DNA from: Thuidium tamariscinum
Taxonomy: Eukaryota; Streptophyta; Bryopsida; Hypnales; Thuidiaceae
DNA length: 64,000 nt
Assembly: GCA_947034885.2 (NCBI GenBank)
Contig: OZ019759.1
Span: 8,310,501-8,374,500 of the forward strand
Direction of reading: 5' to 3'
The translations under genes and the position numbers were made by a program. Positions 1 through 64,000 of the stretch are shown here, one piece after another. The notes under the pieces are model-generated. The model saw only the letters and a program-made list of their open reading frames with translations. It ran no database searches and was not told the DNA's origin. The first letter of the stretch is position 1. Each line of letters starts with the position of its first letter.

Positions 1-5
1 CGTTG

Positions 6-139
6 GTCGTGGCGCGAGCGCTCCCCGCGGTGGAGGCGCGGATGCTCTCCCGCCACGGCGCGCGCTAGTCGTGGCGCACCCTATCCCCGAGGTCCTCGCG
101 CAGATGCTCCCCCGCCCTAGCGCGTGCCGGTCGTGGCGC
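6..139. repeat. 62-bp GC-rich tandem repeat
   Basis: The word GTCGTGGCGC starts at 6, 68 and 130, an exact 62-bp period. The intervening sequence (CCCCG..GAGGCGC..GATGCTC) is similar between units. The array probably continues left of the window. It ends abruptly in a T-run at about 147. Confidence 0.8.
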
Positions 140-216
140 CTTGACAGGATTTTTTTTTCCCAATGTAGTCTCAAATTCTCAATTCTGTGAGTACCCCAAC
201 CCTCGGCAGAAATCTC

Positions 217-230
217 CGTCGGATCCGACG
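217..230. repeat. GGATCC-centred palindrome, family 1
   Basis: CGTCGGATCCGACG is a perfect 14-bp palindrome. It is the leftmost member of a family that recurs at about 588-605 (degenerate), 947-964, 1267-1284 and 1735-1752. Flanks carry GTACCCC words, as in the other members. Confidence 0.75.
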
Positions 231-587
231 TGACCTTCAGGGGCGAATCCGAGTACCCCAGAATCTGAACGTTCCAAACATTCTGCTTCAATTTAGTGAA
301 TCATGGGGAGTGGGGGGAGCCGTCTTAGCGCCGCAGATGTTCACAATTTCAGGCATCCAAGCCGCTGAGGCTCGTCCAGGCTGCCTCGAGCCAAGGTCGC
401 TCCGGAAGAAACCTCACTCCCGGCACTTGGATCCAACGTTGCCGGAGATGCTCCCCATGCAGGAAACCAGAGTCACGACACGCGGATGCTAGGCCCCGGA
501 GATGGTGCCCAATATTCTACAGGTGTTATTTGCGATTGTTTCTCTCAGTTAGGAGGATTTGGGGGTACCCCGACCCTGAACAAGAAT

Positions 588-605
588 CTCCTTCGGATCT
601 GACGG
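588..605. repeat. degenerate family-1 palindrome
   Basis: The core reads CCTTCGGATCTGACGG, the family-1 palindrome with two substitutions. It lies downstream of a GGGGGTACCCC flank at about 561-571, the same arrangement as the copy at 217-230. Confidence 0.55.
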
Positions 606-907
606 GATTTTCTGTTTACGGTCGTGGTACCCCTCGTTTTCAATATCTACGGAATTGACAATGAAGTCTAGCTTCTCAAAGAAGATAAAAACGAAATTCA
701 AATGCCAAGCTTCATTCACAGGTTGAAGAAGAGGTACGCTAAACTTCATGCATATTAATGTGAAATTTTGTTTTGGTATCATCTCAGTACCTGCAGGTGC
801 TGTTTTCTTTAGTTTGATCTCGCAGGTACTTCGGAATTGATCTCCAGGTAGTCTACGACTTGTCTTTTCTCCTCGCTGAGCCGAAATGTCTGATATTTTT
901 CGTCGCT

Positions 908-1003
908 GTGCCGGAATTGGGGGTAGCAGGAGCTACCCCAGGAAACACCGTCGGATCCGACGGTGATTCGTGGGGTAGCTCCTGCTACCCCCCATTTCGG
1001 CAC
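908..1003. repeat. 96-bp nested palindrome (family 1)
   Basis: The centre at 947-964 is ACCGTCGGATCCGACGGT, a perfect 18-bp palindrome. Arms at 908-939 and 972-1003 are reverse complements with only a few mismatches, including the perfect block GGGGTAGCTCCTGCTACCCC. Arms and core share the same axis (955.5), so the whole 96 bp can form one hairpin or cruciform with small internal loops. Confidence 0.9.
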
Positions 1004-1240
1004 AGCAAGAAGGCGCCCTCGACTTCAAAGAAGGCACCTGATTCAGGATTGAGTTTTAAAGTTCATGAGGATGCTGGCTGGTTCATTCGGACTTAGTTTT
1101 CGAGCTCTCCAATCTTCGTGGAGTGAAACCTTAGCAGGTGTTGTTCATGGAAAATTGAACGGAATTCCATCCATATAGTCAGACTGTACTTCGGGAATTT
1201 GGTTTTTGATTTCATTTTTGAATATCGGGCATCGAAGTCA

Positions 1241-1310
1241 GAGTACCGCGAGGTACCGGCCAGACTACCGTCGGATCCGACGGTAAGATCTCGAGAGAGT
1301 CAGGGTACCC
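1241..1310. repeat. family-1 palindrome with partial arms
   Basis: ACCGTCGGATCCGACGGT sits at 1267-1284, extended by one base pair on each side (TACCG..CGGTA). Outer arms around the same axis match only partly (GTACC at the left outer end, GGTAC at the right), so this copy is more diverged outside the core. Confidence 0.75.
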
Positions 1311-1379
1311 AGAATTTGGTTTCATCCAGGTGACCGTTGGTTTCGGGGTCATGATATTTTTTTCTCTCTCAGGTACCTC

Positions 1380-1426
1380 AGCCTTGTACGACCTCATCTG
1401 ATGATGTGATGAAGAATTCTGAGAAG
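1380..1426 (+). other. possible 5' exon ending at a GTGAGT donor
   Basis: A GAGAAG|GTGAGT donor follows at 1427. The frame ending there (..SSDDVMKNSEK) would join in phase 0 to the ORF starting at 2108, after a TTTGCAG acceptor. This is inference from splice consensus only; no start codon can be fixed. If right, the family-1 palindrome at 1744 lies in the intron and those at 956 and 1276 lie in or before the leader. Confidence 0.3.
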
Positions 1427-1700
1427 GTGAGTCCTCCTGACATTTCACTTTCATTCGTATTTGTTGAAGTATTCTCCATGTCAAAGTTTATATAATTTGA
1501 TATTGTGTTTTAATTTTTGTTTCAATTTATTATTATTCATCCCCTTGAATCTTGCACCTTCCCCATGAATCAAAGATATTTTTTAATATTTGGAATGTTT
1601 ATTACAAGTCCGGATGATTATTGATGTGTATAAAGATGGTGATGAATTTTTTCATACAAAATCCTTAATCTATGAAGTCAATAAATTTTCTTGAAGTATG

Positions 1701-1786
1701 GAAATCTAGGGTACCACGAGGTGCCACGGGGAGGACCGTCGGATCCGACGGTCCTTTCCATGTTACCTCATGGTACCCTAGATTTT
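1701..1786. repeat. 86-bp nested palindrome (family 1)
   Basis: The core ACCGTCGGATCCGACGGT at 1735-1752 extends to GGACC..GGTCC. Outer arms 1701-1716 and 1771-1786 (AATCTAGGGTACCA and its complement) match at 15 of 16 positions about the same axis (1743.5). Between arms and core the match is partial (about 12 of 18). The core is identical to the copies at 947 and 1267, while the arm sequence differs. Confidence 0.88.
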
Positions 1787-2107
1787 CATTTGTTGAAAGG
1801 GTCAAACTATTTTTTCTTCATAAGCATTCCTAAGGGTTTAGGGACAATTGGTGGAAACGCAATAAAAAAGTAAGAGAAAAGATTTTGTAAAATTAAAATT
1901 CTCTAAGTCTTTAACGTCCTTGAAAGTTTTCATAAAGGATTCTATTGATATTATTTTGATGTCATATTACTATATTCTTGTTGGAATAAAGATAGATAAC
2001 CTTATGAACATGCTTCTTTGCTATTTCATTCTTCACAAATGCCTAATTTCATTTGTCATTGAATAGTTGTAAATATTCATTTATATTTTTTTTTTCATTT
2101 TTTGCAG

Positions 2108-2545
2108 GATGGTCAACGAAGAGGTAAACGTTTGAAGACTTCCTTTACAGAGAAGCAACCCCCCCTAGAGCAATCTTTTCCAGCTCTTGACATTGGAGGA
2201 CCATCGGAGCCAAAGAAGTGGCCACAGCCTGGCGTACCACTCTCAAGTGATTCTAGTGACGAAGAACAAACTCTGGTGAGTTTTGCAGATATAATGGATG
2301 CTGCTGAGCGAGCTGCCAATGATTTTGAGGGAGATAGATTGAGTTGGAACCGTGGCCCCGGTCCTTGGTTTTCTTCAGAGAGCTCAGAAACAGAGTATTC
2401 CTCTGCTATAGAACTCTCCAATGCTAGTTCTAGTCCTCCGTTTGAGGAAGCCTATGAATCAAACCACACTGGTAAATTTTATACTTACAAGGTCATCATC
2501 CTCAGTTCTGACTCTGAGGATGATGATGTTGACATCATAGGGTAG
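2108..2545 (+). CDS. short acidic ORF or upstream exon, unknown function
   Basis: The frame opens after a TTTGCAG acceptor-like sequence and runs 145 codons to TAG. It begins with a basic stretch (RRGKRLK) and becomes Ser/Asp/Glu-rich, with SSDSSDEE near the middle and SDSEDDD near the end. It looks like a disordered acidic protein, with no domain I recognise. A GT near its end would leave phase 2, which does not join in frame to the exon at 2781. It may therefore be a separate small gene just upstream of the methyltransferase-like gene, or the end of a transcript whose first exon is near 1426. Composition and position suggest it is real, but the start is not fixed. Confidence 0.45.
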   Translation, partial: DGQRRGKRLKTSFTEKQPPLEQSFPALDIGGPSEPKKWPQPGVPLSSDSSDEEQTLVSFADIMDAAERAANDFEGDRLSWNRGPGPWFSSESSETEYSSAIELSNASSSPPFEEAYESNHTGKFYTYKVIILSSDSEDDDVDIIG

Positions 2546-2780
2546 ATTTGGTTTCCTTAGGTTCAATCATCCTAGCAATATTTCTTTGTATGGCCCATAA
2601 ACAAAGCCTTGTAAAGGCTCATTTTGTCTCAATCTCACCTGAGCATTTTTCAATTGAGAAATATCATTATATTAGTAAAGCAATTAACATTGCAAATTTT
2701 GTTATGTGCTTACACGATTAGTACATTTTTTTTGTTGACTTTGCTCTCAATCAATAATATCTTTGAACTTGTACTTCCAG

Positions 2781-5700
2781 ATGGATGTCTCACCTGTCAA
2801 AGAAACTCAAGCGGAAACCATCTATGAGACTCCAAAAACAGATGAGGCAAGACAACCACATATTGTCGGAGGAGAGGAAGACCTTCCAATGGAAATGATT
2901 TACGATGAAGAGGAGAAGAAAATGTTGGAGGACGACTTGAGGCGTATTCAAAAGGGCGATTCAGTGGACATTCTCTCCCAACTTCGCATGAAGCCCGAAG
3001 AGCTTTATCGGCTTCGCATTCCCCTTTGCAGGCTAGTAGCCATGCCCATGGTAAGGCCTACTCTAGCTTCTGATATTGTCAAGTTGGAGCAAGAATTTGC
3101 TGGGGGATATCAGGATGGAGCAGTTGCTTTCTACGTGTCTACCACGAATGAGGAAGGATACAGCTCAGAGTTCACTGAGGCTGAGATGAGTGAATGGGAC
3201 CCCATTTGGAGAGAAAAGAATGAGGTATTTGAGCGGTACCTGGAGTCCACGGTCGAACTCAAGTCCCTGAAGAACTTGAAGTTCTTCATTTGCGATGGGA
3301 ATCACAGAAGAATTGCCTGGATGAATCTCATAGATAGGTGTTATACTTTGATCCCAAAGTGGCACTATGTTGTGGATAGCATTCTATTGGATACTAAAGG
3401 GAGAACGGAGCTTGTTATGCAAGTGATGCATGATATCAACAAGTAAGTTCTCCAATTCAAATGTTTTCAAGATTTCAGTTGTTTACAATTTTATTTTATG
3501 TTTCTTTAGTAGAAAATAGAAGGACTTACTTTGATTTCATTGTCATTGATGACGTACAGATCGGTGGAGGACTCTCATGTCAAGACTAACTTGGTACATA
3601 CTTTGTACCAAGTGCAAAAGTATGGACTTCTACCAATTGAAAGGTTTGCAGATCTTCTAAGGCCCTCAGAGAAGAAGAAGTGTCTTGAAAACAAGGTTTC
3701 TCGGAAGTGGTACAGCATACCCGTGGAGGTTTTCACGTCCTTCATTTTCAGGGTAAGAATTTATTTCCTATAGAAATTATATATTGTTCAAATTGACAAA
3801 CATTTGAACTCTGGGATTTACTAATTTCCAAAATTGGTTTATTATGCAGCAAGAGATTTCTCAAGCTGCAGATTCTGCAGTGAGAAAGTATAATGATGTT
3901 ACAGCAGAATGCGATAGGAAGGCAGAACTGGCTGCCCAAGCTATGCGGGAAGGAGCTAGGGAGAAAACCAAGGTTTTGATGGGGAAGATGGGCAAACTGC
4001 TAGCAGTGGCTAACCCTTACAATGGACCTGGCTTTCTTGAGGAGGTGAGTAATGTATAAATGTGGTGCATGATTATGTGTTGGTCTTTCAATAAATGGAT
4101 TTGGAACTAAAAATCTGAAGATTTCTTATATAGGTGGAGAGGCATTGGAGCACCAATGAAGTGCCCGAGATGACATTGGAGAAACTGCAACTTGTGGCCA
4201 CGTGTAGTATGACTTCAGCGCACAAGATCAAGATCTTGAGCTGGTGGAATTCTTCTGTTCCATCTCGTGAAGCACGAAAGTTCCCACCGAAACCTGTTTC
4301 CGAGCTTCTCCTTCCTCAATTTCTTGCCAAATGCGTTTGGTATGCAAGGGTAAGTAATAAATTGGTTGTGTACATTGGTTTGTAGCTTTTCATTATTTGT
4401 TCTCAATATGGCATTTTAGCCTTTATATTCACTTAATGAAATATTGAAGTGTGCATTTTGGTTTGCAATATGTTTTTAGATTGAAGATGCGGCTTTGGAA
4501 TACTTTGATTCGGTGGTGAAGCAAGATAACATCATGATCAATTACAAGATCCCAACACAACCACAGTACTTGGTAGAGTACATTGAGAAGTGGAGGGTCA
4601 TTATATGGGATCATGGCTTTATGAATTATTTCAAGGGCCAAAATTACTTTAAGAAGGGTGACTCCTTCATGGCGCACGAAGGTTCAGCTGCTGCAGTTCG
4701 GAGAGTGCTTTTCCGGTATGTACTATTCTATTTTTTTATACCAATTATGGATAATATTCAGTTATGTGTCTTTCATGACTTAGAAATTAAAGTGATTCAT
4801 TTTTTGTGTTTCTAAATTATTAATTTTTTATATGAGGTTCATTTGTTAAGGCTAAATTGACATGCAAGCATGTCTACATTTTGAATCGGATATCACTGAA
4901 TTCTAGAAGATGAGGACTTCAGTTATGAATTATAATGTACTGTCTTGAAGAAAGTGTATTCTACTTTTTAAACTTTTATTTGCTTCTATTATTCTCAAAA
5001 TTGTTGACCTATCCATTAATGGAATTTTCAAATATAATATTATTCTCCTAGTTATATTGGCATGATCAAAAATGTCCCTTTAAAATGTTTATCCTTGTGT
5101 TGCAGATATTTTAAATTTGAGCTTGAAGGAAAAGGGGCAATCGCACGCTTAGACCTCCCTCCGTTTCTGCCAGCATTCCTTGATCGTGGTTCTTCAGCTT
5201 GCATGTTTAGTGCACACCAACTCCGAACTTATACTACGGCGCATCTTACTTCAGGAGGGTGGTACCTTGATTGTACACTCGAGTTCACTCCACCATCAGA
5301 GATTGAGCTGAGGAGGTCTTTGGATGGAAAAGGGGTCGTGGACTGTGACGTCGATGAGTTTGTTGGACTTGATCAGAACGCAAGAAGGAGGGCCATTGCA
5401 AGGAGGGATGCTGTTGACAGAAAGAAAGCAGCTCGAGTCCAACTTCACATTGAAAACAAGGAGAAAAAAGATGCTGAGCGAGCAGCAAAGAAAGCACAGA
5501 AAGACCAGGAAGACAAGGACAAGGAAGAAAAGGGCAAAGGCAAAGGTAAGAAGAAGGAGGAAGCAGGGGCACAAGGGGTGCCATCTTCTACAGTGGATCA
5601 AGGTTCACAGATGGAATCCAAAGTGGTGAGAAAGGTCACTCTCTCCCAGCTCACCGAAGAAGTCATCACACATGTTACACAAGGTATGGTCCTCACTGAA

Positions 5701-7291
5701 GATGATGCGGTGAAGAGTGAGGATTTAATCCTCAACTTCTCCATTCAAGACCTTGCAGACGACATGGAGGAAGACAAACCGACTTTGTACAAGGACGTGG
5801 TACAATTTCTAGAGAAGGTACCAATGTTTATTGTCATTTTTGAACTTCATTGTTTTATTTCAAGTCATTTGATTCTTGTTTTATTTTTTAACTAATTCGG
5901 AGTTGTATTACATATTTGCAGATGTCAAATGGGAAGACTCGCATGTTTGAAGGTGTGCCAAACGTGCGAGTAGGGGTGGATGTCATTTTCATTGATTGCC
6001 CTGAGAATTTACCCGTGCCAGGGCTTTCTTCATCACCAAACAATGTGCCAGAGTGGAACGCAGATGTAGAGGCGGAAGCACTACAATCAGCTTGTAGCTT
6101 TGCCATGGAGCATCTACAAGACCATGGATGCATCATAGTGTTTCATTCATACAGTATGAAGTCCAGGCAAGACATTGCTGGAGTTTGTGAGGCGTATGAC
6201 TTGGTGCACAAGAAGGAGTGGATGGGGATGAACCGCATGCACCTTACCTCGGCTGCAGAGAAGACCAAGACGGTAATTTCAATTGACTTTTAGTGTCTTT
6301 CATCAAAATTGTATATTTCCCTACATTTTAAGCGTTCTAATGTACATTTGGCCTAAATGTGCAGACACAGAAGTTTGGAGTCACCTTGCTTGTGAAGAAG
6401 CTTGGCTCCAAGGGACCATCCAAATTTTCCTTCAAGAAAACCAATATTATGGCAAAGGCAGGTGTTGATGTTGCAGAGGATGACATGCTCATGAACTACA
6501 CCCATCCATATGACATGGCCAGGAATGGGGAGTGGCCTTGGCGGGGTGGGCGTGAAAAAGATCCAAGGTTTTTTACCATCCTCCTCGAAGCTACAAGCAT
6601 TGAAGGAGATTTGATATTGGATTGCACCGCATCTACAGGTCAGTGTTTAATTCAAATCTTTTACACTATAATTGTATTTCACAAATTCAATCAAAGCACT
6701 AATACATTTTATTTCATTCGCAATAGGTGCATGCATTACAGCTTGCCGTGCCACTGGATGCCACATTGTGGCTTTAGAGGGCAACAAAGACATTTATGAT
6801 GCTATCCTCAAGTCGATGAAGAAGTCACTCGAGCGTGTAGTAGAAACAGTGCAGTCAACGCCGGTGGTGGAGCCTTCACAGGATTTGGAGGACATGCCTG
6901 TGGTGCCTCGCAAGTTTGTTCGCAAGGGGAAATCTAGTAAGTAAGTTGGCAATATTTAAATTATTTTTTCACATGTTTGATTCTCTTTTGTGTTCCAGAA
7001 ACCTAATACCATGTCTTATTTTTTTGCAGAGGTCGTGGATTGATGCCAACTTCTGTCATCATTCCAAAACAAAGTCTTCTCATCAGCCTAGAGAAGACTT
7101 TTGAGCTCCCTATCTATGCTGAGCAATTGGCAAGTGCCTTTGCGGAGTTTGGTTGTTCCAAACCAAAGCACCGTAAAGATACTTATGCTCTAAATGTCTT
7201 GCAGTTTGTAGATGTGTCTGCATCTGAGGGTAGAGAGTCCTCAGAGTCATCTACAGGTTCAGATTCTGCAACAGAGTCTACAGCGATTTAG
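2781..7291 (+). CDS. ten-exon ParB-like / DNA-methyltransferase-like fusion protein
   Basis: Exons read as 2781-3442, 3560-3752, 3850-4044, 4134-4349, 4480-4715, 5106-5817, 5922-6272, 6365-6638, 6727-6940 and 7030-7291. All have GT-AG borders and compatible phases, and no stop occurs before the TAG at 7291 (about 1104 aa). Residues 172-177 read DGNHRR, in a context like the ParB/sulfiredoxin-fold nuclease motif. Exon 6 carries a Lys/Glu-rich charged linker. Exon 7 has VDVIFIDCPEN where N6/N4 DNA methylases have a D-P-P-Y motif, and the exon 8/9 junction encodes LILDCTASTGA followed by IVALEGN, like SAM-binding motif I (DPFxGxG) and its downstream acidic strand. ParB plus methylase pairing is known from phage and plasmid genes, so an origin by transfer or from a mobile element is inferred. 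The altered DCPEN and DCTAST motifs make normal methyl transfer doubtful. The ATG lies directly after the splice acceptor, so the 5' UTR is probably spliced. Confidence 0.8.
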
Positions 7292-7714
7292 ATTCAGAAG
7301 ATTGATAAATCTCTTGGATCAAACTTTTGTGTATTGATTTTTATTATGATTGGATTTGTGTGTTTTATGGCTACTTCTTTGATGTATTTCATTTTCTTGC
7401 ATAAAAATGTTTATTGCTTCATTTATATTTATTTAAATAATATTTAATCTTTGTCTTGTAGAAAATCATATAAAGAATAATCAATTAGTTGTCTTATTGG
7501 ACAAAGGTATTCCCCTAAACCCTAAACCCTATACTCTTACCATGAATTTAAATTGTTCTAAAACAATTTCCTAAACAATGAACAAATAAGTGACAGATAA
7601 TGTATATTTTGGCAACCACGGTCATAGGACCATCCACGGTCATAGATCCTTCATCAATTTTTGTGAATTTTTTTTTCCCGCTCACAGGCTCATAGGCTCA
7701 CAGGCTCACGCTCC
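7292..7714. other. 3' flank with telomere-like motif and short repeats
   Basis: AT-rich 3' flank of the methyltransferase-like gene. CCTAAACCCTAAACCCT at 7514-7530 is two and a half units of the plant telomere motif. 7683-7724 is a short array of CAGGCTCA/TAGGCTCA words. No gene is seen. Confidence 0.6.
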
Positions 7715-8455
7715 CAGGCTCGCCTGCTAGCAACCCTGACCTTTGAACCATTTGTTGCATTTGGTTTCTTTTGGGGGGAGTAGTGGAGTACTTTAAAATT
7801 ATTAAAATAATTTTGAATTTTTAAAAAAAAAATGATTATTGTAAACACCTTGAAGATGAAGAAAAACATGAAAGGATATTTGTTAAGGAAATCTCTAAGT
7901 AGGAGAATTTGAGAAGTGCCAAACCTCATGAAAATATATGTCTCAATGTTCTAATTAGTAAAATATAGAATATTAAATATATAAAAAAAAACTTTTTTTT
8001 AATTTGCAAAAACTTTATGGAGGTGGTTATTCATTAATATAATCACCAAAATCATTTTTCACATGTTTCCCAAAAGACATAGAAGGAGGTTCACTTTATG
8101 GACTTGTACACCACTACATCACATAAAAATAATTTATCCTAAATTCCTTCTCTATATAGCTACAAGTCTACTAGAAGACCATTTCATCCAAATTTGAGCT
8201 CAAAATCATTAAAAAAAGGGACTCAATAGTACTCAAAACCTCCAAAATGGCATTTCGGACATTTAGTTCGGGTCTATTTTGAAATAGTGAAATATTTTTA
8301 AAAGTAATTTAAAAATTAGACAAATTGTATAATAGTGATGAGCACGTTCTCTAAATTTTTTGCGTCATTTAAAATTAAAACACAAAAATAATCGCCAAGG
8401 GATAGATCATCACATGCCAAATGAGACAAAATAGCAAATGAGTTTATTACATCCA
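7715..8455. mobile_element. diverged MITE-like element, second copy of the 42.6-43.3 kb family
   Basis: In reverse orientation this stretch aligns by eye with the element at 42583-43315. Matching blocks include GGAGTACTTTAAAATTA, TCTAAGTAGGAGAATT, GCCAAACCTCATGAAAAT (against TTGAGGTTTGGCAC) and ACTAGAAGACCATTTCATCC. Ends are eroded (AACCATTTGTTGCATTT on the left, AAATAGCAAATGAG on the right), so borders are approximate and no target-site duplication is visible. It is noncoding. Confidence 0.7.
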
Positions 8456-10872
8456 TCTTTGTTTAATTTTCTTAATCTTGTCAAATGTAGTGTTCATAAA
8501 TTTCAAAATAGTTCTTATTATTTATTGAAAGTCATTCAATTTTAATATTACAAGAAATCTAAATTCATTTTACATGTTTTTTTTTTAAACTAGTATTGGA
8601 AGTTGAAACTTTTGTTGGAAAATCCTAATTCGGTAATTCCTAAACTCTTCCCTTATAAGGTTCTATAATTATCTAATAAGACCTTGAGCACCCTTCCTTT
8701 CCATTATTACATTAGAATATTTTATGTCCCCCTTCAAAAAAATTTATATATTTATAATATGGTTTAAAATTATCTTCAAAAGGTTAAATGTGCAAAACCT
8801 TTGTTGGCCGCTTGACTAGGTGTATTGCAAAATGCAAATGACTTAATGTCGAATTCCCAACCTATTTTTATGCTCAAGATACTCCCAATTTTTTTGTAGT
8901 TGACCATTTTTCCATTAATTAAAAAAAATGTTAAAACTTTAAAGAGGATTTATTAGCAATAATGCCAATAAATATTTTTTTCTAAAAAATACAAAATCAA
9001 AAAGTTTTCTCATGAACCATGAATGCCTAAAATTTTGTGATTGATAGAAGATGCAACTTGGTCCTTTAGGGATTAAAAATGATAAAATTTTCTTATGTAG
9101 ATTATACTTGAACCCTAACCGTAAATTGAAAAATGAGAATCCATTATCAAGTGACTGGCGTGAGCACATTTTGTTAATATTTTAATATGATGATTTTATA
9201 AAAAATTTAGAATAATTGTTACATTTTTTTGGTTTCTAAAATCAATAAATTGTTGCATAATTATATCCAAATTCTTGTGACTCAATAATTAGAATATATT
9301 AATATTTATGTAGTTATATTTGTAAAATTCTCATGGTTAAACATTTCTCCACAATAATTTATTCTTCACTTCATATGTCTTAAATTTTTTTTTAATGTAC
9401 AACAATCTTTGAACAACAATTTCAGAAAATTATACGATTCTATAAGCAGTGTATACTAATGTTCCTACTTGTTGCCAGTCTAAATGTAGACATTTCCATC
9501 TTTGGAACAATTAGGAAGTGGAAGTAAATAAGTAACCTTTTTTTTTAAGACAAAAGAATTGAAATTTGTTTATTAGATTTCTATTTAGGTCGAAAGCTTG
9601 GAATCATTCCATTTCAAACCCGCAAAAGTTATGATGAATTGTAGTTTGGGGTAGTTTGCGGGTAGATATCGAATTTGTATACTATAGATTATAAAAAAAG
9701 GCTAAAATGATTTACTTAATTCAATTTTTAATATTTTTGAAGAAAATAATCAATTATTGGGTGAAGATTGTTTACAAATTATAACTATATTTTAAGGTGT
9801 GGCCATGTAGGATTAGCATTTTTCATTTTAAAAAAGAAATCATTCACACTATAGTATATTCAAGCATTTTCTACTTCTCTCTACTAACTACTAAGTACTA
9901 ACTATTTTTTTTCTCTATGTTTTACTATCCCAAACGATTTCAAATGTTTTGAACATATAGTCAATTTGCATTGAAAAATGAATTCAAAGACTTACCATCA
10001 TCTTCAGTATTTTTTCATACAAATGTGACCTTACCAAGAGCAGTTGCTCAAATTTTAAGAGGAATAAAAAAAGATTTTTGGTAGTTCAAATATTCAAATC
10101 TTATAATGTACACGGTGAAAATTTCTGAATTTTTGTCCACATATTTTGAATCCACCTAAGTAGAACATCCTATAGTGAAATATTTGAAAAAATCTTGGAC
10201 CTACTTTTACTTTATAATTTTTCAATCTTGGACCTATTTTTATTTTATATTTTTGTAAAGAATGAAAAACAAGCATTCTTTTTTGGGAATTCTTTTATTA
10301 GACTTTCTACTCAATTCTTAAATACATACAAATTTAAATTTAAAGTCCATAGTAGAAAAAAATTCAGCAAATGGCAGTCAAAGTCATTTGGAATTGCAAG
10401 AATGCAGGATAGTGTTTAAGAAGACTGGGTTTTCCAACTTTGAATGCTTAAATCTTCTAATCTATATGGTCAAACTTCATGAAATTTTGACCACATGATC
10501 TTAGACAAACAAAATACAAGATTGTACGGTTAAATTTTATAAAAATACATTTTTTTGGTCTTTTGGATAAATGCAACCAAAATGGTAGTTCTTAGTGGTT
10601 CTTGATGGAAAAATGGCCATGGGCCTTTGAGAGTAAACAAAATCCATGACAATGATATTTTTTATGGAAACAAAGAAACAATACAGTTTTCTTGTAGAAA
10701 GGCAAAGGTGGTTTATATTAAAAATATAAGCAATATGAAATTGCTTTATATATTGATCCACAATGCGAGTGAGGACTATTCACTATGGATATCATATAAG
10801 TGCGTACTATGGGCCTTTTGCTACATATAGCGTTACAAAAGTGAAGTTGATGTCACAAAATAGTGCTAATAT
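8456..10872. other. AT-rich intergenic stretch, no gene seen
   Basis: Long A/T runs and no ORF of coding character. A short direct repeat of AATCTTGGACCTA occurs near 10191 and again about 33 bp later. A weak similarity to transposon debris cannot be excluded. Confidence 0.6.
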
Positions 10873-13359
10873 TTAGGTGACAACATGTGCATTATCTTGG
10901 GCACCACTTGCCTCACCATGCTCATAATTGGATGATTCCTCAACATCAAGCTTACGCTTAGCACGAGTACGAGAAGCTGGACCATCTGCACTCAAAATGG
11001 ACTCTAAAACATTGGAATCCTTCAAAGCTTCAAGGGTCCTTGCTGTTTGTGGAGAGTGTTGTTCCAATAGAAAGTCGAGGGCTTGACTTGTGTAGTATGG
11101 CCTATATGTAGAGTCAAGGTACGCCATACTAGTTAAGTCTTCAAGAGAGGCGTTTGAGTCCTGGTTGGCCACTCTATTCCCTTCTAAATCCCAACGATGT
11201 TTCAGTGGATGAGGGCCCCACTTGAAGGTTGTAGAGTTCTTATCAAAATATCCACCGAGACATTAAAAAAAAATGCCCTCCTCCCCTCGTTACGTGGGCC
11301 TGTTTCCCATGAGCCGAGGTGCAACTCGAAGAATTTCATCTGGATCAGTTTCCCAATTCAACTGAGAGCTAGCAGGTCCTTTTTCTTAATCATGTTGGCC
11401 TTCACGCCAGCTCCACAACAAATCTCGCCCCCAAAATCTTGTATCCATAGTTGTTTCACCATTGTGTTCCCAAGAAGGTGGCATGTATGTCATTAGGTTG
11501 AACATGGCATACAAACGATCATGAAATGGTGCTAAACAAATCACGCAACGTCGCCTTATTAGGCATTGCACAATGAGACATTGAGGATGGTAAACGTGCG
11601 TGCATGATCCCAATGCCCACCCTCCTTCAGGGCCAAAGGATTCCAGACAGATTGGACATTTTGTATGGTCCAAAACAAAACTTGCTGGCTTCGGCCACAA
11701 AAGTTGTCGTTCTTTCTCATCCAAGTGGCACGACATCTGTTTTTGGTAGTCCCAACCAAGTTGTGCCCAATTGATTCCTCCATTTCCTACTGTGTTCACC
11801 ATGGGTAGGTTCTCAGGAAACATGTCCTCCAACAATGGCCACGATGTCATTCCATTCTCACGTTTTGGGGCCTTTGCAACGAAGTTCTTCGCAACTTTGT
11901 CCAATTCTTGAGCTATTTGTTGTGATCTATCTACGGTGAGAATACAAGCAACTTTCCAATGATAGTATGTGGCTACCAATTGAGCCAACTGTGCTCGAAG
12001 TATATTGTTTTCTTCTCGAAGATCCAATTTCTTTGTTGAAGATAAGAGATGCGTAGGCGCAGGAAATGAAAGAGAATCTTGAGTTTCCTCGACATCGTTG
12101 GGGTCAACGGTATGATTTTCCATGATGGTAGGAAGAAACGTGGTTGGAATAATTGAAGAACGCTTTGTACGCTTAGCAACAAGAGGAGAACAATGGAGGA
12201 GACCGCTAGTGACATGTGCCACAACCTTGTCCAAATGATGTGGATCCTGTTCAACAAAGCCATCATCCATATCCGACAAAGTGATCGTCTCACGTTCTTT
12301 TTGTCGAAGGCGTTGAAGATCTTTGGACTGATGTGAAAGAAGAGCGTTTTTATTGTCCAAATCAGACTGCAATTTCTTCATGTCCAATTGCATTGAAGCA
12401 ATTGTGGCGTCTTTGGTCTTCAAGAGGTCTAGAGCCTCAGATAGAGCCATAGTTGAATTTTCTTGAGATGGAGGAATGTGAATATAAACATTCGAGGAAA
12501 CTTCCATGGGGGGATCATTAGCCGCACCAAACTCGAAGACATCGATTGTGTTACCAGTTGGCAACGAGCGCGTGGGAAGTGTTGTTGAGTTTGATGAAGG
12601 TCCGATTTGAATGGTCAAACGTCGAACCTTGGTAGGACGTTTTGGTCTCAATCCTCGTGATGCAGAAGCCCCCTCAACATTCGGAACTTGCACTTGAATG
12701 GGAGTGACAATTTGTTGCTTGACTCGCTCTTTTCTTGGAGGTCGTGTGCCATCAGAGTCATTGTCCTCTTCAGATTCTTCAATTTCAGGTTCTGTTATCT
12801 TGTTCTGAGGATCACTTCGAATTGGTCCAAGTCCACCTTCTGGAAATTTCAATACCCCTCTTGGTATTAATCCAATCTCTGGACTTTCCACGTAGGTAGT
12901 TTCTTTGATAGTGGACCAATCCACTTCTTTCTTCAAAACAAGCTCAGTATATGCTCCTCGGGCAATGAAAAGAGTCACCTCATTCCTCTCTACAAAAGGG
13001 GTTTTGTAGAGGACTTGCCACAATTTGATGCACCTTTGAACGTAAGGTGCATTTTCACAATACTTCAAGTTCGCTTTGTTGGTGTGTCAATTGAAATGAT
13101 GACGCCATGGTAGAAACAACTTATCAATGTGACACTATTCAATGTATTCTTCACAAGTTTGCAATGTCTATGGTTCTTCTTCCTCATCCCACCCTTTAAA
13201 AGCAGGGTGGTTTGGATTTCTCAGCACATGCCATCGCTTTCTATGAGTGTTGCCTCTACACTTACGACCCTTGTCGATGACAGCCTTCCTGACCGCACGA
13301 GGGGCGCGCGTGTTGGTCGAAACCGGGAGTTACACAAGATTGTTGCCTTCGGAAGCCAT
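10873..13359 (-). pseudogene. RING-H2 / coiled-coil family, copy 1 (7 in-frame stops)
   Basis: One continuous frame of 829 codons runs from ATG (MASEG..) at 13359 to the stop at 10873. It is interrupted at 13330 (TAA), 13168 (TAG), 13135 (TAG), 13087 (TGA), 11386 (TAA), 11290 (TAA) and 11263 (TAA). The middle 560 codons are open. Order: N-terminal block (GWDEEEEP..TLQTCEEYIE), acidic/Ser-rich linker, coiled coil (~12,300-12,500), conserved block ending NWAQLGWDYQ, then a C3H2C3 RING-H2 (CPIC..C.H..H..C..CVIC, ~11,540-11,660) and a C-terminal region (WGPHP..RWDLEG). Blocks before and after the open part align with the sister copies at 37.2, 51.3 and 54.8 kb, so the gene is longer than its open part. 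The stops at 13168 and 13135 fall where sisters have Trp. Family function is unknown; a RING-H2 suggests E3 ubiquitin ligase ancestry. Confidence 0.85.
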
Positions 13360-13512
13360 GGGATTTGTTGCAGTCGATAACAAGGAATCACGAAAACGTA
13401 GCCGAATAGAGAAAATAGTCAATATTCATCCAAAGGTTAATGCATGCAGCCAATGAAGGTTGCAAGATTAGAAGCCTCGATGGAGAATGAAGGTAATATG
13501 AGGGGGCGACTA

Positions 13513-13520
13513 CATTTATA
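13513..13520 (-). promoter_or_regulatory. TATA box for RING-H2 copy 1
   Basis: Reads TATAAATG on the minus strand, about 155 bp upstream of the copy-1 ATG. Two sister copies have TATAAATT 205-270 bp upstream of their ATGs. Confidence 0.5.
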
Positions 13521-13521
13521 G

Positions 13522-13660
13522 GTGGTGCGACCACGGGTACAGGGCGCGTGCCGAGGTCGGAGGCAGGCGATCGCATGTCTGGTAGGGCGACCACGGGTCT
13601 GGGTAGGGCGACTGCGGATCGCGGTAGGGCGACCACGGGTAGGAAGAGGCGACTTCGGGT
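13522..13660. repeat. 21-bp GC-rich minisatellite
   Basis: Units of GTAGGGCGACCACGGGT plus four bases start at 13582, 13603 and 13624 (21-bp period). Related units are at 13522 and 13645. It lies directly upstream of RING-H2 copy 1. Confidence 0.75.
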
Positions 13661-13893
13661 CGTCCCTGTGCAAAGCGCGGTCACCCTCCATGCACGGTCG
13701 CCTTTTTACGTGGTCGCCTCCCCTGGACCCGCATGCGCCTCCGAATTTGCCACGCGGACGCCACATGGCATCCAAGTGGCCTTGGTAAAAGAGGGGTAAA
13801 CTTTTTAAAAGTCAAAGGTAACTTTGACTCTATTGGACGTCGCGTGACGTCTGGTTGTCGCGTTGTCGCTAGAGAAAACCCTGATCGTCATTC

Positions 13894-14529
13894 ATGCAGG
13901 GCCCTCTGGAGAAAGCCTGGAATAGACAAACTAACGACTTTCTAGTGAAGTTAGGTCGAAATTATCTAGTCCCAGCTCGTTTTTTCAGTGAGTGTTCCGA
14001 TGACTTAGAGGTCCTTGTTCCATACGTCGCGGGAAAACACTGGTCAATCTTTATTTTCGGACGCACCACCGTCCTTCACCTCGATAGCAGCGAGGACATG
14101 CACAATATGCAAGAGGACAGAGAGTATGTGATGCGAGTTTGGAAGGTTTGGCAGCTACTACATAAGCCCACATTGGGCGCACAGCCCTCGACGGAGACGG
14201 TACCCTCTTTTAAACAAAGAGGGAATTATGAGTGCGGTTTTTTTGCTCTCAGGTTTATGGAGCTCTACATCCGACTCGTTCACAGTGATCACTGTAGCTC
14301 CAATGCCAACAGTCGAATGGATATGTTCAGGTCACAGGTGCAGGTGGAGGAGCGAGGACCGGCTATGCAGAAGAGTGTCATTGCGGCAGTTGCTGACGAG
14401 TTAAATGGGAGTGCCATCGGCATGCCTTATGACGCACCATATCGTGGTAGTTACGGCTCAGACAATGCGGATGAAGGCACTGTAACTATTATCTCAATGC
14501 AGGACTATGTGGAGAGTTTAGCAAAGTAA
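13894..14529 (+). CDS. ULP1-type (C48) cysteine protease domain, MULE-associated
   Basis: The 211-codon frame encodes a ULP1/SENP-like peptidase. The catalytic set is visible: His49 in GKHWSIF, Asp64 in LHLDSSED, Gln108 in KQRGNYECG and Cys114 in ECGFFALRF. In frame upstream there is a stop, and ATGCAG|GGCC at about 13900 is an acceptor-like site, so this may be a last exon rather than a complete protein. ULP1 genes are often carried by plant MULEs (Kaonashi type). Here it converges on the MULE transposase at 15287-20901, which supports membership of the same element. No stop or frameshift is seen in the domain. The substrate is presumably SUMO or a ubiquitin-like conjugate, by family knowledge. 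Confidence 0.85.
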   Translation: MQGPLEKAWNRQTNDFLVKLGRNYLVPARFFSECSDDLEVLVPYVAGKHWSIFIFGRTTVLHLDSSEDMHNMQEDREYVMRVWKVWQLLHKPTLGAQPSTETVPSFKQRGNYECGFFALRFMELYIRLVHSDHCSSNANSRMDMFRSQVQVEERGPAMQKSVIAAVADELNGSAIGMPYDAPYRGSYGSDNADEGTVTIISMQDYVESLAK

Positions 14530-15286
14530 TAATACTATGTACATGTAGATTGTCACATGCTGCTCCTGGACATCAGCAATAACGCATTCGTAGTGTAGTG
14601 TCATGGCGTAGCTGTGAACACTAGAACTGCGCTCTTGGATTCTAGTGTTTCAAGGATGATCGGTCACAAGAGAAAACACTGGTAAAAAACTGCATTCCGC
14701 GAGCTATGAAGCAACCGACAGGTTCCATCTCATTACTAAGTCTGGTTTGCTTGTTTGTTTCAAAATATGATTTCAGTTTTGTTATAGAGATAGATGTAGA
14801 CCACATTCAATGTTGTTGTATTTATTTCAGATTTCTGTGTGGTAGGTAGTGATTAAGGCTGTAAGTGATGGTACGGTGGATTACCAAACACCTTGGATTA
14901 CCAAAACAAAGTTGACAATTCAATGGAATCTCATGAGAGCAATGATGTGGATTAGTGTTTAGAGGAAACTAAAAATGCACATTTAATGTACCTTTAGCCA
15001 TGAAGTCCGCTGTCATTGCATAGTATATCTAACCATCTCCCAGCCGAATAGTAATCAAAGAACACTGACAAGGCAAAAGCCTGAATGGATAGTGACAAAG
15101 GAAGAAATTATAATTACCAAAGAACAGAAGGAGTCTCCAATTAACAACTATAGACTCTGACATATCGTGTAGCACTGTAAGCATTTTTGTACCAAGAAAA
15201 ACACGAAACGCTAGAGACATCCATACAAGACACAATCAAACGAAACACTGGATTATTGTATTCAGCAATATGATACGGGACCAACA
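14530..15286. other. convergent intergenic stretch of the MULE island
   Basis: Lies between the 3' ends of the ULP1 ORF and the MULE gene. No coding frame or RNA gene is seen. Confidence 0.6.
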
Positions 15287-18200
15287 TCACGCTCGAGATT
15301 TCGCCCCTAAATGTAAGCGTCTATACACCGGCGGCCTTGAGTTCCTTTCAAGGAAATCTTTCTTGCGAGCTAAACCCATACCAAGACCATCCTCCACGGT
15401 GTGAAACACTGGGTTTGCCTCTGCCGGATGCATAAGTCCAGCTTCCAGGTCCATTGCCAGTTTCTTTAATTTCCCGAAGGATCTGTTCAGGTCAGCATGA
15501 AGATGGGCCATCAAGGTACTATTTCCTTTAACAAAATTCAACATCTCGTTTGCTTGCAAGGCTAAAGCCAACTGAGTAATCTCTTGTGGATCAGTTCCCT
15601 TTGATGCGGATGTTGGCTGGCATGGGGATGGATTACAAGTTGAAGGAGTTGGGGCAGCTGTCGACCCAGTTGTAGCTCTTCTAGGGGTGAGTACTTCATT
15701 CATTCTAGGCCCAGACGTTCCCTTCAGCGAGCCACAGTAACGTGCAACTACCCCCCAGCTATGTGAGGGAGGAGAAGTCTTAGAACTTTCACCTTGTGCT
15801 TGCACATGTTTCCTCGCTGCGAATGCACACAGTTGCATGAGGCCCATAACTCAGTCGAATTTTGGACCAAGTACCTAATGTACCTGTGACTGGTAGATGT
15901 AACGTAAGCTGGACCTCCTTCATATTCTGGTAGTGTCACATCACTGTCTACAATGTTTCGCGCCAATATAATTGCAGACACAACTCCTTCCCTTTGCTTT
16001 CTATTGTCCACGAACCCAAACGTCTTCTGCATTCTTTGATACTAATAGTGGGTAAGGACATCACTAGTAAGAACGTGAATACACCAGTCTACACGGCGAC
16101 CAGTCATGCGACTCCTTTCCTGTTTCAAAACAGACTTCATGTAGCCATGATAGTTCTCCACCGCAGCATTAGTGTCTTGACCAACGTAAGGTAAGTTTCT
16201 GTAACCAACCACCCACATGTGAACTTTGCCTAACCACTGTTGTCTCACATACTCCCAAAACAGAATTTCTCCTGGAAACTGGTTCTCCAATCGCTGCAAG
16301 TTCCTAATCGCCCAAGCCGTGGCATCACTCCTTGAAGGGCCTGTCCGATCATACATGATGGAACCCATTCCCTTCAGGATCTCTGCTCGCATTTGAGCAT
16401 CTTGAATTTTAATGCATGCTTGTTTCTGCCAGGCGCGGTGCACATGCCATAAACACAAGAAAACAGCGGTGGCAGGCCACACGACCCTGCAATATTCAAT
16501 TTCGGTAGAGTAAGGGTGAAGCCAAGTTTGATCACACTAGACTGTCATCGATTTAAAGTTTACCCTAAACCTTAAACCATAATCTGATGTTCCTTCTACT
16601 GAGGACATTATCACGGATGAGCCCACTAAGCTCATCACAGTGTTTCAGACAGCAATGTTCATCACAATGTTTCAAACAGCAATGAATAGAAATAAGAGGA
16701 AGACATGAGGGAAAGAAGAATACTGAAGGCTGTTGATTTCGCCTTGTGCATAGTCAACAATGAACGCATTCGGTTTCCATGCTGGCTTCTCCTTCTTCAT
16801 GGTTATGTCGAGAGCCTTCATCCATGGAGTGAGGTCTTCTTGACTTGAACGCGATGTAATGACAAAAGCAACCGGAATGCCATTGTGCCATTCATCGAAA
16901 ACCATGAGTGTGTATAGTGGAAATTGCATTGGTCAATTCATCAGAGCATGTAAGCGACGAAGAAGGTGGAGGAAGTGCAAAGACAAAATGCCGGAACTGC
17001 AGTGTTTTTCACCCGAAAACTATAAAACAAATCAGCAGTCAACGAATGCATACCTTTTTTTCATTAGTGCTGAATGTCGCGTCTACTAAAACAGCTCCCT
17101 CATGACCAAATTGCGCCATCATTTGGCGCTACCATTGTGTTTGGATGCCTACCGTAAATGGAATATTTGAGGCCATAAGGCCTCCCCATACAATTGCCGC
17201 AGTCTCCTTATAGAAGAAAACGCTTTCTTGATTATCTTGCACCCAAAGCTGGACACTTTTGGCATCTTCAGGATCCAACATGTATGTCTCTTTGGCAACC
17301 TTAGTTGCTAAGTTCCGCACATTGCGTTCATGCAAGAACCAGTCCCTGCTCACCTGTCGTCCTTCTTTCAGACCATCTTTCACAGCTGTAATGTGCTTGA
17401 CCATTATCAGTGAAACACTCAGCCCGTTTTGGAGCTGAGACAGCACATACTCCTTGATTTCCACAGAAAGCTGCCAAGAAAGTGCACTCTGATCATCTCC
17501 ATGTTCCTTTCCATGCCATACATTCCGTTCTTGGTTGACATGGTCGGCTTCAAAGATGCAGATTTCGGAGACATGGGGTAGCAGATACAGTGACTTGATG
17601 CGGAATGAAGCAAGACATCCTCTTTTCAGGGCGCCACCCCATTGTTTCAAGGAGTCACGTGCTTTCCTCGGGACACCGCTGGAATCCTTGCGTTTAGATT
17701 TCTTCTTTTTGTTGATTCCAATGGAACCTTCTGGCTCATCCTCCCGGTGGTCTTTGGTGTCATCCACTGGTAACATGTTAAGGTCTATCCCCTGAACAGC
17801 CCTCAGCAGGGAAGCATTGTTGTCACCCTCCTCGCTGCTCTTCTCGGACGTTGTCATTTGTCTTACAGACCCTAAAACCATGGCTCCCGTGCTTTCTTCG
17901 ACATCTTCCTTCGGCACTTCATTGAAGGTGTCTTTACAACCAGAATGTTCACGGACATTTGTAGGGTCATGTCCACCGATCCCAATGTCTTCGGCTCCTA
18001 AATCCACATTCAGATCAATTAGTTCTAAAGCGGGGGTCAGTGTTTTGTTGGGCTTCTTCCGAGCTGCACTCCTTTTGCACTGAATGGTGTTCTTCTTCTG
18101 TTTTTCCTTGCGTGGCTTAGACTTCCTGGTTGGTATGTTTATGGCTAGGGATGGAACGGAAGGCTGTTCCAGTACCTCTGAATCTCGTGGCGCTGAATTC

Positions 18201-19087
18201 AAGTCTAGCTCCACCCATTGATCACTGGAATCGTTTGTTAGGCTTAGAGAGGCTAGCAATTCATCTGCAGAAGGAAGAGGCTTTGTAACTGTATTCTTTG
18301 ACTTGCGGGGTCTGCCAGGCTTCTTCTTCTTTTTCCCGTCCCCTGCACTGTCTACCTGCTGGACGATGCTCCCGTCTACCACAAGGCTCTGTACTGCACC
18401 GGTGGTAGCTGATTCTCCCTCTGGAATCGGCAAAGTTGACTTCCTGGGCTTGCGGCTCTTCAGTTTTGAGGACGGCAGCCTTGTAGCTTTTGAGGTCGAC
18501 CGCTTCTTCTTAACCATTTCTGGATCAGTAGCTTCTACAAGCACAGTGTCTCCATCCGGGACCTCCTTCGTTTTCTGTAAGCAACAACCCTTTCCACTTG
18601 ATGCAAGCTTCGTCTTCAACCTCGGCTTCTTGAGCAAGGATGGCGTCACTATCTTCACTTTAGTACTGTCATCCTGAGGCCCGTACTAGCAATGGCAACT
18701 GCAGAGCCCAATACAAAAGGCCACGTCAAGGATAAACATAGACTTATTTTGAGCAGCGATGATACATGCACACTACTAGAAAAACAGTGCCCAAATTAAC
18801 AAAACATTAACAATTTTTTGTTAATTTGGATACTGTAACATCCATTTTCACAAATATTTGTTAACTATGCCCAAATTAACAAAATTGTCTCAATTTTTTT
18901 GTTGATTTGGATAGTGCAATTACCACATCAACAAAATTTTGTTAATTTTTTTGGAATCTCTTAAAATCTCTTAGAATCTTGAAAAAGTTTAGAAATTTTA
19001 AAAATCTTCAAAAACCTTTTAAATCTTCAATAAACAATGTAGATTTAAGAATAAAATAAGTACACATTCAATTTGGTGTTTATTAAA

Positions 19088-19442
19088 GTCAGCAGACTTT
19101 AGGGTCAATTTTCACCTTGTAAAATTAATTTTTTCAATAAATTTTGAACTAATGAAAGTTGTAAAATTGATATATCTTTCACCTCCAACAATTTTTTTGA
19201 GATTTAGATCTTCCAATCAAAAGTTATGAACAAAAATCAGAGAGGAGTAGAAATGGACATTCTTTTTTACATTTTTAAACACCTTCTCTGATTTTTGTTC
19301 ATACCTTTTAATTGAAAGATCTAAATCTTAATTGGATTGATGTAGGTGAAAGATATCTTCATCTTACAACTTTCATTGGTCCAAAGGTTTTTTTGAAAAG
19401 TTATCTACTAGGACAAAATTGCCACTAAAAGTCTACTGACTT
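19088..19442. repeat. long hairpin 1 in the CACTA element (~355 bp)
   Basis: Arms open with AAGTCAGCAGACTTT on the left and close with AAAGTCTACTGACTTTT on the right. They pair via CTCCAACAAT / ATTGGATTGATG-type sequence and meet at CAAAAATCAGAGA..TCTCTGATTTTTG around 19265. Pairing is good but imperfect. It is related in sequence to hairpin 2. Confidence 0.8.
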
Positions 19443-19610
19443 TTGATGGGAAAAAAGTTAAAGAATAATATAATTAAAATTATATGTCTCAAATCCAAAT
19501 TCAAATATAAGTATAATTTTAATCCTTTTGTTTCTTCATAAGCCTTTGAAGTCTTAATTTTATAATGTAGATTTCTTTTTAAATTAAATCATCACAAATC
19601 GGATTTTTGA

Positions 19611-19970
19611 AAAGTCAGCAGACTTTTGGGGCGATTCAGACCTAGTAAAAGAACTTTTTTGGAAAAACTTTGAACTAAAAAAAGTTGAGAAATAAAGTCT
19701 TATTTCACCTCCAACAATTTTTTTGAGATTTAGAACTTTAAATCAAAAGTTATGGACAAAAATCAGAGAGGGAATTTTAAAATTTTAAAAATAAATGTTC
19801 ATTTTCACCACTCTCTGATTTTTGTTTATAACTTTTGATTGGAAGATCCAAATCTGAAAAAAATTGTTGGAGGTGAAAGAAGACTTTATTTCTCAACTTT
19901 TGTTAGTTCAAAGTTTTTCCAAAAAAGTTCTTTTACTAGGTCTGAATCGCCCCAAAAGTCTGCTGACTTT
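19611..19970. repeat. long hairpin 2 in the CACTA element (~360 bp)
   Basis: The left arm starts AAAGTCAGCAGACTTTTGGG and the right arm ends with its near-perfect complement at 19970. The outer ~65 bp (through AGACCTAGTAAAAGAAC and GGAAAAACTTTGAAC) are almost identical complements. The tip is CAAAAATCAGAGAG..CTCTCTGATTTTTG. The arms are better conserved than in hairpin 1. Confidence 0.85.
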
Positions 19971-20039
19971 AAAAAAGAATTGAAAAAAACCCGAAAAAAC
20001 TATGTAAATACATTTCTACTTCTTCATTAGTCACACATC

Positions 20040-20118
20040 TTGAGTGCTTGGTACCTTGGCAAAAGCCTTGGCCTTCAACCATGAGGTCACGGGTTCAAAC
20101 CCCGGTGACCTCATTTCC
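20040..20118 (+). other. tRNA-like segment (B-box) inside the CACTA element
   Basis: GGTCACGGGTTCAAACCCCG folds as a T-arm-like stem and contains GGTTCAAACCC, close to the Pol III B-box. The upstream part (TTGGTACCTTGGC) is only a weak A-box. It resembles a SINE or tRNA relic rather than a working tRNA; no full cloverleaf is seen. Confidence 0.4.
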
Positions 20119-20129
20119 TTAGTAGTTGC

Positions 20130-20173
20130 CACGTGGTTGTTGGATAGGTTGCCACGTGGTTGCTAGCCACGTG
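20130..20173. promoter_or_regulatory. three G-box motifs (CACGTG)
   Basis: GCCACGTGG occurs at about 20129 and 20152, and CCACGTGGC at 20167. CACGTG cores start at 20130, 20153 and 20168. G-boxes bind plant bZIP and bHLH factors. Three in 44 bp inside an otherwise AT-rich element is notable. Confidence 0.6.
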
Positions 20174-20901
20174 GCACCATTGTAGAGGTCGAAATTTTTT
20201 ATGAAATTTTTAAAATATATTTTAAGAAAAAGGTCCAAATTAACCAAAAAATCAACACTTTTTTGTTAGAAAATGAACACTTTTTTGTTAAAATTTGCCA
20301 TTTTTTTGTTAAGAAATCAACACTTTTGTGTTCAAAAGTACCCAAATTAATACGTCCATTTGAACAAAAAAAATCAACACTTTTGTGTTGAGTTTTGTTA
20401 ATTTGGTCACTGTTTTTTTCTACTAGTGATGATTCAGAATTGAAGGTACAAAATGACCTCAATCAGTAGTGAGTAAGAAGCTTACCGGATGACCTCACGT
20501 GCCATGCTTGCAGTAGCCTTGGTGGTTTCTTTGGAGTGCATAGTTCGGATCTTGACATACCGTGTACTGGAGACACCGTCAAAGTTCTCCATTCCACAAA
20601 TGAAATCCGAGACCCTGCATGTGAGAATGAAACAGTGTTGGGCGATGACAACGTCTTTCTTTCGATGTGCACCTACACCGCGAGCTAACTGCGTCTCGTG
20701 CAGATCCTACAGCAGATCATCTCTCCGAATAATTCCTTCCGGAGGATGCTGTACCTTATCAGCAATGCGATCAAGATCCGACTGCAACTCATGATTGTGA
20801 AATGCATCAAAGGAGTCATTGTCACCAGATTCAAGAGACACATTGGTCTGGCCTACTGTGCATGAAGTAGAGGCGGAACCTATGAAACTTCCATCCGCCA
20901 T

Positions 20902-22090
20902 GGAAGGTAATGAGGAGTGAAGAGTACTGAGTCCCGGGCGTACCCTGAGAGGTTCAAAATTCAACGTAGCCTGAACTTTAATCCCCTTGAACCCCGAAAT
21001 GTAATTTGAACTATGTGTAAATAGCATAAGATCAAAATGAACACACCGTAATGCTGGTGGATAGGTCACTAGGTTGTTTTCAGGATCTCGTCCGTCATTC
21101 TCCCATCGTAAACTGCTCCAATTCCGTAAAACTTCGGTGATAACACAGAGCTCGTTTGAAAAACCCTAACCTGCCATGTCTGTCGCCCTGGAAAACAGAG
21201 CTTGAAGTGCAAAGGAAATACAAATACTACTCAAGAATGGTAGAAGGTGGCTAACTTCACACGTCTCATAGCAGAGACGTCGCCGCCGCTTGAAACCCTA
21301 TCGACAATTCAGATGAGGCCACCAAAACACTGAGCAGCCGAGTTTCAGAAGGTCTCAATGACGACGCATCTGGTGAAGACACTTCCATTCCCCACGCATG
21401 CGGGAGCTGTGGTCGTGACACTACTGAATTCGGTTTATCATCCGATGTAGAAGAAAGCGATGGCGTTGAAACACTATATAGGAAACATCTTTGTATTTTG
21501 CCATTCAAGGCTGTAGTTACTCCTGCAGGGATGACCGAAGTTCTATTGACGTGTTTAATGACTTTTTGAACTTGATGATTTCAGTTTTTTCATGTTCCAT
21601 TGAAGAGTCTATAAGGGTAGGTATGGATTTTTTTATTCGATTTTTTTATCTTTTTATACATTGAACAATGCAAACCCTGTCGATTACATTCTAGGAGAAG
21701 TTACATTCATCTATAATTCCTTTCCTATTTCCTCTTCTACTATTTACTTGGAAGTAACACAACCCTTATGATGCGATTGTAAAAATATTAAGGGGTAATC
21801 AAAATCCCTTAGCCAAGTTGTTGCCCTTTTGTAATTCAAAATTGTAGGCCCTTCTTTCTCTTGTACATGGTGCAAGGGTAGATCCAAATTCGTTCCCTAT
21901 TGTATTTTCGTCTTTCACGTTGAAGATTTTAGGTCTTCTTCATTCCATTGTAAAAGGAAAAAGGGAAAATTCTAATTCCTTCCATAGTTAGTTGTACCCT
22001 TCTTATTGAGAAGGCTATCACCTTCGAGGAACATTTTAAAAGTAGTAGAATGTAATCCTACAAAAAGTCGCCATTTTTTTCCTACATATA
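20902..22090. other. 5' flank of the MULE gene
   Basis: An open minus-strand stretch at 21266-21508 contains Ser-rich sequence that I do not recognise. 21550-22090 is AT-rich and shows no gene. The right end of the MULE could not be placed, since no long inverted repeat with the 13.8-kb side is evident. Confidence 0.45.
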
Positions 22091-22299
22091 ACCCATGCAG
22101 CACTTTGGGTTCTATGTTGGTAGAAAGAAGGTGGGCCTCAATTTTGTCTCAAGTTTTCTAAACTCTTTCACATTGAACATTCTAGTCCCATTTGATTTCA
22201 TTCTTAAAAAAATACGAACTCACGTAAATCCCTTTCCCATGTTGTTTCCCTCCTCACATAGAAATTTGAAACCTCTTCTATTTCCATTTAGGACTTGGT

Positions 22300-24090
22300 A
22301 AAAAGTGACCAAAGTTTGAGGTTTCTTTTTCTTTTTTCTTGTTAACATTGACAACTTTAGCCCCATCGGCTTCCTTCTTACAAGTAGTAAGAGCTGACCC
22401 AATTTCATTCCCCATTTTTTTTCTTTTCAAATTTACAATTTTAGGCTCCCTTACTTCTATTGTACAAGTAGTAAGGGGTGACCCTATTTCATTTTTACTT
22501 TTGGAGGGGGCTCTTACATTGAAGATTGTAGGTAGTCTTCTTTGCATTCTATTAGTAATAAGGGATGACCCAATTTTACTCCCCATTTTTTTTTTCACAT
22601 TCAAGATTGTAGGAACTTTTGGTTACATTTTAGTAATAGTGGTAAGGGGTGATCCAATTTTTTTCCCCATTTTATTTTTGCTTTTCACATTGAAGATTGT
22701 AGGCATTGTTAATTGCATTCTATTAGTAGTAAGGGGTGACCCAATTTGACTCCCCATTTTGTTTTTCACATTCAAGATTGTAGGCACTATTGGTTTCATT
22801 TGAGTAATAGTGGTAAGGGGTGATCCAATTTTTTTCCCCATTTTATTTTTGCTTTTCACATTGAAGATTGTAGGCATTGTTGGTTGCATTCTATTAGTAG
22901 TAAGGGGTGACCCAATTTGATTCCCCATTTTGTTTTTCACATTCAAGATTGTAGGCACTATTGGTTTCATTTGAGTAATAGTGGTAAGGGGTGATCCAAT
23001 TTTTTTCCCCATTTTATTTTTGCTTTTCACATTGAAGATTGTAGGCATTGTTAATTGCATTCTATTAGTAGTAAGGGGTGACCCAATTTGATTCCCCATT
23101 TTTTTTTCACATAGAAGATTGTAGGCACTATTGGTTTCATTTGAGTAATAGTGGTAAGGGGTGATCCAATTTTTTTCCCCATTTTATTTTTGCTTTTCAC
23201 ATTGAAGATTGTAGGCATTGTTAATTGCATTCTATTAGTAGTAAGGGGTGACCCAATTTGATTCCCCATTTTGTTTTTCACATTCAAGATTGTAGGCACT
23301 ATTGGTTTCATTTGAGTAATAGTGGTAAGGGGTGATCCAATTTTTTTCCCCATTTTATTTTTGCTTTTCACATTGAAGATTGTAGGCATTGTTAATTGCA
23401 TTCTATTAGTAGTAAGGGGTGACCCAATTTGATTCCCCATTTTTTTTTCACATAGAAGATTGTAGGCACTATTGGTTTCATTTGAGTAATAGTGGTAAGG
23501 GGTGATCCAATTTTATTCCCCATTTTTTTTTCTCTTCTTACATTGAAGATTGTAGGCATTGTTGGTTGCATTCTATTAGTAGTAAGGGGTGACCTAGTTT
23601 AATTCACCACTTTATTTTATTTTGACATTGGAGACTAGTAAGGGGTGACCCAATTTTATTCCCCATTTTTTTTCCACATTGAAGATTGTAGGTACTATTG
23701 GTTTCATTTGAGTAATAGTGGTAAGGGGTGATCCAATTTTATTTCCCATTTTTTTTTTGCTTTTCACTTTGAAGACTAGTAAGGGGTGACCCAATTTTAT
23801 TCCCCATTTTTTTTTCTTTTCACATTGAACATTATTGGCTATTTTGGTTTAATTTGGGTAATAGAGTTTAGGGGTGATACAATTTTATCCCCATTTTTTA
23901 ATCCGCTTTTCACATTGAAGATTGTAGGCATTGTTGGTTGCATTCTGCTAGTGTTAAGGGTGACCCAATTTCATTCCCCATTTAGTTTTTAGCTATCATA
24001 TTTCACATTGTAGGCACTCTTAGTTCCATTTTACAAGTACTAAGGGGTGATCCAATTTCATCCCCCAATTTCTTTTTAAAATATTTCCAT
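22300..24090. repeat. 171-bp dimeric tandem repeat (satellite-like)
   Basis: The marker CTTTTCACATTGAAGATTG recurs at 22681, 22852, 23023, 23193 and 23364, a 170-171-bp period. Each unit is two related ~85-bp halves, each with AAGATTGTAGGCA, GTAAGGGGTGA(C/T)CCAATTT and CCCCATTTT. Single, more diverged half-units extend the array on both sides to about 22300 and 24090. Because 171 is 57 codons, reading frames stay open over successive units on the minus strand (repeating IGSPLTT and MPTIFNV motifs). The frames shift wherever units lose bases. Confidence 0.9.
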
Positions 24091-24217
24091 TTAGGCTTTC
24101 ACCCCTTATGCTACCATTTAGAAGAAAAAATGGTTGACCCAAAATCCTTCTTGTCCATTGTCTTCTTTGTTTGAAACATTCATGTACATCGTCTATTTTG
24201 ATTCACTTCTAAAAACT

Positions 24218-24313
24218 GTAAAGGGTGACTTTCATTCCTTCCACTACGATTTCTAAAATCTAGAATTTTGAAATTGAGAAATCATAGGGGAAGGAATGAA
24301 AGTCACCCTTTAC
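24218..24313. repeat. 96-bp hairpin with 25-bp arms
   Basis: 24218-24242 (starting GTAAAGGGTGACTTTCATTC) and 24289-24313 are perfect complements, with a 46-bp AT-rich loop. The arm word AAAGGGTGAC resembles the AAGGGGTGAC block of the neighbouring satellite, so it may derive from an inverted satellite unit. Confidence 0.85.
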
Positions 24314-26577
24314 AACTTTTAGATTTTGAGAAGGGACAAGGCTTCATCTTCATTGCTTACCCATTTCATTTTACATTTCTTCACTTTGAAAACTTTAGAC
24401 TCACTTTATTCTAGTATTATAAAAATGCGGTTATCCCTACAACATTCAAATTTTTTTTCAATTTCTTGCATTGAAGCCCTTGAGGTTTTCTTGGTTCCAT
24501 TCTAGATAAAATACAAAGTGACTCTAATTGCTTCCAGAGTTAATTTATCCATTTTTTACATTGAAGGTTTAGACTTCTTGATTCAATTTTAGAATGGTAC
24601 TAACTGGCCATCATTCCTTCCCCCTTTTTTACCCAAATGCAATGAAGTCATGCATCCATTTTCATTCCATCATACAAGCGGGATGGAGTGCCTCTAATAC
24701 CTTCCTCATTTTGTTGCCCCTTTTACAATGTCTTCCCTTTTTCCCTCATCAAGCATTGATCCATAATACAAATAATTGTAAGGGATGACCCTAATAAATT
24801 TTTTGACCCTGAGGCCTAAACCCTGAAAAGCAGACGTGCTCCGAAACACAGGCACAGGCCCCACTGTAAACCCGAATTGCGAAACAGAAGCAGTGTTTCA
24901 CAAGCAGTGAAGTACAGAGAGTGAAACACATGAGTTTAGGAGTGGGCAGGTTTTTTTGGGGCAGGCAGACCTTCCTCCAAGCCGGTCCCCAAACGGGCTG
25001 CCGGTCTGTTGGATCTGCCACCGGAACCGTTATCGGCAGTAAAGGCGAGCGGACGGTGCGGTCTTCGAGGCGCGACTGGCTGTCAGCCGTTGGACTAGAT
25101 CTCCCTACGCTGTGACAGTTGCTTTATTGGAGGGTGAGTTTTAGTGAACACCCTCTCGGAGCCTAATTGCGCTCAAAAGATAACAACTACAATCCAGTGA
25201 AAAGGGTAGAAAATCTATCTTTTGGAATTGATTTTTTCCAAAGGTTATGATTAGCCAGGGTTGTTGGAAAGGTCTAAGAATGTTAGAAGAGAGTCTATGT
25301 TGACACAAATTGGACATCATATGCTCCGCGTATGCCGGTCAACTTGCAAGGAATTTGGTAAAATCATTAAAACTTGTTGCCGCCATTGGTTCAGGTACTA
25401 GTTGATGTTAGAATGTCCTGAAATTTAGCAAGGCGCTTATTTATGCTAAAACACACTTCTGATTTTTAGTGGGGTTTTACCATTACCATGGAATTTTATA
25501 TGAAATTCCAATTTCCAGTAAAAGCGGTTGACTTCCCATGGAGTCATTTTCACAATTCAAAAAATTACGAAACTTTTAGGAGATCTTTTAGGAAGCCTCC
25601 TAAAGCCAAGTACAAAGTTTTGCCAAAAACTCACATTGTCTAAATAAAGTAGAATTTGTACAATAGCGGAATTAATTCCTCCAAGGAAGAATCATTCCCA
25701 TACAAGGGAATCTTCACGAGTTAGCTTTGCCATGATGCTCTTAGGAGCCTATTGGATTCCTATGGTTACCACTTGAACCAAAACCTGCCAGGCCCTCTCC
25801 TACAAACTCTGATAAGATCTGTCTTTGGCGCTTTGCACTAATTCATTTTCTTTATGCAAACTCTTTATAATTGCTTAAATTATGTTCTCTCACCTAATAA
25901 TACTTGAGAACTAACTCGAATGAGTCCTTTAGAGCACTCCAGTATAATTCTAACCAACTCCCCGTGGTTATAGGGAATTGTATCAATTAAGGCCTTATTC
26001 GTTAAAATGAGACAAATTGTAGTCTCATTTTAACAACTTTCTATTTTAAGGCCTAAAAAGCTTTCATGAAATTGAGACTGCTCATTAAATTGAGACTTAA
26101 GAATGCCAAGAATTATTCTTTATTAATATTCTTTTATTTCTACAAGTGGTAAATATCCACTTTGAACATCTATATTTCTTCTTTTCATCATTTATTAAAA
26201 GTAAACAAAGTAGCTCAAAACATTTTCAAGTTCGATGTTGTTTTTATTAGAGACTTCTACTTCTTACAACACACATGTGAAGTTTGATGATATCACACTT
26301 TCACTCCTTAAACTTGTCACATATTCCTTCATTGATATAAGAAATCTTTTCAACATACAATAGGAAGATGTAAAGGTAGAAAATATGTAAGTACTATTAA
26401 TAGAAATCATAATTTAATACATATCCACTACACTGTGGCTAAAGACATATTCATATCTGACTTGTACTATATATGTATGCAAATATCATTCTCATAACCT
26501 GTAACTACAATTATAGGAAAAACAATCTAGTGTTTGAAATACAACAACCGAAACCTACTACTACAACTATGAAATAT
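24314..26577. other. intergenic; degenerate satellite edge and a small hairpin
   Basis: No gene is seen. 24,400-24,800 still shows weak satellite-like words (ACATTGAAG..TTTAG, AAGGGATGACCC). A 34-bp hairpin at 26001-26034 has a perfect 13-bp stem (GTTAAAATGAGAC). 24,900-25,110 is a short GC-rich stretch without a recognisable product. Confidence 0.55.
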
Positions 26578-29440
26578 TCATTCTTCTTCCATTGACTCAT
26601 TCTCCTCATCGTTGTGCTCATCAATTGCAAAGGCCGCCAATGATGCCTTAATGATGCCAATCTGTAAATTTAGAATCGATACTTTTGGTTTTTTGGTGTT
26701 CTCTCGGAAACAAGGCTTCCAAGCCGTTAGGATACAACCCATACTAGACCATGTTGGCTTAATCACGGTGTCTTCACGCCACACATTCCCTTGTTTTGTG
26801 TCCCATCCCTCATACGTATCTATATTAATGTGCCGATTTGAGGCAGGCGTCCAATATTGAATTCAGATCATATGCATATGCCCTGGATCTGGACTTGGAG
26901 CCGTCATGGCCCTAGCAAGCCAAAATGGTTTAGGATCACCATCAGCAAGACGCACTGCAATAAAAGAACCTTCATGCGTATCAACATTAACACGAAATGA
27001 AGGACATGGACGATCATGTCTACGTCCAACAAATGGCACATCTTCTGCGTCTTCCTCATGCAATGTGCCATCTCTTTGCATCCGATCTGTCTCATCCGGA
27101 GCAATCCGGGAAGTTGGCCAAAATCCATCAAGTAACGCTTCACGCACTTGAAGAGGTGCATCAAGAGCTGCTCGAACAACCTTCCAATAATCTTCTAAGG
27201 CACCATTCTTCCGCCTGAACTCTCCTATGTAATCATCATTTGCCATTTTCTTCCAATGCACAACAAAACCATTCAATCCCTTCTTTACGTATTCAAGATC
27301 CTTCATCTTCTCTGGAGCAAGAGGTCGAGGATTCCCACTCGGCACTATAGGAAGACCATCTTCAGTCTCGGACCACAACCTAATTCCTTTGCCATCCTCT
27401 GGCAACCACTTTGGATCGTTACACAAATTTTTATACTCCATCAAAGGCCATCCATTTGAATCCATGAAAAATTTGAATTGTTGGGCTTTCGAATGCCCGC
27501 CTAGAAAATCCCCTCCAGTGCCTAAATATCCCTGAACAAATGTTTTGAAGTCAGGAACTTCCTCAATGAAATGAGGAATCACTCGGTGCGTTTCACAATC
27601 CATAAAGGATTTCATGAGCCTTGGAAGTGTTGGATAGCTACTTGTCTTCAACCTCAAGCTCCAACGACCAAAAAGAGCATCAATGTCTTCGTGAGTGTGT
27701 TCTACAATGAAGAAATTGATGTAAACCTCACGAAAAATGCCTTTGCACACAAACAAAGAGCAAAAAGCAAAAACATATCGATTCTTGTTGTCCCCTGAAG
27801 CATTGTCTAATTGCAATATTAGCACTGGTGGAAAGAGGTTTAGCTAGAAGTGGTTCCTCCAGAGGTGGAAGAAGGGAATCCAAGCAAGTTTCTGCTCCAT
27901 TCAACATTGCTTTTGTCAATGTCAACTGGTCCCTCTCTATAGAAAATAACTTACACGATGAATTCTTTGGCGCTCTTTCCAAATCACGCAACAACCTCGC
28001 AATTGATCCAATGGTACGATTTGAATCTGTTGGATAAATGCTCAATCCGTAGTGTGCATATCACACGTCGCCATGACCATGAGCAATCATACTTGTAACT
28101 GCTACAAGCATTTTCATGAAGGATTCAGTCACTTTTGTCTTATGAGAGAAGTGTGGAGAATCTGTCTTCGAATGATCCATCTTATCATGAATGATGCATA
28201 ACATCTTCTCAGGTTCAAGTACAGAAGTGCGACAATTAGAGTAATAGTACTCCCTATGAGACTCCTACCCTTCATTATGGGTCTTGTAAAGATTGGTCCA
28301 CTTCAATTTTGACTCAGCACCAATACAAGCTTTCCTTAGTTTCTTGTAGGTATCACAAACGCCACATCTAGAAAAGGTGTCTCCACGAGCCTTTGGAGCA
28401 TATTTTGGAAAAGAAGCATGACGAATGTTGCTCAAACTGCTTGAAGATATTGGGGGCAAATCAAGCATTGCATTGGAAGAATTGATTTCTTCTAATTGCT
28501 CACTCCAACGAAATGAGGATGGCAGAACCATTGCCGTGACTTTCTCGCCCGACTCAAGTGTCCTAGTCTTGTGTGGCATTTGATCAGCATCTGACTCAAT
28601 AAGAGTTCGAAGTGTAGCAGTAGCTTGAATTGTATGCATGCGAGGCTTTTTGGTTCCTAAATTTTCATGAACCTTTGCTTCCTCTCCACTTTTGGCTTTT
28701 CCTTTGTACCTGTAGAATGTACATTTTGCAATCCCATGAATTATCCACCAAGTAGTAGGACACACCTCTCTATCTTTCAAAGTTATCCACTCCTTGCCTT
28801 TATCGTCTTTGTGGATCTGTCTATGTACCTCTAGAAGAGTTTTGTTACGAGCCTTGAAGTCATTTCCTCCATACATTTCAGTTCGTATCGCCTGAATTTG
28901 AGCACGCGGAAAAGGTTGCATACAATTCTTCTCACAACAATTTTTTGTTGAAACTACGGTGATTGATTCCATAGTCAAGAGAAGTTCTTTCTTGGGAGGG
29001 ATCTGAGGATCAACTCTTTCGCGAGTTGTTTCATATGATCGAACCCCCTTACGAGCTCTTCTGTTTGAGGGGTTCATGGCCATGTTGTATATGTGTGTCT
29101 GATCATGATCATACACACAAGCACCATCGTAAAGAAACACTCTCTTAATATGCCAAGACCGTAGTGACCACATGTTCCCAGAAGAAAAGAGTTCCTCGTT
29201 CAAAGACTCTGCAATCTGAATGGCAACTCGGTCATCACCGAGAGACTTTCCATCGTGGTCTACAACCAGACCAAGATCAACGTTTTGACAGATTCCTCTG
29301 GCAACATCCACCCCGTCATCGTTTTGGAGAGTAACGGACTGTGAGACCCATTTTGCACAAGGAATCCCCTCGCACATTTGAACATCCTCAGGAAGAATAG
29401 GCACTGGATTTTCAAATTTCTCAGGTCCGTGGAAATCCAT
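26578..29440 (-). pseudogene. DDE-like transposon protein (DUF7869-type core), interrupted
   Basis: A frame from MDFHGPEKF at 29440 continues through a stop at 28265 (TAG) and a TGA at 28061. A frameshift follows near 27,820, then a TGA at 26863, ending SMEEE at 26578. Residue patterns continue across each break, so this is one gene of roughly 950 codons. The core reads LILQLDNASGDNKNRYVFAF followed by INFFIVEHTHEDIDALFGRW, the D..HTHEDID signature of DUF7869-type proteins found in repetitive eukaryotic families and thought to be transposase-related (recalled, not searched). Upstream are Cys-containing stretches (CGVCDTYKKLRKAC) and a basic region. Downstream a GSFIAVRLADG..PFWLARA block resembles a small chromatin-reader fold. 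A palindrome cluster lies 230-900 bp upstream. As read it cannot make a full protein. Confidence 0.7.
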
Positions 29441-29666
29441 TCTGTCAATTGAAAGTCAAACAATCAGAAGACATATCACCGTTTGAACAATAAGCAGTAC
29501 ATTCGCAAAATCAAGGGAATCCAAAAACATGTATCAATTAGGAAAATTTTGTTTCTCACGAATGAAAGGATGTCCGCTCAATCAGCATACTCCACTCTCA
29601 GAACATTCAAGAGGTCACAGTATTTCTATCATATGTGAAGAGGACTTCATCACCAAAAAGAAAGTA

Positions 29667-30335
29667 CTTATCGATCACCGAGTCCACGATAAAACAAGCA
29701 CTACGGATCTCACCAAGTCCGTAACCAAAAAAATGGTGTACGACTTCTCTATGTCCACATTAACAATACAAGGAATACATTTATCACCGAGTCAATGATA
29801 CGTACGAAATCATTTCATCACCTTAGTAAAATTGGAATATTGCAGGTCTCTTGAAAAGACTTCCTACCTTAAAAAACTAACACTTTCATTCCTGCTCAAG
29901 TTTAAACAAAAGAGTATCATCAACTCGATGATACTTTGTGAATCTTTCCGAGAAATTCTGTTCATTATTTGTTCTACTACAACATGTTACATCCATGAAA
30001 TCAAAAATAAGCATAAGTGATCTTCTTGCCGAAGATGGTCTCAAGAAAATGAAAGATTTGTCGACAACAACGCATAATCCAATGTGTGATCTGAAGAGGA
30101 ATTATCCTCGACTCGACGATAATCATTACTATGAAGATGACGGTGAACTTCAGTGGTGTCTGAAAATCTTCTCACAATTATCACTCGATGAACTAAGTTG
30201 AATTAGTCAAAATGAACACAATAATGTTCAACAGGAAGTGAACTCATAGTAGAAAAATTATCATCGACCCGACGATAACTACGATGTACCAAAGAAAATT
30301 GCATATCCATATACTATCGTCGAGTCGATGATACT
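29667..30335. repeat. cluster of 21-23-bp palindromes, family 2 (copy A)
   Basis: Half-site GTTATCATCGA, one central base, then its complement. Members are near 29667, 29781, 29912, 30101, 30176 (half only), 30258 and 30312. Several, such as AGTATCATCAACTCGATGA at 29912, are nearly perfect. The intervening sequence is unrelated between sites and spacing is irregular (54-189 bp). The cluster lies immediately upstream of the DDE-like gene start at 29440, and the same family recurs at 62770-63815. Confidence 0.85.
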
Positions 30336-31084
30336 CAGCTATCATCACTGACTTCTAATGATTTCAAAGTATATAAAGTAATTGGTACACAGCAAAGGAC
30401 AAGGTCATGATCTGGAATTTCTGCTGAAATTATCGGGGACAAATCAAAGACTTCGGTTGCACACAGGCATTACGTACATATCGATGTTCACTGTAACACC
30501 TAACCTCCCACCCTGATCCTACGGATACGTCCTCATTGAAAACACAGAGAACAAAGAACTTTAGAAGAGCAAATTCCGCACTGCGTACTGAAGCCATGTA
30601 CCTGTAAGCACCCAAGGACTATGTAAATGCTGTGTACTCAAAACTACTCCATTGTGAGTTGAAGCATTCCATCACACAACAAAAATGATGGCGGCAATGA
30701 AGTCGACGACATGCTGCGCGGGAGATACAACATGAAAAGGGCTGGTATGTGTAAGAAAGCTTCGCTTTGGACTCGAGGCTCACAGTAAGGGCGGGAAAAA
30801 AAAGCGCGTAACGAATCAAATTTGAATTCCGTTGGGCCCACAGTCCCTACCTCACCATTTCATGGAACTTTGCTAAAAATATTTTGAACGTTTGGTGGTG
30901 CCTATTGTCAGTTTAGGGCCACCAAATTGCCGAACCACTTTTCTTTTACACCTTACGGTTCTCCTCTAAAAATGGTATTTGTTGACTTCCTAGACTTATA
31001 GCTTAGGATTCTTTCAAATTTCTAAAAGAAGATCCAATAATGTCCATTGCCAAAGCCTTTGAGGGTGTCGCAGTCAAGGTTCTT

Positions 31085-31225
31085 TAGGATTTAGGGTTTC
31101 AAATCAGGGTTTGGGGTCGTCATTTAGGGTTTAGGGTTTAGGTTTAGGGTTTCAGGGTTCCAATTTTTGGTCTGTCCTTAGGGATTAGGGTTTAGGGTTT
31201 GCGGAATTAGGGTTTCGGGTTTAGT
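31085..31225. repeat. degenerate interstitial telomere-like repeats
   Basis: Contains GGGTTTAGGGTTTAGG and several TTAGGGTTT variants, in broken arrays. Related short motifs occur at 33428, 46942, 49258 and 62580-62760. These are plant-type TTTAGGG words, too short and diverged to be a telomere. Confidence 0.7.
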
Positions 31226-34200
31226 TTTAGGATAATTCCTTGCTTATCAAAGTGTGAAGACTATGAGAACATACAATTTCCTTAGGATTTTATGGGTTTA
31301 ACCAATAAAAGCCAAGGCATTGACAATTATGTTATTTTGAAAACTCTAAAGTGAAAAGAATTTAATTGTATTGCTCTTTGTAGTAGTAGAGAATGTTCAA
31401 GAAATTTCTGAACACAAGAATTTGTTTTCCAAAAGATTCAATTCTATCATTCAGGTTTAGGGTTAGAAGACCTAAATTAATTGCACATACCGTTCATAGC
31501 ATTTAATGTCTAATATGAAATTTGCATCCGGGACTAATCCACATTATATTTTTAGGGGTCTTTAAATGCACATCATGTACTTCTTTAGAAAAAGACAACC
31601 AAATTATTTATCCAGAAGAATTGGATGTCATGAAATTGACGTTGTAACAGGTGTCAAGAAATGGGTCAAAAATTCAATTCCTATAGAATACGCATCTACT
31701 ATGACCAAATTCAGTTTGGAGTTCTTCAGAAGGTCATCCTATAATTCTTGAGAAGAAAAAGGAAAGCACTGTAATTTCACTAGAAAAGCTTGCATACTTT
31801 CCAAGTGAAGAAAATGACGTTGAAACCTTGAACTAAAAAACACAATAGTACTTTCAGTGCTACTAAATATGTGTTTCCTCTATAAAAATAGAATTTCACA
31901 CCATTGAATATTGACCTCCTTATTATAAATACAAAATATGAAGTTCAGGGTTTAAGGATGCCATCTATACAAAAGTTCAATGCCTATTCATATGTATTGA
32001 GTGTCTTGTAGAATGAAGACCATAAGAAATTTGTAGAAGATGGAATGGCCTACATTTTGAGTGTTTCATGTAAGTATTCAATTTGATGTTTTCAAATTGG
32101 CCACTTCACTATCAAAGACACAGAACTCACACTTCTTTTTGGAAAATAAGTGCATTATTTCCAATAGATTAAGTTTTATATGCATAGGTGCCCAAAACAA
32201 TTGCTAGAAGTATGAATGTCCTACCACCTGAATATTCCATGTCCAAAAGAACGTTCAAGGTACCAAAGTGAGTGACTGCGCAGTCTTCAATGCAAACCAT
32301 TGAAATAGAAATTGAATAGAAAGGAAGAATTGTTTCATCTTTGAAAGAAAATACATTCATTTTCATGATCACTTAACATTGTTCACGAAGTTAAAAGCAT
32401 TTCATACATTTGATGATAAGATTGTAAGTCACACCTAATGTTCTATAAATACTGACATCATTTCCTTATATATTCATTATAGAGCACTGTAGATAGAGTA
32501 CGTAGAATACTTTGAGTGCACATTACTACAAATGAATGATGGCAACATATCTAAAGCGCAACAATTCTTATTTGAGAGTATGGTAGTTGAGCAGTTGAGA
32601 TAATAAGTTAGCATCATTCATTTGATGAGAATGTGTGACTATAAATTACAATCATTACAACATAGTTCTATTGCTTTCAACCATGTGATTTCCGTTGTAA
32701 TATTACAATGCCATGTCTCTTGCAATGATGACTCATTCGGAAGATAATGTAAGTGAAGAAGTGGTCATTTTTAACCCTTTAATGACCGGTTGACCACTTT
32801 AAAGTTCATTTTGGCACTTTTTGTCAAGTATTTATTATAGAACATCTCATTTCAAAAAACTTAGAGAACAATGCCATTCTAGTGTCTCTGTATGCCCCTA
32901 ACAAAGCCAATTTCAAGGAAATGTGTACAAAAATGCATTAGCTATTCTTGTTTGAACTTGAATTGCTTGGCCCTTCATATGTGAAACTCTGCTAAAATAT
33001 ATATAATGAATGTAAAAGAAGACTACTTTATGTGTGAAAGAAGTAATTGGAAGGTGTAGGATTGATTTTTGGAACATTTAGTAAAATTTATGCCCAATTG
33101 TGGCAAATTTTAAGTAGTAACACTGTAAGAGGCTATTTGCAACACACTTTAAAAGTAACTTGGACCCTGTAAGGGGCTACTTCCCAATTCAAACTAGTAG
33201 CACTTCAGTGAATTACTTCAGACTTGGGCAGGACTATTAGATGTGGTAGTGGGTGGTTCACATGCACGGGCAACACAATCATCAGGATGTATGACAATCA
33301 TCAGGGCTTAATGGCGCCTAGAACTGCCTTTTCCTCGCTGCCACTATGGCAAAGCTTCGCGCCAATGGAATTTTTTAGCTGTTTAGCTCATGCTTGAATT
33401 TGGATTTTTCAGAATGTTCAACTGTTGAGATGGGTTTAGGGTTTAGGGTTTTGAAGGCAATGTTAAATAGGCAATGATTTAGAAGATGACAAGTTGGAAT
33501 GCCTTGGCCTTCAAACCATATGTTAGCTCTAAATGAAAGTGAAGTTGCTTGTTGGAAACCTTACCTCCTAGCTACTATAGCTACTGCAAGTCTTGATTAA
33601 AGTCCCACTATGCCATTTAGGAATTTTTAGTAATTTGGACTAATTTGTAAGCATCCATTCTTTTGTTTGTTTTTGACAACGTGCACAAAACCCTAAACAG
33701 TACTCAACACTATTTTGTCAAAGACACATTCTTATAAAGTCTCCTACATTTGTGGGAAATATTGAATTATCAAAAACAGTTCATTTTTTTGGTTTCTTCA
33801 CTTATCCGGGTGCCTTGCAAAATGAATGTAAGGTGATCCTCTGAAGGTATCAAAAGTGTAACAAGAAATATATTTTTTTTAATAAAATAATTATGTTTGC
33901 CTTTGCTAGCATGTACATTATTTAGGAAATTTATTTAGATTGGATTGGATTATGTAGTGTATTTAAGAGAGCAATGCCCAAGGACTGTACATAGTGGCTT
34001 CTATGTACATGTCACTAAGTAACTAGAAATCATACACGTTTAGGGCAATATTTCTCCCCTACAATCCTTGAACTGAAGGTTACAATCTTCTCTTACGTTT
34101 ATGTAACATGACATATGTAGGAGTAGTTGTTCCTTTTGTCCTTTTTGGAAGTTCATGTAATAAATGAAGAAGCTTCAATTCATTTCCAATCTCCTTGACT

Positions 34201-35400
34201 TCTAATTCTATTCCAATTGAATGTCTTAAGCTTCAATTGAATTCCAATTCCGTGGCATTTGTATTTCATTTCCACTTCCCTTTTACTTGTCCATTTTTTT
34301 GGTTTTTTTTCATTTCCAATTCCCCTAAATTAATTAATTATGTGTTATAGTTTTCTCTTACTCTTACAATTTCACCTCATTTTGCCCCTTCCAATATTCC
34401 AAATTTTTCCTTAGGCACTTCTGGCACATCAATGAAACTAAAGCCAACATCAAATTTGTCAAGGTTCATCAATTCGGAATGTCGGTTACTTGAATTCTTA
34501 TTTAAAAACAAGACATCTTCAAAATTGTATGGTAAATTTTTATTTTTTTAAGGATGACATTCATTTTATCTACTGTTTTACTAACCTCTCTCTATAGTGT
34601 ACTTTGCTTCTTTATTTAAAGATTACTCTTACGACTATGGTGGGAACTCTTTGTAGACTTCATTAAAATAGTTGAATTTTCCAATGGTAATATTCCTAAT
34701 TCTATATCAGAGTTGAATTAGCAATGATAAACCCTTAAAAGCTTATTTGTACAATATATACATGATGGTTTGCAAAATGAAAGAGCTAGGATTATTTTCA
34801 TATTTATTACCAAGGTTGATCACGAGAGCTCTAAATTACATAGTTCAAATTCATTTATTTCCATAATTGGAGAATTGGATCATTGACTTCGGGGTATTGT
34901 GTTTTAACTTGTATACCTAAGATTTTTTTGGTTTTAGGGAATTCAATGATTTACATAGTCTGAGAACCCTACATAGAGAAAACAACTAATTCTTGATATA
35001 CCTTTGAATTGATATATGACACACTTCCTAACTCCAAAAATTGCGATGGGAAACTATTGCCAAAGTTGACTGTTCACTACGCGCAACGCACAAAGAAAAA
35101 CACGCACAAAAACATGGCAAAAAAAACCACAAAAAAATTTCTGCGCGGTTTTTTTCGACCATGTTTTGTTATAGTGAATGATACCGGATAATGCTATAGA
35201 GACTATGATGGAATAATCCGATCCATAATGCTGGAGAATAGAAACGGAAATGTTTCCGGACTCCTATTGAATCGGAGCGGATTCTATCCGGCTTCAGTTC
35301 CAGAGCGGAACGGGTCCTTTCCGAACTTGGTACTGACCGGATGAGATCGGGACCGGACGAACGGGAGCGGAAGATCGAGAACGGAAGACCGGATCCATTT
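31226..35400. other. AT-rich intergenic stretch, no gene seen
   Basis: No frame of coding character is seen on either strand and no tandem array. GGGTTTAGGGTTTAGGG at about 33428 is the only recognisable motif. Confidence 0.6.
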
Positions 35401-35407
35401 TTGGAGA

Positions 35408-35417
35408 CTATATAAGG
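35408..35417 (+). promoter_or_regulatory. TATA box (CTATATAAGG)
   Basis: CTATATAAGG follows a block unusually rich in CGGAT/ATCCG (35,210-35,400) and precedes the ORF that opens at about 35.8 kb. The placement fits the promoter of an LTR or of a gene leader, but I found no second LTR copy in the window. Confidence 0.5.
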
Positions 35418-35654
35418 CTTGACATTTTCAGTCAGCCCATTTGCTCTCAGGCGCTCCGTTGTGTGCTTTTTAACTCTCAGTGTCTTAAGTTCACCTGCTT
35501 TTTGCGAATTGGTCTTTTCCGTGCGTTGGAGTGATTTTTGGTGGCGCAACCGTTTCTGACGCGGCTGTCAGTGGGCGTGGGTGGTCAACGGCTGTCAGTG
35601 GGAGTGCGGGTGTGTGCTTCTGTGCGGGTGTGTTTGTGCGAGCGGGAGAAGTAT

Positions 35655-35672
35655 ATGTGTGTGTGTGTGTGC
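35655..35672. repeat. (TG)n microsatellite
   Basis: ATATGTGTGTGTGTGTGTG in the leader of the 35.8-kb ORF. Confidence 0.85.
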
Positions 35673-35818
35673 AGGTGGTTCTCCGTGTTTGTGTGAGTGA
35701 TTGTGAGGAACGAGACGTGCGGCTAGGAGAAAAGTGAGGTAGTGTTGGTTTTCGGATAGCTGTGATGCTGCAGCTACGCCGGAAGAGGACATAATCGACT
35801 ACTCCCCCGCCCGTAGGA

Positions 35819-36628
35819 GTGAAACTCAGGAAAGTGGTTCCGCTCATCCCTTCCACGGAGCCGGAGAAGTCCAACCTAATAGAGGACTTGACCTTCATGG
35901 GTTGCCTGGGGTTTGCAGAGAAACCCTGGGGGTTCAAGAAGGAGTGGATGGTCAAGGAGTTGTTGGGAAAGGTGTCGAACCAGTTCAACAACACGGAGTG
36001 GGGAGTGGTGCACAAGTGGACGGAAGCCCACTGGAGGGCAGTATACGAGTTCAAGCACCAGGGGTATGGACCGGCCGAGAGGAAGGTAGACTTCCTTTAA
36101 AACAAGTTCCACGGCACCCCTCACCCAAAGGACGGATTCCGGGTGATGGACTACGTCAATGACAAGCACAAGCGCCTGTTGAAGTTTCTACTTTCGGTCC
36201 TACATTCGAAAAAGCCGACCAAGGTGACGGTCGGCTTGGCGAATACGATCTTCGGCGCCCTGAACGGAGAACGGAAGGTGGGCTGGGGCCGGATCGTGGT
36301 AGACCTGATCACCTGGTTGTTGAACAACATTGGGAAGAGTAGGGCGACTCCGATCTGCCCCTACATCTTCCACCTCTACCACACCCTGCAGCTCCTCACG
36401 GATACGGAGGAGAAGACGTGGAATGTTGAGGAGATAGTCTTGAAGTATGGGGAATCAGAGACGGATGACGAGGAGGTCTACTCCGAATCCGAGACCGAAC
36501 CGGAAGACGAGGACAAGGAAGAGGAACCGGCAGTTCCACTCGTGAAGCCGCCGAAGACCACGAAGGTTGCACCCGCACGTCACATCTGGACGGACGGAAC
36601 GTCAGGATCCAACCTCAGCGTCCGTTAG
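35819..36628 (+). pseudogene. unrecognised gag-like protein with one in-frame TAA
   Basis: A continuous frame of about 269 codons ends at TAG 36626, broken only by TAA at 36098-36100. The first in-frame ATG (MGCLGFAEKPW) is at about 35897; an upstream exon or a different start is possible. The first half is aromatic-rich (GVVHKWTEAHWRAVYEFK), and the middle is basic and hydrophobic (LLKFLLSVLHSKKP). The tail is strongly acidic (SETDDEEVYSESETEPEDED) and then Pro/Lys-rich. I do not recognise the family. Size and composition would suit a capsid-like gag of a retroelement, and the CGGAT-rich flank resembles that around the ORF at 57.6-60 kb. These are inferences. Confidence 0.6.
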
Positions 36629-37243
36629 GATCAAATTATGGATGATTCTGTCGACAGGGTCGACAGATCGGATGACGGGAGTCGCGATGCGGATAGACGA
36701 TGTCCGTCCGCCATCCTCGCAGACGGCTGCGGGGTTGATGTCTGTCGATGGGCTGCGCAGATGATGTTTGTCGACGAGTTGCGTGGCTGATGTCCGTTGA
36801 CGAGTTGCTCAGACGATCTCCGAGACGGACTATGGCAACCGACCGTCTGGATGGACGGACCACTTGCACGGCCTTTTCGGACGGCCACTAGGGACGGTTT
36901 AAGGATGGTTTAGGGACGGTTTAGGCAGACGGCCCCTAGAGATGGTTCAAAAGTTCATAGTTCAGAAACCGCATTCTCAATCATTTTAGATTTTAAATAG
37001 AAACTTGCCGTCACATGAATTTTGAATATTACAAATTTGTAGGGCTCTTAGTGTTTGTCCTTATGGTATTATGTTTGAGGGTGAGGATAGGTGTAACAGG
37101 AAAAATCCAAAATCATTGACACGTAATATGGGAGAAACTTATCATTTATTGCAATGACAGTTTTGAACTTACAATAGCTTTGTGAAAATTGGAGGATATG
37201 CACCAAGTAGAACTCCGTGACTACCCACTTCCTAATATGATGC
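36629..37243. other. CCGTC/GACGG-rich island, then AT-rich spacer
   Basis: 36,640-36,930 is dense in GACGG, CGTCC and GTCGAC words (for example GACAGGGTCGACAGATCGG and repeated GGGACGGTTTA near 36,893 and 36,914). 36,960-37,243 is plain AT-rich sequence downstream of RING-H2 copy 2. Confidence 0.6.
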
Positions 37244-39493
37244 CTAATCATCTAATACAACATAGTCAATACTTCTTGCACTAGCTCCAGAACTACTGCC
37301 TACGCCATGAGGTACGATGCCACTTGGATGAGGTACATCTTGTTGTACTTCAAAGTTCGGTTCAATGATGCCGCGAGCTATACTTGCCCTCAAATAAGTT
37401 TGCAACCCTTATTTGGATTGCAAATCCGTGACAATGGCCAAGGGAACTTCGTCTTCTTCACAATGTAGGAAATTATAAATTGCTGTCAATTCCTTCATCT
37501 CATAGTATGCCTTATGGCGTTCAAATTTCTCGAGTTCTGCTTCCTCCAATTGCCCAGCTAATCCCACTATGGTCCCCGTAATGGAAATGAGGACATTGCC
37601 CTGTGGGTGTTGTGTTCGTACAAAAGCATCTAGGTTAAAGTCCCAATGACCACCAATGAGGGACGCAAAAAATGCACGTTGAAGGATTTCACCACCCGGA
37701 TGAGTTTGCTTGCCACACCTTGTTATTTGTTCCTCATTCTTGAAACTCACTCTATCCACGCTTCGAGCTAGAAGATCTAATTGTGAGTGATTCCATTTCC
37801 ACAACCAAACCATATCCTTCCTCCACTCTCTTCTGAATTTGGCAATGGGTAAATTCTCTTGGTTGTATTCATAGTGCACGGGCATATATTTCTCCAATCC
37901 AAACATTTGGTACAAGCGTCGATGAAAGGGGGCTTTACACTCTGGGTATATCTTCCTTGTCACCATTGAAGGTATTAAACATTGTGGATGGAACATATGG
38001 CGACATGTGCCAAGAGTCCATCCTCCCTCTGGCCCAAATGGATTACAACAAAGGCTGCAAGTCGTCCCATTACTAACAAAATTGGGCACGTTTGACCACA
38101 ATAGGGGCAATTGATTGGTACAAGGGTGTGGCTCTGAAAACCGTTGTGTTCTAGTCATGTATTCAAATTCCAATGTAGAGTTAGCATTCCAATCAATGCT
38201 ACTACTCCCTTCCATTTCCGGCAAAGTAGATGGAAACATTTCTCCAAGAAGTGGCCATGACATCATGCCAAAGTGACGGCTATCTCCATCACCAAATTTC
38301 GCTGCTATTCGCCGTACTTCATGTTGCATTTGCTCAGACTCATTGCGGGCTAGAATGCAAGCTAGTGTCATATTGCTCAACAAGACCTCCTTTTCATTTA
38401 CTTGCAGTACCAATTGGTCTACTTGAGTTTGCGCCTTCTCACTTCTAGAACGCAACTCTGAATAGTCCTCCATGGCACTTGTTATTTCCATCACTATGGT
38501 CTGCAATTGTAATGCTTCATGCTTCGCCTTCTCCGCACGTTCGTACATGGTATCGAATGCCACGAGGTCTAAGCCCTTGTCTTCTTGTGATGAAGAACCA
38601 ATTCCATTTCCACTAGTAGGTGAAGTCTTCAATAAGCTTATTTCCTCCTCCAACATCTTCACCTTCCTCTTCTTAATTGACAACTCCTCTTCATGTTGTT
38701 CACTCACTTTTGTAAGTTGCTCTTGCAATTGATGGGCCATTGCACGCAACCTTATGAGCTCATCATGGCAAGCATTTGCAGGAGACACTATGTTTTCAAA
38801 TGCATTAGAACGTGCATTACTCCTTTCCATGGGCCGCACTGAGGATGAAGGCTCATTCTCATCCAAAGCTTCAACATTATCCTCCTCCATGTCTTGGATG
38901 CCATCTCTATGGTCACACATAAATAATGGTTGCACAATCTGCATATTTTGAGGTCCACGGTGTGCACTACTATCTGCCATGATTTGCATGCCACCTCCTC
39001 TTGCATTGGACTCTGCATCCACCAACATTTCATCTTCTTGTGGGATACTAGCCACTTTCTTTGGGAGAGATCCATGACGTTTTGTCTGTGGATATGTCTC
39101 CCAATTTATCTTCTTCCCAAGGAACACCTCGGCATACGTCATTTGGCACAATGCCAATGTACCGTCCCGCTTCATGTTATCACCCTACAATTCTCTCTCC
39201 ACTTGTAGCATTCTTTTCTTCCAAGGCCCATGTTGACACAAAGGGATGTGCACCAATCCATTCTTCACCACGCTCTCATACCACGAACGTGGCCATTGAT
39301 GGCATATGTGGGCCCCATCCACATATTGGGCACAGATTGCTCTTGTCCATGGGTCTACTTCTTCTTGCCAACCAAGTCTTGCCAGCTCCACTGCGTCAAA
39401 AAGAGCCCAGTTCATGTCCACCCGATTTCCCCTCCTCTTCTTTGACGGTGTGTCCTCTTCGTGCTCTGAAGTTGGTGTGTCCCTGCTCGCCAT
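37244..39493 (-). pseudogene. RING-H2 / coiled-coil family, copy 2 (two in-frame stops)
   Basis: The frame runs from MASRDTP at 39493 to TAG at 37244, 750 codons, with TAG at 39185 and TAA at 37409. Sister copy 3 has Trp (ALWGEL) where the first stop lies, so TGG to TAG is likely. Order: N-terminal block (GWQEEVDPWTRAIC..YVDGAH), a segment GTLALCQMTYAEVFLGKK, an acidic linker, and a coiled coil (HQLQEQLTKVSEQHEEELS, ~38,600-38,750). A conserved MMSWPLLGEMFPSTLPEM block follows, then a RING-H2 (CSLCCNPFGPEGGW..C.H.FHPQCL..CKAPF, ~37,900-38,070; one expected zinc Cys of the last pair is replaced, reading YPECKAPF). The C-terminal module is FFASLIGGHWD and TQHPQGN, and the tail after 37409 matches copy 4 (RGIIEPNFEV against RGILEPDFKV). 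Two leader motifs and a TATA box lie upstream. Confidence 0.85.
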
Positions 39494-39540
39494 TTTCGGA
39501 CCTTTTCCACACAAATGTAAGAAGTTCCTCCCCAGATGGG

Positions 39541-39655
39541 CGACAAGGTTTTTTGCAAACCAGGTCCGTCCACTTGACGGGAACCAGCACTGCAATTCTC
39601 TGCGATTCTCCGTCCATAGCTAGGAAGCAAGGCTTTGTGCAAACCAGGTCCATCC
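39541..39655 (-). promoter_or_regulatory. two copies of the RING-family leader motif
   Basis: On the minus strand, 39618-39655 and 39541-39571 both contain GGACCTGGTTTGC..AAA.CCTTG. The same motif occurs twice ahead of copy 4 (54580-54618, 54732-54768) and once ahead of copy 3 (51155-51188). It lies in the presumed 5' UTR. Confidence 0.65.
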
Positions 39656-39698
39656 AGCGCAGAGTAAATCACAATGGCCGTCCACTGATTAAGGGATG

Positions 39699-39706
39699 AA
39701 TTTATA
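39699..39706 (-). promoter_or_regulatory. TATA box for RING-H2 copy 2
   Basis: TATAAATT on the minus strand, about 205 bp upstream of the copy-2 ATG, identical to the TATA ahead of copy 4. Confidence 0.55.
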
Positions 39707-40562
39707 CTTTGGCCCCCGCCGAAGCTATTACCAGGGTTAATTCAGCTAATTATAACACCCTAATCCTCCATCGGGACCGTCGACAAGGCAAGGGGACCCG
39801 CCGATCGATGGTGGGGGCGTCCACGAGACGACGGCAATCGGCTCGGAGAGCCGTCCACAGGATTGGAAAATTGTCCACAGATTTGGGAAGTCGTCCATAG
39901 GTTTGGGAAGTTGTCCACATGTTTGGGAAGCCGTCCACGCGCTCAGCTGGTCACCTCGCGCGTTGCTAGGCTCTTCGGTCATTATGAGGTTCACAACTTC
40001 GACGGCTTGTGATCGTCGAAGGGATGGTTGATAGAGCCTAAACACTGGACGTGTTATGATGCAGGATGGGCGTCCAAGTCGACGGAAGACCGTCCGTGAT
40101 GGGGGACTCGACGGCTTTTTGAGACGGCCCTCCAGAGAACCTCCGCATGGAAGGGGTTAGGCCATTTCATCTTGCGTCATACTTTTCTGTTGACTAACTT
40201 CCTGGACTTCACATTTGAAACAAGCATTGCAAAAGTCCACATTGGCAATTCCAGATAGATGACGGTCCGTCCGTTTTGTTCCCGTTCCCAGGACAACTCA
40301 TTGACACAGCATACGGGAGAAGGACGGACTCTGGAATATCCACACTCACACTTATCCTTTACACATCTATAGGATACTTGAACATGGAATACCGCGTGTT
40401 ACACTTTAAACACATGGGCTAATTTGAGACATGATGGTTTCAAGTGAAAGGAGAAAATACATGCACCCCTTTACGTGATGATAGATACTTTAAATAGCAA
40501 ACACATATTATAACAAAAACGGTACCAAAAAGTTGGATGACAATGGTGCCACATTCTAATCC
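39707..40562. other. CCGTC/GACGG-rich island between RING copy 2 and the hAT gene
   Basis: 39,770-40,330 is rich in CCGTC/GACGG and contains a short tandem of CCGTCCA(C/T)AGGTTTGGGAAG-like units around 39,850-39,940 (about 21 bp each). No gene is seen. It probably contains the promoter region of copy 2. Confidence 0.65.
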
Positions 40563-43500
40563 TTAGCGTCGTCCACCCCTACGTAGATGGCTTGGACCTG
40601 CTACATTCTCTTGTCTAGCATTTAGAAGATTCTCATTAGTGTTAAGTGGATGTCCTTGTCGGGGCGTTCTAAAATCACTATCTCCTGGAACCTCACCATC
40701 TTCTTCTACACTCTCACTATGTGATGTGTATTCATCCGATGTAGACTTTATGCTCTCCTCCGACTCATGGTTACCTTCATTTCAAGGGTGACGTTCTAGA
40801 GATGACATGGTCCTCACTTGGCGTCGCCGGTTTGCATCCACAATTCCATCTGTGCTTGGACCTCCTATATTTACTTCACCCTCTGCTCCAACAAACCGTT
40901 GGGTAGCCACTTGCGTTCGTCTTTCACGTCTTTGAAGTCGTGAGCTCAAAAGTCTATGTCCATTCCCTATTTCTCGCGGACGCTTTGATCTACCATGAGG
41001 CTCCATTGTAGGTCTTTCTAGAGAGCGGTTGCGGAGTGACATATTTGCTACAGGGGTTGTATGGGGACTATGGTCTACTCGTGCCTGACGAGTACCAATT
41101 GATGGACTTGCTAACGGGGTAGCCAACTCTGCCGATTGGAGTCTTTGTGAAGCTCGAGTGATGGGCGTATTCAACGTGATTAGACAATGTCGAAGTTCGC
41201 TTGACAATGGAGGTTCAATTCCATTGTCTTGTTCATTGTCGACCGCATTGCCTTCGTTTACTCTTTTTCTACGACTCTCCCTAAGTTGTGCTAAGGCAAT
41301 GTCAGTCGGTCCCTCTGTACTCCTTGTGTCTACTTCCCTTTCCATGACTTCTTCTTCAACAGGTGGTTGAACATCCGTTTCCATGTCCTCTACCATGGCC
41401 ACCTCTGCTTCTACACTCTCTGTTCTCCTTTGCACTAATCCTTGGTCTTCTTCACTTGCAAGGAGCCCTCCAGTAGATTCATTTTGGACTTGCGGGCCAT
41501 TTACATCCCTTCCTTCCACTCCACCATGCATTACGTGCTCATTCACGTCGTTGTTCATGACCTCGTCGGCTATCACATTCGCATGTCTTCGTCTTTGACG
41601 CCTTTCTCTAATAAATGGACCATTCGAATCATTTGAATTGTCATCATCAGAATCAAAGTACGTTGAACCTTCATCTAAGCCATCTGAATCCTCCACCTTT
41701 GTCATGGAGTCCTCTGACAACATGTTTTCAAGATACCACCTTGTTGGATTTGCTCCAGGACAATTTCGAAGAGTCTTTGCATTTGCATAGACATAAACTA
41801 GTTCTTCAGTACATTCTGACGTCAATCTGTTTCGGGATTTGTTGTGGACAAATGAATACATGCTCCAATTCCGTTCACATGACGATGCGGAACACACTTG
41901 AGCTAGGATCCGCCGAGCAATTGGTGCAAGAATCCGTGTTTTGCACCCAAGAAGATCCCACCATTCATGTAGCTCCAAGTTTAGTACCTCCACTGTGGGA
42001 AGATTGCTAAATACTCCACGGCGGTCTCGAAAGGCTTGGTACTCAGACAATGCTAATGCATATGCTTCATCCTTCGGCAAAAGCTTCTCCAATACTTTCA
42101 GTATCGCTTCCTTCGCTAATGGATCATCCATTAAGCTCTCTTCATCCAACAAAAAAGGATTCAAAAGAGCCCCCGCGTAGTGTAAATCAGTCATCAGTAA
42201 ATCCCAGCGAGCACGACATGCATTCAATGCCCGTACAACATAGTCTACTCGAAGTAAGAATGGTGGATGCCGCAAAGACTTCACATGCTTCTCCACTTTC
42301 TTCATCACTATCCATGCTTTGTTCTTGATTGGACTCTTCCCATCAAACTCTCGGAGCGCCTCCAACACGGGTTGAACCAAGTGAACAAAGTTCTCACATA
42401 TCCTCCAAAAATTGTCTTGTCGGATTATGTTCTGCACAGAAGAGGCCTTTGCCCTCAATGTTGCTTTAGTGACTGTACTGACATATTCATTCCATTCACG
42501 GTCAATAACAGTAGCCTCTAAGGCTTCTTTGACTTCGAGCAACCGATCAATCATCAAAAACATGGTGGCAAATCGTGTCTCAGGGTAAATGCAAGAAACA
42601 CTTGTACTATTTCCCGTCACCACCTAAGTGCTGATCTGTTTTTTGGCCATAACTTTTGCATTTTTGCTCGAAATGACTCAAGATTTCTAAAGAAGGTACT
42701 CATGACTATCATACACCTTACATAATTTTTTCATAATTTTCAAAAATAATTTAATATTAAAATAGTACTAGTGATTAAATATCACAAATGCCAATTTGGA
42801 GGTTTTTAGTACTAAGGAGTACCTTTTTTTAATGATTTTGAGATGAAATTTGGATGAGATGGTCTTCTAGTAGTTTAACATCACTCCACTTGAGGGATTT
42901 TGAAAAAAGTTATTTTTATGTGGTGTGGAAGTCTACAAAGTGAGCTTCTTTCTGCTTGAATTTTGAAACATATAAAATATTATTTTGGTGGATTTTTTGG
43001 TCGATGACCATCTCCATAGAGTTGTTGCAAATGGCCACTTTTTATTTTTTGTATTTACTTTTTTTTTTTTTTTTTCCCGAATTAAAACATGAAGGTATGT
43101 ATTTTCTTGAGGTTTGGCACTTTTTAAATTCTCCTACTTAGAGAATTTTTCTACCAATTTCCTTCAGTGAATACCTTCATCTTAGAGGTCTATACATTGT
43201 TCATATTTTTCAAATTTTTTTCAAATTAATTTTCTAATTTTAAAGTACTCCAGAAAAAGTCATGAGTACTGTAGTAAAACGCAACAAATAGTACAGGTGT
43301 TTCTTGCATTCACCCCTCAGTAGGAAATTGCAATGCCAAATTTGGTGAGTGGCGTCGAAAAATGGCTAGTGGCATGTGGTGATTGTGAATGAATTTTACA
43401 ACCTTCTTAGCTTGCGCTGCTAACTTCTTCGCCCAATCTTCCTTCCCCCAATCCTCCAAGAGAAGATCTAGTGCATGCGCTGCACACCCTTGGTAAAAGA

Positions 43501-44449
43501 GTTTTGGAAATTGACGCACTATCAAAGTACCTGCTGCACGTATGCTAGAAGTGTTGTTAGTGCAAACTTGCACGACATTCTCTGGGCCTATCTTCTCAAT
43601 GTATTCAATCAATTTATTTGCCACATATATAGACTCTTTGTATTCCCCTGTTGTATCAATGGAGCCCAAGAAGACCTCTCCACTAGTACATGTATACATC
43701 ACATTCAATAAAGGACGGTGCGTCACATTGTCCCATCCATCTGAGCATATTGTAACTCCGTATTTGTGGATTGAAGCCTTTGTCTTCTCCGACACTGTGG
43801 AGGCCATTTCTGACCGTGCGGATGTCAACAATTTCGGGCGTAGTGCATTGTACGAAGGTGGGCGGTACAGAACTCTAGCCTCGGATGTTGACTTCACTGC
43901 TTCCAAGAAGGCAGGGTGCCTCACCACATTAAATGGAATGTTAGCTTCGTAAAAGAACAAAGACCACTTCTTGTCTAACTCTTGCTTCTTCGATGTATTC
44001 ATACCCTCCTGTAAAGACATCTACCGCATTGGTTGTGTGTGTGTCGAGTCAAGGCACATTGCTGATGACGATCGTACTTGAGAGCCTTGACCAACGGTGT
44101 TAGGCCCATCTTTTGATGCACCAACCGAGACATTACAAGGGCGTTCGTTTGGAATAACTGTTGGAGGTATTGTTGAGGGCGAAGTCACTTCCACCTCACC
44201 TTCTTGTCCTTCTATGGAGGATGCTTGTGGCACATGTCCATCGCAATTGTAAAAGAGTGTTTTTATGGTTGCACTCACTTTTGGACAATCCCTTACTCCA
44301 ACCATGTTGTTGGTATGTCTTTTCCACCCAAGATGAGAAAGTAAACGATCCTTCCGGTAACTTAGAACAGCACCGCAATACTTGCATTCCATTTTCTTGT
44401 CGTCCTTTGTAATATACCATGGATCCCATACCTGTCGAGAGCCTCCCAT
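40563..44449 (-). pseudogene. BED / DUF659 / hAT transposase gene, split by a MITE
   Basis: The frame starts MGGSRQVWDPW at 44449 with a BED-type zinc finger (MECKYCG..SHLGWKRH). It continues past TAG 44021 into a DUF659 region (KKWSLFFYEANIPFNVV, ICSDGWDNVTHRPLLNVM, YQGCAAHALDLLLEDWG). At 43316 it is cut by the 733-bp MITE and resumes at 42578 with TRFATMFLMIDRLLEVK. The hAT C-terminal dimerisation region is LAQVCSASSCERNWSMYSFV with NRL. A long Ser/Glu-rich tail continues past TGA 40782 to TAA 40563. Removing the MITE plus one target duplication rejoins LQFPTE and TRFATM in frame. Family role: cut-and-paste transposition. This copy is dead as read. hAT terminal repeats were not located. Confidence 0.88.
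42583..43315. mobile_element. 733-bp MITE-like element inserted in the hAT gene
   Basis: Inverted termini: GGGTAAATGCAAGAAACACT on the left and the complement of GGGTGAATGCAAGAAACACC on the right, both continuing to TGTACTATTT. The target duplication is CTCA (42579-42582 and 43316-43319), or 5-bp CTCAG if the first G is counted as target. The interior is noncoding and AT-rich with a T-run at 43,060. A diverged second copy lies at about 7715-8455. The superfamily is not certain. Confidence 0.92.
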
Positions 44450-45231
44450 TGCACCTACGTATTATGACAATGCCCACTCCCAACCCACAACACCACAAAG
44501 AAAAACAGTTAGTATTGCAAATGGTCAGTGCACTGGAATGAGCAACTGCCGCTCACACGGAACGTGCTGCTCTTCCAACCCACTCTTCCTGTGATCCGTT
44601 CTAGCACAGTGGCTGTATTGTACACCAACCAAGTTGAAAGAACAAGGGCCAACAGGGAAAGGTGGTCCGCAAAACCTGGGAATGACCTTAAGTCGCGGAC
44701 GGCAAGCTACGCCGACAGCTATCGTGACCGTCGACTACAGCGACGGACTCTGTGACCGTTGATTGGACTCTGTGACTCCTTGAGCGTCCACTGCAGCGGC
44801 GAAGTCCGTGATGTCGACTGGGGTCGGGGACTTCGTGACCGTCCACTGCAGCGACGGGCTCCGTCTCAAGCCGGACGCCGCTACTGCTTCGTCAAGCATG
44901 CAATCATTATCACAAGAGCAAACATGCTGACCAAGGACTGGACGAAAGGAAATTGGTAATTCTAACATTAGCAAACCTTACATTCTTATGCAGCGACTGG
45001 GAGACATTCCTGGTATATGCAATTGACATCGACTGTGCCTCCGACCTCATTCCAATTGCCCATAATTGCTCAGCTTTATTTATATTCCGCAAGAGGAAAA
45101 AGAAGTACACGTGGATTGGAAAGCACTTTCTGCTAATGCAAAACAATTCACCTACACTACAAAGATGGCAGTCCTACATCCGCATAGGCGCATACTATTG
45201 TAGTCAACTAGTCAAGAAGCTACGACCTGTT
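44450..45231. other. spacer between hAT and kinase-like genes, with a GACGG island
   Basis: 44,690-44,880 contains a repeated module built on CGTCCACTGCAGCG(A/G)CGG and GACTCTGTGACCG words. The rest has no recognisable gene. Confidence 0.55.
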
Positions 45232-46892
45232 TTAATTATTAATTCTTTTGTTTTTCTCCTTCAGCTCTTGTTCACAACGAGAATCACGGAAGCATCCAAT
45301 GGGAGGTGGCCAAAATAATGGAGCACTGGAAAGGCGCTTCACTGCATGGGACAAGGATTGGCGTTCTCGAAGGTCTGCCTTGCATAATTCATGGAGAGTT
45401 GTCTTAAAAGTTCCAAATGTAGTGTTGTCTGGAAACATATCTATTCTAGATTGGTCTTCCTTCCACATCTTCAAGGCCAATTTCCCTACTCCATATCCAT
45501 CAGTGAGGATGCTCACATAGTATTGTTTACCTACACGAGTTGGAGACAGATCGCTTCCTTTTTCGCCAACAACATGGACCAATTCTGGTGCCACCCACCA
45601 ACGTTGTGCACGCATTGATTTTGCATCGGCTTCACTTTTGACACCATACTAAAAAGGGGTAGGTTCATTTATGCGGCTAGCCATTCCCCAATCACATAGT
45701 CCAATCCAAACTATCCGTCCACCGTCGTCAGGGAAATGTAGCATTACATTTGATGGCGTTATGTCATTATGGAGACACATGGATTGCTACACCGACTCTA
45801 CAATGCAAATTAATGCCCATGCAAGTTCATCGCGATTACGTCTATAAGCCACGAGTCGTTTTGCTTGTTGAATAGCTTGTTCACTTTCCTTGTGCTCATG
45901 GTACACAAGGGCTTCAACTTCATCATAGTCTGGAGTGCGCTCGTCAGCTTTCATCATGTCTCCTAATGTCCCACCATTCCACCAATGAGAATAACATTCC
46001 ATGGTTTGGTTATTGACGGCAAAGAATTTAATGACCCTGGGATGGTTGCACGAACAAACCAATGCCTCAATCGATAATTTTTCCCGGTTTTTCTTTGTCT
46101 GATGAATGTCAAGGGTCATCTTCCCAGCAAGAACCACCGTTTGTGGAATTGCAGGGCAATTATCGAGTACAACTTTGAGCACCCTCCTATGCCCCTATGG
46201 AGGTTGTGTCCAAACAATGAAACCACAACCACATTTTTTTCCAAGAATAGAATGCCACCCACCCTTCTTTGTCCAACAGCTTGTTCTCGACTCTTCTGAA
46301 ACCATGGAGCCCTATTGACATTGCTATGGGTAAATGGACGTACAGAAGATGACCACCACACCACTTTCTTGTGAAACTCCAAATCTTCTCCGCGCTTGGG
46401 TGGTGCTGTTGCATTGAAGCTACGAATTTTTGTAGCAATAGTTGAGAGGTTGAAGATGCAACCTTGCACTTGGTCCTCCAATCATTTGTAAAATTTCTCA
46501 GCCATGCGATCTTCAAGCCATTCATCACCTTGCATTGCTTGTTCAAACATGTGATGAAACTTGCACCTAATTAGCTCCATTCCGGCCATTCCTTGAGAAA
46601 TATATGCCGTATTCAATTGGTGGATGCTATACTTGTCGAAAAAGTCTACTGCAATTCTCTGCACCACTGTGGTTGCTTCTTGTCTTGGCCACTTCCCTAC
46701 TCGCTCCCCCTTCCTACGATTCTTTTGCTTCTTCTTCTTCTTCTTTGTGGATGCCTCACCAAAACCAGGAGGATTGGCTGGATCTCCGATGACTACCTCT
46801 ATATCTTGCTCCATTGTACCAGGTGCATCAAGGTCGACGGTCTTCATCAGCCACTTGTCCACCTTCCTCTTCCCAAATGACCCGCCTGACAT
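45232..46892 (-). pseudogene. protein-kinase-like pseudogene
   Basis: Starts MSGGSFGKRKVDKW at 46892, with a Lys-rich stretch (KKKKKKQKNRRKGER) and a helical region. A TGA at 46482 is followed by the same frame, then a frameshift near 46,185. The kinase part reads VVLAGKM (candidate ATP-binding Lys), IEALVCSCNHPRVIKFFAVN (candidate helix-C Glu), LHNDITPSNVMLH (HxDxxxxN catalytic loop, ~45,750-45,785), CDWGMA (in place of DFG) and WWVAPEL (APE). Stops at 45787 and 45649 interrupt it. The C-terminal lobe extends to TAA at 45232. The motifs suggest a Ser/Thr kinase fold captured in or next to mobile DNA; the substrate is unknown. With three stops and a frameshift it is inactive as read. Confidence 0.8.
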
Positions 46893-47089
46893 TGTCGACA
46901 GGGTTCAAGAACCACGTAATCTGGCCAAATGACGTTAAATTAGGGTTTAGGCTGCCAAAACTGGACCTTCCGAAGCTAATTGAGCCCCTACACAAGCACG
47001 CGCGTTCCTAAACAAGGACTGTTTCCAATCCAAGACAAAAGAGCAGCGTCAGCGCCAAAGAGACTTCAGGCGCTGATATTCACACGCTT

Positions 47090-47098
47090 CTATTTATA
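47090..47098 (-). promoter_or_regulatory. TATA box for the kinase-like gene
   Basis: TATAAATAG on the minus strand, about 200 bp upstream of the ATG at 46892. It lies next to GACGG-rich sequence (47,110-47,340), as for the RING-H2 copies. Confidence 0.5.
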
Positions 47099-47109
47099 TT
47101 TGCCCAGTC

Positions 47110-48637
47110 TGGACGGACTGACTGTCCAGACCAAGAAGAGTGCGTCCTCGGGACGAAAACGGCGTCTTAGGGACGGTTAAGGATGTCCAGGAGATGGTCT
47201 GTCGGGTTCGATAGCAACGGAACCCTTATTTTCAATGCTTGTTCGTCTAATGGGTGTCCGTCCACCCATCGAACTCATGCTCAAGCGGATGGGGTGCGAA
47301 CACAAAGAAAAGACCGTCTCTGGTTCACATTAGCCAAGTACCCTAGTCCGTCGAAGTTGCGAGGGGGAGGGGGGGGGGCGGCGACAGCCATGCCGTCCTT
47401 CCGGCATTGTAGCCTCGACATTCGTTGTTAGTAAAATCCGACGGGGGACATCTTGGGTGCATCCGTTGAGCGTGGGAGTCCCCGATCCATCAATACTGAC
47501 CATTAGGCCAGGCTGTAATTGTCGAGGTCCAGTAAGTAAAGTTATGAATCCTTCATGATAGCATTTACTTTCAATTTTGTACAACCAATTCTACAAAAGT
47601 TTAACATACTTGGAGACAACAAACAATAGAGAGTCTTCTCCATCATTCACAAAAATGGCTAAATTTCGCTCCAATGCTACTAAGAACTTTTAAGGTAGAA
47701 CCACCCGTAACCAATCATTTAAGGTATTTTAGGCATGATCTAGCGTAATGCAAAGCAAAACAAATATTTTTAGAGGTGTAAAGATAAAAATGATGGGGAT
47801 TCCAAAAAGTTTGGTAATTTTATTACATGAATTGAAATTACTATAAATTTTAGAACACATAAAGGGGGCTTGACCAAATACCAATCTGTGGAGTCTTCTA
47901 ATTCTGATCACATAGAAAACTACATTTTTACTTGCTCTTTTGTACTTTCATGCACCCTACATTAGAACGTGTGCCATCAACTTTGAGTCCCAACTTTAAA
48001 AATGAGAAAAAAACTCACTCTAGCCTTGGTTGGAAATACAACCATCAAAAGGTTGACTATGGAGAGCCTATTGGTTGTAGGTGGTTCTACCTTAGTAGCT
48101 AAATCTCTATAGGAAGTTAGGAACAAATCCTTGAAAAAATTAAATTTTACCTAAGATTATTACAACCAATAGAATGTCATAGCCAATTTTTTACTTACTC
48201 AGTATTGGAATTAGCATCTCTGTAGTTAGTTATGGATATAATAACCCCCGTTATGGTGTTATCCTTTACAACTTGCAAAATCCTTTCTTTCCTAATTTTG
48301 GAAATGTCACTTTCTATCAAGATAGCCAAACTTGATGCTTATTTATCTTGAAGGTAGAAAATTGCACTAAATCTCCTCAACTAGGTAGCATATTATACTA
48401 AATTCTATAAACTAGTTTTGGGATCACTGGTCCTATCCTTATTAATGAAAAGGAAAATGATTTACGGAAAACGATAATTGAAGGCCAAATGGAGAGGTCT
48501 CGTGATGGTAGATATGAAGGTGTATTGTTAATGTAAAGGTCCAATTACCACAAAATGAGGAAGGCCTCTTCAACTAAGCCAAATTGTACACTAAGAGAAG
48601 ATATAGGTTTGGGGGAAGAAAGGGGAGGTGTTCTTTG
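47110..48637. other. GACGG island, G-run and AT-rich spacer
   Basis: 47,110-47,340 carries GGACGG and GTCC words upstream of the kinase-like gene. 47,361-47,380 is a G-run (GGGGGAGGGGGGGGGG) of G-quadruplex type. From 47,420 on the sequence is AT-rich and no gene is seen. Confidence 0.55.
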
Positions 48638-48805
48638 TTTATTCTCATGAAGACACTTAAGATGGATCTAGAGGAAAAATAGGGGGTTTGTTTGTTTATT
48701 CTCAGGAAGACACTTAAGATGGATCTAGGGGGGAAAAAGGGAGGAGGTCTTCATAGTTTATTCTCAGGAAGAGTTTAAGACACTTAAGATGGATCTAGGG
48801 GGGGA
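48638..48805. repeat. 57-62-bp tandem repeat, three units
   Basis: TTTATTCTCA(T/G)GAAGA starts at 48638, 48695 and 48757, each followed by GACACTTAAGATGGATCTAG and a purine-rich stretch. The third unit has a short internal insertion. Confidence 0.85.
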
Positions 48806-49257
48806 GGAAAAATAATGGGGAAGGATTGTCTATCGAATGAGATTAATACAATGTGGGTGAACAAATACATGAAGCAAACGTTCATATAAAATGAGAAGGT
48901 TTGTTAATGAACAAGAATTTGGAGACTCCAATCTTCTTCTTTTAAAACTCTACAATGGAATATAATAGAGGTGTCTACAACCAATAGTTCTTTTAAAAAA
49001 ACAAAAAAACATCCCTTCATTAACTACATATAATGGAGGTTTTCAGGTTCTTCAAAAAAAAGTTCTCTTATTGCTAAGGATTGAATGGTGTGTGCTCTCA
49101 TTACATTAGAGTTCATGTTGATCTCTTGTAATTGTATATACTTCAATCATTACGGAGTGATTACAAATTCATTTCAACGTGTACACAAATATATTTTAGG
49201 ATGTGCAAGGGTTTGGGCCTTCTTCATAGAAATTAAAGCTTAGGGTCACTTTAGAAG

Positions 49258-49284
49258 GGTTTAGGGTTTAGGGTTTAGGATTTA
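49258..49284. repeat. telomere-like TTTAGGG repeat
   Basis: Three perfect GGGTTTA units followed by a GGATTTA variant. An AT-rich region on the left abuts the GC-rich GACGG island on the right, a possible junction mark. Confidence 0.75.
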
Positions 49285-49934
49285 GGCTCCCGTGCGAGTG
49301 ACAGGACGAGTCAGGGGTTTAGCGTGGGGATCCGTTGACGGTTCGCATGGGGACAAAGGTGCGTCCTGTCTTCTAAAACCGCTGAGGACGGTCTTCCCGT
49401 AAGTCGAGCCGCCTCCGTCCACTTTTGCTCCGTCCATTCTTGGTGCCTTGAGTCCGGGATTGTTTAGTCTTGGTCCGTCTACTGATGGCCCCTGAAGCAC
49501 ATGAACTTTGGGGACGTAATACCTAAGTCGTGGATGAATTTCATAGCCATGGAAGTACAGGCCGTCAAGAGGACGGCTTTGCCATCACGCGCACGGCTTT
49601 GCCGTCAAGGCGAGGGCGTCACGCGTGCAAAGTGACGGCATAAGAAATGAAAGACAGAAACCGCAATTAATGGTAGGTCCGTCCAATCGACGGTCTTCGT
49701 GGACGGCCAATGGGTTGTGACAGCGAGATCGTATTAGAACCTGCCTTGCATTTTTGGATGCCCTGTTTTGATTACACAACTGTAACGCGTCGTTGCAGTA
49801 ATCACGTTCTCACAGCAATAGCGTCCAAGTAGGTGTCCACGGCCATTGCTGCGGAAGACTGTGCGTTGCATCGTCGTCCTCTTTGCCTTCTTCCAGCTGC
49901 AGGTGTTTGAAACAAATCAGTGTGTTCCGGAAGA
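49285..49934. other. CCGTC/GACGG-rich island
   Basis: By eye, about 11 occurrences of CCGTC or GACGG fall in 49,385-49,705, far above the less than one expected by chance. No gene is seen; it precedes the small ORF at 49935. Confidence 0.65.
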
Positions 49935-50216
49935 ATGGCGAGGAGGCAATGGCGTCCAAGTAGGTTCCCCGTCAACCGTGACCAGTTGATCGAGTATGTG
50001 TAGTGGGCACTCGCTCGATCGGGGTACCTGGCAGGGGTGGTTGAGTTTTGGAATCCGACTTTGTGGCAGCTCATGGTCGACAGGAGGACAACACTGAATT
50101 GGAGCCGTGCGAGGAAGAGGACGGCGCTTGCACGATTCGAGTTGCACACGGGGCGCTACTTCAACAGTTTCCGTCGGGAGCAACAAGCTTTGGCAGCCAA
50201 GCGGCGACGGCAATGA
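49935..50216 (+). pseudogene. small basic protein, unrecognised, one in-frame TAG
   Basis: The frame starts MARRQWRPSRFPVNRDQLIEY and ends in KRRRQ before TGA at 50214, 93 codons, with one TAG at 50001-50003. After the stop it reads WALARSGYLAGVVEFWNPT and then an Arg-rich helix-like stretch with FNSFRREQQALAAKRRR. The aromatic/Arg pattern and absence of other breaks suggest a real exon, possibly a DNA-binding or structural piece of a mobile element. I do not recognise it. Confidence 0.5.
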
Positions 50217-51289
50217 TGGACGAGTCGAGCGGTCCGCTACTCAACGTGTAGTCTTGTTTTTTTGAGTTTTAGAGGTGCACGATATTTGTCAATAGATGAC
50301 TGCAGGCAGTGGCAACCGAATTTTATAGTTTGGAGGGGATCCATATTTTGTAATGTAGAATGCCATGATTTGGCACCGTGTAAATATCTCACGTATTCGG
50401 TGATTTGATTCGGGGTTGATGCCCATTTCTCAATACACTGAGAATTCTCACGTTATCACTGGTGTTTGCAACATTCCTTGAATCTCATGAAGTTCAAAAA
50501 GTTGTCGAAGACTTGATTCTTTGGCTTTGATGTTGTGTCCGTCGTGTTGATGTCTCGGTTGATGCATTGGGGGGATTGTGGATTTCGTTATGCCGTCGCC
50601 ATAGTGTCGTCCGCTCACTCCGTCAAAGGATCTACAAGACGGACACGCCAACGGCTTCTTCGTCCACTCCATCCTCTAGATGCAAAAGGTCATTCTGAAT
50701 CCATCAATCTCTCTAGTGCAGCGTCGAAGTGGCGAACAGATACCCCGTCGAGCTCTGTCGCCACTACTTCTCCTCACAGTAGACTCCATGGACGGAGTCC
50801 TCATGGGGAGACCGTCCCTTAGCCGTCGACATCACTAGGGAGTAGGGACGGACAGATCGTCGATACTCCCGAGCGACGGACCGTCGATTTTAGCGGGGAC
50901 GTGTGGTAGTCTTTTGTGAGACCGTCGACTCTTGATGTCGACGAAATGACCGTCAACTTCGTCGACGCGTCCGTCGACGATGGCAGTTGGCTGGCCGTCA
51001 ATGGCGGTTACGTCCACATTGACGGTCCTGCAGCCTGTTTAGGGGTGGCCATCCCTCTCGACGCCCCGGATTGGTTGTAGGTAAGCAGCCCTAGCTCTAA
51101 AAGCCCCGGTCGCAACATCTTTGCTTTGTTTGTGCTTTCTTTTTTGAAGTTGGAGGTCCTGGTTTGCGAAAAGCCTTGCCTTCCAACTTAGGAGGAAGTC
51201 GGACAAACTTCAATTATCTTACTCGTTTCCGTTTGTTGCTGCCTCCTCGCAGGGTGCACCTGAATCCTGCCCTACTATGATCAGTATTC
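50217..51289. other. promoter region of RING-H2 copy 3 with a dense GACGG island
   Basis: By eye, about ten CCGTC/GACGG words occur in 50,810-51,030, many inside GTCGAC contexts. A leader motif lies at 51155-51188 (GGTCCTGGTTTGC..AAAGCCTTGCC). TCTAAAAG at about 51,096 may be a degenerate TATA box. 50,230-50,500 shows nothing. Confidence 0.6.
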
Positions 51290-53716
51290 ATGGCTCTCAC
51301 CGTGGTTGCGAACGTCGGGTCGGCTCAAGCGGAGGAGACGGGGACTACATATTCTGGGCATGACATGCATACACCCATTAGAAAGAAACGTGGTAACCGG
51401 TCAACCATTGACTGGGCCACATACAACAATGATGCTATATTGGCAAAGTCGGGTTGGGAGGACGTCCGTGAGCCCTGGACACGAGTGATTTGTCGAAATT
51501 ATATAGATTGGGCTCACATCAACTGCCACTGGGACAAACATCGATATGGCACTCATGTGAAGTCCGGGTGTGCAAACATCAAGCGTTGTCGTCATCCCGG
51601 ATTTAAAAAAAGACTAAAAGAAGTTACCTTAGCACTTTGGGGGGAGCTTACCAAGGGGGCAGGGACGTTGTCACTGTGCCAAATGGCCTATGCAGAGGTA
51701 TTTTTGAAGAAGGATGTGGATTGGACGACATTCTTGGCAAAGCAACGGAAGGGTAGATTTCCAACTAAAATTCGAACCATTCTTGCGAATGCTGATGTGC
51801 CATTGGAGAACTTGGGAAGTGACATGGTAGGAGAGGAAGAAGATGAACATGAAGAGACGGATGACATGGAAGTGGACGTCCAAAATGAAGTTGTTTATGA
51901 TGATTCTGTACATGTCGCAGCAGAGGTTTTAAGGGGGGCCTCAATGGCCAACATTGTGACAATACAGATGCCATTCCAAGATGCCATACATAGCTCACAA
52001 CCTATGGAAGGTTCCATTACAACACCTAGAGTGGAAAATGTGGAAAATGAGTTGGAACGCTTGCGAGCTATGGTTGCCGCATTGGAAATTGAGAAGGCAG
52101 AGGTGGTTAGGAGTCATGGAAAAAGTTTAGAAGAAGAGAGAGAGAAGGTGAAGGCATTACTGGAAGAAAACCAAAGGTTGGAAGCAAAAATTCACCAAGT
52201 CATGAGTACTAATCGCCACTCATCTACGGATGGCACACCTTCGCTTGATGATGTTGTCGCCACGATTACATATGGCGTGGTTGATGACCAAGTGAACTCG
52301 ACTCCTCGAGATGGTTTTATAGTGCGTCCTCGTGCTACTTTTCCAAATTCTGCCTTTGGAGGTGCAAGTTCTAGTTGAGGAAGTGCATTGGATGCCTCTA
52401 ATCTCCAAGGGGTTGATCACTCTACCTTTGAGAAAATGCGAATTCGTGCAGAGCAAGCTAAGATGCAGGTATTGCGTAGCAAAGTAGAGATGGATAAGCA
52501 TTCCTCTGCCATGTGTGCCCTTGAAACACGGTTATCAAATGCAGAAGGGCATGTGCAACGACTCACTTCAAGGAACATGCATATGGAGAGGGACATTTCT
52601 AAATTGCGTCACCAAAATGCACAATTGCAATTATTGAATGTTGAATCGCGCAATGATCCTCATCGGGGGAAGAAGATGTTAGCAATGTGCAACATGTTTT
52701 TAGCATATACCTTAGCAATGAATGAATCGCAACAATTGCAAGGGGAGGTGAAAAAGGTGGCAGCTACTTTTGGTGACCACGGTCAACATTATTTTGGGTT
52801 CACATCTTGGCCTCTATTGGAAGACATTTTTCCAGATTTGCTACCCAAATACTCCAACAATGGTAATCAAAGCATTGATTGGAACAAAGATCCATCCTTG
52901 GAGTTTATGTACAACACAGAGCGATATACATATGTAGAGCCGTCTTCAGAGGGTTTGAAGCCACTAGTGTGGCCTTTTGTCCCTAATTTTGTTAAAGATG
53001 GAACGACATGCATATTGTGTTTAGAGCCGTTTGGCCCTGAGGGTGGATGGAGTCTCGGTACTTGTGTGCATATATACCACCCGGGATGCCTTATTCCATT
53101 AATGGTGACTAGAAGGAGATGTGCACAATGCAAAGTTCCATTTCACCAACGTTTGTACAAAATGTTTGGCCTTGAAAACCATATACCTGAACATTATGAA
53201 TACAATGAGGCAAACTTACCGGGCCCTTCCAATAGATGCCATTGGGGTAAAGACATGGCTTGGCTATGGAAGTGGAAGCATGACCATCAGCATTTACCAA
53301 CCCTAATGATATCCAAAATACAATGGGAGAGCGATGAACAAATTACCGACGTTTGTAAGAAGATCATTCCATTGAATGATGCATCACATCAATATTTCTT
53401 TGCTCAACTTGCAGGTGGCCATTGGAATATAGCTAGACAAGTTTTTGTTAGGGGACCACATCCAGAGGGATTATTGTGGGATGCTAAAGGAGACAAGATA
53501 GGAACTCAAGGCCAAATGACGTTTATAGTTGAAACGGCCTACGTTGCGAACACAACATTCCATGAGCTAACATATCTACATGCCATATACTCTTACTTGC
53601 ACGATAAATACGATGTTCACACGGAGGCGCTCTTGAATCGTCTGCAAGCATCTGAAGAACTGCAGAATTTCATTGAAGCCAGCATAAATGAAGTGACATT
53701 GGAACAAGGCCTTTGA
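51290..53716 (+). pseudogene. RING-H2 / coiled-coil family, copy 3 (best preserved, one in-frame TGA)
   Basis: One frame of 809 codons from MALTVVANVG to TGA at 53714, interrupted only by TGA at 52376. N-terminal block: KKRGNRSTIDWATY, GWEDVREPWTRVICRNYIDW, YGTHVKSG. Then GTLSLCQMAYAEVFLKKDVDW, an acidic linker (MVGEEEDEHEETDDMEVDV) and a coiled coil (~52,020-52,200 and again 52,430-52,640). Then FTSWPLLEDIFPDLLP and SIDWN..LEFMYNTERY. RING-H2: CILCLEPFGPEGGW, CVHIYHPGCL, CAQCKVPFH (~53,010-53,145, all eight zinc ligands present). C-terminal module: YFFAQLAGGHWNIARQVFV, RGPHPEGLLWD. If the single TGA is read through or repaired, the protein is complete. Family role is unknown; the RING-H2 suggests ubiquitin ligation. 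Confidence 0.88.
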
Positions 53717-53820
53717 GCACTTGGAAAAGGATGTTCTTAGTCAGTTTCATATTTCTGTGAGCCCTGTATATTGGGACTTTAGGTAAATGTATGCAGTTTC
53801 AGCATGAGAAGAAAATTTGT

Positions 53821-54460
53821 TTTCTCTCCAAAATGTAATATTTGTCATGAAATATAATTTCGCCTTCTGCAATTTCGTATACTGCTGAGAAGGTTATGCA
53901 CAGAATGCGTCCCCTGAGTGCATCCCCTGAGTCCGTCCACTGGGTCCGTCGACTTGACATTCTAGCACCATCCCATCTTGTCTAGGCGGACAAGAAAAAC
54001 ATTTGACAACGCATTATAATTGCCCAAACCTAGCGACAACTTCCCGATCCTACCATCGCCGTCTAGAAGATGTACTCACCGTCGATGGATTTTTTTCTTG
54101 TAATCTGGACGGTCTTCCTTTCAAATACAACGATGTTTGCTTTCTCTCCAAAATGTAATTTTCTTCATGAAAAATAATTTCACCTTCTTCAATTTCGTAT
54201 ACTGCCGAGAAGGTTATGCACAAAGTGCGTCTCTTGATTCCGTGTATAGAGACCGTCCACCGGGTTCGTCGACCTGACATTTTGACACCATCCCGTCTCG
54301 TCCGGGCGGACAAGAAAATCAGTTGGAGGCGGATTATAATTACCCAAACCTGGCAATGGCCTCCCGATCCTACTGCTGCCGTCTAGAAGACGTACTCACT
54401 GTTGATGGCTTCATTAATGTAATCTAGACGGTCCTCCTTTCAGATATCATGATGTAATTA
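53821..54460. repeat. 320-bp tandem duplication
   Basis: 53821-54140 and 54141-54460 align along their length. Shared landmarks are TTTCTCTCCAAAATGTAAT, AATTTCGTATACTGC.GAGAA, GGCGGACAAGAAAA, CTCCCGATCCTAC-type and CCGTCTAGAAGA.GTACTCAC sequences. It lies between RING copies 3 and 4 and contains GACGG words. Confidence 0.88.
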
Positions 54461-54511
54461 GTGGAAACCAATGTTAATTACCAAACTTAATAGCGTTGGG
54501 GAGTGAGTTTG

Positions 54512-54519
54512 TATAAATT
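54512..54519 (+). promoter_or_regulatory. TATA box for RING-H2 copy 4
   Basis: TATAAATT about 270 bp upstream of the copy-4 ATG, the same octamer as ahead of copy 2. Confidence 0.55.
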
Positions 54520-54579
54520 GACTGGACGGCTTTGTGTTATTCCACAATTCCACTTTGTTCTTGCCATTCTCCTTTAGCT

Positions 54580-54768
54580 GGACAAACCTTGGTTTGCACA
54601 AAGCCCTGTCTTCTAGCTGAGGAGTTTGTGAGACTGTGCAGGTTTTCCAAGCAGGTGGACGGACTTGCAAATCCAACGCAGTGTGCCTGCCGAGTGCTGC
54701 TGGATGGACTTTTGACCTGTGCCCTGGAGCTGGACGGACCTGGTTTGTAGAAAGCCTTGCTTGCTAGC
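54580..54768 (+). promoter_or_regulatory. two copies of the RING-family leader motif
   Basis: 54580-54618 (CCTTGGTTTGCACAAAGCCC) and 54732-54768 (GGACCTGGTTTGTAGAAAGC) both end in a CTAGC word. They match the motifs upstream of copies 2 and 3. Confidence 0.65.
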
Positions 54769-54784
54769 AAGGGAGAGAAGGTCA

Positions 54785-57058
54785 ATGGCGAACAGGGGCC
54801 CTGCAAAGAAGAGGAGGGGGAACAAGCTTGAGGTGAACTGGGCCATAGTAAACGATGCCCTGAACTTGGGAAACGTAGGATGGCAAGGAGACAACGACGT
54901 ATGGACTCGATAGACTTGTGGAAAGTATGTTGATTGGGCACACATAGTCCGCCATTGGGAGAAGGACCGGGCTGCTACAATCCTCAAGTCAGGGACGGCC
55001 AACATCAAACTGTGTAGGCATGCGAAGTTGAAGAAGAGATTGACTGAATGTGCACGGGCATTGTGGGGCTTCAACACAAATCGGGATGGCACCTTTGCAT
55101 TGTGTAGCATGGCATATGCAGAGGTTTTCTTGGGAAAGGATGTGAATTGGGAGACATACCCCGCCATTGCACGGAATGAATGATTGCCATTGAAGCTCCA
55201 AAGGATTCCACCAAATCCAGATGTCCCATTGGAGGAGAATTTGAATATGGGCAATGAAGACATGGCAATGGTGGAGGCAAGTGGGGTAGACCGTGAGGGT
55301 GGTGGCATGATGGAAGGCTTGGAAGCATCTCATTTCAATTGGAGTACCATTGAAGTTGGCCTTGAGGAACATCAATTGTTGAATGATGCAACACTAGATC
55401 AGGGCATGTTACAGAAGGTAGAGGGTTCAATGGTTGTGGAGGAGCAACACCCTATAATGGCTCCCTTTTTAGAAGCGGGCTTCGAGATGGATGAAGTTAT
55501 TATGTTGCGTCGAGTGGCTTTTGATTCGAATGAAAAGCTTCGTGTAGTTGGTGAGGAGCATGTACAAGAGCTCAATGCCCTAAAAGTAAAGGTGAAGGCT
55601 GTGGAGGAGGAGAACAATACTTTGAAGGCATTACCTCGTGTTGTAATTCCAACAGAATGTAGTGCTCAAGGAGAAGCAAGTGTGAATTTCCCCACATTTG
55701 CAACTATGCAAGCACGAGCTGAAAAAGCTGAGCAAGAGGTTGAGAATTTGACATATGTCTTGGCCGAAATGCAAAAAGCCATGGAAGGAAATGGGTCACC
55801 AAACTCTCTCCATGAATACTACCAAGCGGAGCATGCCAAATTAGTTGTAGAGCGGAATGACTTGGAGCTAGAGGTGAGCAACATGAAGTTGGTTTGCATT
55901 TTTGCCTTCATGCAGTCAGAGCAAATGCAACATGAGGTACGGCGTATAGTGGCATCATTTGGAGATGGCAACAATCGTTTTTTTGGACTGATGTCATGGC
56001 CCATGATAGAAGAAATGTTCATGGATGATTTAGTCGAGAACGAAGACAATAGTAGCATTGATTGGAACCGCAATCCGGACTTGGAGTTCCAATACAAGAC
56101 AGAGAGGTATAAGTATCCATTGCCCACACCACAAGAGATAGTAGAAGGAGAAAACCCTAGGCTTAATCCACTAGTGTGGGCAAATGTTTCAAGCTTTGTG
56201 AAGGATGGCTAGACTTGTGTCCTTTGCACATGTTCATTTGGCCTAGAATTAGCGTGGAGTTTGGGTACATGTCCACACATGTACCACCCACAATGTTTAA
56301 TTGCTTACATGGTTGTGAAGAAGAGATGTCCAATGTGCAAGGCCCCATTTCATAGACGTATGTACCAAATGTTTGGGTTGGAGAGCAAAATGCCTTGTGA
56401 TTATGAATACAATGAGGACAATTACCCTGGAACATTGGAAGATAGAGCAGCAATATGGGGGACCGATTTGACTTGGTATTGGAAGTGGTCACACCATGGA
56501 CATTATGTTCCCACAAGAAGTCTAGTAAATGTCCCATTTGCCTCCAATCAAGAAATCACTCGGTGTGGCATTGCTATTCATCCGGATGGAAGAGGAAAAG
56601 TACGATGCAATTGGTTTGCAGCCCTTATCGGTGGCTATTGGGATTGGGAGCAGAATGTTTATATTGATGGTCCACATCCAGAGGGAGATATAGTATTCAA
56701 TTCCCAAGGTGAAGTTGTAGGGTATGCTCATGAATTGTCGGAAGAGGCATTGATACGAGCCACATTTGACACCTCATTCAATGAAGCGGAGGAGTTGAAT
56801 CTTGTTTACAATTACCTATCTACGGCCTACAGTGACTCGACATTGGCTCTCTTAAATTCATTTCAGAGCATGGAGCCTTTGCAAGAATTCCTCAAACAAA
56901 GTATACAGCGCGGCATTCTCGAACCCGACTTCAAAGTCCCAATTCGAGGACGTCGCACTCAACCAGACGGCAGAGGATCCACCAATGTCAATGTTGAAGG
57001 TGCTAGTACAAGCGGAGCAGGAGGTGCTGGACCAAGTGGAAGCAATGTGGACCCGTAG
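54785..57058 (+). pseudogene. RING-H2 / coiled-coil family, copy 4 (three in-frame stops)
   Basis: A single frame from MANRGPAKKRRGN to the stop at 57056 (758 codons), with TAG 54911, TGA 55181 and TAG 56210. The TGA falls where copy 3 has Arg. N-terminal block: NVGWQGDNDVWTR, CGKYVDWAH. Then GTFALCSMAYAEVFLGKDVNW, a coiled coil (~55,560-55,880), LMSWPMIEEMFMDDL and SIDWNRNPDLEFQYKTERY. RING-H2: CVLCTCSFGLELAW, CPHMYHPQCL, CPMCKAPFH (~56,215-56,350); the zinc ligands are kept although the stop lies directly before them. C-terminal module: WFAALIGGYWDWEQNVYI, DGPHPEGD. The Gly/Ser-rich tail is like copy 2. It sits tandem to copy 3 in the same orientation. Confidence 0.85.
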
Positions 57059-57554
57059 AGCTCTAGTGACAAGTAGTAGACTTAGAAGTAAGAGGTAGGT
57101 AGGACAATAGAATAGCATAGGAGAAGCTCACATTACAACCATCCTATATACTGATGGTTATTTTGTATGTGTAAATAATAAAAATAATTTTTTGAACATA
57201 TCTGTGATCTCAATTTGCTTCCTTTGATTACCTGAATGTTGCACCTTTTTTTTGGATTTGTGTACTGGATGGAAGCAAGCATAAATCATAGCATTTTGTC
57301 AATTTTTCAATGCATTAAATAAATTTAAATGAGAATGTAAATTGTTTTAGAAGCTGAAACATACATATGACCCCAAATATGCACGTAAGACATTGCATAA
57401 GAACAAGAAGACACTAGTGCCAGATTTGGGTTCAATTTTTATACTCGTCGTTGATCAGTGTTTATACACTGCGAAAATGTTGTGAATCGACGCCCATGCC
57501 GTCCAGTGAACAATTAGGCTGTCCAGTGCACTCACTGAACATCCAGTCGACGAA
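57059..57554. other. 3' flank of copy 4 and start of a GACGG-rich stretch
   Basis: AT-rich to about 57,460, with AATAATAAAAATAA as a possible polyadenylation region near 57,175. Then CCGTCCAG(T/G) words repeat to about 57,660. Confidence 0.5.
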
Positions 57555-57984
57555 GTGTTCGTCCAGGAGACAATCATCCCGTCCAGAATACCACCAGGCC
57601 GTCTAGGAGACGAGCACGCCGTCCAGGAGGCCGCGTGTCCGTCTTGTCAACGGGTCAAAGACGGACTCGATGAACTTCATCCACCTGTTTTTGGCCCCTT
57701 TCGGGTCGCGTTCGCATCGCGTTGCAATCCGGATGCGTCTCGACGGACGGCGACGGACATCCTGACGGGAAAAGCCAACGTCACGTCGGGATAGACAACT
57801 CTGAAGACCACACCGCCGAACACGAGAGGATCACCTCCGGTCCGACAGAATCCGGCCGCAGAAGAGAGACCAGGACCATCACAGCCGGCGATGGAAGAAA
57901 CGGATTCGAATGATTCGTTCGAGAAGTTGACGATTATTCTATGTAATATCCGAGCGGATTGGGAGATCAAACGCGTAACCCTAG

Positions 57985-59280
57985 GGTTGCTAAAGTATGA
58001 GCAATGCGCGTTGAGCGTTGAGCACTGAGCAGGAAGATTTGAACGTTAAGAATTTTGAGAAAAAAATTTAAGAATGAACACTTAAAAATTAATTTTATAA
58101 AAAATAAATCTTTAGATGTAAATGTCTTATTTCATTCATTACTTTAAATGGATGAAAATAATATCAAATGAATGTAGATGAAAAATGTAGATGAAAAATT
58201 TAAGAACTATGGATGTAGATTATTCTTTGGGTTGTAAAGAGCCTTCATTGAAAGAACTTTTTGGCATCAACAAAAGGCTCCTTGGATCCGAAGACTCTTC
58301 CTTGGGTTTAAAAGAGTCTTCATTGCAAGAAGTTTTGGGCACCAAAAAAGGCTCCTCAGATCCAAGGAGCCTTCTTTGAATTCCAAGGAGCCTTCATTGC
58401 AACTTTGCAAGACGTTCTGGGCACCAGAAAAGGCTCCTGGGATCCGAGGAGCCTTCATTACAAGAAGTTTTGGGTATCAAAAAAGGCTCCTCGGATCCAA
58501 GGAGCCTTCCTTGGGTTCCGAGGAGGCTCTTAGGAATTCCGAGGAGGCTTGTAGAGAGACAATATTAAAAAGCAATGATGGTTTTAAGGCCTCTTCGATT
58601 CACAGATGCTCTAAATGAGCTTTTTGGTATAAATGAAGGGCTCATTGATTTGAAGTACCCTTATATTAGTTCCAAAGTGGTTTCAATAAAAGACCTTTTG
58701 GGCACCAAAAAATGCTCATTGGATTCAAGGGGCATTTTATGAATTCAAAAAGCCTTATTAAAAAAAGCCTTTTGGCACTAAGGAAAAGCTCCTCGAATCC
58801 GAGGAGCATTCTTTAGGTTCTAAAAAAGCCTATACTAGGAGAGCTCTTTGGCTTCAAAGAGGCTTTTAGGAAAACAATATTAAAGAGGACAGATGGTTCA
58901 AAGCCTCTTTGGTTTCAAAGAAGCTTATAATGAGTTGCAAAAATTTTAACAATTTGAAAATTGAATGATGAATGATGGATGATGGATGGATGACATGGAT
59001 GAAGTTCATTCACACATGAATGAATGGGTGTTCATTCATGCAACCTTTTATTATACTATCAACTATTTTATATAATTTTTTTGTAGATTTAAAAAAATAA
59101 TTTAATTTAATTTTTTTTCCATTATTATTTTTGGATTTGATAATACTATTTATTTCTCTAACATGTCTATTTTTAGAAAACATTCTTGCAATGAGCATTC
59201 AAGTTTCATTGCTCATTGCTCAACGCTCAACGCTCAACGCTCAACTCTCATTGCTCTTCGCTCATACTCTAATATCGTTG
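57985..59280. mobile_element. 1.3-kb non-autonomous TIR element with GTTGAGC termini
   Basis: Flanked by a 13-bp direct repeat CGCGTAACCCTAG (57972-57984 and 59281-59293). The left end carries AGTATGAGCAATGCGCGTTG and GTTGAGC repeats; the right end carries the complement (GCTCAACGCTCAACGCTCAA, then CTCATACTCTAAT). There is no transposase inside, and the interior holds the family-3 palindromes. TIR plus duplication length suggest a Mutator-like relative, but 13 bp is longer than the usual 9, so part of the repeat may belong to the ends. Confidence 0.85.
58275..58506. repeat. GGATCC-centred palindromes, family 3
   Basis: Half-site GGCTCCTCGGA followed by its complement. Members are at about 58275, 58350-58371, 58432-58453 and 58485-58506, with weaker ones near 58705 and 58786. 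They are separated by repeated CATTGCAAGAAGTTTTGGGCA-like spacers (unit ~53-82 bp). Most arms pair at 9-11 of 11 positions. Confidence 0.85.
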
Positions 59281-59999
59281 CGCGTAACCCTAGAGCCGAT
59301 CGCGGATATGGTTAACAGCCAACCGGATAGTACTCTTCCGGGAATAGTGGGGAACTGCATCGTCAGCCCGACGGATATCGCCAAGTAGGAGGCGGAGAAC
59401 CGGAAACTTCAGGAGGAAGTTGACGATTTAAAAGCGGAACTCCTTGTCCTCAGGGACAACGAGGCCGCTACGAAGGAAATCGTAAAGGAGACCGTCAAGC
59501 TGGCGGTTCAGGTGAAGTCCATATTCGGGAAACCCAGATCAGTCGCCATTCGGGCCCGGCTGTTTGACGAGGAGGTCCACAAGGAGAAGAAGTTATCCGG
59601 AAGCCGGATAGTCCGGATCCTTTCCGACTTCTCCGAGCAGGTGGAGACAACATTGGTGGATGTTTGGAAGGCCGCGGAACAGATGGAAGACTGTACCCGG
59701 AGACTGACGAAAATTCCGGTCAGACTCTCCGATCTATCTCTTCCGGATTTTTCCGAAGGGTTGCCTCCGAGGCCAAGGAAGGATAAGACGTCGTAGTCCA
59801 AGAAGTCGGAGCGGGCGTCTACCGATCAACAGGGGACGGCAATCGAATTGTCGGAGTCTCCTGCGAGCCCGATTGTTGGAACTCCGGTTGTAGTGGACGG
59901 GGAACGAAATTAGAACCTCATTGAGGTTTTTGAACAGATAGATAGAAGGGCGGAAAGCCCAACTATAGGCTCTAGAGTAGCGGAAGTGGATAAATAGGT

Positions 60000-61170
60000 G
60001 TTAGCCTTTCTTGTATTTTTATTTTTTTTCACTTAGAATCAGATCAGGAAGTAATCCGGTCCGGATTTAGGAACTTGGAGCGGGTTGGAATCCGATCCGG
60101 TTCAGGAGTAGGTAGGAATAGATCCGCCGAGCGTTAATCGCGGCGGACTTGTATGGCACTTTTTGCTTTTTGCTCATTATTTAAGTCAGTCTCCTCGCGG
60201 CGGACTGGGAGTCTTTCTTTTGCAATTCCTTGTGTATTTTATTTGCTCTTGCTTTGCATGTGTATCTCCCGAGTTTGGCAGGGCGGCGTGACGCGGAGTT
60301 AGGAAGGCGCAAGTGGTTTTGCAGGCGACATTCTCCCTTTGGTGTTTATTTTCCGTGTCTAAGTGTATGAGAACGGGTAGAGAAGAGTTGGGAGTGTATT
60401 TCCAGTGCCTCAACGTTTCTAGAACTTAAGATTCCGGGTGAGAAAGCCGTTGTTAGGCTAGAGGATAGGGAGGGATTCCTTAAGTCGTGCTAAAGCTCCT
60501 GGGTGGGAAATCTGGTTGAGTGTCCGATCTCCTGTGAGGTCTCACCGTCTTAGTGGCAAACGGAAGAGTTCTGGTTGACGTTGGAACGGACGGGTATACT
60601 TGTAACCACCTGACTCCACATGAGTGGAAAGTAGTTCCAAAGTCGTTGTAGTATGAGAAGATCGTACGGGGGATCTCTGTGTAACCTGTAGTCCGGATTG
60701 CTATCCGTGCTGCTGTGAGAGATCAAACCAGATTTGAGAAGTTAGAGGATAGGAAAGTGGGTCTTCAACCACTATAAGTCACGGAAGGAGCGGTGGGCCT
60801 ACCGCTCACAAAATCTAGCGGCGACCCCTCTGATGGTAAAACAAAGGCAAAGCTAAACCGGATTAAGGGACGGATATGTACGGATCATCCAGAACGGATT
60901 GATCCCGAGAGGGAATCAAAAGCGGAATCCGTAAGGATACGGATCTGCCATAGTGGGACGGAACGGATTAGTTTGGATTAGAGACCGGAGCCGTCTAGGA
61001 TCGGATTGACAGAATACCAATGTACGTGGAAAAAGCGGGTTGTTATCTTTGGGTTGTTTGGGTATTTCTGGTTCTACTCTTAGGACCGGATTAGAGAGTT
61101 TTTGGACTGACCCCTCTTAATCGCTTAATAAAGCCAGATACTTCACAGAATCTCGTGGGTTCAATCTTTA
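60000..61170. other. CGGAT/ATCCG-rich region downstream of the gag-like ORF
   Basis: 60,050-61,010 is packed with CGGAT, CCGGAT and ATCCG words, like 35,210-35,400. No intact frame is seen. TTAATAAAGCC at about 61,125 could be a polyadenylation signal. It may be the untranslated part or LTR of the retroelement-like gene. Confidence 0.5.
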
Positions 61171-61379
61171 GAGTCACTTAGTTATACTCTTCAGTGATTT
61201 TTGAGAGTATAATGGGGAATTTACTTACCTTGCATTGCGACAATATTTGTGGAAATTCATTCAAAAGGTAGTGTAATTCTAATTTTGTTTTGACTTTTAT
61301 GTCTATTTCTTCTCTTCTTCAATAAAATTATTCACTTTATTGAAGAATATGGTGTAGAAATGGGATATGGGAAATAAGG

Positions 61380-61625
61380 CGGGTATAGGAAATAGAGGCA
61401 AGTATGGGTATGATAGGCGTGTATGGGATTCAAGGCGGGTATTGGAATGAAGGCCGAGTACTAGGGCTGAGAGGCGGGTATGGAATCAAGGCGGATATCT
61501 CAATGAAGGCCAGGCACTAAGGCTGAGAGGCGGGTATGTCACCAAGGCGGGTATCCCAATGAAGGCCAGGTACTAGGGTTGAGAGCGGGTATGTCACCAA
61601 CACGGGTATCGAAATCCCGCACGCC
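61380..61625. repeat. 56-bp minisatellite (GGCGGGTAT)
   Basis: GAGGCGGGTATG starts at 61471 and 61527, with a shortened unit at 61581. Each unit carries AAGGCGG.TAT, CAATGAAGGCC and a .GG.TGAGAG word. Degenerate units extend left to about 61,380. Confidence 0.85.
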
Positions 61626-62769
61626 CGTGACGAAGTTCACAAATTGAGTTTAGGGTTTCATGTTCGTGAACTTCATCTTCCTCATTTTGTGGTTTTCTTT
61701 CTCCGATCGGTCGCAGCTTTGTCGTCGCTCGTTATTGTCTCGGTGTGCGGACAAGTCTCGAGACGTGGCGGATTTCTTCTCCAATTTGGCGCTCCTTTTT
61801 TGCAGCTCGGTAGTGTGTCAGTTTGTTTAAGAGTCTCGCTGCGTGGGTCCGATTGTTGTTGCTTCCTAGTCTCTCGGTAGTCTCTCGGTGCTTGAGCAAC
61901 GTCTCGCTGCATGAGGAGTGTCTCGATTGGTGGAGCGTAATGGTGGGTTATAAATTGTGTGTAGGAGGCGGAGGAGGGTGCATTTCTATTGTTGTTTTTG
62001 TCATTCCTGTTTGGTTGCTCGCGGTTTAGCATTTGTGTTTTCGAAAGCGCGTGCGCGTCGGAGAAGCGTGTTGGAGGCGTATTGGAGTTGCATATCAACA
62101 GGCGAGGCACATCGGAGGCGCTGCAGCGTCGCCAACCCTAATTTTGAGGATAAGTTTCTTTTGGTTTACGGTACAAGTTTTTTTTTGAATCCAGAAACTT
62201 CCAATTTCTCCGTTTCCTGTTCTATTTGGTTGGCTTCAGGGGATGAAACCATATGCCAAGCTGAAAACATTGTCTCTGCAAGTATTATTTAAGGGATCCT
62301 TTGGAGAATCACTATTGTGGACGAGTGCAAGCATTTGGTTGTGTTAAGGGAGGCTAGGGTGCGTTGCTGTAGCAGCTGGAAGTGGAAAGAGAAGGTGATT
62401 TCATGACCTCTTCCTTTCTGAAGTAATTTTGTAGCATTTGTTTCTGGATTTGGTTAGGGGTGCAGAGCTTCAGATGGTTCACTGAAGACATTATTACTGT
62501 AGAATTCCATAGGCTTTGTGAAGCCTGACCTCTTATCTCTAAACACTGAAATCGTGGACCCTGAGGTCCTATTTGCAATTAGGGTTTACAGTTTAGGACT
62601 CTAAAATCGACCTCAAGTTCAGAAGAGAGGTAGCGCTGACCTCTTACCTTAGGACTCTGAAATCCTACTTTGAATTAGGGTTTAGTACCACGGCCCTAAA
62701 ACCCTTCAACCCAATTCTAGACAAAACACTACGTTAGTATGGAATTAGGGTTTTACGGACTCTTACAGA
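61626..62769. other. spacer with degenerate telomere-like motifs
   Basis: 61,630-62,150 is GC-richer with TCTCG/GTCTCGCTGC words and no convincing product. 62,575-62,755 contains several ATTAGGGTTTA motifs just before the palindrome cluster. Confidence 0.5.
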
Positions 62770-63815
62770 TATCGTTGATTCGATGATAACTTTATAAAGA
62801 ACTACAACTAACTAAGTCACCCTAGCTTAGGTTTCTGAGTAGGTCAATCAATTATCGTTGATCCGATGATAATATAACATATATGTTTTACCAACTAAAA
62901 TTCATCTGTTTTTCCCCTTGAGAAGCTCTTGAGCTTATCCTCGACTTGAGGATATCCTCCTGTTCCTTTATAGCAAATAAAATAAGATGAACTTAGGACT
63001 CCTTTAAGGTTACTAGGTCTTTGGAAGTTTTAAGGTTATCATCGAGCCGGTGATAACGTCGAGAATATTGTATTCACGGTTGTCACGTACTCAGTGACAA
63101 CGTAGTGGATTGGTATGAAAGCCTTTAGAGTATGAAAAGTACCTCAAATTATCCTCATACAGATATAATTATGAAGAACGTTTCCCCCACGATTATTACC
63201 CACCCAATACAAAACTAGTACTTTGACATAGGAGGTCAAAGATATATTTACTTTACCTTCGAGTAACAGTGAGCAAAATATTAACCTTGTACATACCCTC
63301 CTTGTTATCACTGAATCGATGATAACTACTAGACTTTGTTTTGGCTTAGAAATCCTATGACTTCTTTGATAGTTTCTTGGAGTCAATAATAACAAGCAAA
63401 GTAATAATCACTTCCCAAGGCCTAGACCTAAAAATAATGTTTCATCGAGTAGAGGATAAGCTGGATTCCGTTGTCAAGACCTTAAATAACCAAGAACCTT
63501 ATATAGAAGAAACGTAAGAAATTCCGACCATGGTCGCTGTCGTAAGAGTAAAAGCCTGCTTTACGGACGTACGTGCAGCGATGTCAATTTCCATTTCCAC
63601 AAACTAGATTAATGACTGTTATCATTGACTCGATGATAACAAGCATTCACTCTGCAGCAAAGATACCCTTTCCGCAGTTGAATCTTTAGAGGATCCTATA
63701 ATTAACCATCAGATAGATGAAGCTTAAGATTATCTCTTACACAAAATGTTGTTTTGGAATTGCAAAGATAGTCATCACCTTGTACCATGAAGAATTCATC
63801 ATCACATCAATGATA
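62770..63815. repeat. cluster of 21-23-bp palindromes, family 2 (copy B)
   Basis: GTTATCATCGA-type half-site palindromes near 62770, 62852, 62934, 63035, 63079 (variant GTTGTCACGTA), 63304, 63618 and 63796. The first three are spaced exactly 82 bp. The best copies (63035, 63304, 63618) are almost perfect. The cluster ends about 45 bp before the ORF at 63861. Confidence 0.85.
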
Positions 63816-63860
63816 AACAACTTCTAACATTGTGAAATTGATTTCCACAAGAATCTCCAA

Positions 63861-64000
63861 ATGGATGTCCTTGATGGCTACGACTACTCCTCTACATCAC
63901 ACCATTTGCAGCCATTTCTAAACCCTTTAGAAGACGAGCCATTCATCGCAGAGATGGCTGATACATATGGTATGCTTTGGAAATTCAAGGATCATATAGA
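63861..64000 (+). CDS. 5' end of an ORF running off the window
   Basis: ATG followed by 46 open codons to the window edge, starting MDVLDGYDYSSTSHHLQPF and continuing with acidic and aromatic residues (EDEPFIAEMADTYGMLWKF). No family is recognised. Its position after the family-2 palindrome cluster mirrors the DDE-like gene at 29440, so it may be the first exon of a related element. That is inference; the two N-termini are not obviously similar. Confidence 0.4.
   Translation, partial: MDVLDGYDYSSTSHHLQPFLNPLEDEPFIAEMADTYGMLWKFKDHI

Follow-up and report, generated by a model that had tools for sequence, protein, structure and literature searches.

Family-specific palindrome arrays in transposons of Thuidium tamariscinum as candidate element-specific binding sites

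Two palindromes, here called F1 and F2, each keep to their own transposon family in the places examined in the genome of Thuidium tamariscinum, are multiply repeated there, and their sites remain similar in number and approximate placing even where the intervening DNA can no longer be aligned. A signal that varies little amid changing DNA suggests a private control switch for each element. The palindromes were met in a stretch of 64,000 nucleotides (contig OZ019759.1, positions 8,310,501 to 8,374,500; hereafter the window), for which a reading made from the letters alone had proposed that transposon-like genes are preceded by their own palindrome or motif array. The pattern is present in the window and is stronger still genome-wide.

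Palindromes in the window and in the genome

In a genome-wide motif search, F1 (CCGTCGGATCCGACGG) was found at 309 exact places and F2 (TTATCRTCGANTCGAYGATAA) at 88, with none for the control of either (for F1, the reversed sequence), and the proposal that the motifs are element-specific is strongly supported for both across the genome. Within the window, a table of motifs against regions is nearly diagonal, with a different motif for each family, and in a scan independent of any motif 23 of 159 segments of 800 bp scored higher than any of 477 shuffles; ordinary tandem or telomere-like repeats account for several of the 23. The arrays are real, but the CCGTC islands flank genes on both sides, and F1 sites also stand in introns. 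An Rfam search returned nothing reaching the gathering score, and the searches made of an open-access library brought up nothing in print resembling F1 or F2.

The F1 palindrome and its transposon

F1 belongs to a 15.7-kb element that begins 8003 bases to the left of the window (L023:498) and carries two divergent genes, A and B. Its features in the window are:

1-7738, plus strand: right part of the F1 transposon, with termini CAACGACACTAGCG... and ...GCTAGCAACCCTG
7739-7748: right copy of its 10-bp target duplication, ACCTTTGAAC
216-231: F1 site 1, 1 mismatch
590-605: F1 site 2, 2 mismatches
948-963: core of F1 site 3, inside a near-perfect 100-base inverted repeat (905-1005) with GGTAGC/GCTACC boxes; z -16.6
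1268-1283: F1 site 4, with GGTACC boxes on either side (1252, 1304)
1736-1751: core of F1 site 5, inside an inverted repeat of about 90 bases (1698-1790) with GGTACC boxes; z -11.5
2781-7291, plus strand: gene A, modelled with 10 exons and GT-AG introns, open, 1104 aa

The five sites (0-2 mismatches) compare with 0.07 expected from shuffles. They had been described as standing before the gene at 2781, where the array does lie, although the region is that between the two divergent genes; one more site falls between two open frames of gene B. All 50 of the F1 places listed are in stretches homologous to this one transposon (either gene or the DNA around it), so that none was seen at a host gene. 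These loci were picked by exact match and their perfect conservation is therefore partly ascertained. The placement of the sites differs between subfamilies, and in one of about 60% protein identity they lie in intron 6 of gene A.

Two of the five window units are near-perfect hairpins of about 100 bases (z -16.6 and -11.5), with unrelated arms around the same core, and a third has a z of -5.1. Such units would be expected if the palindromes acted as hairpins, whether as RNA structures, as sources of small RNA or as products of template switching during replication. However, the other two units have no such arms, nor do the intron sites of the distant subfamily, and the half-sites of F2 vary without compensatory change, which leaves this explanation with a very slight chance of being right. 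The uncompensated variation of F2 fits a site read as double-stranded DNA, and for F2 a hairpin or RNA function was rejected, as no covariation was seen.

Target duplications of 9-10 bp were seen in all five copies with both ends fetched, which fits the range of Mutator-like elements (8-11 bp). The open frames of gene B gave no MULE transposase domain at E <= 1, only a SWIM finger that falls well short of its cut-off (E 0.36), and a D-D-E-like pattern was seen by eye only; the F1 transposon is therefore not filed as a MULE. The C-terminus of gene A is methyltransferase-like, with a weak signal and an altered catalytic motif. A ParB-like motif was also noticed in gene A, by eye only; assignment of gene A, or of gene D of the F2 element, to the ParB family found no support in Pfam, PHROGs or PDB sequences. 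A viral origin of gene A was likewise set aside, as its peptide patterns match nothing in viral contigs, from which the exact F1 pattern (18 bp) is absent as well. Profile comparison of gene A with gene D gave no match (E about 8), and homology of these two accessory proteins, judged from their sequences, is not supported.

The F2 palindrome and the DUF7869 element

F2 occurs at 14 sites in the window (at most 4 mismatches), all of them in two arrays, with 0 expected in 30 shuffles:

26581-29440, minus strand: DUF7869 gene of the F2 element, its frame broken in the window
29672-30334: F2 array 1, six palindromes upstream of the DUF7869 gene
62769-63816: F2 array 2, eight palindromes upstream of gene D
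63861-64000, plus strand: start of gene D, the second gene of the F2 element type, which continues in L028

Both arrays are where the sequence-only reading had located them, before 29440 and before 63861, and they precede two different genes, which are found together in one stretch elsewhere in the genome. PF25273 (DUF7869) scores 119.5 bits in the window copy and 157.3 in the copy on C3, against a cut-off of 26, and copies elsewhere have longest open frames of about 957-992 aa. Gene D of the C3 copy has five further F2 sites, one of them inside an open frame rather than an intron. The search for termini of the F2 element found one side only.

Among the F2 places listed, 39 of 50 have a scored DUF7869 copy for which they stand 0.8-17 kb upstream, and none stands downstream of one (chance about 1%), while 11 have no scored copy within 20 kb; 106 of the 660 DUF7869 candidates were scored. 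Viewed from the gene, an exact F2 site lies within 17.5 kb upstream in 20 of the 56 DUF7869 copies on C1-C10 and downstream in none. Copies picked by identity class all carry the array (12 of 12, with 4-7 sites upstream each and 76 in total); 11 of these 12 lie on C1-C10 and none is among the 20 with an exact site. No F2 sites were found in the six stretches downstream of the gene. In viral contigs, the F2 pattern (in one strict form) is absent, and three pattern matches for DUF7869 include no relative.

In the identity-class copies, the arrays are about 45 bp to 1 kb upstream of the DUF7869 gene. GATAA and GTAC, moreover, are known plant cis-element cores. Both points would suit host transcription-factor sites that the elements captured as promoters, but such an origin is considered distinctly improbable, given that the 50 listed F1 places all fall within homologues of a single transposon, that the motif differs from family to family, and that some sites are placed in introns.

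The upstream DNA of DUF7869 copies in the 86-94% and 72-77% identity groups hardly aligns (at most 73 bp), and still 4-7 F2 sites remain across the groups, most of them at similar positions. The two arrays of the window tell the same story in another way: with the motif masked, their similarity score is 16.0 against a null mean of 16.0, and unmasked it is 23.5 against a null maximum of 22, so by sequence comparison they share nothing detectable except the motif. It could be argued that the arrays are merely inherited repeats of a young transposon, alike because all DNA is common to its copies, and many copies are indeed close relatives (e.g. the L012 copy of the F1 transposon, 98% to the window). 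The retention of F2 across hardly alignable DNA, the two window arrays with the motif alone in common, and the varying F1 placement between subfamilies make this scarcely credible.

The spacing of F2 is irregular. CpG retention around array 1, with motifs masked, does not clearly exceed that of the gene (0.62 vs 0.59), and hypomethylation is therefore without support there; for a shared CpG-island or hypomethylation signal the results are mixed.

The F3 element, the CACTA-type element and distance from the termini

The third palindrome had been reported inside an element with terminal inverted repeats, and the array is there, although it precedes no gene found in the window:

57972-57981 and 59281-59290: 10-bp target duplication of the F3 element, CGCGTAACCC
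57982-59280: F3 element, no gene found inside, with termini like those of the F1 transposon
58274-58810: six F3 palindromes of AAGGCTCCTCGGATCCGAGGAGCCTT type, 1-7 mismatches
18771-20428: CACTA-type element, no gene found, with TTAACAAAA-type arrays at both ends

None of the six F3 sites is expected in shuffles, and F3 is repeated at 42 exact places genome-wide. The element is a short relative of the F1 transposon, and TCGGATCCGA is common to the F1 and F3 palindromes. For the CACTA-type element no matching target duplication was seen; its motifs are clustered at both termini, as in the subterminal arrays already known from CACTA elements.

The arrays may instead be transposase-binding sites (subterminal or enhancer-like, as in CACTA or Mutator-like elements), serving excision and insertion and not expression. 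The CACTA-type element in this window is indeed bounded at either end by arrays of its own, a dyad is a fitting target for a transposase dimer, the gene-less short F3 element must retain whatever a transposase needs, and in three copies of the F1 transposon a site with 2 mismatches stands some 0.6 kb short of the right end. Against this, exact F1 sites in the delimited copies are separated from the closest known terminus by at least about 2.2 kb, and are internal, without the CACTA-like clustering beside both termini; F2 stands upstream of two internal gene starts and in none of the six stretches beyond the DUF7869 gene, in an element whose far end was not located. Transposase binding is accordingly rated as rather unlikely, while keeping more weight than any of the other alternatives considered here.

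CCGTC islands and RING genes

A further set of motifs accompanies the RING genes, and arrays beyond those of the sequence-only reading were also seen (the GGGCGACCACGG and GGCGGGTAT arrays below and the CACTA-type element with its subterminal arrays):

13504-13708: GGGCGACCACGG array, upstream of RING gene R1 (11389-13086, minus strand)
36589-36932: CCGTC island, 3′ of RING gene R2
39566-40327: CCGTC island, 5′ of RING gene R2
44698-44865: CCGTC island, 5′ of a hAT gene
47112-47444: CCGTC island, 5′ of a kinase-like gene
49337-51025: CCGTC islands, 5′ of RING gene R3
53933-54737: CCGTC island, between RING genes R3 and R4
57499-57768: CCGTC island, 3′ of RING gene R4
61377-61545: GGCGGGTAT array

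Eight islands, selected once the sequence had been inspected, contain CCGTC or GACGG 94 times where 14.7 are expected; unchosen 500-bp bins (CCGTC, GACGG, CGTCC and GGACG together) gave, for example, 20 against 4.9 and 22 against 5.0. Between 35 and 58 kb, the density of CCGTC is 8.75 per kb in non-coding and 1.63 in coding DNA. Within the islands, a stretch of 321 bp exists as a tandem duplication with 80% identity. These islands, said to stand before RING-H2 and kinase-like genes, are real, but they occur on both sides of genes and are not palindromic; "kinase-like" is the earlier label, and Pfam gave no kinase for two frames of that gene. Among neighbouring motifs at distances of 5-25 bp, 18 pairs are tandem, 11 convergent and 7 divergent, and symmetry is rejected as a rule for the islands on this mixture. 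The idea of a shared symmetric design thus fails for them, and the words GCGACC and GCGGGTA are non-palindromic too. R1, the fourth RING gene and a paralog, has a different array and no CCGTC upstream, and in 1.2 kb fetched at the RING copy L061 no CCGTC array was seen. Self-comparison of the window found no terminal repeat of a possible single 22-kb element around the genes of 36-58 kb.

A proposed private site for each element

The explanation preferred here, given a somewhat better than even chance, is that F1, F2 and F3 serve as binding sites specific to their families, each built as a DNA dyad that a dimeric protein would bind, and carried in non-coding transposon DNA. F1 and F2 are carried by two kinds of large two-gene DNA transposon, with sites in the 5′ regions of both genes and in introns, and F3 by a short element related to the F1 transposon. 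The element itself would encode the reader, the candidates being the product of gene A or gene B for F1, and for F2 either the gene D product or the DUF7869 protein. Binding may, less certainly and by analogy with VANC, allow the genes of the element to stay active in spite of host silencing, and a private site would confine the effect to its own family. If site and reader diverge together, related families would acquire related but different sites, of which the difference between F1 and F3, and perhaps the CCGTC variants of the RING families, may be cases. To speak of control sites, as the sequence-only reading did, seems fair, considering the location in gene 5′ regions and introns and the motif kept where flanks are lost.

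Comparison with known systems

The subterminal repeats of CACTA (En/Spm) elements are read by TNPA, which binds the ends and affects methylation. F1 and F2 are likewise family-specific arrays in DNA transposons, but they are found at internal gene starts and in introns, and not mainly at termini.

The closest likeness is with the VANDAL transposons of Arabidopsis, multi-gene DNA transposons with dense, element-specific short motifs in intergenic DNA and introns (Hosaka et al. 2017, PMC5735166; Sasaki et al. 2023, PMC10398659). According to these two papers, related VANDAL families have different motifs, which are reported to be bound by the element-encoded VANC; the papers describe sequence-specific anti-silencing in one Arabidopsis transposon group. 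To call the moss arrays an undescribed class was thus an overreach, since family-specific arrays in non-coding transposon DNA are known from VANDAL/VANC (PMC5735166). F1 and F2 are similarly dense, family-specific and located in non-coding parts (the one F2 site in an open frame of the C3 copy excepted). By contrast, the VANDAL motif, as given in those papers, has nine bases and is spread in tandem in one orientation, whereas F1-F3 are palindromes of 16-26 bp and hence free of orientation, F2 is irregularly spaced, and CCGTC occurs in both orientations. Pfam scans of gene A, of the gene D frames of one copy and of the gene B frames contained no VANC domains (DUF1985/DUF287), and, unlike in VANDAL, more than one transposon kind in this genome carries such arrays. 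The best reading, by analogy, is that F1 and F2 are candidate sites for an element-made protein, similar to VANC targets, in transposons that are non-VANDAL by the tests made.

A bolder version, thought more doubtful than not, is that VANC-type private control arose more than once in unrelated DNA transposons of one genome, with the methyltransferase-like protein with altered catalytic motif as the F1 reader, which would then be a DNA-modification enzyme turned site reader. Fungal DNA transposons with a TET/JBP dioxygenase are reported to have a DNA-modification gene beside the transposase gene (PMC12730594); the F1 element may also have a gene of DNA-modification type, but the enzyme class differs.

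If pairs of private motif and reader proved to be widespread in a second genome, and among transposons that are not related, recognition of self by each family would emerge as a strategy general to DNA transposons, and in this genome motif, reader and methylation could be compared directly across dozens to hundreds of copies. The palindromes are also exact tags with which the binding protein of each element may be found.

Palindrome families in the window and genome

The window is eukaryotic and plant-like, with genes split by GT-AG introns and with TTTAGGG strings, and neither tRNA nor Rfam matches were found anywhere in it. The features relevant to its three palindrome families (F1, F2 and F3) are as follows:

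216 to 1751: F1 sites
2781 to 7291, plus strand: gene A, with a weakly methyltransferase-like C-terminus
26581 to 29440, minus strand: DUF7869 gene of the F2 element
29672 to 30334 and 62769 to 63816: F2 arrays
36 to 58 kb: islands of CCGTC/GACGG words
58274 to 58810: F3 sites
from 63861, plus strand: gene D, second gene of the F2 element type

An exact palindrome search detected four F1 cores, and scans against dinucleotide shuffles gave five F1 sites (0.07 expected), 14 F2 sites at up to 4 mismatches (0 expected) and six F3 sites (0 expected; at up to 7 mismatches there are seven matches, one being an F1 site). There are 25 imperfect palindromes of 20-21 bp, where 6.0 +/- 1.9 would be expected, the three families accounting for nine of them, and the table of motif against region is nearly diagonal. 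When no motif was chosen beforehand, 23 of 159 scanned segments exceeded all 477 shuffled ones, including ordinary tandem repeats (22-24 kb) and telomere-like repeats (31 kb); this exact-word scan did not detect F2, because its copies are too variable.

The sequence-only reading held that transposon-like genes are each preceded by a palindrome or motif array of their own. This pattern is real and general: across the 363.2-Mb assembly (19 contigs, the window being C11:8310501-8374500), exact matches occur at 309 places for F1, 88 for F2 and 42 for F3, with 0 in each control (a reversed motif for F1), and simple arithmetic over 363 Mb gives a chance expectation of about 0.1 for F1. What that reading could not see is that the elements carrying F1 and F2 are transposons with two genes.

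The F1 transposon and the F3 element

All 50 of the first listed F1 places (contigs C1 and C2) lie in stretches homologous to one element, be it gene A, its divergent partner gene B or their surroundings. The element starts with CAACGAYRCTAGCG and ends with GCTAGCAACCCTG, is flanked by 9-10-bp duplications in all five copies fetched with both ends, and measures 15.7 kb in the window copy. The F1 array lies in the space between gene A, on the plus strand, and gene B, on the minus strand; gene B also has one F1 site between two of its open frames (-5648 to -5271, counted from the window). A subfamily whose gene A is about 60% identical carries exact F1 sites in gene B and in intron 6 of gene A. 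Among eight such introns, from loci chosen by exact F1 match, the 16 F1 columns are identical, against an average pairwise identity of 81% for the alignment. With motifs masked, CpG retention is 0.75 in the F1 array and 0.44 in gene A.

Gene B matched no Pfam family at cut-off. A SWIM finger, of the kind that follows the transposase domains of MULEs, was matched in its 469-aa frame (Pfam, E 0.36), and a D-D-E-like pattern can be seen by eye. In gene A, N6_N4_Mtase is matched weakly (E 0.005, below cut-off), DNA methyltransferases are found among its PHROG matches (best 2.3e-4), and DCPE stands at the position usually occupied by DPPY in methyltransferases. Just to the right of the element lies one arm (7784-8413) of a 640-bp inverted repeat (72% identical), the other (42628-43252) lying between two hAT gene pieces.

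The F1 palindromes are accompanied by GTAC-type boxes, present within 40 bp of all five window cores (13 such words against 1.6 expected); seven of the window's 15 GGTACC copies fall in 564-1777. Among 44 distinct exact F1 sites from the fetched loci, dyad pairing drops to 0.36-0.61 between 12 and 22 bp from the centre and recovers to 0.61-0.89 between 23 and 34 bp, the GGTACC box zone; sites of the distant subfamily are without these boxes. Two of the five window units form near-perfect hairpins of about 100 bases, one does so partly and two do not. The very stable hairpins at 905-1005 and 1698-1790 have a constant core and arms that differ from site to site.

The F3 element (57982-59280) is flanked by a perfect 10-bp duplication, and its termini resemble those of the F1 transposon. 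At their centre, F1 and F3 palindromes have the ten bases TCGGATCCGA in common, while the outer bases differ.

F2 arrays and their two genes

Among 660 candidates, 106 copies of the DUF7869 N-terminal protein were scored. Of 50 F2 places listed, 39 are upstream (within 17 kb) of a scored copy and none downstream, the other 11 having no scored copy within 20 kb; conversely, an exact F2 lies within 17.5 kb upstream of 20 of the 56 copies on C1-C10, and downstream of 0 of 56. Twelve copies hand-picked by identity class, independently of F2, all carry four to seven sites (up to 4 mismatches) in about 1 kb upstream, 76 in total against about 0.1 expected, and the downstream stretches of six of them are F2-free in every case.

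Site positions agree across DUF7869 identity groups, as in L041 (52, 240, 347, 478, 666, 822, 878) and L048 (47, 248, 395, 520, 667, 818, 848), two loci between which BLAST aligned nothing at E 1e-5. Likewise, the two window arrays align to each other at the motif alone: every BLASTN piece with E below 0.1 is a motif copy, and masking the motifs leaves a best local score no different from the mean of the shuffles. Among the 14 window copies the half-sites vary without compensation, and transitions make up 9 of 11 changes at CpG positions against 16 of 30 elsewhere. CpG retention (motifs masked) is not clearly higher in the first array than in the gene (0.62 vs 0.59).

In a copy on contig C3 (L039, L040) the DUF7869 gene and gene D are divergent, with seven and nine F2 sites, respectively, on their 5′ sides and five more deeper in gene D (four between open frames, one inside the last frame). 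Since this copy pairs the two genes, and its gene D and the window gene starting at 63861 are homologues, the window arrays are those of one element type's two genes, here separated by 33 kb that includes other elements, or of two partial copies.

A terminus of the DUF7869 element lies near AAGGCCTTATTCGTTAAAATGAGAC, and a short hairpin comes next (window 25987, L039:859); the terminus search did not find the other end. Upstream of the second F2 array there is a GGCGGGTAT array (61377-61545, 56-bp period) that is not tied to any gene. Contig C11 holds 50 of the 106 scored DUF7869 copies in 17.5 of 363 Mb, and may be a sex chromosome or some other chromosome rich in repeats.

CCGTC islands and other repeats

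Within 35-58 kb, non-coding DNA has about five times the density of CCGTC words that coding DNA has, the top island words being CCGTCCA, CCGTCGA or GGCCGTC. The four RING genes of the window (R1-R4) are homologous (31-44% identity); CCGTC lies upstream of R2-R4, and R1 has a GCGACC array in its place. Three of four further RING upstream stretches carry strong CCGTC arrays (14 vs 1.7, 23 vs 2.8 and 16 vs 2.2 expected), and the fourth, L061, has none (0 vs 0.7). Because these islands also serve as surroundings of the hAT and kinase-like genes, CCGTC is here a regional or shared motif, not one that clearly belongs to a single family.

A search with a RING gene (window 37412-39184) gave 125 match rows, of which 51 form a clade at 42% identity (residues near 198-591, eleven contigs); 45 of the 51 are stop-free in the matched part, with open frames mostly of 802 or 836 aa. 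Such a clade points to a RING-gene element that has expanded recently and is perhaps active.

The window also contains a tandem array at 22516-23983 (periods of 171 bp and 341 bp), followed by more diverged repeats, and, in 13885-18685, a plus-strand Ulp1-type peptidase (PF02902) beside minus-strand open frames that look MULE transposase-like by eye, two of them without a Pfam match.

Possible function and known parallels

The palindromes would, from their anatomy, be recognised by a trans-acting factor that the element itself makes: the dyads, which appear to be read as double-stranded DNA, are repeated at gene starts and in introns, and motif and rough position are conserved. The main rival explanation is that the arrays are transposase-binding sites, a role that could operate alongside recognition by an element-made factor. 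The arrays merit a bench test, since the motifs persist and are specific across the whole genome.

The sequence-only reading had also proposed a shared symmetric design and perhaps an undescribed class of element-specific control sites; the symmetry was overstated, and so was the novelty, as the targets of Arabidopsis VANC are a published parallel, the nearest one found to the palindrome arrays (PMC5735166). By analogy with VANC, the arrays would most likely be used in anti-silencing.
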